Assembly (NCBI GenBank): GCA_030374765.1
Contig: JARGXX010000117.1
Span: 744,001 to 808,000 of the forward strand
DNA: 64,000 bases
Reading direction: 5' to 3'
Source of the DNA: Agarophyton chilense
Taxonomy: Eukaryota > Rhodophyta > Florideophyceae > Gracilariales > Gracilariaceae
In this document: positions 1 to 64,000 of the stretch, in pieces
Position numbering within the stretch: position 1 is the stretch's first letter
How the letters are laid out: each line of letters starts with the position of its first letter
The notes under the pieces: generated by a model
The model's database searches: none
The model's input: the letters and a program-made list of their open reading frames with translations, nothing else
Told to the model about the DNA's origin: nothing
Program-made: the position numbers and the translations under genes

Positions 1-2
1 CC

Positions 3-3000
3 CCTTTTTACACACGAGCACTTCATGGTGATATTCCAGTTAACATCGGTAATGGTCTCGATGAGCTCGTCAGACATGTTGAGGCTTTAAGAGAAAGCGG
101 GAACGAAGCGATGGAAGCATACATTCGGAAGGCAGTAGAATTCATTGATGACGACGACGAGCGAGAGTCGCAACGAGCCTTGCGTTCAAAGGAAAACTTG
201 GAACTGAAGAATACAACAACAGCAACAACAGCAATAGCGACTGACTCCAAGACAGCTTCCAAAAACGTCAGTGTTTGTGGTGATGGCATAAAGTCGCCTT
301 TTGAACAGATTCTACTCGACAAGATGAAATTGGCCATTGCCAATAATACGTACAGACTTGCGGGCATGTCTCAAAACAGCCCCGAGCACCAGGAGCGGCT
401 CGTAAAAGGAACTGGCCTCCGAGCTCTGATCAGGATGCGGAAAGCAATGGCATATGCTTCTGCTGAAGCAGCCATCCGCGATGGTCAAAACTTCTCACGG
501 CATTATCCTACTCCAAGCGCTGTATTAACTTCCGCGGTTGTATCTCTGCGTGGCATCAACTCCCGTCATCCATCATATGTTCTTAAGGCTTTATTCTCTG
601 TTATTTTGGAAGATTCTTCTCGAGCACTGAGTGCCGCAAGTAAGCTGGGTGATATCTGGCTTCCAGAAGAAGAATCGAGAGAACAAAATAGTGCTAGTGT
701 GTCGCATGATGGAGAACCGTTGGAAAGTGAACCGATAGGCTGTTCAAAACTTCGGGATGACTTGAAGATGTGCATCAAAATACTTCGACTTGATATTGTT
801 ATGTTAAATGGGCTCCTCCGCGGAGCTCTCGGGTCGACAACAATTATCTGGGGCAGCTGTGGAGGCGCAGAAGTTGCGGCCGTAATCTCTACTGTTGAAA
901 GAGCTGCAAGATATCATCTTGCAAGGGCGTATACCGGCCTAGTTCTTAGTGCCCCCGACGGAGACCTCACTATTGCCGCCGTAACAGCTGCAGCAAATCC
1001 GGCAATGAAACATCTTCAACCCTCTTCTGTAAATAGATATGTTGGGAACGTGGAAAAGCTTTTTGGTATGGCGGTATCCAAGAGCAAGAAATTCGAAGAA
1101 GCGTGCAAGAACTTCCCTGTGCCTCCGCAGCCGAAGACGTCCTATCGTCAAAGAGTGAAAGGCATGGCGTGGCATTTAGTAACATATGCTGTTGCTGCTC
1201 AGAATCTGTACTTGACTCTCTCCAAGGGGCTATCTCATACCCTTCGTCGAAATGCGAGAAGCTCGGTTACGTGCGCTGCACGGGCAAGATCTCTATCGGC
1301 AACGATCGGACGTATATTCGTGCTTCACCTTAAAGCCGCTGAGCCTCTGTGGCAAGTCTATGTCGCCAACATGGGACAGACCGGAATTGTGGCTGCATGG
1401 GACTATATACGTGGCGTGCTTATTGAAATCAAAGGAGCTATCTTCGACGAGCATCGACGAGGAACGCAGTCAATGATATTGAAGGCATTTTTTGAGGCTG
1501 GAGGCTTTGAAGTACTGCTTTCCGTAACGAAACCGATGGAAATTGCGAAGGTGGTAGCCAAAGGACTCGGGGAAGGGCTTGAGCTGCCTGACATACGTGA
1601 AGCGCTCAATCGCAATTCTGGAGACGATCCTATCACAACAAGTTCGTACATTCTTGCTCTCGCAGAAGTCTTACCTTCCCTGCACGTTAAAAATCAGTTG
1701 GGGTCTCGCGAGACGGCTGTTGCCACGGAATCGCCAGAACACGACAAAAATGAAATGGAGATGTCCTCTGACTCTGTGACAAATCAAGCAAAGGGCATAG
1801 CCAAGATTGCTGTCACTGATTCGAATACTGGTCCAGACGTGCCATCAAAAACTTCTGACGAGACGCTTTGTGCCCTTTTGCGAGACGAAAAAGCGTTAAG
1901 TCAGCTTCGGTGCCAGGTTAAAGAGCTGCGCTCATTGAGTCTGAACGCCCATATCCGTTTTTCAGTGCAGAAGGTGGCATCGGATGTTTGGAATTCGTTT
2001 TGTGCTTTCCTCTTGGCCTTAGGATCGTGTCCCGGCCTTCTCGGAACAGACGGGCCCGTGAGCCTCGTGAACCCCGTGATCCAAGGTTTGGCTTCGCAAG
2101 ACTGGGCTAAAGAAGAAATTCAACGCACGTCACTAGCTGTCGCAATGCGAATGCTTCATCCAGTCACCAGGGATAATCCAGACCTTCTAGCAGTTCTTCG
2201 TCAAGATGAATCAGCCTCTGCCGACTTTGTTGCTCTGATCCATACGGCTTCTCAAGTCACAAAAGATATATGCAAACGAGACCGAGACACTTCCAATGCT
2301 GTTGATGCAAACGGAAGCGGTGAAAATAATTCGCGACCTGAGCTTATCGCAGATATCCGAGTACGCAGTACGCCGTCTCCAGATCCCAGTATACTTAGAG
2401 CATTAACGGAAATGGGTTTTCCTGAGAGGCTAGCCCGAATTGCGATTCGCCGTACAGCTCCTGGTGGTGTGGAGCATGCAACTGAATGGCTTGTCTCACA
2501 TCCAGATGGGGACGAGGAATCGCTTCCTAGTGACGAAGAAAGAAATTGGGCCGGGGATGATCAAGGTAGCGGCGATGAAAGAGATCGAGAGCACAATTCT
2601 AATGCCGAAGATGAAGAAGAAGATCAGCCTCAGTCTGGAGAAGGTTTGGAGGGCGAAACAAATCCCCTTCAACTCATCGACGATGCGCTACAGGTGCCTA
2701 GCACACCAATGGACGAAATCATGATCGATGCTGTTTCAGCGGAGCGAGTAGAAGATTCGGAGAACGAAAACAGCAACGGGGGTTCATCGCCATCTATTTC
2801 AAGTAGAGACGATGTTGAAGAACCTCGAATGGAGTTAGTCAAGCAATCAAAACAATCACCCACAAAGATTAAGGTTGTGAGCCGCAGCGTTGACCAAGAT
2901 GGCAAAGATCTTTTGCAGCGATCCATTGGAAAGGATATCGAACTTCTTCGTGCAGCGCTCCGCCAATGTTCGGAAGTGAAATCTGAGGAAATCTCTGAAA

Positions 3001-5417
3001 TAGTCAAGTTTGCGTACAAGTCAATCTCTGGATATCAGTCAAATGCAGACAGTGAAAATGGGCAAAACTCCGAAGCGCTGAAGATCACACCTGTATCTAT
3101 AGATTCATTCAAGAAGATTAAGCAAGATGTATTTGAGTCGCTTTTGGAGCTAATCAAAGAAATTGTTCATCATTCGGGAACTGGGAGGAAGGACGTTTCG
3201 TTTCTTTGCGTAGAAATTCTCTCAGCCCTTCAGAAAGATGGAACCTTGTCAGATCATCGACTGAATGATGTCGCCATGCTTATGAAAGAAGGCCTCATCT
3301 TCTCCTTTGACTCGATGCAGTATTCTTCCCGTGCAAGCCGTGTAGCGACGTTGTGGGCCCACTACGGGGGATACAGAGGGCGACAATCTCTAAAAAACTG
3401 TGGCGTGTTTGATTGGGCATTCAGGACGCTTCGAAGACTTGTTTCTGAATTAGCAATCATATCAAAGGATCCAAATGTTGATGAAGAAGCAACGCAACCG
3501 ATTAGGCAGCTCTCTATCAAAGAGGAGCAATCAAGCGGCAGCGGGAAAGCATCTGGTGGGCGTAAACGCCGATATATGGATCGGAGTATGAAGGAAGCGT
3601 CACAAACTCTACAAGATGGGGTCGGAATAGAAATGCCACGTACCATGTCCAACGAAGAAAAAAGGCTTTCGCGGCAAGTAGCGTCGTGTATGTTGCTTCT
3701 TGACGCAAGTTATAGATACGAGTTCAAAGATAATATTATCCAGGCTTCGAAACGTGACGAGCCCTCAGAAGTACGAAGTAGGGAAGATAAGAAGAAGTCA
3801 GCTGGGGGACAAGACTCAATGGAAGTTGAGGATATGACCGGTGCGATCGATCGCGCGATTGGTCGTGCATTCGACAACGAACAGAACCGGACCTTTTTTG
3901 ACGATTGCAATCCTCAAAATGCTGCCTCAGAACAGCCCCCAATCGATTCTAGGGATCGTGCTGAGGACGTAACCATGAGTTCTCCAAACGGACAGGACCT
4001 GAGCAAGAAGGCGAGAGTCAATGATGTCTCCGTCGTCAACGAAGAGTTACGAAGGATCAAAGATCTTGCAGTGAAGACTAAGAAAGCCATTGTAGATCGA
4101 ACAAAGGAGGCGATGAGTGCAATAGTACCCGAAGTTAAGTTGGAAGAACCAGAACGCCTTCAGAGGCAGTCCGTTCTTCACATTTGTATACAATGTTTAC
4201 GTATGTGGTGCAATGTGAAAGTAGGTGATGCTTTGGTCGCAACTCTCCAATTATTGGCCTCTCTAACTCATGAATCGGATCTTGCAAAGCAAGCATATGA
4301 ATCTCGGATAGTTTCCATCCTGTTGGCACTGCCTAAACTGGATAGCCGGAGCTTGAGTGGATCAGAATATCGCGTAGTAAGGATGCTCGTCAGAACAATT
4401 CTTCGCCATATTGTTGAGGATCCAAAGACTCTCGAAGAGGCTATGGTTGTTGAGATACAAAACATAGTCCGTCAACCCCGTCCTAGATCTACGAACACCG
4501 TCAAGTATCTTTTGACTGCATCTGCCCCATTGCTGAGCCGAAACTTGACTTGTTTTGTCTCTGCGGCATCGCGGGTTCTGAAAAGCAACGATCTCGTCCA
4601 ACTACAGGTTCGAGAGCGTAAGCCTATTTCTCTAGAAGCAATGAAGGAGCAGTTGAAGGGGCATCCAAACGTTAAAGATGTTATCTTCGGTTTAGCCGGC
4701 CTTCTGGAGGCCAACGGCATCGAGAAGAACAATTCATCGAAGAGCGTTGTCTCTTCTATCACGCTCAACCGTAATCATGAACTGGCCCAATTCGCACTAG
4801 AAACACTAGCTGATCTCATCCAACTATTCCCAATGGCTGCGTTTGCATTTCTGGCCGCGAAATCTCCTTCTCCTGCAGTTCCGGGTTCAGCATTGGATTA
4901 CGTTGTACAAGTCTGTCTTACTTTAGAACCATCAGCACACCTCGGACCTCAATCGCTTACCGAAATTTTATCTTCAAATGAATCTCCGGAAAGTCCTGCC
5001 CAGCGACTTCTCCATGCATTTTCCACAAGGCCCGTCAACATGGACAAAGAAACTGCACATGCTCTTGCAATTGCGACCAGATTAGAAGCAAAGAAGGAGA
5101 ATGTGAATGTGGATGCAATCTCAGGGATAGCAGGCTTTATAACTTCAGGAACAACACTGCAAGTGCTACGAGCAATGTTGAGAACAAGTCTACCGAACGA
5201 CCTTGCTAGGAGTTTGACAAAGATGGACACAACAGTTGCAAAGCATTTCGAAGTTACGAAATCCGTGGTAAATGCCCTAGGTTGGTTGGGTCAAGCAGCA
5301 GGGAATGTAGGAGAAATCACTAAGAGAGGTGATACTAGAAATGATGACCTATCGTTTCCAGATATGAATGGTCGGCCTTGGTGGGAAACCATGAACGCAA
5401 CGCCTCATATGATATAA
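3..5417 (+). CDS. HUWE1/UPL1/TOM1-like E3 ubiquitin ligase scaffold, 5' partial, no HECT domain
   Basis: The frame is open from the window edge (codon at base 3) through the first ATG at 111 to TAA at 5415-5417, so the gene begins upstream and at least 1,804 residues lie here. The part before base 111 (HGDIPVNIGNGLDEL) looks like the armadillo-like N-terminal region of UPL1/HUWE1. A UBA domain lies near residues 795-840 counted from the edge (ILRALTEMGFPERLARIAIR), followed by a long acidic stretch typical of this family's UIM/acidic zone, then helical repeats. Family members are giant HECT ligases of 3,000-4,300 residues that attach ubiquitin to nuclear and cytosolic substrates. Here the frame stops before any HECT domain, and only 517 noncoding bases separate it from a convergent gene. 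It could be a HECT-less scaffold, a split gene or a truncated copy. The family call is from recognised motifs, not a search. Confidence 0.75.
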   Translation, partial: PFYTRALHGDIPVNIGNGLDELVRHVEALRESGNEAMEAYIRKAVEFIDDDDERESQRALRSKENLELKNTTTATTAIATDSKTASKNVSVCGDGIKSPFEQILLDKMKLAIANNTYRLAGMSQNSPEHQERLVKGTGLRALIRMRKAMAYASAEAAIRDGQNFSRHYPTPSAVLTSAVVSLRGINSRHPSYVLKALFSVILEDSSRALSAASKLGDIWLPEEESREQNSASVSHDGEPLESEPIGCSKLRDDLKMCIKILRLDIVMLNGLLRGALGSTTIIWGSCGGAEVAAVISTVERAARYHLARAYTGLVLSAPDGDLTIAAVTAAANPAMKHLQPSSVNRYVGNVEKLFGMAVSKSKKFEEACKNFPVPPQPKTSYRQRVKGMAWHLVTYAVAAQNLYLTLSKGLSHTLRRNARSSVTCAARARSLSATIGRIFVLHLKAAEPLWQVYVANMGQTGIVAAWDYIRGVLIEIKGAIFDEHRRGTQSMILKAFFEAGGFEVLLSVTKPMEIAKVVAKGLGEGLELPDIREALNRNSGDDPITTSSYILALAEVLPSLHVKNQLGSRETAVATESPEHDKNEMEMSSDSVTNQAKGIAKIAVTDSNTGPDVPSKTSDETLCALLRDEKALSQLRCQVKELRSLSLNAHIRFSVQKVASDVWNSFCAFLLALGSCPGLLGTDGPVSLVNPVIQGLASQDWAKEEIQRTSLAVAMRMLHPVTRDNPDLLAVLRQDESASADFVALIHTASQVTKDICKRDRDTSNAVDANGSGENNSRPELIADIRVRSTPSPDPSILRALTEMGFPERLARIAIRRTAPGGVEHATEWLVSHPDGDEESLPSDEERNWAGDDQGSGDERDREHNSNAEDEEEDQPQSGEGLEGETNPLQLIDDALQVPSTPMDEIMIDAVSAERVEDSENENSNGGSSPSISSRDDVEEPRMELVKQSKQSPTKIKVVSRSVDQDGKDLLQRSIGKDIELLRAALRQCSEVKSEEISEIVKFAYKSISGYQSNADSENGQNSEALKITPVSIDSFKKIKQDVFESLLELIKEIVHHSGTGRKDVSFLCVEILSALQKDGTLSDHRLNDVAMLMKEGLIFSFDSMQYSSRASRVATLWAHYGGYRGRQSLKNCGVFDWAFRTLRRLVSELAIISKDPNVDEEATQPIRQLSIKEEQSSGSGKASGGRKRRYMDRSMKEASQTLQDGVGIEMPRTMSNEEKRLSRQVASCMLLLDASYRYEFKDNIIQASKRDEPSEVRSREDKKKSAGGQDSMEVEDMTGAIDRAIGRAFDNEQNRTFFDDCNPQNAASEQPPIDSRDRAEDVTMSSPNGQDLSKKARVNDVSVVNEELRRIKDLAVKTKKAIVDRTKEAMSAIVPEVKLEEPERLQRQSVLHICIQCLRMWCNVKVGDALVATLQLLASLTHESDLAKQAYESRIVSILLALPKLDSRSLSGSEYRVVRMLVRTILRHIVEDPKTLEEAMVVEIQNIVRQPRPRSTNTVKYLLTASAPLLSRNLTCFVSAASRVLKSNDLVQLQVRERKPISLEAMKEQLKGHPNVKDVIFGLAGLLEANGIEKNNSSKSVVSSITLNRNHELAQFALETLADLIQLFPMAAFAFLAAKSPSPAVPGSALDYVVQVCLTLEPSAHLGPQSLTEILSSNESPESPAQRLLHAFSTRPVNMDKETAHALAIATRLEAKKENVNVDAISGIAGFITSGTTLQVLRAMLRTSLPNDLARSLTKMDTTVAKHFEVTKSVVNALGWLGQAAGNVGEITKRGDTRNDDLSFPDMNGRPWWETMNATPHMI

Positions 5418-5934
5418 TTAAACAGTCCAGTAGCTTATTAACTTGTGATTGTGAACTATGAAGGCCAAAGGGCGAGAGAAACTCGTTCATTCTATTTGGG
5501 GTACAAGGTATGTTCTCGCAACCTGAACTGGATCAAGAGCATAACTGGTTGAAATGTACTACCCTAAAAAGAGTCTCGAAAGTCTCGTGTGGGTTGCCGG
5601 GGATCTTGTTTCGGTTGAGTTCTCCCTCTCTGTAATTGTAGTGTCAGAGAGCATGTCTTGGATTGTACATGTACTCTGCATGCGCTTCTGTATGCTGAAG
5701 ATAAACCTGGAGCGGTGATGAGGGCTGTAGGTCGTTGAGGGTTTGTGCGAAACCCACGCTTTACGAGAAAGCAACGTACGAGCTTTAACGCTCATGACGA
5801 ACAAAACGAAGAAAGAACGTTTTGTGCGATATTTTTCGGAGACTAGAGAAGGTGCGTAGGTATTGATGTAGACAGAGCCTACCCATGGCGCGTTAACTTT
5901 TAGGTCTGGCTTAATACGGTGTACCCCAACCGAT
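5418..5934. other. Convergent intergenic region
   Basis: 517 bases lie between the 3' ends of two convergent genes. I see no RNA gene and no coding stretch resembling a HECT domain. A minus-strand open frame at 5559-5948 has no recognisable features. Confidence 0.5.
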
Positions 5935-7182
5935 TCATGAGGGCACATCTTTTTCGACGACGACCGCGGTCGTGTATCCAGAAGAATACAGATATAACGG
6001 CTTGATTACTCTCTTTCGTGCCTTGACCTTTTTCCATTTCATAGACGATTGCAGAGTGCCGTTCCCAAGCTGGCCAAATTCATTGCTTCCAATGCACATA
6101 AGCTCTCCCTTATCAGTAACGAGGCATGTATGATTTTCTCCGGCACTAACAGATACTGCTCTTATTTGATATTGGGCAATTGGAGAAGGAGGTCCAAATG
6201 ATGAATAGTTATGGTGACCAAGTTGACCCCATTGATTGAAACCAAACGAGAACACTGTTCCATCTTTGACTAGCAGTACACTATGCTGACCACCGCATGC
6301 AACTTCCGCACCTGCGAGCCCCTGCAACAGACTCGCATTCTGAACTATGCGAACAAAGCTTTCATGCTTCTTTAACCATGGTTCCGCAGACACTCCGAGT
6401 TGCGCCCATCGATCACAACCTACGCTGTACAGGTTGCCATCTCTATCTAGAAAGACAGTATGCCTATCACCGCACGCCGCATCACACAAAGTAACATCTT
6501 TTGGGAACTTCACTGGACGAGGAATTCGAGGATCTTCCTTTTGTGTCTCTGTCGCACCCAAAGTTCCGAGCTGCCCATACTTATTCGAGTTGCCCCATGT
6601 TACAACTCCTCCGCGATCGGAAATGGCAGCACAATGCTCTGTTCCACATTTCATATGCTTAATATTCATGGCCTTAAGGGCCCCTTCAAGTTTCATTGCC
6701 GGTGTGAAACTCCCATCCGCCCCAAATGTCGAGGAATGGATCCGTCCACGTGAATCTAGCACCACTATTTCGCGGGATGACTGCATCACTTCAACATGTT
6801 TAGGCTTGCCATCAATTGGAATTGTTTGAACTAAATCCGCACCGTTCTTGCTGTAAAATCCAAAGACTTTGTTATCACTGGAGATTGCACCCCCGAAACT
6901 GTTTCCTGTTGCCACCTTTATAATGTTAGACTGGAGCCCAACTACATTCCGGGGTACTTTCCCGTAGTCACCACCCCAGACCATTACTTTTCCCGGAGTC
7001 CCTGACAAAACTTTCTGCTTCAGAGTCCTAACATCTAGTTCAGGATCTTTATCTTTTTCATTAAAAATCCATTGTATCCACGAATCATCCTGACTTTGGG
7101 AATCACTATCGGCGAGATTCACAAGAGATTTGGACACGAAGCCAAGACATAACAAAGTTTTGAGTGAATTGTACGAATTCAT
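5935..7182 (-). CDS. RCC1-repeat protein, RCC1L/Fmp25-like
   Basis: 415 residues from an ATG at 7182. Repeated beta-propeller blades carry the RCC1 signatures: VMVWGGDYGKV near residue 66, VVTWGNSNKYGQLG near 190, LYSVGCDRWAQLG, VFSFGFNQWGQLG and LMCIGSNEFGQLGNG near 365, each followed by a CGxxHxxxL or AGENHTCLV blade element. The spacing is loose in the first half, as in the mitochondrial RCC1L (WBSCR16)/Fmp25 branch rather than nuclear Ran-GEF RCC1. The N-terminus (SYNSLKTLLCLGFVSKSLVNL) could be a mitochondrial presequence or a signal anchor. RCC1L/Fmp25 members act in mitochondrial ribosome or respiratory-complex assembly; that role is inferred from family resemblance only. It converges on the ligase gene. 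Confidence 0.75.
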   Translation of the reverse strand: MNSYNSLKTLLCLGFVSKSLVNLADSDSQSQDDSWIQWIFNEKDKDPELDVRTLKQKVLSGTPGKVMVWGGDYGKVPRNVVGLQSNIIKVATGNSFGGAISSDNKVFGFYSKNGADLVQTIPIDGKPKHVEVMQSSREIVVLDSRGRIHSSTFGADGSFTPAMKLEGALKAMNIKHMKCGTEHCAAISDRGGVVTWGNSNKYGQLGTLGATETQKEDPRIPRPVKFPKDVTLCDAACGDRHTVFLDRDGNLYSVGCDRWAQLGVSAEPWLKKHESFVRIVQNASLLQGLAGAEVACGGQHSVLLVKDGTVFSFGFNQWGQLGHHNYSSFGPPSPIAQYQIRAVSVSAGENHTCLVTDKGELMCIGSNEFGQLGNGTLQSSMKWKKVKARKRVIKPLYLYSSGYTTAVVVEKDVPS

Positions 7183-8021
7183 TTTTCAACGCACCAGCCT
7201 CTGCAAATTAACGAGGTATCCCTATACGAACTGCTTCGCAATTCCGACTGGGTAACGTATATCGTGGATCGACGATTCCTCGATGTTTAATCTCACAAGG
7301 ATTGACTGTCACAGCAAGATACAGTACGGATTGACTGCCCCGATTCTTTTACTCATTCATAATATTGACAACATTTTCGGAGATAATTCTTTCGAGGACA
7401 AGGGTACGAGGGATAAGAGGATAGCAGTCTACCCGTCGTACGGTACAAGGGGTAGCAATCTAGCAGTCATTCGAGTCACATCTACCCCGTAGAATAGCGC
7501 CACTGCTGATTCACCGTGCACAATCAGGCGGTGTGAAATCCAGAACTTTCAGCGATAATCACGGCTAGCTTTAGCATCCCGCTCCGACCGCAACCTCTTT
7601 TCATTGCTTTTGTCAGTGTAAAACCTTTGAGAACGGAATATTGAACACCGGAGCGGTGCAGAGTTTTCAAATAGCCTCGGCATAGGGCACATGCTGACAA
7701 GGTTGCGATATGTATGTCGCGTTCAACCCTTAATCCTTGCCGTTTGCCAGTTTACCGTACATAGGAAATCCTCAGCATATCTTTTGCAGCAACTCATAAA
7801 TGCGCCCTGCACTCGGCCATTTTGAACATAAATGGAGTAGGTTCCAGTTCAGCACAGAAAGGTCTTTCTCTCGAATGCTCCACACACCTTTCTTCATCAC
7901 GAGCGCGATCGAGCCAATTTCTTAAAAAGCGTGGGGCCTGCTAATCACACCTAACGACCTTTAATGCACACTCAGAATAACTTGATCGCTGGCTGTGAAT
8001 CATAAACCGCGCTACGCTCAC
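7183..8021. other. Intergenic region, nothing recognised
   Basis: About 840 bases between the start of the RCC1-like gene and a small plus-strand ORF. I see no tRNA, repeat or long coding frame. The open frame at 7283-7492 (69 codons) shows no conserved features. Confidence 0.5.
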
Positions 8022-8273
8022 ATGGCAACGACGTCAGGGAGAGAAGGTGATGGATCTCTAAGATTTTCTCGACTTGTGATTATTTTAGTTACCGCTATTG
8101 TTGCCTTTTCATCCGTTGTTTCTACTCTTCTACATCCTCGCCCACCCTCTCCAGAACGGCAGAGTTGCAAACTAACTAGACACTCTGCTCGTACCACATT
8201 GCGCCGTGCAAAAGATCATGACGAGTTCTTTCGGACCTTTTCAATAGCTCTTAATTCCCTTGCGAACAGGTAG
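8022..8273 (+). CDS. Small single-pass membrane protein, unknown
   Basis: 83 residues from an ATG in good context (cacATGG). The frame is also open upstream to a GTG at 7995, but that is unlikely to start translation in a eukaryote. One strong hydrophobic segment lies near residues 15-37 (FSRLVIILVTAIVAFSSVVS), followed by a basic, serine/arginine-rich tail. The last 33 bases overlap the 3' end of the convergent TRM10-like gene. I do not recognise a family. It could be a genuine small organellar or ER membrane protein, or a chance frame; the hydrophobic segment and start context argue mildly for a gene. Confidence 0.3.
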   Translation: MATTSGREGDGSLRFSRLVIILVTAIVAFSSVVSTLLHPRPPSPERQSCKLTRHSARTTLRRAKDHDEFFRTFSIALNSLANR

Positions 8274-9164
8274 TACCTTCAAGTAAGCTTGTTTCCACGA
8301 GCTTCCGTTGGCGACATGAAGCAAGATCTCAACACAGTGATTCACAGTTAGAACAGGCGTTCCGTGTTGTATAGAAATGTTCGCGTCTAAATTCAATTTA
8401 GCTGATCGGATGGATAAACTCTCCGCTTTTCCCCGTGTAACACCCTTTAGTCGATTTCTATCCACAAGTCCACCAATAACGTATATATCAGAAGGATCTA
8501 GAGTCTCCAAAACCTCTTCAGCGTCGTGAGTGAGGTATACGAGCCTTCTTCTATCGTGTGTTTCTGTTAAACCTTTTTCAGATAGAATAAGAGGCCATGA
8601 CTCCCAGCCTTGCGCAGCGATGGATAGAACGGGCTTGATGTGCTCGTCCATCCCAACAATTGAAAGGCGCAAAGGTGTTAATCCTTCCTCTGCATATTTT
8701 CGCAATATGCTATAAGAGTACGCCAACTGCCGGGCTAAACTTTTTCTCTCTTTCTCGAACATTTGCTCATTCCAGCCAAGATCTATGCAGACGTTGTACT
8801 TGGATTTATTCAGCAGAACTTCCCGAAGTTGGGCTTTCTTCGCTCTTTCAGCAACACGTCCGGCTCTCATGTGTTCAACCTTCTCACGAAATAGTTGTTC
8901 TTTCTGATCAGCCGTAAGATGTTTGAGTGTGTCTTCTCTCTCCTGTCGCTTTCTTATTTTTTCTCGAACCTTCAATTCTCGCCTTTCAGCCTTTCGCGCT
9001 TGTTTTCGTTCCTGAAGACGCCGTTCGCGCGCTATCTTCTTTCTTGCGTTCTTTGACAGTTCTTCATGTGGTCGGGGTTGTGGAGGAGTTTCTCGGTTAG
9101 AAATCATCAGTAATTCAGTTTCTTGCTGAGTGGGACGAAACAACTGACTGAGAGTTGCACCCAT
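8241..9164 (-). CDS. tRNA (guanine-9/adenine-9 N1)-methyltransferase, TRM10 family
   Basis: 307 residues from an ATG at 9164, close to the usual TRM10 length. The N-terminal third is highly basic and helical (residues 36-80, rich in RKxxRxRR), as in TRM10 proteins, where it binds tRNA. The SPOUT methyltransferase domain follows: NVCIDLGWNEQMFEKERKSL near 124-143, QLAYSYSILRKY, then the signature IYVIGGLVDRNRLKG at 227-241 and the C-terminal NHCVEILLHVANGSSWKQAY. The enzyme uses S-adenosylmethionine to methylate N1 of purine 9 of tRNAs in nucleus or cytosol; some paralogues are mitochondrial. The residue 228-236 segment holds the conserved aspartate and asparagine of the active site. No intron is needed. 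Confidence 0.88.
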   Translation of the reverse strand: MGATLSQLFRPTQQETELLMISNRETPPQPRPHEELSKNARKKIARERRLQERKQARKAERRELKVREKIRKRQEREDTLKHLTADQKEQLFREKVEHMRAGRVAERAKKAQLREVLLNKSKYNVCIDLGWNEQMFEKERKSLARQLAYSYSILRKYAEEGLTPLRLSIVGMDEHIKPVLSIAAQGWESWPLILSEKGLTETHDRRRLVYLTHDAEEVLETLDPSDIYVIGGLVDRNRLKGVTRGKAESLSIRSAKLNLDANISIQHGTPVLTVNHCVEILLHVANGSSWKQAYLKVLPVRKGIKSY

Positions 9165-9707
9165 CTTCGACGCGCTTGGAGCAATCTACTCGACTTTGGA
9201 AAGTCTCAACTTGACATCTGCTCAGGTTTGCTTTTCGCTCACTATCAGAAAAAATCGGAAGATAAATGCAGATGATCACGGCATTTGATGCGTTTCGACA
9301 CGGAATCTCTAGATCACTATAACCGTTGGATTCTAACCCTTCGTTTTGCTGTTCCTCAAAAAATAGCGTAGGAAGGCTGAGGTACACCAGCAAGTGTTCT
9401 GGGAGAACTTGCAAACGGCTCTGCTGAAAAAAAAAAACATCCCATGTGCCGCATTATTGGCAAGCCCAGCTTGTACGTATTGCATTCTTTGTCCCCTAGC
9501 TAGCTAGACGCGTCGCTCCCGAGCAACTGTACTTTGTGGCCAGTTCCAAATATTGCAATTTACAAATGACATTTAAGTAGCAGTTGCGAACAATACTGCT
9601 CACAGCTACAGTTCTTGTCCGAAGAAGGACTGTTGCTTCTCAGCTCTACGGCTAAAAAAATATGTTGGTTTTATGGACATGTATCGTTCGCCTGTACAGG
9701 TTCGCAT
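9165..9707. other. Intergenic region, nothing recognised
   Basis: 543 bases between two minus-strand genes, holding the 5' flank of the TRM10-like gene and the 3' flank of the dehydroquinate synthase gene. No RNA gene or repeat was seen. Confidence 0.5.
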
Positions 9708-11030
9708 TCACTGGGGTAAGCTCCGCATCGCATGTTCATATGTTCCCGGATTTTCTTTGAACAGTTGTTGGTAATACATAATCGTGTCAAAAAGTACGCT
9801 CTCCGGGAAGTCAGCGGTGACAATTGCTTTGCCAGGTTCTTTGAGCAAAATCAATCTTAGCACGCCCGCCTCAACTTTTTTGTCAACAGCCATGAACGTC
9901 ATAAATCTCTCCAAAGTGACAGTTGGAGGCGGGCGGATTGGAAGACTGGCACGAGAAAGAACAGATTCGACTCTCCGGGTAACTTCTCTTGATATCCAAC
10001 CTAATCTCATGCTCATCTCACATGCCATGACCATCCCTGCTGCAACAGCTTCTCCATGAAGCCATGTACCGTATCCCATACTCGCTTCGATGGCGTGACC
10101 AAACGTATGACCCAAATTCAGAATGGCTCGGATGCCACTTTCTCTCTCATCCTCACCAACAATATCGGCTTTATACTTGCAGCTCTGGACCATGGCGTAC
10201 TGCAAGGCTTCGGGCTCTCTATTTACCAGGCGTTCGACGTTCTGCTCACACCATTCAAAGAAGCGCCAATCACGAATGATGCCATACTTTATAATTTCAG
10301 CAACACCTGCCGCAAGTTGACGGTCGTTAAGGGTTTGCAACACTTTGGAATCAACGATAACAGCCTGAGGCTGATAGAATGCGCCTATCATATTCTTGCC
10401 CATATGGTGGTTTATACCTGTCTTTCCACCGACCGAAGAGTCGACGACAGCAAGCAAAGTCGTGGGCACCTGAATGAATGGAATTCCCCGCACAAACGAG
10501 GCGGCAGCAAAGCCGGTGGTATCTCCAATAACACCGCCGCCAAGCGCGATCATAGTACTCTTTCGATCAAGTCTCTGCTTCATACAGAAATCCCATATAG
10601 TAGAGACACTTTCGAGACTCTTGTACATTTCACCGTCCGGAAGGATAACTTGAAACACGGAAAGGCCGATGGCTTGTACGGCGCTCCTAACGCGATCAAG
10701 ATAGAGCGGCGCCACCGTGGTGTTGGTGACGATGAGAACTTTATCACCTGGTATGTAGGGCTTGAAAGTTTGCGGATCGGAAAGAACGTCCTCGGCAAAG
10801 AGGATAGGGTATCGCTTCGACGGCGCATCGACGTAGAGCGTGAAATCGCGCTGAGTTGTGTCCTTTGGCGCAGTCATAGCACAAAACGGAGTAGTGGAAC
10901 ACGCGCGTCTCAAAGGAGGACGGACGCGTCTCTGAACACATAAAGATCGTTGCAAGGCGGGAAGCAAGCTGCTGTGCGCAGAGGCATGCGGTATTGGGGC
11001 GACGAACGAAGAAAGACGGTTGCGCTCCAT
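9708..11030 (-). CDS. 3-dehydroquinate synthase, probably plastid-targeted
   Basis: I choose the ATG at 11030, giving 440 residues, the length of plant enzymes with a transit peptide. The frame is open further to 11288, but that extension is low-complexity. The first ~55 residues (MERNRLSSFVAPIPHASAHS, then Arg/Ser-rich) look like a plastid transit peptide. The mature part has every hallmark of the family: NAD-binding GGGVIGD, VDSSVGGKTGINH, KNMIGAFYQP, the metal ligand glutamate in GVAEIIKYG, and the two metal-ligand histidines in LNLGHTFGHAIE and LHGEAVAAGM. It converts 3-deoxy-D-arabino-heptulosonate 7-phosphate to 3-dehydroquinate, step two of the shikimate pathway. Being monofunctional separates this organism from fungi, whose AROM protein fuses five enzymes. 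The gene diverges from the DUF1764 gene. Confidence 0.95.
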   Translation of the reverse strand: MERNRLSSFVAPIPHASAHSSLLPALQRSLCVQRRVRPPLRRACSTTPFCAMTAPKDTTQRDFTLYVDAPSKRYPILFAEDVLSDPQTFKPYIPGDKVLIVTNTTVAPLYLDRVRSAVQAIGLSVFQVILPDGEMYKSLESVSTIWDFCMKQRLDRKSTMIALGGGVIGDTTGFAAASFVRGIPFIQVPTTLLAVVDSSVGGKTGINHHMGKNMIGAFYQPQAVIVDSKVLQTLNDRQLAAGVAEIIKYGIIRDWRFFEWCEQNVERLVNREPEALQYAMVQSCKYKADIVGEDERESGIRAILNLGHTFGHAIEASMGYGTWLHGEAVAAGMVMACEMSMRLGWISREVTRRVESVLSRASLPIRPPPTVTLERFMTFMAVDKKVEAGVLRLILLKEPGKAIVTADFPESVLFDTIMYYQQLFKENPGTYEHAMRSLPQ

Positions 11031-11594
11031 CTGCAAGTGGTATTCGCACCAGAAAGAGCACTTGGAGAAGAACGTAGAAACGGCGACGGGAGACGGGGAA
11101 TGGGGCCGGAGTAAGAGCGTGGCATGAAGACCAGCGAGGCCTTTAGTTGGGAGTGAGTACCTTTCGTAATTGCAGGGGTTCAGATCAGGGCAGCGGCACG
11201 CGCACGTGTCCAGCGCTGCCGGACGCGAAACGGAACGCAAGCGCTCGCGCGCGCGCGCCACGCGCGGAAGCGGCGCTGAGGGGCGCACTGCGGCGCGAGA
11301 CGACGGCGAAGCGACGCCGTCGAAGCGCCGCCGCCCCCGTCGTCAAGCACGCGGCAGCGCGCGAGAGGTCGTCTATCTTGTTTTATGCACACTTTCAATC
11401 AATTGCGCTCGCGCGGCACGTTGACGTAGGTGTAGGTGCGGGCAGACAGCAGTCAGTCCATCGACGTCATTGTCCTCGTCGCCACCCTCGTCGTTGCCCT
11501 CGTCACCGCCCTCGTCGCCGCCCCTCGTCGTCCCCGTCTTGGCAGACCCCCCGCCCCTCCCCAGCTGCCCGTCGCTTGCAGCGTCACCCTCGCC
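11031..11594. promoter_or_regulatory. Shared GC-rich divergent promoter region
   Basis: 564 bases separate the divergent starts of the dehydroquinate synthase and DUF1764 genes. The stretch is very CpG-rich, with a run of CG dinucleotides around 11246-11270, and both flanking frames stay open through it only because stop codons are rare in such DNA. No clear TATA element was seen. A bidirectional CpG-type promoter is inferred from the layout. Confidence 0.35.
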
Positions 11595-12950
11595 ATGGTC
11601 ACCGTGGACATGTCCAAGACGCGTCAACAGATTTCGAAGCGTAAACGCCGTCTGCGACGCCTGCAGCGTCGCCGCGTTCAGAAGGCGCGTCGTCAGCACC
11701 ACGCGCAGCTACTGGCCGCCACCGCTGCCAAGAAGGCGCGTGAAGAGTCTGTGCAAAAATGGTTTGAGGAAGAGAATCGTCGCGAGAATCGTCGCGAGAA
11801 TCGTCGCGACCACCAGCGCGTCTCCTCGCCTTCCTCCCCCGCCACGCCGCAGCACAAGCCGCGCGTCCGCTTTGCTGACAATGTCTTTGTCACCGAAATT
11901 CCTGCTTTGCCGCAGCATAGCCTGCCGAAGCCCGTTTCATCACCCACAGGAGTCAAACTAGTTCGAGATCATGCCCACCCGCTTCCTGGTTCTCACCTCG
12001 TGCACAGCGCCAGTACCCTTCGCTTTGCGCTCTTCTCCGACGACGACAGTGATTATGACGAGGACTGCGATCCGGACTTCGTTCCCCCCGATCACGACTC
12101 CGATATCGACATTCTTCCCTCACCCACCAGGCCGAAGCGCCGCGTTATTCCTCAGCCAGTTCCCGTTTTAAACTCAACAACCCAAAAAGTCCCCGAGGCC
12201 CACACAAAACATTTACCAAACGCTTCACCAGCCCCAACTACCCCAACATCCCCGACACCTCAACAACAAACCCCCAAGCCAGCTACACGGGTCACCAGCA
12301 ATGCTGCCAACCCCGAATCCACTACAGCTGAAAAGTCTTCAAAGCGAAAGCGAACCCATTCTCAGATGCTGTCCGACAGCCATGCATCTTCGTCTAGTGC
12401 CCCCTCTGACTCGGTGGCCGCAGAAAGTAACGGCACACATGCTAATGATACTGAGTCTCCGAAGCGCCGTAAGAAAAAGAAACGCAAGCTTTCAAGTACA
12501 GTTCAATGCGAAGCAAACGTTCACCACGATTCAAAGTCACTCGCGTCTGGTGAACGCACCTCTTCGAGAAAAAATGCCCAACCCATGGAGACCGAATCCG
12601 ACCGCGATATGAAATCGCCGCAGTCGAGACCTGACTCTGCCAATGGGGAAAGCACCAAACATAGGAGCACCCTGAGTAACACAGAAGACGAAGACATTGA
12701 CGCCATGTTTGGTGAAATGGTTCGCCATAAGGCACAGAAGAAGGCTGAGCAGCGCAATCGAAAGAAAGCGGATAAAGCTAATGGCGAGAAGCCAGTCAAC
12801 GAACCCGATAAGGGAAAATCGCCTAAGAAGAAAGGACCCACAAGGTACACTGAGGAGGGTTTTCGCATTCTGAGCTATGATGACATCAAATCTGATCAAC
12901 CCTCAGGCTTAAACGGGGAATGTCCATTTGAATGCTCTTGTTGTTTTTGA
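11595..12950 (+). CDS. DUF1764 domain protein
   Basis: 451 residues from the ATG at 11595 (gccATGG context). The frame is open upstream to a GTG at 11436, which I reject. The N-terminus is extremely basic (SKRKRRLRRLQRRRVQKARR), and the middle is disordered with acidic patches (DDDSDYDEDCDPDF) and nuclear-localisation-like KRRKKKKRK clusters. The C-terminus carries the DUF1764 signature: an acidic DIDAMFGEMVRHKAQKK element near residue 370, then RYTEEGFRILSYDDI and a closing CPFECSCCF, matching the family's usual CPFDCDCCF end. DUF1764 proteins are small eukaryotic proteins of unknown, probably nucleolar, function. The long basic N-terminal extension here is larger than usual. Confidence 0.8.
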   Translation: MVTVDMSKTRQQISKRKRRLRRLQRRRVQKARRQHHAQLLAATAAKKAREESVQKWFEEENRRENRRENRRDHQRVSSPSSPATPQHKPRVRFADNVFVTEIPALPQHSLPKPVSSPTGVKLVRDHAHPLPGSHLVHSASTLRFALFSDDDSDYDEDCDPDFVPPDHDSDIDILPSPTRPKRRVIPQPVPVLNSTTQKVPEAHTKHLPNASPAPTTPTSPTPQQQTPKPATRVTSNAANPESTTAEKSSKRKRTHSQMLSDSHASSSSAPSDSVAAESNGTHANDTESPKRRKKKKRKLSSTVQCEANVHHDSKSLASGERTSSRKNAQPMETESDRDMKSPQSRPDSANGESTKHRSTLSNTEDEDIDAMFGEMVRHKAQKKAEQRNRKKADKANGEKPVNEPDKGKSPKKKGPTRYTEEGFRILSYDDIKSDQPSGLNGECPFECSCCF

Positions 12951-13004
12951 TTATGGACTTGAGGTCTGAGGGAACGCACTTTACCACCGTTGACACAGTG
13001 AAGG

Positions 13005-13705
13005 TCAAGGTAACTTTTCGAAAGGTGCTGTATCATTAAAGCATGCATCCCATGCTTGCTGCACCGCTAATTTTGTCTACGAGCAGTATTTGATTGTTAG
13101 TACTATCTTATCAATGTGATCGAACACACCAACTCGCGAGCGCGCATTGATAAATCAAAAACTTACCGCCACCCCTTGACAAAAAGGATTCAACGAGACG
13201 GAGAGTTCAGCACGCCGCTTTACGCACCGTTGGAACTGTTTTGCGAAGCCAAAGTTTCTTCGGAGAAACACTTCACGACCAAAACTGCAATCACCTGATA
13301 GAGCGGCAGCGCGAATCTCGCTACACGCGTGATGAACGCAGTTGGCCCAGTCTATTTTCGCTCTGCATTGGTCAAATGCATGTACTGCTTCATGGACTAG
13401 AGTGTTTGAAGTATGCTCCTGCGTCGTGAGATGGTTTGAACAGAGAAGAATTCCTCCGTCGTCTTGAAAACCACCTGCCAGCTGCCCGTCACATCTCTTG
13501 CATATTACTCTTTCTGGACTTAACTCACAACCTCCACGTTTCAAGTGCTTGAACATGAAGCGAACTGAAGGATGACTGTAACGTCGTGGTTAGCATACTG
13601 GTGGAGAGGTCGATTAAGATTTAGAATCATCAGCAAATACCTTTTGAACGCTTCGTCTCTAAAGTTTTGGCATCGGTTCATCTCCGCTTCTTCTGAAAGA
13701 GCCAT
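13005..13705 (-). CDS. ATP23: ATP23 mitochondrial metalloprotease, three exons
   Basis: Rebuilt as join(13005..13058, 13167..13575, 13641..13705) on the minus strand: 175 residues, ATG at 13705, TGA at 13005-13007. Intron 1 is 65 bases (donor ag|gtattt, acceptor ttacag), and intron 2 is 108 bases (donor gcg|gtaagt, acceptor ggtgcag). The joins restore family-typical sequence: exon 2 begins SHPSVRFMFKHLKRGGC, and exon 3 encodes the conserved end QAWDACFNDTAPFEKLP. Exon 2 holds the zinc-protease motif HEAVH (residues 83-87) in LVHEAVHAFDQCR, then DWANCVHHACSEIRAA and LSGDC. ATP23 processes Atp6 and helps ATP-synthase assembly at the mitochondrial inner membrane; the plant/animal relative is XRCC6BP1. 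This is the only gene here where I can prove introns. Confidence 0.88.
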
Positions 13706-14948
13706 TGCGACAAACGTGCGATCAATGGTTCACAATGGTTCACAATCAAAACAGTGACGCAATGGAGAAGCAACGGAAAAGAATAATCCTGTCTCGACAG
13801 TCCGGAAAGTTTGTCCCCGTCGTAGATGTTTGTTGCGTCGCTAAATTTCCGCGTACGTCACTTGACTACAGCACGAAAAGCGCAGAGCAGAGAGAAGGAA
13901 TAGAAATTGACCACGAACTAGCTGGCTAGCTAGCTAGCTACTGCCTGTAGGAGAGTAGGCCTCATCACAACCATGCTCTTCGTACAGTATCCTCTGGGCC
14001 CAACCACTGAAGCGTTCCAAATTGAAAACGTGTCGCACCCTGCTGGACGGGAATCTCTCCCTGCTTGATTTTCGTCTCTTGTTGCAAGGGCACACAATGC
14101 GAAGTTATCTAACAAGCTAGAGTATCTTTCCGTCATCACATCCGCCTGAAGTGAATGAAACCGTCATCTATCATCATCATCGCGGAAAGCATCTAATTCC
14201 CCTGAGGGGGTTAACCCTTACTTTGTTTTTGATGTCCTACGGTTTACCACTTGTACTTGTACTGGGTTTTGGAGATATTCTTTTCCGTAAGTATGGTGGT
14301 CCGTAAAACCTTTCCGAAGTGCTGAGGCAGTTTCAGTTTCCAAGCGTCAGCAAGAATGCGTGGGCTGGAAGGTCGATGAGATGAAAGAGTATCGCGGCCA
14401 CTTTTGAAGCAATCACGAATGCCTGCGGTTGTCGCAAGATAGCTTGGACTGAATATACGAAGGTACACCGAGAGACCATCAATTTCCACTGAGGGTTACA
14501 GCATTCATCGTGATGATCCCCTCGAAGGGTAATACAGTGGACACCTATGGTAGATATTATGAATTTGAAGAACGCAAGATTCCATTCGCCATCGATATTG
14601 CATGGTTCGGCTTATAGCCGTGTGCTGTGAACAAGACCAACTTACAGTGACGTGGATGAGTATCATTGCTGTCCACCAGCACTGATCAATTTTGCATGCC
14701 CTTGAATGGTTGGCGTTCAACGTGCTCTGTGGCAACAATTCAGAAAGTCTCCGCCAGAGAGACGTGACCAGCGCTCGCTCGCGTAACTTATTTAGTCGCC
14801 CGTCCTCACGCCGTTGGGCGACTTCACACGTCCCGCTTCCGAATCCCCTGGCGACCGCATTGTTCAAGTCATCGGGGGGATAAGGACTTCTTTCGAAGCT
14901 TAACTACTTTGAGCGACGTCGCGACGTGAGCAGGAGGCACCCCGCGCC
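13706..14948. other. Intergenic region with possible unassigned minus-strand exons
   Basis: 1,243 bases. A short (TAGC)n run lies at 13919-13940. Minus-strand open frames at 14505-14867 (containing RLNKLRERALVTSLWRRLSE) and 14244-14489 could be exons of an unrecognised gene, since a GTAAGT donor-like site lies near 14646. However, they lack an ATG and I know no matching family, so I do not annotate a gene. Confidence 0.3.
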
Positions 14949-16697
14949 ATGTTGCGCTTCGCAAAATTCCGCCGACGCGGAAGCTCTGACGTGCGGATGC
15001 CGCCCTTTGAACCTGAATCCCATCCATCAAATCAGCTACCAGCCGAAACAGCGGATCTTCCTGCTCTAGACGGAAAACGTTCAGTTGAAGTTTCTGGTGC
15101 AAAGAAGTCCATTCGGTCCCTATTCAAACAACGACCTCGACAGTTTCCAAAGCAGTCCGCAGATGAAGTTTCTGTCCCGTCTAGTATCAATTCAACATCA
15201 CCACCTTCGGCCACCGCCTCTCAAGCCCCAGGTCCCGACTCCGTTTTACCAGTTCTCACCTCTGAAGAAAAGCGCGCCAAAGACGCCCGCCGTAAGGCGC
15301 GTCGTGCTGAGCGCGAACGCAGGGAACTCGAATGGAATGAAGAAAACCGCGAGCGTAGAAACAAAACCGTCATAACCGGAGTTTCATTCGACCCCTTACC
15401 ACCACTTTCTGATTTTGATTCTGCCTCGGAAGACGAACGCGAAAGTCCGTCAGGAGAGGACGGACCCAATAATTTTGGTCAACAACAATCTGCCTCAAGC
15501 GCAATTATAACTTCTCAAGAAGCTCCTCATCTCGACATTGCGGCCGCAACTATCCCGAGAAGTCAAAATGACGATGCGAGGCTAGCAGAGATGTTCGGAG
15601 CCCAGGCACTTCTGTTGGCTCCTTACTCTCAACGCTCAACAGTTCCTACGGCATCTTCCGACAACAATTCGAATAACGACCCCTCAGGAATGAATGCTAC
15701 TCCGACGAAACCAGCCGAGACCGCCTTCCCTAAGGCCAGTGATTTGATACATCCTCCAAAGCAACCGGCTCCTATCGGGTGGGGTGATACGTATGATACC
15801 GTACCTTCTCAACCATTGTACGGCACACCTTCACACCTTGTCCAACGCGGCCCCATGGCAATAGAAGCCGCTTTAGCGGGTAAGATTAGCCGTGGCAGAG
15901 AGTTAGCGTTGTTGGCAATCGAGCAGGAAGAGAAAGGGAATTGGGGTGCGGCCGAAGCTGGTTATATGAAAGCATTGGCTCTTCTTGTGCCGGCTTCAAA
16001 AGAGCTTGATATAGGATCCGAACTGAGTCGGGGCGCGCGTACGGCAATGAAGACTAGAGTGCAACGTGAAGCCTCTGCAATGCTCGACAGGTGTGAGCAA
16101 TTGCGTCTTTTCCTAAGGGCGACGGCGCCCACCGTCCCAACTCACATTCCCGACATGCCAAAGGTAGAAAGGCATACTCTAAGGCCAAAAGGACCGTGGA
16201 ACTCCAGCCCGCCGCGGAAAACGCGCACGAGTTTGGACGAAGACCCAATTTCGCCGGATTCTGCAGTGTTGCCTCCTAGGGCCAGGACGAAGAAATCCGT
16301 TGTCAAGCCTCAGTTGTACATTCCTCCTCCACCGCCTCCAGCTTTCCAAGACAATCCACGCGAACTGTTCCAGCGAATCGAAGATCGCAAAAACGCGTTT
16401 TCTGCTGCCTCCATTGCGTTTCCACCAGCATCTCATGCGCAGAATACAGAAAGGGAAAGTATCGAAAGGGAAGTCACTACTCCGAAAAACTCGGAAGCCC
16501 ACGCTCAATGCTTCATGTGTAACGAAAACGCCCATTTCAGTACACCTTGTGGTCATGAGTTCTGTTCGATATGCGGAAATCAAGCAGTATCTGTTTTCGG
16601 GAAATGCCCTGTACCAGGATGTACTACGGTACTCACTACGGAATCATTCGCTCATATTTTGCCAAAAAGCAAACCATATCCTGGTGGGCGCAAGTAG
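14949..16697 (+). CDS. RING-finger protein with MIT-like helical region
   Basis: 582 residues from an ATG in good context (gcgccATGt). The N-terminal half is disordered and contains a charged helix near residues 115-140 (KRAKDARRKARRAERERREL). Residues ~300-390 (GRELALLAIEQEEKGNWGAA and the following GYMKALALL) resemble a helical hairpin of MIT/TPR type, as found in trafficking proteins. A PPPPPP run precedes the C-terminal RING-like domain starting at residue 519: CFMC, then CGHEFC, CSIC and CPVPGC supply the cysteine/histidine zinc ligands. RING domains usually recruit E2 enzymes for ubiquitin transfer. The substrate and location are unknown. It is read as one exon. Confidence 0.7.
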   Translation: MLRFAKFRRRGSSDVRMPPFEPESHPSNQLPAETADLPALDGKRSVEVSGAKKSIRSLFKQRPRQFPKQSADEVSVPSSINSTSPPSATASQAPGPDSVLPVLTSEEKRAKDARRKARRAERERRELEWNEENRERRNKTVITGVSFDPLPPLSDFDSASEDERESPSGEDGPNNFGQQQSASSAIITSQEAPHLDIAAATIPRSQNDDARLAEMFGAQALLLAPYSQRSTVPTASSDNNSNNDPSGMNATPTKPAETAFPKASDLIHPPKQPAPIGWGDTYDTVPSQPLYGTPSHLVQRGPMAIEAALAGKISRGRELALLAIEQEEKGNWGAAEAGYMKALALLVPASKELDIGSELSRGARTAMKTRVQREASAMLDRCEQLRLFLRATAPTVPTHIPDMPKVERHTLRPKGPWNSSPPRKTRTSLDEDPISPDSAVLPPRARTKKSVVKPQLYIPPPPPPAFQDNPRELFQRIEDRKNAFSAASIAFPPASHAQNTERESIEREVTTPKNSEAHAQCFMCNENAHFSTPCGHEFCSICGNQAVSVFGKCPVPGCTTVLTTESFAHILPKSKPYPGGRK

Positions 16698-16921
16698 ATG
16701 AACAGTAGAAGTTAAACCATTTAGTTCCATTCTTTTCCATAGTAGTAGTGAAAGCCGCAGGCTTCGACATTCAGCCCGCATCAATCCCCACTTATAAGGA
16801 TGAACTAAGATAAACTAACTATCGGATCAATTACATCCTGTACAGAAAAAAATCAATCGAAACCTCGAGTAAATCCATGTGGATACTTTGCCTCGGTCCT
16901 AGAACTGGAAGCCCACTGGTA

Positions 16922-18304
16922 CTATTTAAACTTCTGTTGTAGCAAAGTCTGCTTCGTTACATCGTCGAAATGATTCACAAGATTCCGAAAGAAGTCTCGT
17001 CGTTGATTTGCGTATTTCTGAAACCCAGAGTGGCTTGCATTCAATCCAATTCCACTGAGTTCGGTATCTATTCTATTCATTAATCTTGAATTTGGTTTGC
17101 TGAACTTCCGGGCAAACAAACTTCTTGTCGAATCTAAATCATCCCAAAAGTCAAATGGAGATTCCCCTTTGTCAAGCACATATGGATGTTGCCCAGATCT
17201 TCGTCCGCGCTGGAACCACACTACTTTCCGAAACGAGTCTGGAACTATGGTCTGGCGCCATACAGGGTGATTATACAAGACGTCCATGAAGTAATGCTCT
17301 GGAACAGATAGGACATGCTTATGATACACCAACATTTTCTTCGCAAAAGCGCTACGTACCAGAAACTTCACGAACGGACGAGATAATATCACCCATGCCT
17401 CTGCTTTCGTAAAAACAAATGACCTGTACGGCTCCATTGGATTCTCTTTATGCCCTTTTAGGTAGAACAGGTGAGCTTTGGGGCTTCCTTCCCGAGCAAC
17501 AGCTGGATCCCAATGTAACTTTCGGATTCGGAAAGAGTAGGGGACCCATTCTTTCCTGGGGAAGAAAGAAACGAAATTGAGTCGGCCAATTGGAACTTGA
17601 GGTCTTGAAAGCAAAAGCGCTTGCTTCTCAGCTGAAACCAGCGGATAATCAGCACCGCTGAGGTTGATGAAATAATCCCATTCCTTGTGCTTTTCAAGCG
17701 CCAGAGTCATGGCCGCTATGGTGTTCAGTACCATGGTTATTGCCTTGTACGTTACCATTTCGCTTTCCAAGATATGTACATTGAGCTTGTATCTTTCAGT
17801 ATTGCTAACAAGGTTTGAAACCCCGTTTCGCAACTTAAAGTCCACTTTCTGGTCTATATGAACGATGTACACATTGCGTGGGTGATGTATTCGCTCAAAC
17901 AAGCGTTCCAGCAAAGACACTGAGTCATTTCCCACTTGAATGAAGTAAGCTATCTGCACGGTGTTTTTGATCTGCTGTGAAGAATGGCTACTTTTCAAAA
18001 GAGACCATGCAGAATCATACTTCTTCTCACACGCCTTCAGAGTAAACGCAGAGTTTTGTTCATTCAAGGAGGGTTCGAAAAACTGAGACCGCATCAACGT
18101 AGAGTAGCTGAAATAGTGTTGAATTCTCCGCCGAACAACGAGCACGCAGGCAAAGAGTATGCATATCACTAGCACTGGTAACTGAAGCGTACTGCGATAC
18201 TTGAAACAAAGGCCGTGAGCAATGCGCCGCGTACGTCTAAATAAGCTTCGCCGCTTAACGGGCCGGAGCTTTGTGTTGGGAAATCTCCGGTCAGTTGCAT
18301 TCAT
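16922..18304 (-). CDS. GT14 glycosyltransferase (core-2/I-branching or xylosyltransferase-like)
   Basis: 460 residues from an ATG at 18304. It has type II membrane topology: a basic cytosolic tail (RRSLFRRTRRIAHG), one membrane helix at ~40-57 (LQLPVLVICILFACVLVV), then a lumenal catalytic domain. GT14 signatures are IAYFIQVGNDSVSLLERLFE, the PRNVYIVHIDQKVD nucleotide-sugar region, DYFINLSGADYPL near residue 210, and FLVRSAFAKKMLVYHKHVLS followed by PEHYFMDVL. The family transfers GlcNAc or xylose to glycoproteins or proteoglycans in the Golgi. The donor sugar cannot be read from the sequence. The gene is single-exon and ends 224 bases from the convergent RING gene. Confidence 0.88.
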   Translation of the reverse strand: MNATDRRFPNTKLRPVKRRSLFRRTRRIAHGLCFKYRSTLQLPVLVICILFACVLVVRRRIQHYFSYSTLMRSQFFEPSLNEQNSAFTLKACEKKYDSAWSLLKSSHSSQQIKNTVQIAYFIQVGNDSVSLLERLFERIHHPRNVYIVHIDQKVDFKLRNGVSNLVSNTERYKLNVHILESEMVTYKAITMVLNTIAAMTLALEKHKEWDYFINLSGADYPLVSAEKQALLLSRPQVPIGRLNFVSFFPRKEWVPYSFRIRKLHWDPAVAREGSPKAHLFYLKGHKENPMEPYRSFVFTKAEAWVILSRPFVKFLVRSAFAKKMLVYHKHVLSVPEHYFMDVLYNHPVWRQTIVPDSFRKVVWFQRGRRSGQHPYVLDKGESPFDFWDDLDSTRSLFARKFSKPNSRLMNRIDTELSGIGLNASHSGFQKYANQRRDFFRNLVNHFDDVTKQTLLQQKFK

Positions 18305-19225
18305 TTGTAATACTTCATTCGGTTGGCAATTGCAATGCGGAAAAGTTCGTGCGAGGTGAGCTTGTGGGGACAGGGGCAGTGAAAAGTTTTTCGATATCGA
18401 GCGAAAATATGTATTGGACCTGCACCATTTACCTATTTCGAAAGGGTCTGAGGGCTGATTTGATTACGAAGACCTCGAAATCCTTGATGGGAGTTATATC
18501 AGATCATCTTGATACACGAGCCTGTGCTCGTTCGGTGAAGTTAAGTGGGCCACGGGCCATTCGACAAACTTTTTTGGCCGAAGAATAATCCTACAGTGCA
18601 CGAAATCTGGATAAAGCCACCACCCTATTCGTCCTTACTGCCATCCACAGTCGGCAAATGGGCCTTCTATCGTAGTCAGTACTTAGAAAACCATTAAAAA
18701 AAACTAGTTTCAGAGCTTTGCAGAACCAGGCCTAACCCACAAATTTCTGAACTTTAAAAATCCTGAACAAGATAACGAAATCTAAATAAAGGCCAAAACA
18801 AAAAAACACATTTATTTCACTCAATACTTAGTCATTTCACCCTTTTTCTCTACCACTAGGATACAGCGCTCATGCATACAGTCCCCGAAAAACGAAACGA
18901 AACAAACAAGGAATCGCATTCCACCGCGACGCACCTCCTTTAATCACGTAACAAACACTATCAAATAAAAGCACACCATTTACCTATAAAGTGTCGCTAT
19001 AGTTCTGTGCAACTCCCCGCGCCAATATTGGCACACGTGCGTGTCATCGAAGTTGGCGCCAAAAAGAACGCAAAAAATCAACGCACACAAACTCTTGGTT
19101 TAAAAATTACCGCCAAACAAAATGGCCTTTTAAACCCAAACATTAAAGCGACAATCCCACCATTGAAATCTCTCATATTGCACAATCTGAATCTAACAGA
19201 ACTTGTTCAGCGTAACTCTACAAAA
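18305..19225. other. Intergenic, AT-rich approach to mobile-element zone
   Basis: About 920 bases upstream of the GT14 gene. From ~18,680 onward the sequence is AT-rich with poly-A tracts. No gene or clear terminal repeat was seen; the 5' end of the Tc1/mariner remnant may lie here. Confidence 0.4.
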
Positions 19226-20212
19226 GTACCTTTCTGAATACGAGAAAACACAAATCGTAGCCCTTCGTAGAGAACACGTACTCATCCAAGAGATTTAAAA
19301 CCAACTCAATCGTTCACCATCGACTATATCAAGATTCTTCGAGCGCCATGACGAAGAAAAAAAGGTTGATACTCCCAAAAACGCTCTAAAACTTTCTCCA
19401 ACCACCAAATGGCTGTTACTGAGACTGGACTCAACGATTGACTACAGCGGTTACGAGTTAAACATTTGTATCAACTTGAGCATTGGTGTTCGCCGCATAC
19501 AACAGATCTTAAAAAGCAGCTCACATCTATTATACCGCAAACTATCGAAGACTCCGTAGATGACCATAATACACAAAAAGAAGCGCTTGGAATGGGCAAT
19601 ATGTTACATTAGCAAGGGGAACCACTATTGGGTACAAATGGTTTTCTGATGAGAAAAGTTTAATTTGGATGGACCTGATGGTCTTGCGTATTACTGGTAT
19701 GATTTACGAAAGTATTTTCGTCTTCATTCAACACGACAAAATGGTGGAGGTTTTGTGATGGTTTGGGGGCCATTTCTTTTTATGGAGTCTTAAAGCTGAT
19801 GTTTATTAATGGGAATCAGAATTCTATGAAGTATTTCGAAGCGTTGGAGCGGGGTCTACTATCATTTGTGGCTGAAGTGTTTGGTGAATCGTTGCCTTTT
19901 GTTTTTCAACAAGACAACGCGTCTATACATACTGCGCAATACACGCGCAATGGGCTTTTGCAACATCAAATGAGAGTTTTGCCGTGGCCTGCCAAGTCCC
20001 CGGATTTAAATATCGTTGAAAACGTGTGGGGTGTTATGGCTAGAAAGGTGTATGATGGGCAAAAATAGTTTGATACTGTAGCGGAGTTAAAGGAGAAGAT
20101 TATTTAGCTGTGAGAAGGGCTTTCTCCAGGATACCTCCTAACTTTGTATCACAGTATGAGGAGGCGTCTTTTAGCGGTCATGGACGCCAAAGGCGATGCT
20201 ACAAAGTATTAA
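19226..20212 (+). pseudogene. Tc1/mariner transposase, decayed
   Basis: A degraded transposase can be followed across ~990 bases. The N-terminal helix-turn-helix is visible at ~19,232 (YEKTQIVALRREH), followed in the same frame by a TAA (~19,298), then a TAG (~19,556). Near 19,650 the frame shifts at the family's FSDEK/FNLDGPDG motif, and another change near 19,770 enters the readable block FQQDNASIHTA, WPAKSPDLNIVENVWG (DDE/D triad region). The tail MDAKGDATKY ends at TAA 20210-20212. The intact enzyme would cut and paste at TA sites. At least three stops and two frameshifts show it is dead. No terminal repeats could be identified confidently. Confidence 0.85.
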
Positions 20213-20462
20213 TAAACGGTTGAAAGTAAGCTTTTAACTTTCGTGTAGGCGTTGTAATTTCGCGGCCTTGGTTGAAGTGTCTTTTTTGTTTAACACCCAC
20301 TTGGCAAGTTACACGGTACAGCGAAGAATGAAATTGGTTTTTATTATAAATGAAAAGTAGTCTGATCTGGTATGATTCCAAAGTTCCTTTTCCTGCTTTC
20401 TGCTTGCGATAGCATTGAGTGGCTTTGTTGCATTTCGTTTTTTGCGGGCTGTAGAGCTGTAA

Positions 20463-20572
20463 AACTTGTGACTCAAAGGAATGATAACCGAGACCCCCCG
20501 CGCCCGTCGGTGGGGGTTGGTCGCTTTATTGGTGTACTACGGTAAACGTGTACAGCTATCATCTGCGTGGTG
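20463..20572. repeat. 110-bp direct repeat, 3' LTR-like end of copia remnant
   Basis: Matches 22510-22619 in direct orientation over 110 bases with a handful of mismatches. Both share the GTAAACGTGTA core and the ATCTGCGTGGTG end. It flanks a minus-strand copia pseudogene, so it is taken as the 3' LTR or what remains of it. Confidence 0.7.
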
Positions 20573-20794
20573 GCAGAGAGTACTTACTCTGCGCTGTTGG
20601 CAGGCGAGAGGTCTGGACTCACACGCTTCTGCGTGGTGACACACCTGCTGACCTTCGAGTCTGTCAAGTGTCGTTGGGTAGTCTCTTTGGGTCTCAGCGT
20701 TTGAATATTGGCGGAGCTGCGGTCGCTGTAGCGGCTGCTGTTGAGGGATGAAGAGCCTGTGGTGGCTGGGCTTCGATGAGGCGCAGTTCCGTAG

Positions 20795-21600
20795 CGATCA
20801 TGGGATAATTGGTGTTGAATTGCCGCGGGATGAGGATGGCGGAGGTTGCAGTCGCAGCCGTCGAGAGTTGTCCGAGAATTGTAATCGCGATAGTCGTTTT
20901 TTGAATATGTCGGCTAGCATTTTTTTCGATGAGACGTGATGCAGAGAAATCGTTTTATTGAGGTGTTGCCTCAAGTAGTGATGGTTGACGTCGATGAATT
21001 TCTGCGTTTTGCACGACTGGTGTTTAGCGTAACGGCGATTGCAGCCGTGTTATCAATGTACAGCGGCGAAGGGTCGGTGTGTTGGATATGAAGGGAAAAG
21101 AGAAGGCATCGGAGATGTTGCGTGGTTTGGACTGCACTTGTGGCAGCTATGTATTCCGCGTCGCAGGTGGACAGAGATGTTTTATTTTGTTGTCGCTAGA
21201 TCCAGTCTATGTTATTGTTTTTCAACATAAACACAGCTCCCGATACGGAACGGCGGTTGACTTAGTCTGCTGCGAAATCGGCATCGCTGTAGGAGCGAAT
21301 TGTAAGGGGTTTGTTTGGGTTTTGGGAGTATGTCAGTCGGTATAGCTTGGTGTGGATGAGATAACGCAGTAGCGCTTTGCAGTGGCTCCAGTGTCATTGT
21401 GTAGGATTGGTTAGTGCCAGTGCGAGGCGAGAAACATGGAATGCAATATCTGGCCGGGTTCCATAGGCAATCCAACGAAGTTCACCTACAATTTGGGGGT
21501 ATTTTTGTGGGGTTATTGATGCTGGTTTGTCGTCTTGTGTGGGTTGGTGTAAACCTAAGCCTGATGCAAAGGGTGTTTGTTTTCCATTGGCATGGTGCAA
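20795..21600 (-). pseudogene. Copia RT C-terminus and RNase H remnant
   Basis: The minus strand reads the RT tail signature YPQIVGELRWIAYGTRPDIA, then (with stops) HWSHCKALLRYLIHT, SYSDADFAAD, a CDAEYIAAT RNase H-like segment and a KMLADIFKKRLSRLQF tail, all typical of copia RNase H. Stops interrupt after DADFAAD and near the DWI segment. The 5' side joins gag sequence at about 21,590. Confidence 0.8.
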
Positions 21601-22265
21601 ATTCGTGTTTTCGAGGAGAGCTTCAATGTTGTGTTCTTGGCTAAGTTGGATGCTTTTGTCTGTATCCTATCGAATGTTCCATCCAAGGTATTTGGTTGGC
21701 TTTCAAAGGTTCCTAACTGCTTATTTTGTGTGTCTCTGATAGTTTCAGGGGGATTATCAATCATCATTTGAATTGAACGCAGGCCAAACCTTTCGTCCGA
21801 GATGAGACCTTGTAGAATGAAGTGGATTGTCGTTCGTTCGTCAGATATTCCAGGTGTGTTCGACAGAAGTTGCTTTCTACGTATCAACATGTGTCCCTGG
21901 ATATATTCCGCTATGGTACCACTTCGACGAGTGTTAAGTGCTTCAGTCATAAGGGCAAAGCTATTGGAAGCATCTGCCCTTTCCAGCGTGTTGGTGATCT
22001 TTTTCACAATTCCAGCGGGGGATAGAGTGAATAGCTGTGGTTCAGCAACCAGGTCGATGACATCCTGTGTCACGCTCTTTGTTACCATATTACGAACACT
22101 TGCCGTTGCTTTGTGGTCTTCAACAGTAGTTGCGGTGAATTCTGCATTTAGCAGGTCTAATCAATCGTGTTGTACCAAAACATCTTTCAAATTTTGTAGC
22201 CATTGGAAGTAGTTGCTTTTCGTAAGTTCTACTAATTCTTCGGTGAATCGCCACATTAGAAAGGT
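21555..22265 (-). pseudogene. Copia gag remnant
   Basis: An open stretch of 177 codons runs from ATG 22088, and recognisable gag continues upstream to ~22,265 (ELTKSNYFQWLQNLKDVLVQ) across one stop. The layout (NYFQW near the start, then helices such as IAEYIQGHMLIRRKQLLSN and ERTTIHFILQGL) is that of the UBN2/copia gag capsid. No zinc knuckle is present; the sequence fuses into RT instead. Confidence 0.7.
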
Positions 22266-22509
22266 TCCTGAGTTGCTAGAACTTTGCATGGTGGGTGTGG
22301 TAGGAGATTCTTGGTCTTGTTTGGTTTGGCGCCAAAGATCCAGCCAAATGTTTCTTGTTGAGCGGTAATGAGATCTTTGTTGGCACGTGGACGATGAATT
22401 CGTGATGGTGGTTTAGACGGGGTCCGAAAGTTTCGGACGGGAAACCGCAGAGAAGCCTAAGCAAAGCTCGGATTTGACCGTTGTCACAGGGGTTTTCGAT
22501 GGTGCCCAT

Positions 22510-22619
22510 AACCTGTGACTCAGAGGAACGATAACCGAGACCCCCGGCGCCCGTCGGCGGGGGTTGGTCGCTTTCTTGGTGTACTACGGTAAACGTGTAT
22601 AGCTATCATCTGCGTGGTG
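22510..22619. repeat. 110-bp direct repeat, 5' LTR-like end of copia remnant
   Basis: Direct partner of 20463-20572. For the minus-strand element this would be the 5' LTR. Immediately outside it begins the second Tc1/mariner fragment, suggesting nested insertion. Confidence 0.7.
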
Positions 22620-22621
22620 AC

Positions 22622-22815
22622 CAAACTGATTTCATAAAATCTTCGCTCAAATTTTTCCAACATTCAATCACATATTCCAAGAGCGTTCCAACATTTTCGA
22701 ATTTGCGCTGATTGTCGTAAACGCTGCGTGCTAAAAACCCCCAAATGTTTTACATACTTTTCAAGTCACGTGACTTGGCCGGCCACTGTAAAACAATAAC
22801 AACGTGATCCGCCAA
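22622..22815 (-). pseudogene. Second Tc1/mariner transposase fragment
   Basis: The minus strand reads VVIVLQWPAKSRDLKSM, a stop, then NIWGFLARSVYDNQRKFE and LLEYVIECWKNLSEDF, the C-terminal catalytic region of a Tc1/mariner transposase. It is truncated on both sides: by the copia repeat at one end and by a dispersed repeat at the other. It differs from the copy at 19,226-20,212, so two Tc1 lineages have been here. Confidence 0.75.
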
Positions 22816-22838
22816 CCACTTTGTAGTATACACTGAAC

Positions 22839-23100
22839 GCAAGTGCCGAATCGACACGACGTCGCCGGCGTCGCAAAAGTGACCAGCCAGAGGTCAAGGC
22901 TCAGACATTGGTCCCCACCACCATTGCACCAGGAGGCCGGTTCTCCCTCTGCCAGTTGCTATATAGTATTTTAGAATTTCGACCAATGAAAACATTAGGC
23001 TCAAACATCGTTACTCTTCTGCCCAGTGGTTCCAGTCCAAGTCCACCCCTTTGTCAGTCATTATCTTCAATTTCAATCGTCCTTGAAGCATGACCATCGA
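22839..23100. repeat. Dispersed repeat, copy A
   Basis: About 260 bases matching the reverse complement of 49695-49957. The shared parts include the palindromic GACGTCGCCGGCGTC core near 22,860, the block around GGTCCCCACCACCATTG, and the end of a short frame reading DLDWNHWAEE in copy A. It may be the 3' end or LTR of an unidentified retroelement. Confidence 0.7.
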
Positions 23101-24578
23101 CGTCTTCAAAGCGTTGTCAAGTTCAAAAATGGGCGCACTTTTCAAACGTAATTTTTTCTGCTTATTCTGTGTGCGTGACCACCGCCGTTGTGAATGTCGA
23201 TGCAAACCGCACTGCTGCCGGCGTTGTTGACAAACAGACTTAAAAGGGGGTAGTATCAGCATTGGCAGCCATCTAGTCGGCCTAGCCGTCATAGAGCCGA
23301 ACCTTGACGTAAACGACGGTTGCAAAAGCTTCTCCTGGAGGTTCCGCATTCACGCATGGGGAGAGAAATGTGCTCATATGGTTGATTTAAAGATCCCACA
23401 GGTGGAGGCACGATCCAAAAGTTGATATTGGAGATGGTTTAAAAGCATTTTGTTTAAAGAATTTTTGGTCATCAAAACTGGAACAGAGGACCACTTGAAA
23501 ACAGAAAGTGCCGAACTTGCACTTTAGGACACTCATTGCTTTGTTTCTGTGCTATTCTGTTCAAATTTCATTTCTCAATCTATCAAGCTTGCGATTCTTT
23601 TCTTTTGTGTGCACCATCACATCCACTTGACATCCGTGCTTGGTTGAGCTTCTGAAGCACATCAGACGTTAAAAGCCACGAAAAGTTCCCTCTTTTTATA
23701 TGCATCAGGCGCTAGGAGCTGTTTAGAGCCTCCATAAACGCACGAGAAGTGACGGGTTTTTTTCAGAGCTCCCTCCACAATGGCTCATACTGCGCCTTGG
23801 GTTCCGTTGTTGTGCAGAGAGCTACAAAGCGATGATTGTGTACCGAACTGCCTCCTTGGCTCCTGTGTCTTGAGGTTTATTTCTCATAACAGAATCGTCG
23901 GTTTCGATCAACGCGAGTCACGAAACCATAGAAGTAAGCTACATGTATAACATCTTAAAAACCTGAACACTGCAGCATAAATCGTCAAGAATGGAAAAGC
24001 AGTTGGTTGTCGTGTTAGAACTGAGTGAGACAGGCTACGTCTACATCATCAATCGGTCCAAGATTTGCAAAATAAGATTATTTATCGCGTGCCACCGTGT
24101 TAAAGTACTACAGGCTGCCGCCAATCAGCTGTGCGCAGATGCAAGCTTCGATTTATGTGAAAAGGCCGTGTAGAATCCTGACAAGTACGCAGTTGTAATC
24201 ACCACACCTCCCGCAACTCACCCCGAGCTCATGAAAATGGCTGCAAACGCCGGAAAGCCCATTTTCTATGAAAATTTGCTTGAGTTTGATTTCCAAACTA
24301 TTCGCGCCATCACTTAACATGTGGAGAATTCTGGCGTGCGTCTCATGACTGGATTCATGAGATGTTTGGATAGCGCCTATGTTTCTGTTAGAGAAGCGGT
24401 GGCTTTTGGTGATATCGGAGACTTCATGGTGCTCAAGCAATACTGTAGACACGGCAGAATACTATCCTGCGTGATCTGTTCAATAGGCTCTTCAGTTAGC
24501 CAAGTTCTTTGTATTAAACCCAGTTCAGCTCGGTTGAACGCCAAAACCTTCAAGTTGCTTGTGTTTTCTAAGGTCAAC
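23101..24578. other. Degenerate region, nothing recognised
   Basis: 1.5 kb with only short open frames and no family I recognise. A minus-strand frame (24153-24452) contains a Cys/His-rich end (CSHFHELGVSCGRCGDYNC) but no start context or homologue known to me. Confidence 0.35.
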
Positions 24579-24967
24579 ATGGCCGAGGGTAAGCCCTCGA
24601 GCGCGGTGGACTTGTTCTTTAGTTCGGCACCGCCCTCTTCGCAATTTATCAGTTCTTCCGATGCAGCTCAACATTAGTTGCATCCTGCCTTCTCGCCACT
24701 CCCGACAAACTTGCTGTCCTCACCGCCACCCGCTAACAATAATAGTTTCGCCCTGGACGACAAATTGCCAGAGATGGTTTGGAACATTGATCCCACTATT
24801 AAGCTCAAGCTTCAAAAATACTTTTCTCCATTGGGTGTACCTATGCTATCATTGGGAGCGGATCTCGACTTTAGGAAAAAGAAGCTTTCTTTGAAATGGT
24901 CTTGGCGAGACCGAATCGTTAGCGGCCGTCTTGAGTTTCAAGAAGATAAGATCATGAAAAAGCGATT
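24579..24967 (+). pseudogene. Fragment of an unknown host-type gene with in-frame stop
   Basis: Begins with an ATG in strong context (aacATGGcc) reading MAEGKPSSAVDLFFSSAPPS, hits TAG at 24675-24677, then continues in the same frame as a well-behaved protein: [40 protein letters not shown] and [17 protein letters not shown]. The alternating pattern suggests a beta-rich protein, and it looks like real, once-selected coding sequence. I do not recognise the family. Coding character stops at ~24,967, exactly where a reversed NOG1 fragment begins. It is therefore probably a captured or translocated exon, not a working gene. Confidence 0.5.
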
Positions 24968-25386
24968 TGGTTGTGAAGGCATACCGTTGTGCGTCAACGT
25001 CGGCACGGGCTATCTTGTTGATAAAGGAGCTCTTTCTGACGCTTGGGAATCCCGAACTCAAGAGAGTTCCCGTGGCCGGATCTATAGACAGCCAACCAGC
25101 CAGATGTTGTCACACTTGTTCCAGGTATGCAATATTCTTCTTGTGGCGCGAAATGAGTGTGCACATCCGTTCCAATGTAGCACGTTTGAGACATTTGCAG
25201 TGATACAGAGAATCTGCGTACTTCAACAAATGCACGTACTCTCTCGCTATTGCATCAATTAAGGATAGGGCAGTTGCGAACTGTCCAAGAACAAGCATGT
25301 ACTGATCAAGATCGCACAAAACGTTGAGCAAACTGGCATAGAATGGATGCAGCTCGTCAAACTTCGAAAAGTCGTCCTGAATCAGA
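24960..25386 (-). pseudogene. Fragment of nucleolar GTPase NOG1
   Basis: The minus strand reads the NOG1 N-terminal helical domain (FDELHPFYASLLNVLCDLDQ, then LLKYADSLYHCKCLKRATLE and RMCTLISRHKKNIAYLEQV). After a one-base frameshift at ~25,090 comes the start of the GTPase domain: [41 protein letters not shown]. The G1 loop reads GFPSVRKSS where NOG1 has GYPNVGKSS, so the essential glycine is lost. NOG1 acts in 60S ribosome assembly. Only ~140 of ~650 residues are present, cut off cleanly after the switch region. It is a dead fragment of a host gene lying head-on against another gene fragment. Confidence 0.85.
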
Positions 25387-25409
25387 TCAGATCAGCCTCA
25401 CCAAAACCT

Positions 25410-25462
25410 TTAACATCGATATTCGAGGCTACCGATACTCGAGGCTGCCGATACTCGAACCA
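25410..25462. repeat. Short tandem repeat, ~18-bp unit
   Basis: Three imperfect copies of a unit like CGATACTCGAGGCTGC (CGATATTCGAGGCTAC, CGATACTCGAGGCTGC, CGATACTCGAACC) lie between the NOG1 fragment and the MULE. Confidence 0.6.
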
Positions 25463-25517
25463 AGCTTGAGTTGAAGGCTGCTCTTGGTATTCAATGCCGA
25501 AAGACCATGTTCTAGGT

Positions 25518-28500
25518 TCAGCGACAATCACCGTTTTCTATAATATCAAACGCCATCTTCTGCGCTGCATTGTTTGCTTTCCTGGTAAGTAGTGATTGAG
25601 AATCATCAGCGGAACCTTGTGATGATGTCAGTCCATCTCCATTTGCGTCCATCTCATCGCGTTGTTTCTCATTGTTGCTAAGTTTGCTCTTCTTTGCCTT
25701 TAATGGTTCGGTGAAGCCTTTTTTTCTTTTGGCGATGTTCACTCCGGACGGATTCGGAGGCAGTAGAGTTACTTTGGTCAGAATAGTTCCTTTATCCGTT
25801 TTGTGAAATATCTCGTTATTCTTATCTCCAGTGCCCAGAACTGTTGGAAAGTCATCAAGCATTTGTTTCGTCACCATAATTCCTCTACTTGGTCTTCTTT
25901 TCGCTTCCTTCAGCAGTTCGCCAAACTCTTCTACATGGACAGGGCCCATCCCTTGTACAAGTCGATGTACTTTATTTGACAGAGAGTTGTTCTCGGACCA
26001 TTCCACATGCTTTCTAACTTCTTGCTCTGTAGATTTATGGAGAATTAAATCAACGCCTATATCTGTATGAAGTGAGTTTCTGGTAAACGATTCCTTTTTT
26101 TGTAACGAATTAATATCAATAACACCGCACATGTTCCTCACATTGCAAACGTCATTAAAAGAATAAAACTCACGGTTGGACCTCCAATATGGGTCGAAGA
26201 ACTAGTCGATTTCAATGTGTTCGTCCAAGACCTCTTTCAATCTAAGCTCCGTGAGGACGTAGTCATTATACGAAAATGCACACTTCACAATGTGCCAACA
26301 GGGAAATCCGAGTGATTCCATGTTCTTACAATCTCATCGTACGAATAGATGTTTTTCTCCTCCATCTTCGCTCTCCACTTCCTGACGTCCAAATAGAACT
26401 CGTAGTGGTTCAGTTGAAGGGAGAAGTGTATTTGAATTAGAAGCATCATGCTTTCGTATGAAATAAAAGCTCCAAGTTAGCTCAAAACACGGAACGACGC
26501 CGGTTCTATTTTTTTTCTTGCAAAAGCAGCTCAGGCCAGTACGCACATTTTCCATTTTCGTGACAAATGCACGGCGAATAGCAAAGTTCCTCAATGGTTT
26601 TATACTTATTTCTTTAAACTTTTTCAGTGAATAGCTGGTGTATTCTGCAATAAGTTCATCGAGGATCTCGGGAGGGACAGGCAACATACAATTCCGTATA
26701 GCTCAATGTCTAGAGCTGAGAGGGGACATGGAGCGTATGCGTGATTCTTTGCGCTCCTCAGCAGGTCTGCGAGTCAACACTTGCAGTTGTCTTGGAATGT
26801 TCGAGAAAGGGACTTTCTTAGATAGCACATAGGCACGATATCCGGAATTGGAAGCTTCGGTATATCCGGTTCCTTAGAAGAGGTATCGCCTTGGAACTGC
26901 GATGATTCGAAAACATTCAACAACCAATTTCGGTCTGTGTAAATAAGTATAAGTAAACCACATAGGTAATATGTTTGTGAAGGGCTTCAAGTACCTTTCC
27001 TGGAAGTCATGGTGCCGCTTTTTGAAAATGGCCAGTGATTTGGTACTCCGAACATTGAAGAGATATCTTCACATGTCCTCACACAAACTACTTCGTTCGA
27101 TTTAGGCACACCATGTAGGAACATTCTTGATTTGGTTTTGATTCACATGCCAATCATCAAGAACAATAATCGACTTCCGAAATACTTTCTTTGTATCTGC
27201 TATGCAAGCTTCATTTTGGTCAATTGTAATAATGGCCGGTGATATCGGAATCATGTACTTAAACTGCGTTAGGACATCTGCGAAGGCAGAATCCGCTTCA
27301 CCACTGATAAACCCCATAAAGAAAGCAAGGACGAATCCATCATTTGACCTTCCATTGATTTTTATCAGCGGAAATCCATAACGATTTGGTATTGCCTTAC
27401 AATGAATAGAAACACCGAAGACAACTCCGAACGATTTGTAGTCGTCAATTCACTCAGCCAAAGCCCAGCATGCCGATACCATTCGTCCTTCACCATCGTG
27501 AGTAATGTAGTAACTATTTTCGACGTTTTTCTCTTGTAACATGACCAACTCCTTCAACAGCTTCGTTCATTCAAAGTCTTTTGGGTTACTTATTCCGCGT
27601 CCATACCCCAACATCTTTCGAACAGATGTTGGGTTCATGACAATTACTTATCTATCTTGCAAATATCTTACGGTATCTGGGAGAGAAACATATATCTTAC
27701 TTGTCATGTGCAAGGCTTCCTTACGCATTTTCGGAAGCAGATGGCGAATTCCGGCCTTGATTGTCGAAAGTGGGTGATTGTGTCTCGCATTTCGGAATTC
27801 TCCAACATATAACTTTCCGTCGCCCTCCTTCTCGGGAGTTAGTGTTTTGATTGTTTGGGGGAAGAGACAAGCCTCCCTTTCTTGTTTAATTTTACATTTC
27901 AGTGTACTTTTATTCAGAACCCTTTTATCTTCAGCCATCCCAATGCTTCTTTCGACGTCTTTGTGTCCAAGAAATATGGACGTTCTACACTTAAGGCTGT
28001 ATCCCATGGTTTCCGCAATAAATCTGACTTCCCTTATCACGTCCTGGCCAGGAGAGTCAAGCGGTAAGCTTCCAAAGTACGATATGACAGTTGCTTTAAA
28101 GAAATATCAACTCTACCTTCGTTTAGTTGTGTATGTCTCTCATCACTTCTTGTTCCACGCAAAACGTTTTCCTTGACCTCGCTACCTGTACCACAACCAT
28201 TCGAATACTCCAATTCTGTCGGAACTTGGATGAGCTCGATTTGTACTTCTTCTTGGTCGTCAAGAAACCAAAACTTCTCGATCAGTTTGGCATCTGTTCC
28301 GTAGTTAACACCACCTCCTTCGTACTTTCCAGTGTTCTCCTTATGAGAAATAGCGCAATTTTTTAAAGATTGCATCTCAAAATAGTTGAACTGCAGATCA
28401 TGTTTTGACCCAGTATCCATGGCAGGCATATTTCCTCCAGCCGATGATTCCGTAAATATAGAACAATCACCTGAAGCGGTTGGTACATCGGTGGCGTCTT

Positions 28501-28600
28501 CTCCTACAACAATTCTGACGTCACCGACGTCACCCCGTGAACTCGACCTTGAACCGGGGGTATCCGAAGTAGGTTGCAAGGCATTTTGTTTGTCCAACAT
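25518..28600 (-). pseudogene. MULE (Mutator-like) transposase, decayed
   Basis: Domains follow in order on the minus strand. An N-terminal leader runs from ATG 28600. A FAR1/WRKY-GCM1-like DNA-binding module is at ~28,070-27,740 (DVIREVRFIAETMGYS through EFRNARHNHPLS). The MULE DDE core is at ~27,480-27,100 (SFGVVFGVSIHCKAIPNRYG, FFMGFISGEADSAFADVLTQ, IITIDQNEACIADTKKVF, DDWHVNQN). A SWIM zinc-finger-like DCKNMESLGFPCWHIVK is near 26,300, and a charged tail runs to 25,518. A frameshift at ~28,045 and at least four stops (near 27,650, 27,585, 27,450 and 27,100) break it. MULE transposases cut and paste and often capture host-gene pieces, which may explain the adjacent NOG1 fragment. Terminal repeats were not found by eye. 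Confidence 0.82.
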
Positions 28601-29610
28601 AGAACATCTTGCCTATAAATTTGAGACTACTGGAATTGTACTATCAATAAACGCAAAAGTTCGCTTCTTAGACGCCACTACATTGTTTGGAAATGAAGAA
28701 GAATTACTGCGACGAGAAACATGAGGGGAAACTTCCGGTAGAACGCCTGGAAACGTGGGTCTCCGAAGCAAGAGGACTTTTGGAAGCCGTAGAACGCCAT
28801 CTGAACTGCGTTGTAGTTTTGTAGACTCGTCTTCTTAAGGGAAGATTTGCTATAGAGTAAGTTCCAGAAATAATCTGTCTGTAAACGATCTGCCTTTTTC
28901 CATTCCAATATTCTTTTCTCTATGGAGACATTCAGAGAATCCAACGGGTTTCGCAACTCTGCCTCACTGGAATTGACTCTTTTATGTCAATGAGTGCAGT
29001 TTTGTGACACTGTTCAGTTCGATTTGAGATCTTTTACTTGCATCATCAGGTTAGAAGGACAAGAGTTAGCGTACTTACTATGTTGCAAACACCGTAGACG
29101 GGAATTGATGAGACGACACGAACCCTTCTTGGGGAACTGGACGTATCGAAAGTAGTGAATTTTATATATGAATCCCTCGGAGCGTGCGATTGAATCCGTG
29201 AACCCAGGAAAATTAGAAACATCTCCTCACAAACGCTTTCCATCAGAGCTGGAAATGTCTTTTAGAATCGCGATAGAATTCGGTTTAACCAGGCCTTTCT
29301 TCTCTTTTCCGACTCTTTGTGCTACCATTTTCTCGATGTTACCAACAGCGGCTTCTAGGAGGTCATCAAGAATCTATAAAGCAGCCACATTGCTATCCAA
29401 GAATCTAATTCTTCCTTTCGATGCGCGGGAACCGCATAAAGAACTGTTATTTTCTATATTACCTTTCTTTTCCAAAGTCGTGACAAGTTCCTGCTTCTTT
29501 GTTGACCTGCGGGAACGGCAAAAAGATTCGTAAGTGTTTCGATGACAATTCTTCTTTTCCAAATTCGATACAGATGTCTGCTCCTTTGCTGAAGTTGAAA
29601 TGGTCCCGAT
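28601..29610. other. Degenerate spacer between MULE and the large TIR element
   Basis: About 1 kb with short open frames on both strands (for example 28678-28956 minus and 29168-29533 plus) that show no family signatures. It may contain the missing MULE terminus. Confidence 0.35.
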
Positions 29611-29614
29611 ACGT

Positions 29615-29634
29615 CAGTGTTCTCGGAATGCTAG
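29615..29634 (+). repeat. Left terminal inverted repeat
   Basis: CAGTGTTCTCGGAATGCTAG. The reverse complement of 48270-48289 is identical except for the second base. Subterminal GTGCTAG/GCTAGTTTT motifs follow at 29,730-29,770, where GTGCTAGTTTT and AAAACTAGCAC form a hairpin. Confidence 0.8.
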
Positions 29635-30126
29635 TTCAGTGGTCAAAAAAGGACGAATTGAAATGACCGAAAAACCCGTGAATTTATCCAAATTTGGAGG
29701 TGTTAATTTCCGAAAATATTTTCATTCGTTCATTAGTGCTAGTTTTTATGGGAAGGAAAACTAGCACATATCTGCAGTTTTTCTAGTTTTGATGCAGGTA
29801 AAAATAGCGTGAATCTTTCTGTCGCCGCAGTTTAAAGGTAAAAGTAGAGAAGTGGTGCAGGAGCAGATTCAATCTTTGTGCGCTCTAGATTGACAGATTA
29901 GTACAAACAACCGGTCCCAAAATGGACCTCAAAATAGAAATTGAACCTTTAGTACCATCCATATCAATCGCAATAGAATCGCAGCCCGACCTGGCAGACC
30001 TCACGTGCCTTGCATTCTATATTATTCTCCACCGCCCTCCCCTGTCACGTGCCCTGTGTGCGCCATACTCTCTCTCCGTCTACGCCCCCTACCAACTTCT
30101 TTCCCACCACCTCTCCTCCACCCACC

Positions 30127-33100
30127 ATGCCTTCCTGCTGCTTCAACGGTTGCTCCTTCTTCGCCCGAGAAATCCCCGCCCTCCAGTGGCACCAGAGAAG
30201 GTGCCCTCATCACCTCTCCGCCAACAAGCGCTTCCTCTCCCCTGGCGGAAATGAACCCAACTTCCCCCCCCGCACAAAACGCCACAAGTCCACCTCACAA
30301 CTCCCCCCTCATCCTCCTCCCTCACATCGCCCTTCCGACAACGTCCCTCTCGCACACCATGACTCCTATCCCCAAGACCAGCTCTCTCTCTCCCTCCACA
30401 CCCAGGACGCCATCCACGTCGCCACTGCCCCTCTCGGTTCCCCCTCCTCTCTCGCTCTCTCCCACCTCCGTCCTTCCACTCCCCCCTCGACAACCCCCAC
30501 CTGTAGATAATGGTCCTCTACATCTCCTCCATCGCCTCCAAGCTTGGACAACGAAAGGCTGACGAACTCATCACTCTCCTTAATGATCCCCACTTCTCCG
30601 AATCAACATTCCGGAACTCAGTCTCCTCCGCAAAGCAATGCCTCGAGCTCCAGGCAGACCTCTTCCACCAGAGAATCAGGTCCATTGGTTTCGCCCCCTC
30701 CACCATCTTCGATCCCCACAAACGCTTCTCCGCAACCCTCTTCCAGAAAGACGCATTCCATGTCCTCCAACAACAGCTCGCCCTCGCACACTTCAAGAAC
30801 ACCTTTTCCCACCCCATCTCCCAAACATCCGCCTCCGGATCCCCCGTCTTCGCACACCCCATGGCAGCCACCCTCGGCTCAATAGTCGTCCCCGCACTCA
30901 AGACCGCCATCATGCAGTCCACAAAAGATAACATCGTCTGGCATCTCCCTCACTCCACCGGTATCGACTCCTTCATCGGCCTCGTCCAAATCTACTCCGA
31001 CAAGTCCTCTACATCTCTCAAATCTTCTTCCATCACCTCCTACCCCCTCCACATCACCCTTCTCAACTTCTCCGACTCCTTTCGCCGCAAATGCATCTCC
31101 GACAATCTCACACTCCTTGGCTATCTTCCCACCTCCTTCACCCCAATCACTCCTTCTCCAGATGCAGATATCATCACTCATTCCTCCTTCATCCCCCGCC
31201 AAACAAAAATGGAACTCATACAGCAGACCATCTCCTCCCTCCTTTAACCTCTCTTCTCTTCCGCCCTCCCCGGTTTCCCCTTCGGCGACGCAGACGGCTT
31301 TCTTCGTAAATGCCACCCCATCATCGCCAGCTACTGTGCAGACATTCCCGAGGCAAAGGATATTCTCGCCATCTCCCACGGCACCCGCCCCCAGCACCCC
31401 TGCCACAGATGCTCTGTCCCTCGCTCACAACTCCACCAACACTCTCAAGCCCATCCCCCTCGATCTCTTCCCCTCACCCTTGCAGCCCGCAACAAACACT
31501 TCTCCCTCCTCAAGGACTCTGAAGCAGCTCTCCTCGCCCGCAAGCCAAGAGTCTCGCGCAACTTCAAGGAACAAGCTCTCCAAGCACTCCACTCCCTCTA
31601 CCTCGCAAAATACCCCTCCCTCTTCGAGTCTTACCCCCTTTTCAACATCACCTCCCTCCTCACCCCATACAACATCTTCCCCTTCGAACCCCTCCACAAC
31701 TTCCACCTCGGCGTTTCCAAACTCATCAAGCTCGCCGCCATCGAACTTCTCAGATCAGAACACCTCTTCACCACCATCAGCTCCACAAACTCCCGCCGTT
31801 CCTTCCACTTCGTCCGCACCTCCATCCTCAAGCACTCCAACTTCATCCTCACCGCCATCGAAAATCATTCCCCAGCTACCGGCCTCCACATCGACTTCTC
31901 TACTTCCGAAAACGGGCAGTGCCTCAACGGCTTCTTCACAACTGACGGCGTCCGCGGCATGCTAGAAGCAAAAGACTACCGCGCCCTCGACATGGTCTTC
32001 CCCTTCATCGGCGCCTTCTTCGACCGCTGCTGTGACGAAGCCAATTCCACTCCCATCACAACTGTCTTCTCCAGTACACAGACCTCCTCCTCACCTCCAT
32101 GTGCTATAACTCCGTCCCCGAATGGACCACTTCTCGTCTTGCCAAACTCGCCTCCCAAATCCATTCCTTCAAGCACAGAGCTGTCGATGTTCTCGGTCCA
32201 TACCATACCTCCAACCTTGGCACCCTCAAATTCCACCTCCTCGATCACATCGTAGACGACATTAGACGCTTTGGGGGTCTCCACTTCAACGATGCAGGCA
32301 TCTTCGAACAAGCCCATACCCTCTTCAAAGCACATTACTCCCGAACCTCCAAGCGCAGACCCACCGCGCACAACGAAACCATCCGTGCCATCGAACGCTC
32401 CGATGCCGTCAACAATTGGATTTCTCTCTCCGCTGATCCTTCTGTCACCTCATCCTCCCATGCCCTTTCTCCTCCCTTCCAAGCCCGCAAACCAGGTTTC
32501 GTCCATGATGGAAAGCACACCTCCTTTTCCGATCTCATCACCGCTCACAAATTCCTTCGAGCAAACCCCCACTTAACAATCTCTTCCCTTCAGGACCTCT
32601 TCTCCCCAGACACTATCGCCATCATCTCACAGATTGGAACCCTCGCACTCCCCTCCTTCGTCACACTCACACTCGAAACACTAGCTCTCAACCAGGACTC
32701 CCCCACTCTCCGCCAAACCCGTCTCACATTCGTCAATTCCGCATACGTCGTCGGCGGCTTCACCCCAACCCTAGACGACTACATCGCCGATCGAAACGAG
32801 CTCACCGTCAAAGATCCCCCTCTCCCACTCATTCAACGTATCTTCGCTGCTCCCTCCTTCGGTCCCTCTAAAACCCCAAAGTTCTCCCACATCCTCGTTG
32901 CCGGTTCCAGCTTCTCCAACCCCACTCCCACCGCCTGGGTCTGCAAGCTCAACTCTCTTCTTCGCTTCACCACCCCTTCTTCCCCTTCCACTCATAACGA
33001 GTTCGCCTTCGTTCAGTTCCTCGAACTCGTTCCACCCCAGGATCAAGTCGATGTCTCTCTCAATTGTATCTGCCTCCGATGGGCAACAGACGACGAACAA

Positions 33101-33388
33101 AACCACACTGCCCACCCCCTTCCTATCTCAAACACTTCCAACTCCGACAACGTCTCCCCCTGGTTTGGCCTCGTACCATCCTCTTCCATTCTCGGCCCCG
33201 TTCATGTACTTCGCCAAAACTACCCCGCACCCCCTTTCACCCCTCGATTGCACTGGCGCATCCATCGATTTTACCTCAACAGATTCTACCGAGACCCAAC
33301 TGCCAAGCCCTACTTCTCCAACACCACCACTGGTGGCACAACACCACCACTGGGTGGCACCCATGATAATACCTCCCAAGGCACATGA
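30127..33388 (+). pseudogene. Plavaka/CACTA-like transposase, damaged
   Basis: Starts at an ATG in good context (ccaccATGC) with a zinc-finger-like CCFNGCSFFAREIPALQWHQ. The frame then changes near 30,510 to MVLYISSIASKLGQRKADEL. Family-type motifs are SYPLHITLLNFSDSFRRKCI then NLTLLGYLPTSFTP (~31,045-31,140), DGFLRKCHPIIASYCADIPE (~31,300), PCHRCSV (~31,400), PFEPLHNFHLGVSKLIK (~31,690), and KFHLLDHIVDDIRRFGGLHF then FEQAHTLFKAHYSRTSKR (~32,230-32,355). These are the landmarks of the Plavaka branch of CACTA-like transposases. An in-frame TAA at 31245-31247 and a frameshift near 32,068 interrupt it, and the 30,510 frame change could be an intron or a third lesion. Pyrimidine-rich coding is striking and opposite in bias to the purine-rich cargo ORFs. 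Confidence 0.72.
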
Positions 33389-33589
33389 TCCAATAAAACA
33401 GTCACCGCTGCTTTTCTTCCATAGCCGACCCCCATCTTGCTCCACCTCCTTACCCCCTTATCCCCCCGTACCTTATCACTCTCCCACTCCTTGCCTACTC
33501 CCCAACGCTAAGCGCTTGAACCGTGGTTCTTCTGGTCCACATGACGCTATATAGCAATCTAACACTGCTCCAAGTCTTCTCGTGAGATT

Positions 33590-35124
33590 CTACATGAAAA
33601 ACTCCTCCCTTATCGCCAGATAGATTTTCTCTCTCGACGGTATCCATAGCCCAACCGTCGCGAGTCTCTCCTTATTCCCACTCACATCTCTACGATTCCC
33701 TCCACAGAATCCATCATTCTCAAACTCCTCAGCATACTCATCCTTCACCATGTTCCAGGCAACCCTCAATATGTCCTCAACAGCCAGTGGCAGAAACCTC
33801 CCAAACAGCGTCGAGAACAAAAGTTGCCTTTGGCCTCCCCGCCCAACGTCTCTATCCATCGTGGTCACCACACATCCAATCCATGCATCAAGTCGCGCAA
33901 GATGCATCACCGTCCCATCCACATACTGCCTCTCTCCATTTCTGTGACTCTCTACCGCGTAGCCCATAAACTCCTCCAACACTTTCAACGACACCTGATT
34001 TCGAAAATACATATCTGCCTCACCAAAGTCCTCCAAGTTCTCAGACACCTTCGATCCAGAATAAGTAATATCTTCAATCGCACTCGTTCTCCACGCACAC
34101 AGCTTACCTCTCCCATCCTCCCCGACCCCATCAACTTCTACTGCGCCTCATCAATCTGCTTCTTCAACTCCGCCCAAAGCTCCGTCCCTTCAGTCACCTT
34201 AGCTCGTTTCGCGATCAAATCATATCCAAGCATGGAAAACAGCTTATCACGCGCTGCTCGCTTCCGCACCCCAACCACATCGCTCAATGCTTGCTTCATC
34301 CTCTGTCTCAAGCACCGATCCGCACTTACATTTTCCACGCACTCCTCTCTCCTCCCCGCTTCCCTTATCGACTCCCATTTCTCTCCCATTAACTCAGTCT
34401 CTACCACGTGCTTCAACATCAAATGGCTCCCACCCTCTGTCGACGGCGTATACGGTCTCATCTCATATGCAACCTCAATTGGACATCTCGGAACCATTTC
34501 CTTCTCTCCCACCACAAACATACTTTCCTCCCTACTCTCCCCAATCGCCTCACTTCTATTCTTCCAGCTTCGACCCTCATTCTCGGTGTCGAAGCAAAGT
34601 TCCGATGCCTCCAGTTTTGCACAATGAAGAATCCTATCATACACACGACGTGCAAATCCATAAAAGCATTCCTGCACTCCAATGTCATACTTTCGTCGCC
34701 GCGTCACGCCTCCCTCCCCCCTCCCTTCCCCAGCGATTCTACTTTTCAACGCCTCCCTCAAACTCTCAATCAGCACATTCTGCTGCTTCATTTCCTCCCT
34801 CGCCCGATCCAGCTCCGTTTGGGTCATTTTCAAACTCACCATCACACTGTAGCTGTCTTCCTTCATACGTCCCATTTGTCCCTTCAACACATTCATCTTC
34901 TCCATTAGCATCGACCGCGGCAACAAACCTATGTCATCATGATTTGCTTCATCTTCCACTATACGGACGGCGTTCTCCACGACATTTAAATTCGCATTCT
35001 CCCCGTTATCATTATTCCTTGTGAATACAATGTTTCTCCTTACTCGCATACCTTCCGGCGTCCTTCGCCTTGCGTTCACCCCAAACCCTTCAACTCCCAA
35101 ACCCACCCCTCTCCTCGGTGGCAA
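33590..35124 (-). pseudogene. Coiled-coil protein, frameshifted, unknown
   Basis: A minus-strand frame (34138-35124) reads a basic N-terminus, then a clear coiled coil (MLMEKMNVLKGQMGRMKEDS through TQTELDRAREEMKQQN), then KLFSMLGYDLIAKRAKVTEG. It stops at 34138. The adjoining frame, open from ~34,140 to 33,590, continues the same character (AVEVDGVGEDGRGK through SGSKVSENLEDFGEADMYF). A single-base frameshift near 34,140 therefore splits what was one ~510-residue protein. No ATG is evident at 35,124 (the nearest start is TTG), and the frame merges with the basic ORF upstream. No family was recognised; as a CACTA-type element, a TnpA-like DNA-binding accessory protein is one guess. Confidence 0.4.
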
Positions 35125-36254
35125 ACGATCGACATCTTCTCCCTGATGAAAAGAACTGCTGCTCTTCCATCGCCTTCCTCCCCTGAACCACGTGTTCTCC
35201 CTCCAGCAAACCCCCTTCTCCCTCCCTCACTCACATGCACTTCTCTGCTTTCCCTTTCGTCTATCGCTCTTCTTCTTGTAACTCGAACACTCCCCATTCT
35301 TTCCCTTGCACGCTCTCTCCTTTCTTCCACGTAATTCAAGGTCGCCCCCTCCCATCTTTCCGCCTGTTCCCCCGCGGTAACTCCAACACTCTCTCCTTCT
35401 GTTCTCTCTCGAACGACTCTTGCGCCCGCGATTAGACCACTACTGGGTCCACCTATTCTACCCTCCCCACCACGGCTACTCTCTATTCTCCCTTTCTGTA
35501 TCTCTTCATCACCGTCCTCTTCCCTCATACCCGTAAACGATGCCCCTGCTTCTTCAACGCCTCTGAGGCGGGATCCACGTTCTCCGATCATTCTCTCTCC
35601 CTCCTTACGCCCCTTCATCCTCTCATTCGGAATCTCTTCACCTCCTTCAGGTGCAGAGCATAGATTTACCGGCTCCACATCAGCTGAGGACGTGAGTACA
35701 GCACTTAGAGTCCGCTCCGATGCATCCCCTCTCCTTGTCCTCCCTGGAGCTCTGCTCGCCCTCCCCCGCAATCCACTTCTAGGTACACGCCTGCGGTTGC
35801 TTCGCACGCCATCCCGTTTTCCATCGCCGCTCCGCACCATCTCTCCCGTAGGCGACGTGATTTGCTCCGTACACGACGTGATTTGCTCCGTACTCGACGT
35901 GATTTGCTCCGCACTCTCCTCCGTCACCGTCTCCTTTGCGCGAACAGCCTTTCCTTTGCCCCCACTCGCCTCTGCTTCCCCACCATCTTGCCTTGGTCTA
36001 CCTCTCAGGCACACGCTTCCCTTCTCTCCACTCGCGCCCTGGAGCCTACGCTCCTTGTCCCTTCCGCCCTCCGCATCCCCTCCATGCCGCCGTGATTTTG
36101 TACCGCGCCCGCTAGTGTTCTCGCTTCTCGATTTGCGCTTCGGAGCCGTGGTTGAAGAGAGAGAGAGCGATCGTGGTATGGTATTCCACGCGTTGCAATG
36201 CGATGGATGGGAGAGAAGCTTCGAAACATTCTGCTTCCAAAAATATACCTCCAC
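35076..36254 (-). other. Long basic low-complexity open frame, unknown
   Basis: 392 codons without a stop on the minus strand, rich in Arg, Gly, Glu and Ser, with a short internal repeat (AEQITSSTEQITSCTEQITS). The frame begins at GTG, so the true start, if any, is internal, or an upstream exon exists. It overlaps the start of the coiled-coil frame by 48 bases in another phase, which could mean a frameshift joining both into one protein. Composition bias of the strand may also produce such a frame by chance. Confidence 0.3.
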
Positions 36255-36473
36255 CCTTTTCGTGTTCTCAGAAAACCCCCAAACTTTTCAGATATTTTAA
36301 ATATGCGCTCGAACGTACCAGATATTGGGAAAGTATTCTCCTTCGGTGTACATGACTTTCCTTTAGCATATGTACTACGTCACGCTTTGAGGTTATATGT
36401 AGCGACAAACATAGTAAAAGCCCACAATATCTGGTACACTACAATGAAGTAAAGTAACAAAAGCGATGCACTT

Positions 36474-37094
36474 TTAATCGATTACTATGACTGGCGTGTT
36501 ATTCATACTCCAGATATACTCTGTCCCATAATCCACAAACAGCTCCTCTCCTATTTCTGTATCTCGAATTGCTTGCACAGAAAGCAATCTATAGTCTCTC
36601 AACTGAAATGGGGTCCGCCCCGTCCCCGGAGTTCTGATGACCCGAACATTTGCAGTTCGGCGTCTCATTAACCCGTCTTCAACCGCATCCCTGTCCCTAT
36701 CCCCTTCCACATACTTGGGGTCGTTAATTGTTCCCCCCAAGCAAAATGGAGCAGGGACAATCCACACCGGAATAAGAGACACCCCACTAATTCTTCCTGG
36801 TAGCTTGTGAAACACTTCCCCTCGGACGCTTATCTCCATCGCGTACTGCCGAAAACGATCAGCAGTCGCTTTCAATAGCACCCCTCCGTATGCCTTATGA
36901 ACTTCCTTCCGCTTTGAAAGATTATGGTACACCACAGTCCCGTAAAAGTAACAAACAGTCTCACCTTGTTTCACCCGGCGTGTTGTGTACACACCAACTC
37001 CAGCATTCGGGTGCCTTATCGTCGACTTTGCAATCCGACAACCACATACTGTCGCCTCCACTGCCAGAAGAGCATTCCAATCCAACAGTGACAT
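36474..37094 (-). CDS. SET-domain protein
   Basis: 206 residues from an ATG at 37094, essentially a bare SET domain. The N-terminal SET strand block reads STIRHPNAGVGVYTTRRVKQ then GETVCYFYG (cofactor-binding GxG region), and the C-terminal block reads QAIRDTEIGEELFVDYG, the usual catalytic tyrosine region. The central NHS/RFINH motif that forms the pseudoknot is not canonical (GGTINDPKYVE and later NVRVIRTPG take its place), so activity is uncertain. SET enzymes methylate lysines on histones or other proteins using S-adenosylmethionine. It lies 69 bases downstream of the DNA methyltransferase on the same strand, inside the TIR element, suggesting coordinated chromatin marking. Confidence 0.72.
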   Translation of the reverse strand: MSLLDWNALLAVEATVCGCRIAKSTIRHPNAGVGVYTTRRVKQGETVCYFYGTVVYHNLSKRKEVHKAYGGVLLKATADRFRQYAMEISVRGEVFHKLPGRISGVSLIPVWIVPAPFCLGGTINDPKYVEGDRDRDAVEDGLMRRRTANVRVIRTPGTGRTPFQLRDYRLLSVQAIRDTEIGEELFVDYGTEYIWSMNNTPVIVID

Positions 37095-37163
37095 CTTTCC
37101 TTGAAAACTTCTTGGCCACTCATACAGCGCCTGCTGTCGCCAAATCTCCGGTATATTCTTATC

Positions 37164-39587
37164 CTACCACATGGAGGAGAGAAAATCCACGATATGGGGT
37201 GGAAACATCTGATGCTCGGGAAATCCGGTAGGTGTTTTCCAGGACTTCGAACGCTTTATGACGACGTCCGGAAACAAGCATGTCACTCGAGTCACAGCGT
37301 TCCGAACATCTTGCGTTATATGAATGTCCGTCTCGTTGTTCCGCATGCATGACGCAAATTTCACTGTAGCGGCGTGCTTCGCATGAGCAAAGCACTGCGG
37401 ATCTGGCTCACACCCTAGAAACTGACGGTGATTTTCCAGTTCCATGCATGCCATTGCCGTTGAAAATGTTCCGGCGAAGAGGTCCACCACTATGTCTCCC
37501 GGCTGAGAAAACCTGCTGATGAGCTCCTTCAGCAAAGCGCGTGACTTCTGTTCCGCCCGCACTTTCTGATACGTAACTGCTCCTTTGGCATTCTTCCTTC
37601 TCCATAGAAGTGTTTCACCATTCGACATGGGAAGCACTTGGTCAATCACGCTATGGGAACCCGGATATCGCGATGGTACATAGCTGAAGTTCTCATAGTT
37701 CACCATGCCATGTTGTTCGGCGTAGGACAACCCGCTGCGAAATCCATGAATGGCGTACTCTGTTCCGGGAAACAGGGAGCACGAACTAAGTCCGGGATTA
37801 CGCATCGGATTGCCTTGAGAGCGAATGAAGTGCAGCTGGACCTTGTCCACGACAAACGACCTGCTCTTCTGTCCATTCTCATCCTTTGCAACAATTCGAC
37901 CGGACACTTCTTTCCATTCGTTCACCTGCTCAATCGCGCAGAATATAACGAAATGCCCTCCCGAACGCAGAAGTTTAGAGATGAGCTTCGCCGTCTTCAC
38001 CATGTCTTGCCGGTTTAAAACGTCATACCAGCTGTTTTTCCTGTTCTTCTTCGCACTTATATTATACGGCGGGTCCGTGAGAACCAACTGCACTTTCCCT
38101 ATCGGAGAGACCCCATAGCTGCGCAATGTCTCGTCAATCTCCACCAGGTTCTCGAAAGTACAATTGTACATTCGACAGTGCTTATCCATCTGCGACTCGC
38201 ACTTTTGGAGAGACATTATATCATCCAGAGAGGTAAGGTCGTGAGGCGGCAGAATATCCACCGACTCAGATTCGACCGACCTTGGTCCAGCTGTGGAAGA
38301 ATGCTGACCAACACCCATGTTCTCTTCCTCATTTCCGGTCCCACCCTCCACCGCCGGAGCCTCCGAATCTTTCTCAGGGGGTACAACTTCTATCTCGTCT
38401 TCTTCCATAACCATAGTAGGTTCCGCCTTTGTCGCAGCCACCACTTCCACCTCCACACTCCCTCGCAGCTTTAGTGGCGATATGTATTCCGAGATGGTAG
38501 AGATAAGAGAGTTCGAGAAGCAGTCGAATCTCTCCGCAAACACTCTAAGCAAAGTGTATATAAACGGTTTTAGACCGTCCCATCTTTCCGGAGCTGATAT
38601 AGAGTAAAGCTGCTCATTCACCACCACTTTGTGCAGGTCAGAGAGAAACTCTTTGGCCAACATACGAAGTGGAGTGTCAACGTACTCCGGCAGGTTCCAC
38701 GCCCATGGGACGACACCCTCCTCCAATAAAGTACGGTTTCTACCAGGAAGGAGTCGTTGGGCCATGTCCTTGTGAGAGAACCCATCCCTTCTGTTTCCAA
38801 TTGCCTGGAACTGCATATCAGAATATCGTAGATGGATAAAGGGCAAAACCATGAATTCCACGCCAGGGAATCCCCAATACTGGGCGAAGCTGTCCCACGC
38901 GTTATTGACGAGCTGCACACCAAAGCCCACACGCTGAGCTACTGGTTTGTCATAAATCGCCACCTTCGAAAATGGCGTATCGTAGGTTCTGTCCCGCTTT
39001 CTTCGCTTACGGGAGACTCTTCTCTTCTCCATAGAGACCGACTGAATACAAATGAGGAACAGCAACCTCTGGAACATTGTCGGGAAGTCGGTCGCGAATG
39101 GAGCCCGGATTTTGCTTGCCTTCTTTCGGGTTGTATCCAGACCTTTGAAGATCTCTGTCAAAGTGACATTCTTCGGGATGCCCTTGAACTCCACCGCCTC
39201 GTACGCGTTCCAAAAGTCCCTCACGCGCCTATCTGGGTCCCCATCCCTTATATCCAGCAACCTCGCCGAGAAATAATTCTGATAGTTCGAGCCCCTCATT
39301 CCTACAACTCGGAGCTCATCTTCTGTGTAATTGGTGTGGTCGGGACCTAGGAGAGTATAAAACAACTTCGCAGTCTCCGGTAGGATGTCGCTATTGGCAA
39401 TTGCGAAATCGATGAATGCAGTGTGCCCCACTTTTCGCGGCTCATCTTCCTCCCGCCTCGTTAATGCGTAACGATCACGCAAATCCAGACACGCCCTGAT
39501 AACTTCATCCCCCATACCAAACAGTTTACCCATTTCAAAGGTGTCTGCCGCAGGCGATGAAGAAGTTCTCGTGGGTTCTACAGCCAT
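37164..39587 (-). CDS. DNA N6-adenine/N4-cytosine methyltransferase, beta class
   Basis: 807 residues from an ATG at 39587. The N-terminal ~440 residues are of unknown fold and include a basic cluster (KRRVSRKRRKRDR near 190) and an acidic linker. The catalytic domain holds motif IV TDPPYN (D505-P-P-Y508), then SGGHFVIFCAIEQ, a probable target-recognition segment, and motif I DIVVDLFAGTFSTAMACMEL near 700 followed by FLGCEPD. The order IV-TRD-I defines the beta class. DPPY fits amino methylation of adenine (or cytosine N4). Such bacterial/viral-type enzymes are rare as host genes in eukaryotes and are known as cargo of selfish elements. Its start faces the palindrome array, an obvious regulatory or target site. 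Confidence 0.88.
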   Translation of the reverse strand: MAVEPTRTSSSPAADTFEMGKLFGMGDEVIRACLDLRDRYALTRREEDEPRKVGHTAFIDFAIANSDILPETAKLFYTLLGPDHTNYTEDELRVVGMRGSNYQNYFSARLLDIRDGDPDRRVRDFWNAYEAVEFKGIPKNVTLTEIFKGLDTTRKKASKIRAPFATDFPTMFQRLLFLICIQSVSMEKRRVSRKRRKRDRTYDTPFSKVAIYDKPVAQRVGFGVQLVNNAWDSFAQYWGFPGVEFMVLPFIHLRYSDMQFQAIGNRRDGFSHKDMAQRLLPGRNRTLLEEGVVPWAWNLPEYVDTPLRMLAKEFLSDLHKVVVNEQLYSISAPERWDGLKPFIYTLLRVFAERFDCFSNSLISTISEYISPLKLRGSVEVEVVAATKAEPTMVMEEDEIEVVPPEKDSEAPAVEGGTGNEEENMGVGQHSSTAGPRSVESESVDILPPHDLTSLDDIMSLQKCESQMDKHCRMYNCTFENLVEIDETLRSYGVSPIGKVQLVLTDPPYNISAKKNRKNSWYDVLNRQDMVKTAKLISKLLRSGGHFVIFCAIEQVNEWKEVSGRIVAKDENGQKSRSFVVDKVQLHFIRSQGNPMRNPGLSSCSLFPGTEYAIHGFRSGLSYAEQHGMVNYENFSYVPSRYPGSHSVIDQVLPMSNGETLLWRRKNAKGAVTYQKVRAEQKSRALLKELISRFSQPGDIVVDLFAGTFSTAMACMELENHRQFLGCEPDPQCFAHAKHAATVKFASCMRNNETDIHITQDVRNAVTRVTCLFPDVVIKRSKSWKTPTGFPEHQMFPPHIVDFLSSMW

Positions 39588-39759
39588 TTATGTACATGTT
39601 CAAACAACCTCACGGGCGGTGGTCACGAGAGCCTGAGTGAAAGAGAGCAGCGGGTGCGGGTGGGTGCGGGTGGGTACGGAAAGATTGTGAGTACGGTTGA
39701 GGAGCGCGCACGGAAGAACGGTTGTTGCGGAACGACTTCGCAGCTATCCTGGTTGCATT

Positions 39760-40143
39760 CTGTCGGCCGTCAGAGGTGCGCTCCGACTTCATCGGGGGTC
39801 CCGATGAAGTCCCCACACACCTCTGTCGGCCGACATAATACATATAATTTTGTAATTTTTAGGACGCCCAGGTGTACACGGTGCATTCTGTCGGCCGACA
39901 GAGGTGCGCTCCAACTTCATCGGGGGTCCCGATGAAATCCCTGCACACCTCTGTCGGCCGACATAATACATATAATTTTGTAATTCTTGGAATGCTCAAG
40001 TGTACACGGTGCACTCTGTCGGCCGACAGAGGTGCGCTCCGGCTTCATCGGGGGTCCCGATGAAGTCCCCGCGCACCTCTGTCGGCCGACATAATACATA
40101 TAATTTTGTAATTTTTGAAACGCCCAGGTGTACACGGTGCCTT
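39760..40143. repeat. Three tandem 128-bp units with internal hairpins
   Basis: Units start at 39760, 39888 and 40016 (exact 128-base period). Each contains two copies of the palindrome TGTCGGCCGACA (the very first is imperfect) bracketing an inverted repeat of GACTTCATCG / CGATGAAGTC, then an AT-rich spacer (ATAATACATATAATTTTG) and GTGTACACGGTGC. Confidence 0.95.
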
Positions 40144-40513
40144 CTGTCGGCCGACAGTCGACCATCATCTCAGAAACGCATCATGCGTGATGTTATGGCG
40201 TATTTGTCGGCCGACAGGGGTGCCCTGCGACTTCATCGGTCCACGGATGAAGTCGCAGCACACCCCTGTCGGCCGACAATTCACCAACATGTTGTAGGGA
40301 CACCATTCGGGCCATTTGTGGGCCGCTAGGGGTGTGCTGCGACTTCATCGGTGGACCGATGAAGTCGCAGGGCACCCCTGTCGGCCGACAAATACGCCAT
40401 GACATCACGCATGATGCGTTTCTGAGATGTTGGTCGACTGTCGGCCGACAGAGGTGCGCGGGGACTTCATCGGGACCCCCGATGAAGTCGGAGCGCACCT
40501 CTGTCGGCCGTCA
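40144..40513. repeat. Large imperfect palindrome carrying more TGTCGGCCGACA boxes
   Basis: The left arm (40144-40297) and right arm (to 40450) read as reverse complements: TCTCAGAAACGCATCATGCG on the left mirrors CGCATGATGCGTTTCTGAGA on the right, and each arm again carries GACTTCATCGG hairpins. Perfect 12-base palindromes start at 40145, 40205, 40267, 40379 and 40439, with degenerate ones at 40317 and 40502. Confidence 0.92.
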
Positions 40514-40607
40514 GGATATTTTTAATTTTTTAATTTTATTTTCTTGTATCGCCTACCAAGCCAATAGGCATGTTGGTGATGGAAAGAGACAAGGAGTTTC
40601 TTGAGTT

Positions 40608-40662
40608 TGAAACTAAGCGGACGTAGCTCAGGTTGAAACTAAGCGGACGTAGTTCAGGCTGA
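40608..40662. repeat. Two-copy 26-bp tandem repeat upstream of the ParB-like gene
   Basis: TTGAAACTAAGCGGACGTAG followed by CTCAGG or TTCAGG occurs twice in a row, about 150 bases before the ATG at 40804. It may be a promoter element; the function is inferred from position only. Confidence 0.7.
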
Positions 40663-40803
40663 TTGCAACGAACTGCTCTCGGGAGTGTTCCGGATAGTCG
40701 CCACCAAAGGAGCTCGATCTAATACGTCTTAGTCTGTATACCATAAAAGGCTCAAAGCGCTCTGCGACCATTTGCAACCTCGACCGACTACGATCGGATT
40801 CAA

Positions 40804-42894
40804 ATGATGACTCGAGGCAAAGCGAAAGCGAGGAGTACTCCGCGGGGTACTCCATGCGCCACTGCGCGAAAAGCTACATCGGGAAACAATCTGGCTGATG
40901 GGGATAGGGTGGAGTTGTTCCTGGCGGATGGGACAGGGAAGAAGAAGGGTACTATGGTTGGCACTGCGGAGATGAGAGGTGTCGGGGGCAGTGGAGCGGC
41001 CTGGAAGGCGCTTTGCAGAGCGATGCATGGCCATTCGTTGCGCGAGTCTGCGAAGCCGGGAGAGGACTTGGTGGCCATCTGGAGGACTGAAATTAAGGAG
41101 GGGATCAACTCCAAGTATCCGTACTCCTTCAAGGGAGTGGAGGAGCCGCCGGAGTTGCTGAAGGATATGGTGTCGGCAGGTATATACGCATGGGATACCT
41201 CGATGACGACACGCGTCTCCTCTGTGCTGACTCCAGGGCCTCCTCGGCCGGAGACTTCCAAAAGCGCGACCCCCTCGAAGGAGTCTGCTACGCCTTTGAG
41301 GGGGAAGAGGGCACAGCCAACAACAGTGCCGCCGGCCATGAAGCAACCCGTCAAGCCGAAAAAGAGGGTGACGATAGTGGATGATTCTGATGAAGATGTT
41401 GTGGAGGTGGGGTCAGCGGCGAATGTACGCAGGGATTCGCACACCGGTCCCGAGTTGGAGTTGTTCGATGACGGCGATGCCGTTCCTTCGCAGGAAGTGG
41501 ATAGGACTCTCGTGGAAAAGAAGATCTCTGCTTCAGACTATGACCAGTGCCGCTTGATTGTGGACATAGATGACATACAAATCCCCGAGAAGACTGTCAG
41601 AAGTGTGAATGCGGAACACAAGGCGGCGACGATGGCAAAGTGCGAAACGTTTGGCTGGCTTGCGTCGGCAGGGTCGATTGCTGTTGCCATCGTCGGGGGA
41701 ATGGAATTAGATTTCAGTGAAATTGTTCAAAATGGGAGGGTAGTGGTGCCTGTCATACTCATTGACGGTCATCACCGCGTCTTGGTTCTGCGAGATCTGA
41801 AGAATGATCCCTCTGAAGGGAGAAAGTGGTTGGAAATTGTGCGGTCTCTTGATGTCGTTCTTTGGAGACGAAAGGACTGGAAGCCTTTATCGCTGAACGA
41901 AGTGCTCGGTCTTGGTAATGTACTCAATGAAATGAGTTCAAATGTGTTGAAGATGAGTTTCGCCGACAAGGTTCTTTCCACAGTGTCCTTCATTTGCAAC
42001 TTGATTGACGATAAGAGAACCAAGTTGGCTGAACTTACTGCGACACGGATAGCTGGGGCGCTGAAGACGAGCGAAGCTATAGGAATCTACAGCTTGCGCC
42101 ACTTGAATCGCTATGCGACTCTTGGGTTGAAATTCGTCAGGAGCGAAGGTCCCCTGGAGTTCTTTGAGAACGTATGCAAGGAGGGTCCAGTGCTAACGCT
42201 TGCGCATGTGTCGAGTGACTTGTTGTTAGGACTCGAAGACGAAATATTCCGTTTCGCAATCCGTTGTTTGCAGCTACATGTGAGGGTGAGGATGGGTTCT
42301 ACGGGGAATATGGGACGTTTCCAGGAAACGCGAAAGCAGTTCTTCCAATGCGCCATAGGAATGTTCCAACTATGCGAAAGGGCGGGAAAAGAGAAGGGTC
42401 TGACGGCGGGGAAGGTTCTAGACAGCACAATTGTGATGGGGAAGAACGAGGTGTCTTTAAGGGAGTACCTTTGCATGCAAACGGCGAAGATGGAGCTCAG
42501 TGGTCCGAAGCGGTTGTGGCCGGGGTTGGTGTCGAAGAGGATGAAAATCGCACAAAGGCGGATTGAAGGCGGTCTGAAAGTGAGTCTGGCGTCCCCAAGT
42601 GCGGAGAAGGATGTGGTGGAGGTGCCACCTTCTGTGAATGTTCCTTCGTCTAGTGCTGGAGAGTCTGTACCCCACCAGGAAACCGTGTTTCCCAGACGCA
42701 TCACACAAACTAGAAAAGGTACTGAGCGCGGGCTGGATGCTGCGGGTGAGAGGATGATGGAACCTAGACAGAGAAAGGGGAAGAGAAAGGCTGTGGTCAT
42801 TAGTGACGATGAACGCGAGTATGAACAGCCTTTAATGCGGAAGAGGAAGAGGAGAAAGACGGTGGGCACATCTGCGGCTCAAAATACCGGCTGA
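40804..42894 (+). CDS. ParB-like domain protein
   Basis: 696 residues from an ATG at 40804 (a second ATG follows directly). The N-terminus is basic and disordered, with an acidic DDSDEDVVEVG patch near 195. The core (~250-360) reads VDIDDIQIPEKTVRSVNAEH, FGWLASAGSIAVAIVGG, then VPVILIDGHHRVLVLRDL with DGHHR at residues 321-325, the phosphate-binding motif of the ParB/sulfiredoxin fold (usually GxxR or DGHHR). A long helical region follows (KMSFADKVLSTVSFICNLID), then a charged tail. ParB proteins bind palindromic centromere sites and hydrolyse CTP; related eukaryotic domains act as nucleases or kinases. Its divergent neighbour and the palindrome array upstream make a site-specific DNA-binding role attractive. 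The domain call rests on the motif only. Confidence 0.55.
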   Translation: MMTRGKAKARSTPRGTPCATARKATSGNNLADGDRVELFLADGTGKKKGTMVGTAEMRGVGGSGAAWKALCRAMHGHSLRESAKPGEDLVAIWRTEIKEGINSKYPYSFKGVEEPPELLKDMVSAGIYAWDTSMTTRVSSVLTPGPPRPETSKSATPSKESATPLRGKRAQPTTVPPAMKQPVKPKKRVTIVDDSDEDVVEVGSAANVRRDSHTGPELELFDDGDAVPSQEVDRTLVEKKISASDYDQCRLIVDIDDIQIPEKTVRSVNAEHKAATMAKCETFGWLASAGSIAVAIVGGMELDFSEIVQNGRVVVPVILIDGHHRVLVLRDLKNDPSEGRKWLEIVRSLDVVLWRRKDWKPLSLNEVLGLGNVLNEMSSNVLKMSFADKVLSTVSFICNLIDDKRTKLAELTATRIAGALKTSEAIGIYSLRHLNRYATLGLKFVRSEGPLEFFENVCKEGPVLTLAHVSSDLLLGLEDEIFRFAIRCLQLHVRVRMGSTGNMGRFQETRKQFFQCAIGMFQLCERAGKEKGLTAGKVLDSTIVMGKNEVSLREYLCMQTAKMELSGPKRLWPGLVSKRMKIAQRRIEGGLKVSLASPSAEKDVVEVPPSVNVPSSSAGESVPHQETVFPRRITQTRKGTERGLDAAGERMMEPRQRKGKRKAVVISDDEREYEQPLMRKRKRRKTVGTSAAQNTG

Positions 42895-42916
42895 CGTGGT
42901 GGATGTGTTCAAGAAG

Positions 42917-44491
42917 ATGAGCAGGAAAGAGCTGAAGCGCTTCTTGAAGGAACATGTACTCAATATTTTCTCATCGAGTGAGGATGAACTGGATGATGAT
43001 GGGGGGCAGGGTGCATTTGTAGGGGACGAAGAGGAGGAAGGTGTGCAAATGCGTGGCTTCGAAGACAATAATCTGGAGGGTGTTCCGAAGGGGCTGAAGA
43101 GGGCGGGACCGTATGCGGGGGGGTCGTGTATGTCGTGGGTGTACTTGGTGAATGCACTTCCGAGCGAGTGGCCGGCGGGTGAAAATGGAGTGAAGCATCA
43201 GCACCTCTGGATGCAGATGATTTACCTACGGAACAAGCACAGGGCGGAGTGCTTGAGGGTAGAAGACTTGAAAAGTGTGCACCATGCGGTTTATTGGCGT
43301 GCTGCTCATAACAGGCACAAGGAACTGGGTTCCACGAAAGAACCGGTTCTTGGGGTGATTCTACCGACGAAGAACCACCCTGTGAATGAAGAGCAGGCGA
43401 TATGGATGGCAGCAATGGAGAGGGATGACTTGGCCCGCGAGTACTTCCCGACTAAGAGAAGTGAGCTGATGGAGAAAAGATTTTGTGTTCTGGAAGGATT
43501 TGCCACGGACGACGGGATGGCGGATGAGGCGAAGAAGAGGGGAGTAAACTTCGATGGGGATGTGACTGGGACTTTGCTAGAGTTCTTCCAGACGGATTTC
43601 TTGAACCAGCCGGACTTGACGATTGAAGGGAATAGAAAGAAATGGGACCCTATAATCAACGCTGGTGAGGAGAGAGACGCTGGAGATAGAATGAAGGGAG
43701 TTGGGCGGTACATTACGACGCAGGTGGGGATTGTGGATTCTGTGGAGGGGGACGAGAACAACGTTTTAATGGTGAGGAAAAGGGCATTGTTGGATGCGAG
43801 GTTTGGACAGATTGCGGCCGCTCTTCCGTTGTGCAACAACAGGTCGGGGAAGAAGAGGATGTATGCCCCTGAAACAGGGGGGCGAGTGCTATGTACGGCG
43901 GAGGGCTGTCCAAGGCAGGTGTTACATACGGACCTTCGAGGACTGACCGATGCCGAGAAGAACGTCGGAGAGGTTCCAGGTTTCTTCATGATGGCGTCGG
44001 GAGCGAGTTCGTTTATGCTTTGGGTTTGTGAGAGGTCACATAACATGTACGTGCCCTACGACAGGAGGTTGAAGCGACTGTCTCGGACGATGGTATTGAG
44101 GAAGTTCAGGATTCCGCCGTACTCCATTTTTATTGGAAGAGGAGATGTGTTTCATGCTGGAGCTGGATACGAGGATGCATTGGTTAAGGAAGTTTGCATG
44201 AGGTATCACATGTACTTGGTACCGGATGGGTACAAGCTACCGGACGCAGTGCATAGGCAACCAGTATTTCGGCCTAAGTTCGAAGAGGATGATTCCAACA
44301 AGGGTGATGATGAAGACATCCAGGTAGATGAGGATGAGGAGTTGGATGAAGATTATAAAATGGAAGTTGTTGAAAGTGGGGAAGAGGAGTATGAAGAAGA
44401 GGATGATGAACCTGGGATGGGTCTCAACTCGGCTAACACAGATGGAGACTATGAAGACGGCGGTATGATAATGGATGACGACGACGACTAG
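42917..44491 (+). CDS. Putative Fe(II)/2-oxoglutarate-dependent oxygenase-like protein
   Basis: 524 residues from the first ATG at 42917. The frame is open upstream to 42,839, overlapping the end of the ParB-like gene in another phase. A jelly-roll oxygenase signature appears: QVLHTDLRG with H337 and D339, then PGFFMMASGASSFMLWVCER and SH, and GRGDVFHAGAGYED with H413, followed by R429 in RYHMYLVP. HxD...H...R is the iron- and 2OG-binding set of AlkB/TET/JBP/phytanoyl-hydroxylase-type enzymes. The C-terminal ~75 residues are strongly acidic, as in chromatin proteins. In fungi and green algae TET/JBP genes ride on large DNA transposons, so a DNA-base oxidase is an attractive guess, but I cannot assign the subfamily. 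The gap of only 22 bases after the ParB-like stop is very tight for a eukaryote. Confidence 0.55.
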   Translation: MSRKELKRFLKEHVLNIFSSSEDELDDDGGQGAFVGDEEEEGVQMRGFEDNNLEGVPKGLKRAGPYAGGSCMSWVYLVNALPSEWPAGENGVKHQHLWMQMIYLRNKHRAECLRVEDLKSVHHAVYWRAAHNRHKELGSTKEPVLGVILPTKNHPVNEEQAIWMAAMERDDLAREYFPTKRSELMEKRFCVLEGFATDDGMADEAKKRGVNFDGDVTGTLLEFFQTDFLNQPDLTIEGNRKKWDPIINAGEERDAGDRMKGVGRYITTQVGIVDSVEGDENNVLMVRKRALLDARFGQIAAALPLCNNRSGKKRMYAPETGGRVLCTAEGCPRQVLHTDLRGLTDAEKNVGEVPGFFMMASGASSFMLWVCERSHNMYVPYDRRLKRLSRTMVLRKFRIPPYSIFIGRGDVFHAGAGYEDALVKEVCMRYHMYLVPDGYKLPDAVHRQPVFRPKFEEDDSNKGDDEDIQVDEDEELDEDYKMEVVESGEEEYEEEDDEPGMGLNSANTDGDYEDGGMIMDDDDD

Positions 44492-44572
44492 ATAGTATCT
44501 GTTACCTATTGAACAATAAAGAGTACAATTTGAGGTAATATGTGGAGTAGTCCCCTTTTCTTGTAATAGTGA

Positions 44573-45402
44573 TCAGTAGTCATTCAGTAGAAACTCCTGA
44601 ACAACTGGATTGAAACGCATGAGAGTAGCACTTGCTTTTACTTTCTCATAGTGAATGACAACTGTCGAAGATATCAAGATTACGACATCCACTGTGTTAC
44701 CAAGCAGTATAGGAACACCAGGTCCCTCAATGCGAGAGGTGGAGAAGGCCGTTGAAGAGAGTGCAGCGAAAGTGCATGCCGACAGCCTCATACCGAGTAG
44801 TCGGAAGGTTACATCCGGACTGGATATGAATAAAGCCTGTTGAAAAGAGTGGGAGAGGGCGCCAAGCACGAGGTTCATAAAAGAGGTTCTCCGTGGTTCC
44901 GGGGTCATTGTGAACTTTGTGTTAAGATAGGACTCTGGAAAGAAGGATATAGAAACAAGCTGGAGAAGATATGCCAAAGCGCCAACTGCGGCCCTGCTGT
45001 GGAGAAGGCGATACAATTTGTCTTCCCGTCTGATGAAAGGGTACCGCTGACTGGAATGAAGCGGTGAACGAGGAAAAGTATGGCGTTAAGGGGGATGAGT
45101 AGAGTAAGGAGTAGAGCCCCGAATTCCAGAAAGGCTCGTTTCTTCCAGGTATATCGCTGGTTTGGATTGAACGGCGTAGTTTGTAGAGACCCGTATAACG
45201 CGTTTATACATTGTACGCCTCCTTCGATTATGAGAATGTGTAGCAGGCTTTGAATAGAACACCTCAATAGCGTTATGAGAATGAACCGAAGGAGAGAGTT
45301 GAATCTGAATGGAAGCTTATATTGCAGAGCTGGGTCTATAACTCCGAAGAGTGTAGTTACTGTGATTGTGAACGTTAAGGTCGATGTGAAGAGTGTTTGC
45401 TA
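44573..45402 (-). pseudogene. Multi-pass membrane protein, probably frameshifted
   Basis: Two overlapping minus-strand frames both encode membrane-like sequence. The upstream frame (45402-44905) carries FNSLLRFILITLLRCSIQSL and FGALLLTLLIPLNAILFLVH. The downstream frame (45016-44573) carries RAAVGALAYLLQLVSISFF, FMNLVLGALSHSFQQALFI and TVDVVILISSTVVIHYEK. A frameshift near 44,960-45,000 or an intron would give one protein with four or five helices. No ATG was identified for the first frame and no family was recognised. Confidence 0.35.
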
Positions 45403-45412
45403 ACTGAACATC

Positions 45413-45757
45413 TTAGTAAAGGCGTTTCAGTTTGCTAGTCTTCCTTGTACGCTTCACATAGGTAACGATATGATACCGCTCTTTGAACAGTTGTTTCAGA
45501 ATATCTTGCTGCTGTAGGGAGTTGCGAGTGGGGAGCCTCCTGGTGGTCGTACAAATGTCACGAATCTCGTCCATGAGCTCGTCGGTGATATGATTCTGGA
45601 ACCCTCTGACTTCGACCACATTCTGGGTGGTTGGAAGTTTGATTTGAAGGACTTCGTCGATCGTGATAACCGTTCGTTGTGGAAGAATATCTACAGCTGC
45701 TGAGCATTGGACAGAAGAACCAGGGGGTAGGGAAAGACGTGCTTCGTAGCGCTGCAT
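45413..45757 (-). CDS. Unknown small protein
   Basis: 114 residues from the ATG at 45757; the frame is open to 46039 but only with a TTG. It contains RYEARLSLPPGSSVQCSAAV and ITIDEVLQIKLPTTQNVVEV and ends in a very basic tail (RYHIVTYVKRTRKTSKLKRL). It sits between the membrane ORF and the reductase-like ORF on the same strand. It could be an exon of the membrane gene, since a ttcag acceptor-like site follows its stop. No family was recognised. Confidence 0.3.
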   Translation of the reverse strand: MQRYEARLSLPPGSSVQCSAAVDILPQRTVITIDEVLQIKLPTTQNVVEVRGFQNHITDELMDEIRDICTTTRRLPTRNSLQQQDILKQLFKERYHIVTYVKRTRKTSKLKRLY

Positions 45758-46172
45758 GCTTGAGAAGGAGAGGAGAGTGTTGTGTAGAAAGGTATTTGTG
45801 AGGGACTGGATACAGTATGTTGAGCGAAATGAAGTAGGGTGGTCATCGGTTGATATACATATGTAGTGATCAAAGTAGTTGTTAGGTTGTTGCCGTATCT
45901 CTGTCGCGGAGTATGAATAATTGTTATGAATGAAAACCTTTGATAGGCTGTAGGAGCGGTTATTGGGTACAGACTTAATAGCAAAGTTGGAAGCTTTATG
46001 AAGAGTGGTTGTAGTGATGATTTGTGATGTACGAAGCAATTCTTAATATCGTTTCTTATATTCTGACGTGGTGTCGTACGGATAGCAGTCTTTATCGAGG
46101 CAGCGAAGGAGATGGACATATGCTTTAGAAAGGAGGACTTGTTTTTATTGGAAGGGGTATATGAATGAAGTA

Positions 46173-46996
46173 CTACCCATTGAGGAGGACGTTCAAGAAG
46201 TTCGTATGGAAAGGGGAGGGGTCAGGGTTTCCAATGGATTTTTGGGAGTTAGAAAAGTTGTAGAAGTAGAAGTTCCGAAACTCAAAGTCCGAGAACGAGG
46301 TGGGGAACTGTGTAAGTGTTTTTCCGTGGGCCAGAAGTTTTTGGAGTGTTTCGGTTGTATTGTAGGCGATTCCTGTTTCGGATATGACGATGGCGAGGAG
46401 CTCTTTCATATGGTTGAAACGACTGTGCGGTGTTGTACTGCAACTTCGTGCATTGTGATAAAGCCATAAGAGGAGCCGACGAGATTAAAAGCTGATATCC
46501 ATACGAGTTTTTCGTAGTAAGCTTTAGAGAAGGAGGGCTGGTCGACGACATGACAAGTGAGGCCTGCGGTACTGAGGCGATTGGCGAGTACGGGAGCCCA
46601 TTTGCCGGTGGCAGTTGTGAGACCATGGGGACTGAGGAGGGTGACACCGTCCTCGGGGGGTGCGTTAAGGGAGGGGACGGCGAGGAAGAGAACGGCTTTG
46701 GTGCAGTTTTGGAGCCCATAGGTTGAAAGAAGTGGTAGAATGTTTCCGTTCTGAAGGAAGACCAGATCCTCTCTGCGGGAGGAAGGGCAGAATTGACTGA
46801 CGTCTTCGAGTGAATGATTTCTGCCGCAGAAGAAAATGGGGCCGTCGGGGATGTATTGCGCTGAGATGAATTCTTGAGTTGAGAGAAAAGCATCTTGTGG
46901 GGTGCCGTTGTTGCGAAGCAAAGTGCAGATTCGGCCTCTGCCGACAATAACGGCTGGGTCGGAGGTGCAAGGGATGGCAGTGAGAGAGTCGGTCAT
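46173..46996 (-). pseudogene. Ketopantoate-reductase-like (ApbA/PanE) protein, frameshifted
   Basis: Starts at an ATG at 46996. The N-terminal nucleotide-binding half reads CTSDPAVIVGRGRICTLLRN then RREDLVFLQNGNILPLL and GVTLLSPHGLTTATGKWAP, and the helical C-terminal half reads YYEKLVWISAFNLVGSSYGF, as in 2-dehydropantoate 2-reductase relatives. The frame stops with TGA at 46406, but the next frame (ATG at 46409) carries on the family pattern: ELLAIVISETGIAYNTTETL and TQFPTSFSDFEFRNFYF. One base lost or gained near 46,408 therefore splits it. Canonical members use NADPH in pantothenate synthesis; eukaryotic paralogues like this one often have unknown substrates. It is cargo with no obvious link to transposition. 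Confidence 0.6.
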
Positions 46997-47607
46997 GTTG
47001 AGTGCGAAAGGTGTTTGGAGTGCGGTGTGCTTTGAATTGAAGAAGTGGTGGGGGTGGCGAGTGTGGAGATGTGATTAAATAGAGAAGGAGTATGGTTGTG
47101 GAGGAATGGGTGTTAGGGGTTTTTGGGAAGGAGGTTAGATTTATGATATTGAATGGTGTTTATTGTGTTAAAAGTGTAGGAGTGTGTGTTGTTATGGAAG
47201 TCATAACGGGAAAGAGGGCTTATGAGTCATCGGCGGTTTGTGTTACGAATGAGTGTGATTTATTATAAATGAGAAGGCCATGAAATTGGGAGTAGTGAGG
47301 GAGCGCTGAACATGATAGAAGGTGTAGGAATATGGATGGGAGTGTGTGAGTGAGCAATGACTGGGGTTAAGGGCATCCGGAGCGTAGATGCAGGGGTGTA
47401 CGAGGGTACTGAAATTGGGCGAGCGCGCGCGAAAAGCGGGTCAAAAAAAGGAGATAAAAGGCCGGAGGTGGGCGAGAGGATTTTCGAGGGGGGGTGCTGT
47501 GTGGGAGGCTGCGGGTACTACTGGCTGCACTAAGGTGAGTGCGCTTGCGCTTGCGGTGGCTCTTGTCGATAGCTTTCGCGGGCGTTGGCGATGTCGAGCG
47601 GATCCCC
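46997..47607. other. Noncoding spacer inside the large element
   Basis: About 610 bases, rich in GT and G, with no convincing gene. A donor-like AAGGTGAGT at 47532-47540 could belong to a 5' exon of the following plus-strand ORF. Confidence 0.4.
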
Positions 47608-48039
47608 ATGGGGCTGGAGATCGGGAAGCTGTGGAGGGCGACTGAGGAACTGAAGAGGCGTGTGAAGGTGTTGGAAGTGCACATGGAAGGGGTGGGGGAG
47701 ATTTGGGGTGCGCGGAAGGTGTTGGAGGAGGTGGGAGAGCAGAGGGGGAGAGCGAAAGGGTCGCCGGTGACGCCAGGGAGACGCGGGGAGCCGGCTGGGA
47801 TGAAGAAGGGGAGAGAGGAATGGAAAGGGGGAGGAGTTGGAGAGAGTCGGCTGAAGAAGAGGAGGGTTGGTAAGGATGTGGAGAAGAAGGGTGGGAATGT
47901 GTATGTGGTGGGGCAGCAAGGTGTGAGGAACTTGAGCAGTGGGGAGGTGGAGGAGGTTGAGAATGCGGTGGTGGAATTCTTCAACCTCAAGTACCCTCCC
48001 GGTGGAACGCTGGAGCCTAGTAAGCAAAAGGGCCAGTAA
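47608..48039 (+). CDS. Small basic coiled-coil protein, unknown
   Basis: 143 residues from the ATG at 47608 (cccATGGgg); the frame is open from a GTG at 47539. Heptad-like helices (LEIGKLWRATEELKRRVKVL) are followed by a Lys/Arg/Gly-rich middle and a compact C-terminus (SSGEVEEVENAVVEFFNLKY). It is the last ORF before the right TIR. It may be a DNA-binding accessory of the transposon, which is speculative. Confidence 0.4.
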   Translation: MGLEIGKLWRATEELKRRVKVLEVHMEGVGEIWGARKVLEEVGEQRGRAKGSPVTPGRRGEPAGMKKGREEWKGGGVGESRLKKRRVGKDVEKKGGNVYVVGQQGVRNLSSGEVEEVENAVVEFFNLKYPPGGTLEPSKQKGQ

Positions 48040-48269
48040 TGAGGTAGAAGGTACTGACGTCTGCCTTAGTATGGATTTCCACCTAGAGCGGTCAAAAGTG
48101 ACCAGTAAACTGCAAATGCAGATTAAACTGCATTAAGTGGTCAAAACACTAAGATGCATGAAGTTCTTATTTCCAAATATTTTTTTTCAGGTGCTGAACT
48201 AGCGCAATCTGCAAAATTCTTAGATTTTTTGGCTTTTTATTTACAAAACTAGCTATCTAGCACACTTAT

Positions 48270-48289
48270 CTAGCATTCCGAGAACACAG
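48270..48289 (-). repeat. Right terminal inverted repeat
   Basis: On the minus strand reads CTGTGTTCTCGGAATGCTAG, the partner of 29615-29634. CTAGC-containing subterminal motifs (GAACTAGCGC, AAAACTAGCTATCTAGCAC) lie just inside, echoing those at the left end. Confidence 0.8.
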
Positions 48290-48293
48290 ACGT

Positions 48294-49694
48294 AGCCCCA
48301 ACTTCCTATTTCATTAAGTATGTATCGGTAGGCCTGTCATTTTCCAAGAGGTTGGAAGTTTCCTTGCGGTTCGCCATGCTGAATTTGCTTCTCTTCGAAA
48401 ATCGATGCATCTTTTTGAGTCGAATATTGGCATCAAAGCGATGTTGAAAATAAACTTGACGAAAGCTCAACCGATACTTACATACCATAGTCTCACTGAC
48501 TTTCGCAGTCTTAATGAAAACGGATGTTACTATAGTCTGGAAAAGGCGACTTCTTATCGCCATCCATCGGTACGATTACAAGAGCTCATAATTCATACCA
48601 GACTTCCATAGCTTCTTCGGCACAAACAGCGTATCTTTCGCTAGTTCCGTCACCGCAGTCATAACGAAAAAACCACAACTATACCCATCCGACTGTTTTG
48701 GTAGTTGAGAACATCCAACATATATGGTTTTCTTGATACAGTAGCCTTAGCATAGCCATGGAGAATACTAAAGTCGAATGATTTCTTGAAGAACCTCATA
48801 ATTTGATCAGGATATTTCCATCCATACCTGTCTCCAAGGTAAACTGTAAGCTTCTCTTTCCAACCTGATTCCATTTGAATAAACGTTTGCCAATCAAAAA
48901 TCCCCAATGAACTGCACTCAAGTTGATGTGACGAAGACAGTGTCTATTCTTCTTCAATCTCCTGTCGCATTCATCGTAAATGCTTTTTTCATATTCAATA
49001 AAAACGATTCTCGCTGCGATGGTTCTTTCTTTATCCGATTTCCGTAAAAAGCCAGGGAGACCCCTGTACTACAGGTGCAGTGACACACACCCAGAAGTGG
49101 TCTCATTTCCATAAGAGCTGCGGTTATGAGATCAGAACAAAGATAAACTCCCGCATTAGAGCTGTGAACAAACGATACTGCAGTGGTCTGACGCTCTTCA
49201 ACTTCTAAAATATCGTAGACGTGCCGGTGCTCTAAATTAAACCGTTTTTCTTTCCCTGTGAGCTTAAGTTTTCCAAATTGCTCTAGCCCTTCGTAAAATT
49301 CTTTGCATATATTAGAAGTCTTCGCGTTAGGATCGGCTGTAAGCAGTTGTTCAAATGTAAAAAGGTTTGATTCTGTAGTAAACAAGAAAAGGAATCGTTT
49401 CGGTTAACATTAGAGTTTCTGAAAATGATTGAAGTAGAAGTGTAAGAACAACTTAGGGTGGACTGCATTCATTTCTAGTCTAAAACTGTAGTAATTGAAG
49501 AGTAAAGAATGGTTAAGACGTTGATACTAGTGTTATACTGAAGGGAGAACGGGCAAAGAGGGAACGTTCTGGCAACCGGATGGACCGTGCGAAAGGAGAC
49601 CGTTTTGGCGATAGGATATCAACGATGGATATGGTACTTACGACGGGAGAACGCTCTGGCGACTGGTTTTAATTGAGGGTTAGGCTCTGGCAAC
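48294..49694. other. AT-rich degenerate region, nothing recognised
   Basis: 1.4 kb beyond the right TIR. Minus-strand open frames (48306-48563, 48659-48907, 48954-49385) are adjacent and could be broken pieces of one protein, but the longest lacks an ATG at its start and none shows motifs I know. Near 49,550-49,690 short phrases such as GGGAGAACG and CTCTGGC recur loosely. Confidence 0.35.
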
Positions 49695-49957
49695 GTCTAT
49701 AGTCACGCTTTGAAGACGATCGACCTTCACGATAATGACTGACAAACGGGAGGATTTGGACTGGAACCATTGGGCATAGGAGCGACGATGTTTGAGCATA
49801 TTGTTTTTATTGGTCGAATTTCTAATATAATATATAGCTATTGGCAGAAAGAGAATAGGCCTCCTGGTACAATGGTGGTGGGGACCAATGTCTGAGCCTA
49901 GACCTCTGGCTGGTCACTTTTGCGACGCCGGCGACGTCGCGTCGATTCGGCACTTGC
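49695..49957. repeat. Dispersed repeat, copy B (inverted relative to copy A)
   Basis: Reverse-complement match to 22839-23100, about 27 kb away. Here the frame tail corresponding to DLDWNHWAEE reads DLDWNHWA followed by a stop. Confidence 0.7.
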
Positions 49958-51958
49958 CTACACTGAACGGTGTATAGAGTAGAGATTGCTACAACCCAAG
50001 GGGACACAAGTAGTAGATATGCTCTTGAAAGTACCAGACCAGAGTAGAGCAAAGAAAAAAAGTCAAAGAAAGGCAACAAAAAAAATGAGTGTATTGCGTA
50101 GAGAGAGCAAATGATTAAATGATCAATATATATATGTCGCAGGCATAAGCAAAGATGCGAATATATGAGGTAAGGAATAAAATGTGTCAAGGCCTATACC
50201 ATAATTTACAAACTGTATATGTGTATCGCAAAAGGTCTAGATAATAGTACTGTTCTTCTATTTGACCAGGGCACAATGAAGGTGACATTTATACTAAATC
50301 CGAAGATGGCGAGCTCCAAAAAACTTGATATCGCATTCAAGGCCCCAGACGTCAGTATCTTCGTTATAAACGCCACTTAATGCGTTGTGGTACTTACGAC
50401 CGTCTTTTTTTTACCGCTAATTTGCGCTGCCTCTACGCGTTTATGCTACAAACGCCAAACTGCTTCAAAGAGAGTTTATAAAATGTACAGCGGCGGCGAC
50501 GCTTCTCACGTTGAGGAAAATCTCGAAGGATGTGACAGGCACGCGAACTGCTAAGGTGTTCGGTAGAAGATAAAGAGTCAGTGAGGTATGTGATTTTCTT
50601 GGTGATGCTGACTGCTTTCACTAGCGACTCGGAATTTTACCCAGTTGAATATTCGCTCGAAGAAATTGCAGGCGTTTGAACTATATAAAAGACATACAAA
50701 ACTAAGTACTTGTACACAATACCAAAAGAGTAATGAAAGTCGCTAACTCTTGAACGAATGCCAAATGGCCTTAGATTGTGAGCCGTACGCCGTATAACGC
50801 TGTTCTTTTAACAACAGGAGGTGCCAATCAGTCCCACGTGAGTGACGGGTTTGCAGAAAAGATCATCACAGTCACGGTAGAGAGTGGACTTAACCACCAA
50901 CTAAAGAAAAAGAAGGCGGAAAGTTGATGGAAAGAGAGGCACTAACTGTGCAAAAAAATAGTTCTGGTGCCAAGGGAGGAGAGTGCAGGGGGGGGGGTTG
51001 AGTCGCCTCATTCAAGCTGAGTTGGCCAGAATTGGTCCTAAGCGACCGAGATTGGTTTTATATAGACAAATTTTAGGCAGGCTGGCACGAGAATTTGTGC
51101 GGCTTCGGGTCCGGAACCGATTAATCTCTCCCTAATTGCTCACCTTTCTCTACGCAGAACACATTGGCGTTGGGTACTTAATTTGTGGCTCTAAATAAAT
51201 ATTCTTTCGACAGCGCTATGTCCAAAAAATACCTTAATTACTATTTGAGTTTAGTGTAACTGTAGAACCGACGTGCATCGCTCACGTTAATTTAAACAAG
51301 GCGGCGCACGTGTCACTCGTACGTTCCAAACGCCTCTCATACCCCTGTACTCAAACATTGCTATTCTGGGCGATCATCAGTTTAGAGTAACGAAAACGAA
51401 TCCTCTCTATGTTCCCAGCAAAACAAAAATGCACAGCCATACGGTATTCCTGGGGGATGTAACCGATTTTAAAAGATTCAGAGTAATGCTCTAGAAAAGA
51501 ATTTGTTTCCTGCACATAAAGCTCATAGTCCGGGAGATATTCATACTGCGGTGCTACGTGGTGGTAGAGAATAGTTGTAAATCGGGTATCAACACTGGCT
51601 GTGACGCCAAGATAGACACTATAAACCATCATACCTGGCAAATAGCTACAATGAGCACCGACAAACTGTCCCTGTATTTTTAACAAAGCAAGGAAGAGGT
51701 GATAAAGGTTCCACACGACTTTTTCCAATTGATGTTTTGTAAGTTGCAAAGAGGCCACCCTCTGAGAGATAGTAGATCCAGCGACAATGTTACCACTAAG
51801 AGTAAAACTCGACGTAAGCCTGTCATAGTTGACGCGAACTGGAAGCAGAATGACATCTCTGCCTTCGATGTCATATCGAGAGGTTTTCCTGAGAATTATT
51901 CGCCCCTATTCGTGGTAGCGTCCTGCAGGTGTTCGGGTCTTCTCGTATGAGCCCTAAG
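49958..51958. other. AT-rich region, nothing recognised
   Basis: 2 kb with a G-run (GGGGGGGGG near 50,990) and no supported gene. A minus-strand open frame of 135 codons (51351-51758) starts only at GTG; its tail reads RMAVHFCFAGNIERIRFRYS. I cannot assign it. Confidence 0.35.
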
Positions 51959-52880
51959 TCATCGGGCGTGTACACCCTGTCGAGTGTATTTCTGATGCAG
52001 TTGGACTAACACATATCGAGGGTGCTTTACTTTCACTACTCTACAGGGACCGAAGAAATTGGATTGAAACCGGGGCCAGTTAACGTTCGGCTTTAGAGCC
52101 TTTCCGTGTACGTGTAACACTTCATCTCCAACCTTGAACCGATGGTTGTACTTCATATCGTCTTGACTTTGGGGCTGCTCTACAATCCTCGTGGCACGAG
52201 CGATAATCCCCTCCATGATCTCCTGTTGGGTGTTATCCATTTTAGAGCTCTCAATGAGAGGAGGAGGGTTCTGCGTATGAATTCTTGGTGGTATGCCATA
52301 TAATAGCTCGAATGGCCAATTTCCTCCCGCCATACGGCAACGTCGGTATAAATACAGGACGCCATCTCGAACCTCATACCAATCCTTTTTCTTATCAAAT
52401 TATGTCTTACCGATCGCTTTTTTTGATTTTCCTACCATTTCTTCAACCCTCCCATTGGACATTGGTGCATTTGCTCGTACTGGCCTTAGAAAGATTCCTT
52501 TCTATTCCATGAAAATTTTGAATGTCTCTGCTTTAGAAGAGGTAAACTTGTCACAGACCGGAGTAGGAAGAGGCCCAAATTGGCCCACTTTATGGGAATT
52601 AACAAATTCCAGCTCACTTGCAGCGATCTGGGACTCAGTGGCCAGGACGATATACCATCCTGTCAGAGGCTCCACCTCGATTGGAGCAAAACGATTTCCT
52701 TGCTTTGTGAGAGGCAGCGTACTCGCAAAATCCACTGAAATGATGCAAAATATGTTTGTCAGAGGGACGCGCTGGTCAAAACGTTAGCCCATCAAAGTAG
52801 TCATGTGCCGACAAACTTCACAACTTGGAACATATATATCTATGTCGGTGGACATCTGTGGTCACCCAAACCTGTCACGT
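51959..52880 (-). pseudogene. Ty3/gypsy integrase fragment
   Basis: On the minus strand, the zinc-binding end (VPSCEVCRHMTTLMG near 52,810) leads to the core (DFASTLPLTKQGNRFAPIEV, then EPLTGWYIVLATESQIA, 52,735-52,640). After frame breaks it reaches the C-terminal part GGNWPFELLYGIPPRIHTQN and RFKVGDEVLHVHGK, VNWPRFQSNFFGPCRVVKVK (52,330-51,990), the SH3-like DNA-binding domain. Several frame changes show it is dead. It is a different lineage from the integrase at 57,000-58,600. Confidence 0.8.
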
Positions 52881-52989
52881 ATGAAATTATTTACAGTCCC
52901 AACGACTCAGTGTCCCACGTCATCATGAAAAGACCTTAAAATCTTCGGGCGTGTTTTCTATTTGTGGAATCAGTCTTAGGCCGTTTTTT

Positions 52990-53690
52990 GCGTCGAAATA
53001 GCTTTGATTACCAAACGAGAAAAGTTTTGGGGTTTCTCTTACAGGAAGGATTCCCGTCGAAACAAGGGAAAAAATAAACGCAAGGGTAAGACCAAAAGAT
53101 ATGACTCGTAGGGGTCATATTCTGACAACGATCTGGACCTACAGGTGATCGTTCCGTTGAACAACCCTTTTACAAAGGCGGTCGACTATCACACCTATAG
53201 GTTGGAGAACAAGAACTCTGAGCGTACCAAAGAGATGGCTCAGAAGGTAACTCAGCATCACGGTAATCTTAATTTCCAGATGGGGGATACATGTTTTCGG
53301 GAGATGACCCCATCGCTATCATCGATATCCTTCAGAGGTTCAAGATATCTGGTGACCAAAACTGGTTGTCAAAAGGAGCCGCGATGTGGTTATTTTCGTT
53401 TTATTTCAAAAATCAGGCCGGCGACATGTTACACAGCCGGTTACAGAGCAATACCATGACAGTGGATGATGAACAGATGAAAATGCTGACAACATACCCA
53501 CAGGTGGTGAATTTCCTCTTGGAAACCTATTGAACCAACGAGTTGATTCAGGAGGCCTCCTCTGAGGCGCTCACACACCCTCAACGAGCAGCAAAAACCG
53601 AATTGTGTTACGCACGCTCGCTCTGGACGAAGACGTCCCGATGCGGGAGCGTTTTTACTACCACAAGGTTGAAGACAATGTAGTCTGACC
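52990..53690 (+). pseudogene. Ty3/gypsy gag fragment
   Basis: The plus strand reads a Lys/Arg-rich lead, then NPFTKAVDYHTYRLENKNSE and, after a one-base frame change near 53,295, DPIAIIDILQRFKISGDQNW then YPQVVNFLLETY. This parallels the gag at 61995-62504 (DPISFFRFLSLFRMACDQIV, YPQVFHYLLETY) but is clearly diverged. It abuts the left LTR of the large gypsy element and points the opposite way. Confidence 0.75.
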
Positions 53691-53740
53691 ACATTGACAG
53701 ACCAATAAGGTTGCAGGTAAGGAACTACCTTGGTACGAAC

Positions 53741-54173
53741 TGTAACCCAATGAGGGGTGGGTCAGCGTACGGGTTCCGAGCGGTGTTAGCGTGGTCGAGC
53801 GGGTCCTAAGATTCGAGTCCTGGACAGCGCCACTCCCAGAGTACTTAGTGCAGTGGGCTGGCGTTTACTCTGTAGTCCTGCAGGGTGGAGCTACGGAAAC
53901 GATGGCTTGAAGACCAAATGGTGGAACTAATATACCAAAGGGGGTTGTTTAGTATCCTGACGGTGCCTAACTTACTCTAAGAGAGAAGCGTCCCTGGAGC
54001 CAAGTAAATAGTACTAGTGAGGCACTGAGATCTCCCTGCCACTGTAATGCTAATATATTACATTAATAATAATAAATCAATAATCTACATGAGTCCATCT
54101 GAAGTCGACAAGTCCACGTGGCGTCTGTAAGATACTTCAGGGTCCAGCAGCTTACAAGGCTCAACCGTTATCA
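53741..54173 (-). repeat. 3' LTR of Ty3/gypsy element
   Basis: 433 bases starting TGTAAC and ending TTATCA on the plus strand, aligning without net gaps (constant offset of 9,600) to 63341-63773 but with many mismatches, so the insertion is old. Flanking five bases do not match those outside the other LTR. Confidence 0.88.
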
Positions 54174-54712
54174 TCGCTTCTTACCATATCTCCCTTCTTA
54201 GAATTCAGCCGTCACGGAGAAGTCTATATTGCCTCTTGATTGACCCCGGGTACGCGAGCACTTCGTTGCTCCCGGTACCGTTGGGTGCGACGGGACGTCG
54301 CGTCGTCATCGCCTGCAGGGATGCGCGGAAGCGTGAGCTGACCAGGGGCGCCGAAGGGCAATTAATTTGACTAAGGACTGAAACTCCCACGCGGCGTGAG
54401 CGCTGGCCATCGGTTCATCGCCGGCGTATTCCTCGGCGTCGCGTTTCCAATACGGTCCATTGGCTTTTTCCTTACTCTCGGTTCTTCCTTTGGCGACCCT
54501 CCGTGCTTCGTCCACCGTGGTTCACGCATGTCAGTCCGTCCGGATCGATTCCGTCACTTCGCATTACCATCGTGGTACTTTTCAATTGGTCGCACGCATT
54601 GGCGGATCCGCCTTATAAGCCCGTCGGATATGCCGCTATCCCTCTGAACTTTGTCGCTTCCGTCGGTCATCCTATTCCCTTCCCGGCGGATTAGCCTGTG
54701 TGCAGCGGCATC

Positions 54713-56682
54713 ATGGCTTCTAATAACCAGGCGGGGGGCTCCTCGGGATACCATGTGGCCTACGAACGTCCTGGAGACCGCTATGAACATACCATCGGAC
54801 GAAATTTGCTGTCAGTGCGTCATGCCATTTTGCCGTCCTCTGTGGAAGAATACCAGCGGTTTTGTCATATGTATCTCGACGTCTGAAGGTTTTCCAAGAT
54901 ACCCGATTTCCGGAGGGGCAGCAAAAACGCGCGCAGCGTCTCGTGGCATAACCGGTGGTTTCATTGTCCTGTGGATCCGCGTTCGGTGACGCGCTGTCAC
55001 ACCCTCATTCAAGCGGAAATGTCTTACGTCTGCTGCGAGGAGAAAGCCGAATACCAGTTCAGGGTGAAAAAACCCCTTTCAGATCTATACACGGATTTCA
55101 TCTCGCCTCATGTGCGATTCCCTCCCGCGGGTCACAACCTCTTGGCTCTTATGTGCTTCAGGCCGCCGAAAGACCGCTTGTTTTGGATGCCCAACCGGGT
55201 CTATTGGTACGAGATGCACGAGCCCGATGGTCGTTTGCGTCAATCCCTGGGGTTCTTCTTTTCTTGGCACCAGGTGGAGTTTCACGACATGAGCGCAGAC
55301 AGACGTCTTCCGTTATATGTTTCGCTTCCCAACGAGAATGAGAACCAAGGACCTATGTCTTGGGGTGTCTCGCCGCTCTCTTTGGTTCCCACGCCGTCTC
55401 TGGTGGCGTACCACTCGTTCCCACTCATGGGCGATGACAATGATCGAAGGTCGTGACTGTCCTTGCAGGTACTCTTTGTCGAGTTCAGCGTGATGTCCCT
55501 TATGGCCTTCCTGGATACCTCGAAGTACGGGATCTGTGGTAATGTCCGTTCGGAGGATTAAAGGGTGTGGTACGATGAGAACATACCCGGTCCTCAAAGT
55601 CGCCTAGTCCCGCTCCCGGGCATCATGATCCGTCTCCTAAGGAATTTGGGCATCCAGAATATCGCCAGTGGGACCCAGTTCGACATCGAGGAGACCGAGG
55701 GCCGTTCGGATCATGTCCTACAGGTATAGTGGGGCAAGACTCCTGGGTTGCTTTTGTATGACCACGATAACTACTCGTTCACGTCGATTCCGCTACATCC
55801 GCAGGGGGTCGGGACGACGCTCGTGCCTATCCCAAAAAGTCTTTGAGGGATCAACCATCGGGCATCCCGAAGTGTCATGTGCCCGACTATTATACAAAGG
55901 TCATTTGTTTCGATCTCCTGTGCTTCGAGCCTGATGTGGAAGCCACGCCGTTGGTTCCTGCTGGTATGTCCGATGGAGAATCCTTCGGTGAAGATACCTT
56001 CATCCTACACATAGAGGGCGTTCCTCTTCCGGTCGAGTCAGCCGTGATGTTGCCGACCGCTTCCCCACTTCCAGCTGCTCCGGGCGTTGCTCCTCAGAAT
56101 GAACTCTCATATGAGCCGCCCGTCGCCGAAGTGGATATCCCTCCTGGCGATATTACCGTCAAAGCCGAAAGTCCTGTTGGTAATGCGCTGGCTAAAACGT
56201 CCACTGGGGGCGTCGACATCGCTCCGTCCTCTCCGTTTCCACACTTTCCGGCTTCGTTCATGGCTGTGGCTTCGGATCTCCGTCATGTCTGCCGTACCGT
56301 TTGTATTTCGGCCGCGATGGAAATTGCAACAGTCCTGAGAGAAACTTGCTCCTGGGCGCGTCGTTCGGCGCGCTACGCCACGATGGTCCAACAGGGTCAG
56401 GACCTGAAGACCGCCATGGTCTATATCATGCAGCAGAATGCCCAAGTGATGTACCAAAGGGTTACTGCCGACTTGGATGCCCGGTATGGTCTAAATCTGA
56501 GTGCCCGGCAAGCTTCCGGTGGTGACAATAGTTCTTCAGGGGAATCCTCGCCGAAGAAGCGTGCTCGGGTCGCCGGGGCCGGTCGTGGTAGTCCAGTTAG
56601 CTCCTCGGGTGACCCTAGTCTCGGTTTCGTTGCTGCAGGTTCCAATGAGGACGACGTAGTTACTCCTGTGCCATCACAGTGA
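54713..56682 (+). pseudogene. Antisense extra ORF of the gypsy element, decayed
   Basis: The plus strand, opposite to gag-pol. From ATG 54713 (MASNNQAGGSSGYHVAYERP) a single frame continues across one TGA at 54884-54886 to 55456 (LFWMPNRVYWYEMHEP, LGFFFSWHQVEFHDMSADRR). Then, with frame changes, it reaches SQFDIEE-type sequence and the 279-codon frame ending at 56682. That frame holds an acidic proline-rich middle, helices (ATVLRETCSWARRSARYATM, VYIMQQNAQVMYQRVTADLD) and a basic KKRARVAGAGRG patch. Restoring a few lesions would give a protein of about 650 residues. Plant gypsy groups such as Retand carry antisense ORFs in the same position. The function is unknown. Confidence 0.5.
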
Positions 56683-56934
56683 GTCCTGTCAGTGTTTCGA
56701 GCGGTTCCGCGAACCTTGAGGTCATGGTGAGGGCTGTTAACTCTCTGCTAGTGTATCAAATAAACTAATTCTTGTGCTTTCTCAGGGTCGTTCTTGTATG
56801 TCAAACGTGCGTGCTTAAGGGCGGCGTCCAAGCTTGAGAGCGTCTCAGGTCATCCTCAGGTGTCGCCAAAGGACTGATCTTCTTCCCTGATGCGGAAACT
56901 ACGACGAACCGTCGTGCTATGGCAAACCGTCGTG

Positions 56935-57013
56935 TCGTGAGGCGGTTTGGGAGGCAGTTAGGGAGACGGATTGGGAGGCGGTTTGGGAGACGGTTTGGGA
57001 GGCGGTTTAAGAT
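56935..57013. repeat. 12-bp minisatellite
   Basis: Roughly six copies of GGGAGGCGGTTT / GGGAGACGGTTT lie at the 3' end of pol. On the minus strand this encodes an Arg-Leu-Pro-Asn or Thr-Ala-Ser-Gln repeat, depending on frame. Confidence 0.85.
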
Positions 57014-57029
57014 TTTTTGGACCAACGGT

Positions 57030-58591
57030 TGTTCCTTCCTGAAGGCTGCGCTCTGTGCAGCCGATTTTGCGCCAACAGCGGGCGATAAGGTGGCCGTAAT
57101 AGTTTGAGACTGTTGCCAAGTGTCTTCCTAAGGTGTGCAGCCGAACCAACGAACGCGGTAGCGCATAGTTCCATCTTCTCCCCGACCGGCGGAGATGATG
57201 CGCTCAGTCACATATTTCAAGTGGTGTTCATTTTCGGAAGGAGAGTGTTGTCCAGCGGGGCGAATCCATCTGAGTCGGTTGGAAGAGATGGGTCATCGTC
57301 ATTGGCATCGACCATCGGGTTCGTGGGGCTAGTTGGGTCCGCGGAAACTGTCTTAGGGGATGTGAACACTTGAGAATTGACCTGAGATCGTAGTGATTGC
57401 GTTGGGCCAGGGGGCTGGGTCTTTGGTGCTGCCAGAGAGCTGGGGGCTCTTGCCTCCCGTTGAATAGGTACAGTGTCCTGTAGGCCGTTAATTAGTATCG
57501 TGATGGTGTGTTTATTGGCCTTAAGAACTTTGTATGGTCCCGTAGAGCGGAGTAAGAGCTGCCGCGTAGTGTCCTCGAGTTTCTTGCTGTCCTTCCATGG
57601 CTGGTCCAGGTAAGCAAGGTCTTCTTTCCCAAAAGTCGAAGTGTTCCAAACGGCTTTGTCGAAATTGACCTTGTAACGCCGTTCGGCTTTTGTAAGTACC
57701 GTTCTAACCGATTAGATAATGCGGTCGATGCGTCGGCGCAGGTAGCGCTTCGCCTGGGTAGAAGTCATTTCTTCGGTTATGTCCTGGGGTATGATAGACT
57801 CCTGAAGGTCCACAGCTATCGGCGGCGGCGCTCTCGTTAGCGTTTAGTCGAAAGGTGTTGGCCCTATGGAAGAGTGAAACAAATTATTGTAGGCGTAAAC
57901 CAGTGGCTCGACGTAGTCGTTCCAGCCCAATTGGAGCTCCGATACGTAGTGTTCCAATCAGTTCAGAAGGGTGCAGTTGAAGCATTCGGCTTGACCATTG
58001 GTTTGCAGGTGGTACACCGTGGTAGTCACATGTTTGATACTTAAGGTAGCACAAACGCGTGCGAAGAATTTGGATACAAAATGGCCGCCGACATCCGTGT
58101 GGAGGTAGAGTGGAATGCCATATGGATATACCCAGTGGGAAATAAAGGCCGTGGCGACATCCATGGCTGTTGTATTCTCTGAGAGTAGGGCTCGGGTAAG
58201 CTTGGTAAACCTATCGGTTATGAACAAGACAAATTGTTTTCCATGGGACGACTTAGGCAAAGGTCCAAGTATATTCACTTCCACAAATTCCATCGGACCT
58301 GCGGCAGGGAAGAGTTTCAATTCGGCCTGATGGTTGGCGCGAGACCCTCGGATTTGCGCGCAGGATGTACAGTTCCGTGCGGTTTTTCCATAGGTCCTGC
58401 GCCATTAGTGGCCAGTAGACGAATTTCCTTAGGGTCTGGTACATTTGTCGCCCTCCAGTGGGACCAGCCAAGCGAGGGAAGTACGCGGGGTAACAGAATC
58501 GAACCTTTAGCGAAGTTGGTATTACCCGTTGGAGTGCGCTATCCAGCGGTGAGCGGCGACATAGTAGTCCAAATCGATCATAGTCGAACAT
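57030..58591 (-). pseudogene. Gypsy integrase and C-terminal tail
   Basis: The minus strand reads the pre-integrase region (GRQMYQTLRKFVYWPLMAQD, 58,480-58,400), then, after a frame change, the integrase core from 58,320: FVEVNILGPLPKSSHGKQF, LFITDRFTKL, WVYPYGIPLYLHTDVGGHFV and TVYHLQTNGQAECFN, with the catalytic D-D-E positions visible. A stop at 57,958 interrupts. Downstream the tail remains readable (LGWNDYVEPLVYAYNNLFHS, KVNFDKAVWNTSTFGKEDLA, STGPYKVLKANKHTITIL) across more stops to the minisatellite. Confidence 0.85.
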
Positions 58592-58833
58592 GCATCCTGT
58601 GGTTCTTACAAATTGGGCTGTTTCCTTGCAGTACTCGTCTTCGACCTGCGCCTGTCGGATTTTCTCAATACTTATACGGAGGAGATCTTTTCCTCAGGGG
58701 CTTTCGCATTAACCTGAGGTGGTGTCGAATTGGGCAGTACTGTCTCCGAGTCCAATAGGTATACTTCGCTCTCCTTTACCTTAGGCTCCTCCGAATGCAC
58801 CTTACCCATAAGGCCATCTGTTTCCGTATAAAC

Positions 58834-60371
58834 CTAAGGTCCATCATCTGTAAAGGGGGTAGGAACTAGGTCGTCCAATGGAGTGTCATCAATTCCGTCG
58901 GTAATAATTTGCGATAGGGCATGTGCTGCCTGATGCTTGATGCCTGGCCTATAGATTATCTCGTAGTCATATTCGGATAGCCTGAGGCGCCACCGAGCGA
59001 GGCGACTCGATGCATCGGTCATGTTGAGTAGCCAGCGGAGTGAATCGTTGTCGGTCCTAATGGTAAACCTCGTTCCCTCGAGGTACGTACGGAGTGTCAA
59101 TACGGACCATACGATGGCTAGACATTCCTTTTCGGTAGTACTGTAGTTTCGCTCCGCACTGGTGAGCATTCTGCTCCAGTATCCAATGGGTCGATAGTCC
59201 TTCGGTGAATCCTGTTCCTGTAGCAGTGCACATCCCAATTGGACATCAGAGGCCTCTTTATCCAGGACCAAGGGCCTATTGGGTTTTGGTGAAGCCAACA
59301 TAGGTGGGTTCAAAAATTCGTTCTTTAGGGTCTTAAATGACTTGTACTCGTCGTCGGTAAGGGCTTCGAACTGCAAAGGTGTTCCCTTCTTCAGCATGGC
59401 GTCGAGAGGGGCCGAGATATTGGCAAACCCTTGGGCGAACCGTCGATAACATTGCAAAAACCCACGAAGGATCGTAGTTCCGTGTGGGTCCTAGAAGGCT
59501 TAGACCGGCAAATCGCATTTGTGATTTGTGTGGTTACCTTTAGCTTTCCTGGGAGGACGACTTGACCGAGACAGTCTACTAAGGCCTGGAAGAAAGCGCA
59601 TCTGCGGAGTTTCAGTGTTAGTCCAGCGTCCTGTAGGATTGTTAGCACCTTCTTCACATGGCAAAGGTATTTCTTTACGGTCCGTGTCAAGATTATAACG
59701 TCATCCAAGTAGACCAGGGCGAAATTTTATTAGACTCTAAGCAGTATGATATCTATTACCCGTTGGAAAGTTGCTGGAGCATTCTTCAAACCAAAGGGCA
59801 TACGAGTAAATCTGAACAGACCCGCATGGCTGGTAAAGGTTGTCAGCGCTCTTGCATCTTCGGCCAAAGGGATTTGCCAATATCCCGAGTTAGTGTCCAG
59901 TGTGGTAAATACGACAGCTTCGCCTAAGAAATCCAGAAAGTAGTGCATGAGGGGTATCGGGTATGAGTCCCTCTTGGTTACTGCGTTCGGCCTCCTGTAG
60001 TCGACACAGAACCTGACGGAGCCATCTTTCTTCGCCACGAAGACAAATAGACTCGCCCATTCGGATTGGTTTGGAGGCGCCGGCTCTATGACTTGAGCTT
60101 TGCGCAACTTGTCCATCTGGTTCGCGACAATTTCTCTACCCTTAAGGCCTGTACGAAATGGATGCTGGAACTGTGGTCTAGCATCATCTTGAAGGTCATT
60201 GCGGTGTGTAGTGGCTCTGATTGTGCCCAATCTACCTGAACACATGGCTTGGAATTTCCTGAAGAGATGAAGTACCTGGGGCCTATGGGATTGGAATTCT
60301 GCGCCGATAGCGACCGTCCCCTTCCAAGAATCGACGTCCTCGTCGGGTACTGGCACTGCAAGGTTATCCAT
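58834..60371 (-). pseudogene. Gypsy reverse transcriptase and RNase H
   Basis: The RT N-terminal part (60371-59730) shows DGSVRFCVDYRRPNAVTKRD, YFLDFLGEAVVFTTLDTNSG and FGLKNAPATFQRVID. After a frame break comes the polymerase YLDD box (VYLDDVIILT near 59,710) and AGLTLKLRRCAFF. A further break leads to RNase H (59457-58834): KPNRPLVLDKEASDVQLGCA, NYSTTEKECLAIVWSV, FTIRTDNDSLRWLLNM and GIKHQAAHALSQ. At least two frameshifts prevent translation. Confidence 0.9.
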
Positions 60372-60471
60372 TCAGGCATCCATAATGGCTACAGGCGCAG
60401 GTAGAGTATTTCCAATCATTGTACCTTTAGGTACCCGTACGGGTTTATATCTGAAGTTGCTGGTTGTGACC

Positions 60472-61200
60472 TTAGAAGGGCCTGTTGGAGTGGATGTCCA
60501 TTACTCCATTGGCCATCAAGGTAAGGTGCTTCAGAACCGTGTTCGGGTGGCTCTGAATCGTTACGAAATCTGAGTACTGGGAATGGACCGATACAGCGAT
60601 TTGGGTCATCGGCGGTATCTTTATGGCCTCTGACAGGCGAACCTTATTGGACTTCTTGTTTTCGGAATCCACCGCTCGTTTGCGGTTAGCTTCTGGCACT
60701 GGGGCGGAACCATTTATGGAGATGGACGGTGCGGGATAGAAGGCGACTTTTCTAAGGCTTGGATAAATGGCCTTAATGTATCGATCGATAAAGGAGTTGC
60801 CTAGGATTTCCTCAGCGCCCACGTTAGGACATACAAGGAACCACGTGCGGACTTTGAATTGTCCTGCTTGGAGGTAAAGTGGTACTATCTCTTTGATGTC
60901 AACTGGTCTACGTTATGCATCAGTAATCCTTCGGGTCTTCCTTGCCTGAATGAAATCTTGGCACCCTAGTGAGAGCAGCTTAGGAGGGACCAAGTTGGGA
61001 CCAGCGCCTGCGTCCAATACTGCTGTGGTTACTCGAGAGTTGTTGGAACGAAGTCCTACGGTTACTCGAACTTTATAGTTCTCTTTCCTGAGGATACATA
61101 CAAGGTTGTTTTTGTGTTCCAAGTGTCGCCCAACCTGAGTGGTCCATTTTGGGTGGTTTGTATTGGGAGATGAAGAGCTCTTTGGCTCATGACGGTCCAA
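60472..61200 (-). pseudogene. Gypsy protease region
   Basis: VTTAVLDAGAGPNLVPPKLL near 61,030 carries the retroviral-type aspartic protease motif D-(S/A)-G-A. A stop at 60,913 separates it from the family tail GAEEILGNSFIDRYIKAIYP (from 60,822). Upstream to gag (61,201-61,994) the linker is too decayed to read. Confidence 0.75.
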
Positions 61201-61994
61201 TCGGTTGAGGCATGGGGCTTAAAAAGGGAGAATTTGCCTCATGTCGACCCTCTAAGAGTTTTCCGACGGGGTTTCCGTTTCTTCCTGAGGATACAACTTC
61301 TCTTCGGGGTCGTCCGTAGGGTCTACAACGGTGTGGACCTGTGGGGCTTTGATCGGAGTGTCTGGAGGCGTGGCATAGCATGAGCTTCCAGGGGTCCCTG
61401 TGGTTCGCTGCTGTGCCCTGTTATACACTCCTTCGGATCTCTCCACCTGGTAATTTTCTTTCCTGAGGGCTAGAAGTTTTTTCGTTTGTCCTCAGGTAGA
61501 TAACTCGTGCATTCGGAAGGTAGGGCCATGGAAATGCAGAGGAAGCTAGCCCTATGGGCGCAAAAAAAAACGCCCTTGAGGGGCGGAAAAGGAGAATACT
61601 TGGAAGTGGGTGGTCCAGTGGTCGCTGTAGTTCCCAGGGATGTATATGATGGGGGCCCAGATGGAGGACCACTGAAATTGACCGCGAGGACATCTCCCGA
61701 ATCGGCGTAATGGAGTGATGATTCCATGTCCGAATCCGTAGAGCTAACCGAAGTGGCTTGGTTGGGTTTATGAATTGGAGTTTCGTGTTCTCTGAATATG
61801 TCAGTATTTTGCCTGGAAGTCTTTTAGGTTTTGCCATAACCTGCGGCACAAGTAATGAGCCTTCGGAAGGAGTATTGTGGGTTTTCCGTGTGGTGTTTTC
61901 GGACATGTGTCCGAGTGGCAGGGAGTAATCCCGTGATGACGTCACGTTTGCGCCGTCCTTCGCAGTATAAGTTTCCACATCGGTAAGCCTTTTT

Positions 61995-63215
61995 TCATAG
62001 GTCGCCTGCGAAAGCCGATTCGGTCATGTTGGAGCTCTGCCAAAAGGATATTACTTCTTGGTGGGCATCCATTATATCGTCATACGTGGCGTAAGTTTCC
62101 AAGAGGTAATGAAAAACCTGAGGGTATGACCTGAGGAGCTCACTGTCTTGAGCATCCACGAGGTCAGTTGTGCCAGATATCTCCGAAACCACTCGGTCAC
62201 GCGCATGTCCCGTAAGGAAGAATTGGAAAACGTACAGAGCGGCGCCCTCGTGGACAACAATCTGATCGCAGGCCATACGGAACAAACTGAGAAACCTAAA
62301 GAAAGAAATTGGATCGGAACACGAGAAACTGTCCGTAATCGTTAGTTGCATCTGTTTGGCCCATTTGGCGACCCTGCGAGCCACCAAGCCAGAATATTTC
62401 GCAGACCTGTCGGCCTGCCAGTAATTCCGGTGCTCCATAACCTTAATATAAAGTTCTTTTGTGGTGTTCAGTGGTCTGGGACCTCGAACGGCAGCCTCAT
62501 TCACTTCCGAGTCGGTCGTTTCGGTCGAGGCCGATTTGGATTCACTCGTGTTTGAATGGTCTCTTCTTTTGCCTCTTTTGTTCTTCTTTCTCCTGCCCCT
62601 CCTTCTTTTCTTTCCAGTGGAATAGGAATCTAAAGAATCGATCTCTCTATCAGATCAGATAGTGCCCTGAGGTCCCTGTACCTCAAATTGTCCTTTTGGG
62701 TAGGGCAATCTGTCTCTCATCTAGACGCGGAGCCTCTACTCTGCTCCTCGATTGTCTTTCCACTGGATTTTCCTGATGGTGTTCCCGGGGAGGGGCGGGT
62801 AATATCGCCACTACTTGGGGTTCGGCAGGGGGTTTCCATATGGAAGCCGGATGGTTGACTTGCGGAGCTGTACAAGGGACCGCGTTGCCTGACTGGCTGG
62901 TGACTGCTCCTTGAACCGCCTGGGAATATTGTCTCTAGTTCCTCCTGTCTTACGGGGTTCTCCTTGTTGTGTTCCTGGCCTAGAGGTGGCACTGGTGAGG
63001 CGTTCTCGTAAACGCGCTGCCACTGTTGGTTCTCGGCGAATCCTTTCAGGGTCGTCCATAGGAGTCAGTATTCCTTGCGGCTGGCTTCTCGTGCTCCTGC
63101 GGTCGCTAACAGTACTATCCTGTGGTTTAGGCGAAATGGTCGGTGTTGCAGTTGAAGCTGGTCCTGCCGTGCGAGTCCAATAGTCTGGTTGGTTGGTTGT
63201 GTTTCCTGCGTCCAT
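61995..63215 (-). pseudogene. Gypsy gag
   Basis: Begins at an ATG at 63215 (MDAGNTTNQPDYWTRTAGPA), runs in frame to a stop at 62811, then continues in other frames through a Lys/Arg-rich stretch (62,640-62,560) into the capsid-like frame 62504-61995: ALYVFQFFLTGHARDRVVSE and LLRSYPQVFHYLLETYATYD. No CCHC zinc knuckle was seen. It is related to the plus-strand fragment at 52,990-53,690. Confidence 0.75.
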
Positions 63216-63317
63216 AATGGCGGTTACTTCTGTACTTCTGGTCCGTTGGAGAATTAAACAAAAGGTTCGAATCCGGGTAATTCTTCGTCCTAGTGGTGCA
63301 TTCAATTATTCCGAGAG

Positions 63318-63337
63318 GATTCCAAGTCGGGAGACCA
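63318..63337 (-). other. Primer-binding site
   Basis: Three bases inside the 5' LTR, the minus strand reads TGGTCTCCCGACTTGGAATC, starting with the TGG that pairs with tRNA CCA. Its complement ends GATTCCAAGTCGGGAGACCA, with a T-loop end (GATTCC) in the right place for a tRNA 3' terminus. The tRNA identity is not assigned. Confidence 0.75.
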
Positions 63338-63340
63338 AAA

Positions 63341-63773
63341 TGTAACGCAATGACGGGTGGGTCAGCGTACGGGTCTCAACCGGTGTTAGCGTGGTAGAGC
63401 GGGTCCTAAGGTTCGAATCCTCGACGGCCGCACTCCCAGAGAACTTGGAGTATCGGGCTGGAGTTTACTGCGTAGTCCTACAGGTTCGAACTACGGTAAC
63501 GATGGCTTGAAGACAGAATGGTGGAACTAATATACCAAAGGGGTTTTTTTAGTATCCTATCGGTGCCTACCTTACTCTAAGAGAGAAGCGTCACTAGAGC
63601 CAAGCAAATAGAACTGGCGAGGCGCTGATATCTACCTGACACTGTAATGCTATTCTATCAGACTAACTAAAATAAGTTAATAATCTACATGAGTCCACCT
63701 GAGGTCGCTCAGTCCACTTGGCGTTTGTAAGATCCTTCAGGGTCCAGTGGCCTACAGGGCGCAACTTTTATCA
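63341..63773 (-). repeat. 5' LTR of Ty3/gypsy element
   Basis: 433-bp partner of 53741-54173. On the plus strand it contains a tRNA-like pair of sequences: TAGCGTGGTAGAGCGGG (63387-63403, A-box-like) and GGTTCGAATCC (63410-63420, a perfect B-box). Confidence 0.88.
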
Positions 63774-64000
63774 TCTCTCTCTCACACGAAGCGTAAGGTG
63801 GATTACAATGCATGGGCGCGTTATGCGCAGGGCCTATTAGGTAGGCTAAGAATGGGGAAAAGGAGAGTAGCCCCAATACCGAAAAGAACAAAGGATAAAC
63901 CGAAGCGGTTAGTCTTCGACATCGAAGAAGCATCCGCGACCGATAAAGAATCAGCTGGGCACTCACCTCATGGGAAGGCCATTCATCTGATTCACACTTC
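63774..64000. other. Flank of the gypsy element, nothing recognised
   Basis: 227 bases beginning with a TCTCTCTCTC tract. No gene was supported. Confidence 0.4.

Follow-up and report, generated by a model that had tools for sequence, protein, structure and literature searches.

A decayed Plavaka-type transposon in the red alga Agarophyton chilense with methyltransferase–SET and ParB-fold–putative oxygenase fusion genes

Transposons that carry a single chromatin-modifying enzyme are known, and the fungal ones, as outlined in PMC12730594, bear TET/JBP genes. The element described here lies in a 64,000-nucleotide stretch of Agarophyton chilense DNA (the window) and shares with the fungal TET+ Plavaka and KDZ elements outlined in that source a Plavaka-type transposase, short terminal inverted repeats (TIRs), target-site duplications of 2–3 bp and oxygenase-type cargo. 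It differs from them in carrying methyltransferase–SET and ParB–putative oxygenase fusions with no TET/JBP family match, in having termini unlike those of PlavakaA and PlavakaB, and in a third gene whose best named relative comes from a red alga. Phytophthora HarbingerS and MuDR elements, in the same source, are likewise DNA transposons with a histone-methyltransferase-type SET domain, but their transposases are of other types, and here SET forms a fusion with a DNA methyltransferase. Bdelloid N4CMT, as summarised in PMC8885841, likewise combines a PF01555 amino-methyltransferase of bacterial type with a chromatin domain in a eukaryote; unlike that host gene with its chromodomain, the present gene is transposon-borne and encodes a SET domain and a long N-terminal part. 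The ParB-CTPase fold proteins KorB, Noc and DndB-like, as presented in PMC12704722, resemble our protein in predicted fold over the NTP-binding and helical parts, in a DGxHR motif and in palindromic repeats adjoining the gene, whereas here the fold is joined to an oxygenase-like domain on a eukaryotic transposon and the ParB role is predicted from the fold. Very large Plavaka-flanked repeats also occur in the protist Amoebidium, although many genes of those giant repeats, as outlined in PMC11244446, are tyrosine recombinases. Among the titles and abstracts listed by searches of open-licence papers, none describes a methyltransferase–SET or ParB–oxygenase transposon.

The segment from 29612 to 48292 is almost certainly a mobile Plavaka-type element with the cargo listed in Table 1. 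It is a decayed copy from a multicopy family of 18–19-kb cut-and-paste DNA transposons belonging to the Plavaka lineage. Two fusion genes, divergently arranged on either side of a palindrome array, here unite a DNA writer with a SET domain and a predicted ParB-type fold with a putative eraser.

Table 1. Features of the element, in window coordinates
Feature	Position	Strand	Basis
Left 2-bp target-site duplication (TA)	29610..29611	none	junction and duplication comparison
Left TIR, 23 bp, CGTCAGTGTTCTCGGAATGCTAG	29612..29634	+	genome-wide TIR search, end comparison
Plavaka transposase gene, broken here	29977..33388	+	ORFs, Pfam profile, copy L008
Second core protein, coil-like part by eye	34138..35226	-	ORFs, genome search
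SET-domain part, severed by one in-frame stop here	36474..37163	-	profile, other copies
DNA methyltransferase part, 807 aa, PF01555, DPPY before motif I	37164..39587	-	profile, alignment
Array, 12 copies of 12-bp palindrome TGTCGGCCGACA (at most 1 mismatch)	39761..40513	none	motif count
ParB-fold part (predicted), frame break near its end here	40747..42894	+	ORFs, predicted fold
Putative 2OG-oxygenase part, HTD...H...R	42836..44491	+	homologue alignment
Third cargo gene, Rossmann/reductase-like by eye	46406..47074	-	ORF, homologue search
Right TIR, 23 bp	48270..48292	-	end comparison with other copies
Right 2-bp target-site duplication (TA)	48293..48294	none	junction and duplication comparison

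The initial annotation, made from the window alone, proposed a giant TIR-bounded element with a 19/20-base repeat flanked by ACGT. The window repeats at 29615 and 48289 are indeed identical at 19 of 20 bases, and the 79.8-Mb genome holds 240 forward and 224 reverse matches (≤3 mismatches) against 1 and 1 for a reversed control; the agreement is thus far above chance. The repeat is nevertheless longer than claimed. Of 20 further elements retrieved with their two ends, all have CGT before the left end, and 18 have ACG after the right end (GCG and TCG in the remaining two). The TIR therefore measures 23 bp, and the target-site duplication consists of the 2 bp immediately beyond it, as observed at 19 of 20 independent insertions (4.2 on average and at most 10 after shuffling). 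Both termini in the window are flanked by ACGT. A 4-bp ACGT duplication was considered and rejected: ACGT stands on both sides in only 7 of the 20 other copies, and 4-bp matches outside the extended TIR occur in 1 of 20. A search for subterminal repeats returned only short motifs of 8–9 bases.

The genome-wide comparison suggested with that annotation yielded other copies with the same ends, shared gene order (compared from hand-compiled lists of gene matches, small fragments of the third gene and of the second core protein being excluded), duplications of 2 bp, and 12 related places without the insert. The empty-site search gave 15 rows, eight full-length and four partial across the junction, two corresponding to the window's own halves and one to a short piece. 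The family has been mobile in the past. Of 57 methyltransferase matches, 44 have an exact left TIR no more than 15 kb away in matching relative orientation and 13 do not, and a second family (below) lacks it. Conversely, 27 of 55 pairs of the same TIR enclose no methyltransferase match.

For the annotated CACTA/Plavaka-like transposase beside the left end, the Plavaka domain was borne out. The Plavaka transposase domain (PF18759, cut-off 26.3 bits) scores 28.8 and 37.3 bits in two window pieces and 81 bits in copy L008, where the frame is open over 1082 aa, up to the edge of the L008 stretch; the upstream start in the window was placed from this copy and is probable rather than fixed. The gene is fragmented here (29977–30510, 30507–31247, 31248–32255 and 32036–33388). 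Genome-wide, 123 matches to the domain were scored among 235 candidates. A CHRC visible in the L008 ORF is a candidate for the first part of the Plavaka-clade motif, C(2)C and H(3–4)H between the second D and the last E. The 23-bp TIR and 2-bp duplication agree with the TIR and 2- or 3-bp duplication of Plavaka (CMCT clade). The family termini, CGTCA..AGACG, differ from those of PlavakaA and PlavakaB (TGT..ACA or CATCA..TGATG), which places the family in neither group as judged by termini. Relatives of the second core protein (113 of 312 candidates scored) also adjoin other Plavaka transposases, and elsewhere in the family its open frames reach 960 aa; 35076–36287 on the minus strand may be its N-terminal part.

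The initial annotation named a DPPY DNA methyltransferase and a SET protein, and both hold. In the window the N6_N4_Mtase profile matches at 4e-18 and SET at 1.5e-6; a further profile search gives 66.9 bits for PF01555 (cut-off 26.7) and 23.4 bits for SET (cut-off 22.4). All 11 aligned methyltransferases have DPPY and a D..(A/S/G)GT(F/Y) motif, and the closest solved structure is DpnA (9e-10). The SET catalytic tyrosine motif is likewise present in 11 of 11. SET domains usually carry NHxCxPN; here ND or NE occupies the usual NH position. The intact fusion of 1043 aa is found in 12 of 30 fetched copies (the best 30 of 57 matches; 56 of 208 candidates were scored in the genome search). In the window a stop separates methyltransferase from SET, a frame break separates the ParB part from the oxygenase part, and the transposase is in pieces. 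The decay of this copy, the fusion state of intact copies and the palindrome array are absent from the initial annotation.

Across these 30 methyltransferase loci, whose choice as best-scoring of 57 biases them towards intact copies, singleton changes comprise 381 nonsynonymous, 162 synonymous and 14 stop, and changes common to at least three copies comprise 12 nonsynonymous and 6 synonymous. Changes within the family are close to neutral and therefore give no evidence that its cargo is under selection there. Methyltransferase and SET might write repressive marks that limit the element's own movement, with the ParB–oxygenase protein tuning them; the fusion of a DNA writer to SET suggests such copy-number control, as does the bdelloid PF01555 enzyme with a chromatin domain, which marks transposons according to PMC8885841. 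However, some copies are up to 99.97% identical, which indicates recent spread and incomplete silencing of the family, and we regard this explanation as unlikely.

The neighbouring gene runs divergently and is intact elsewhere as a fusion of 1247 aa. Its first half was annotated as ParB-like. The predicted fold matches ParB structures and is consistent with a ParB/Srx fold, in a comparison where absence from the match list does not count against a family, but the window protein has no family hit and the ParB Pfam profile gives no match to this half. In one member out of five, DGQHR TIGR03187 reaches E 7e-4 (19.5 of 58.85 bits), a PHROG ParB-like match has E 0.036 (protein P0003), and the best hit of a PDB profile search has E 0.31. 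Genome searches scored 62 of 248 candidates for the ParB half and 79 of 179 for the oxygenase.

The HxD...H...R ligand motif is common to many 2OG enzymes. In the second half, annotated as oxygenase-like on this motif, it is invariant in 5 of 5 homologues (H-to-R spacing 16), but the structure model (pLDDT 33.7) is too poor to show a double-stranded beta-helix. Searches of Pfam, NCBIfam, PHROG and PDB sequences gave nothing significant, only weak unrelated matches, and the Tet_JBP profile gave no match at E ≤5, which places this half outside TET/JBP by family profile. We call it a putative oxygenase from its motifs, and the eraser in the initial annotation's proposal of a cargo that writes, reads and erases marks would likewise be a candidate from motifs.

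The motif, and the TET/JBP genes of fungal Plavaka and other transposons described in PMC12730594, could suggest that the enzyme strips host-made 5-methylcytosine and thereby lets the transposon escape silencing. Such a role has been proposed for those fungal elements, and the initial annotation raised evasion of silencing in general. Apart from the missing family match, a genome search for C5 DNA methyltransferases at E ≤0.001 gave no match (10 of 14 control genomes were positive; intron-split genes could escape), and the mutation frequency of CpG sites is only 1.6 times that of other C/G sites (73/384 versus 146/1202). Given the absence of a C5 methyltransferase match and the weak CpG decay, erasure of 5-methylcytosine is unlikely, and we consider this explanation quite improbable.

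The palindrome array sits between the two divergent fusion genes, in what would be their shared promoter region, with 10 of 11 gaps measuring 60–65 bp. All 30 fetched copies have it (again the best 30 of 57 methyltransferase matches), in stretches that stop 1.5 kb past the methyltransferase match, so that palindrome counts may be clipped. At least four small elements without methyltransferase also have palindromes, and the array thus need not serve the cargo alone.

The best explanation of this arrangement, held tentatively and at a little below an even chance, is a writer/eraser switch by which the element regulates itself. The element's core is the Plavaka transposase and the second protein on the opposite strand, and its cargo is a module of three genes: methyltransferase–SET, the divergent ParB-fold–putative Fe(II)/2OG oxygenase and the third, Rossmann-like gene. 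Methyltransferase–SET would mark element DNA (6mA or 4mC) and adjacent histones; the ParB-fold half would recognise the array in the shared promoter region and deliver the oxygenase, which would remove or alter marks there. The pair would then act as an autoregulated switch setting the expression of element genes and the transposition rate. A transposon may thereby run its own epigenetic system, its paired genes looking able to add, and possibly remove, DNA or chromatin marks.

A second, diverged family has the same divergent gene pair without the TIR of the main family; its ParB–oxygenase protein is 41% identical over its length. Its 36 methyltransferase places were hand-picked from 116 PF01555 matches; of the remaining 80, 59 lie in or beside places of the first family and a further six no more than 20 kb from an exact TIR, while 15 fall outside both groups and are mostly short frames. 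On contigs longer than 150 kb, 23 of 31 second-family places lie within 25 kb of a contig end, although contig ends may be assembly breaks. A family placed mostly near contig ends without the TIR speaks against a cargo bound only to the main element.

Methylation and oxidation could together produce a modified base, in the manner of base J or of DNA modification in phages, that protects element DNA or keeps chromosome ends stable. The joint travel of writer and putative oxygenase in two families and the contig-end bias of the second point in this direction, but the main family is near contig ends in only 6 of 46 places, and no further modifying enzyme appeared among the ORFs searched (glycosyltransferase was not specifically sought); we consider such hypermodification improbable. 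The near-neutral changes, the broken window copy and the TIR pairs without methyltransferase would fit chance-captured domains that bring no benefit and decay with the element. Since the divergent pair recurs in the diverged family and its motifs are invariant in distant homologues, passenger cargo is very unlikely.

Alongside the autoregulatory switch, a broader possibility, which we consider doubtful, is that a eukaryotic transposon brought a complete DNA-methylation system into a host whose genome gave no C5 methyltransferase match. It would comprise a fused DNA-and-histone writer and a ParB-type clamp on parS-like palindromes that carries an oxygenase eraser along DNA, the module later being used near chromosome ends. 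The cargo module is present in tens of closely similar copies in this genome. If the element works as proposed, one could test whether a eukaryote can gain a new epigenetic layer from a mobile element, and the locus would offer a rare example of ParB-type DNA targeting inside a eukaryotic nucleus. A viral origin for the cargo was rejected as far as IMG/VR shows: the methyltransferase–SET alignment finds at least 63 loci, all on residues 436–759 (the methyltransferase part) and none on the SET part among the matches listed, and the ParB–oxygenase alignment gives 75 pattern matches and no relative.

The third cargo gene, annotated as a reductase-like ORF, has no Pfam match at E ≤1, but homologues occur in algae and Marchantia. 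It encodes 222 aa in the window and a 300-aa open frame in many other copies, and its best named match, at 53%, is from Gracilaria domingensis.

We searched the genome (79,762,974 bases in 135 contigs; the window is C117:744001-808000) with the terminal inverted repeat (TIR) that the initial annotation had placed exactly. With up to three mismatches, it matches 240 places in forward and 224 in reverse orientation (backward control, 1 and 1), and its exact right-end version matches 48 and 47 (control, 0 and 0). Other copies with the same ends, which the annotation had suggested looking for, are present: 55 of 87 exact left ends pair with a properly oriented exact right end no more than 30 kb away, at spacings of 3.0–19.3 kb, and 28 of these 55 elements enclose a methyltransferase match. 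Both ends were fetched for 20 of the 55 (14 large and 6 small elements). CGT precedes the left end in all 20; after the right end, 18 elements have ACG and the remaining two GCG or TCG. On this ground these bases are counted into the TIR, which thus comprises 23 bp, the direct repeat being the next 2 bp. The dinucleotides match in 19 of 20 insertions (shuffled mean 4.2, maximum 10; the window is included, and one copy with flanks common to another is excluded), the sole exception being a small element (TT/AA). By left flank, the duplicated dinucleotides are TA (8), TT (3) and a mixed remainder. Beyond the TIR, 3-bp matches occur in 0 of 20 and 4-bp matches in 1 of 20, and the 4-bp ACGT duplication proposed earlier thus gives way to one of 2 bp.

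The family has been mobile. When the window flanks are joined with one TA, eight other places match all 402 bases at 75–87% identity and four more match partially across the junction, providing the empty sites that had been proposed as a check; the window itself matches this query in two halves, with the 2-bp duplication as their overlap. An ORF in the flank of the element is MULE-like (PF10551, E = 9.7e-5, below the Pfam cut-off), and the element therefore seems to be inserted into another transposon, whose other copies seem to supply the empty sites. The left flanks of 30 copies are mutually unrelated, save partial repeats and two pairs from duplicated regions (L013/L030, 98.9% identical over 1496 bases; L022/L023, 99.8–100% over 1269 bases). 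On contig C77, two methyltransferase copies of equal score lie 0.8 kb apart in opposite orientation, which may reflect an inverted duplication of some size or an artefact of the assembly.

A domain match in the element confirms the Plavaka-like transposase recognized earlier (81 bits in the copy L008). A second core protein is encoded on the opposite strand, with relatives at about 70 places genome-wide at 85–97% identity and at others at 39–55%. Six other Plavaka matches have such a relative (39–42%) at a distance of about 3 kb, so a core of two genes seems to be a general feature of this genome, and the protein is probably the second transposition protein. Several elements of 3–8 kb have the TIR and the transposase start in common and contain no methyltransferase match; about 840 bases are missing after their first 223.

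Positions of the element-related features (C, contig; L, fetched stretch)
Feature	Position	Remark
MULE-like transposon, apparently interrupted by the element	window 27102-29611 and 48295-49403	basis: PF10551 match below the cut-off
Methyltransferase pair	C77:806039, 809246	L050/L051
Plavaka matches with second-core relative about 3 kb off	C97:1143075, C68:665322, C75:822395, C75:1632753, C103:111638, C115:403285
Small elements (examples)	C3:24943-29746; C1:1548343-1553171	share TIR and transposase start
Family-2 sites near contig ends (examples)	C95:4032-14121; C95:2984630-2997456; C98 end; C106:347716-359500	last site: L110

In 12 of the 30 copies fetched, the methyltransferase and SET domains form a single ORF (1043 or 1036 aa), which in the window is cut by a stop at codon 808. 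The ParB-like and oxygenase-like parts are likewise fused, in a 1247-aa ORF of the copy L069; this frame is free of inner stops at 6 of 63 listed genome matches and is followed by a third cargo gene, a 300-aa frame in many copies. At 56 methyltransferase loci, the divergent ParB gene lies within 6 kb in 46, the second core protein is near 53, a Plavaka match near 50 and the third gene near 32. All four partners are near 28, in keeping with the shared gene order that the annotation had also proposed to seek. Genome matches to PF01555 number 116, with 65 in or near elements of this main family, 36 assigned by hand to a diverged family 2 and 15 to neither.

The 29 other fetched methyltransferase copies are 97.9–99.97% identical to L043, so the family has spread recently. 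Changes confined to one copy fall on the three codon positions in the numbers 180/171/206, and the 557 changes comprise 381 nonsynonymous, 162 synonymous and 14 stops (expected 69%, 27% and 4.7%). The copies decay almost freely once inserted; plain passenger cargo is one rival reading of these linked genes. Changes of C-to-T type number 73 at 384 CpG sites versus 146 at 1202 other C/G sites, a weak 5mC signature. Anti-silencing directed at 5mC is a second rival; PF00145 (C5 DNA methyltransferase), positive in 10 of 14 control genomes, has no match in this genome.

Twelve copies of TGTCGGCCGACA separate the two divergent cargo genes, 10 of the 11 gaps measuring 60–65 bp. The array is present at all 30 fetched methyltransferase loci (2–20 copies each), upstream of the methyltransferase start, and at least four small elements without a methyltransferase match carry it near the right end. 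An 18-base extension of the palindrome (at most one mismatch) occurs 332 + 321 times in the genome (control 0); among 100 places listed, 52 fall between the two ends of an exactly paired element, and the other 48 are at most 20 kb away from an exact end. GC skew between window positions 30000 and 48000 is strongly negative on the left and strongly positive on the right, and flips sign near the array.

The cargo most likely combines a writer with a putative oxygenase guided by the ParB-fold part. The methyltransferase-SET protein would write the element's own marks, and the predicted ParB-fold half would place the putative oxygenase at the array, in the promoter region of both divergent genes. 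The element would then govern its own expression and movement through a switch that it carries itself. The data establish past mobility, linkage, the fusions, the predicted fold and the array; in this scheme we infer enzymatic activity, substrate, array binding and purpose of the cargo. Rival purposes for the same proteins are self-limitation of the element and hypermodification of DNA. TET/JBP genes ride on fungal Plavaka and KDZ transposons, and SET genes on oomycete transposons are mentioned, in PMC12730594. Bdelloid N4CMT, a PF01555 enzyme with a chromodomain, marks transposons (PMC8885841), and phage fusions of ParB folds to PF01555 have been reported (PMC12704722); the main text of this survey contains neither "oxygenase" nor "dioxygenase". 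Neither the methyltransferase-SET nor the ParB-oxygenase architecture was found in the portions of the literature searched.

Family 2 emerged as 14 additional oxygenase-search matches of about 50% identity and as a separate group in the PF01555 search, with open frames often of 1130–1141 aa. A family-2 ParB-oxygenase match is listed within 20 kb of 12 of the 36 methyltransferase places, and 11 of the 12 pairs are divergent (exception, C31). A third gene of 41–44% identity occupies the corresponding place in C92, C76 and C95; C31 and C32 lack this arrangement. No exact main-family TIR lies within 20 kb of the 36 places, and a scored Plavaka match is near one. On contigs longer than 150 kb, 23 of 31 family-2 matches lie no more than 25 kb from one end of the contig; for family 1, on such contigs of known length, the count is 6 of 46. 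C95 and C76 start with telomere-like repeats, as do C1 and C88, near whose starts no family-2 match is listed; contig ends other than the C95 and C76 starts may be assembly breaks at repeats.

A search of 5.8 billion proteins gave 21 homologues of the 1043-aa protein, seven annotated with both PF01555 and SET, and three of the 1247-aa protein among the 8000 candidates scored. For the third gene, 76 homologues are known from it, headed by one in Gracilaria domingensis (53%), with lower-ranked ones in Pyramimonas, Compsopogon, pelagophytes and Marchantia. This gene resembles one that was captured from photosynthetic eukaryotes.
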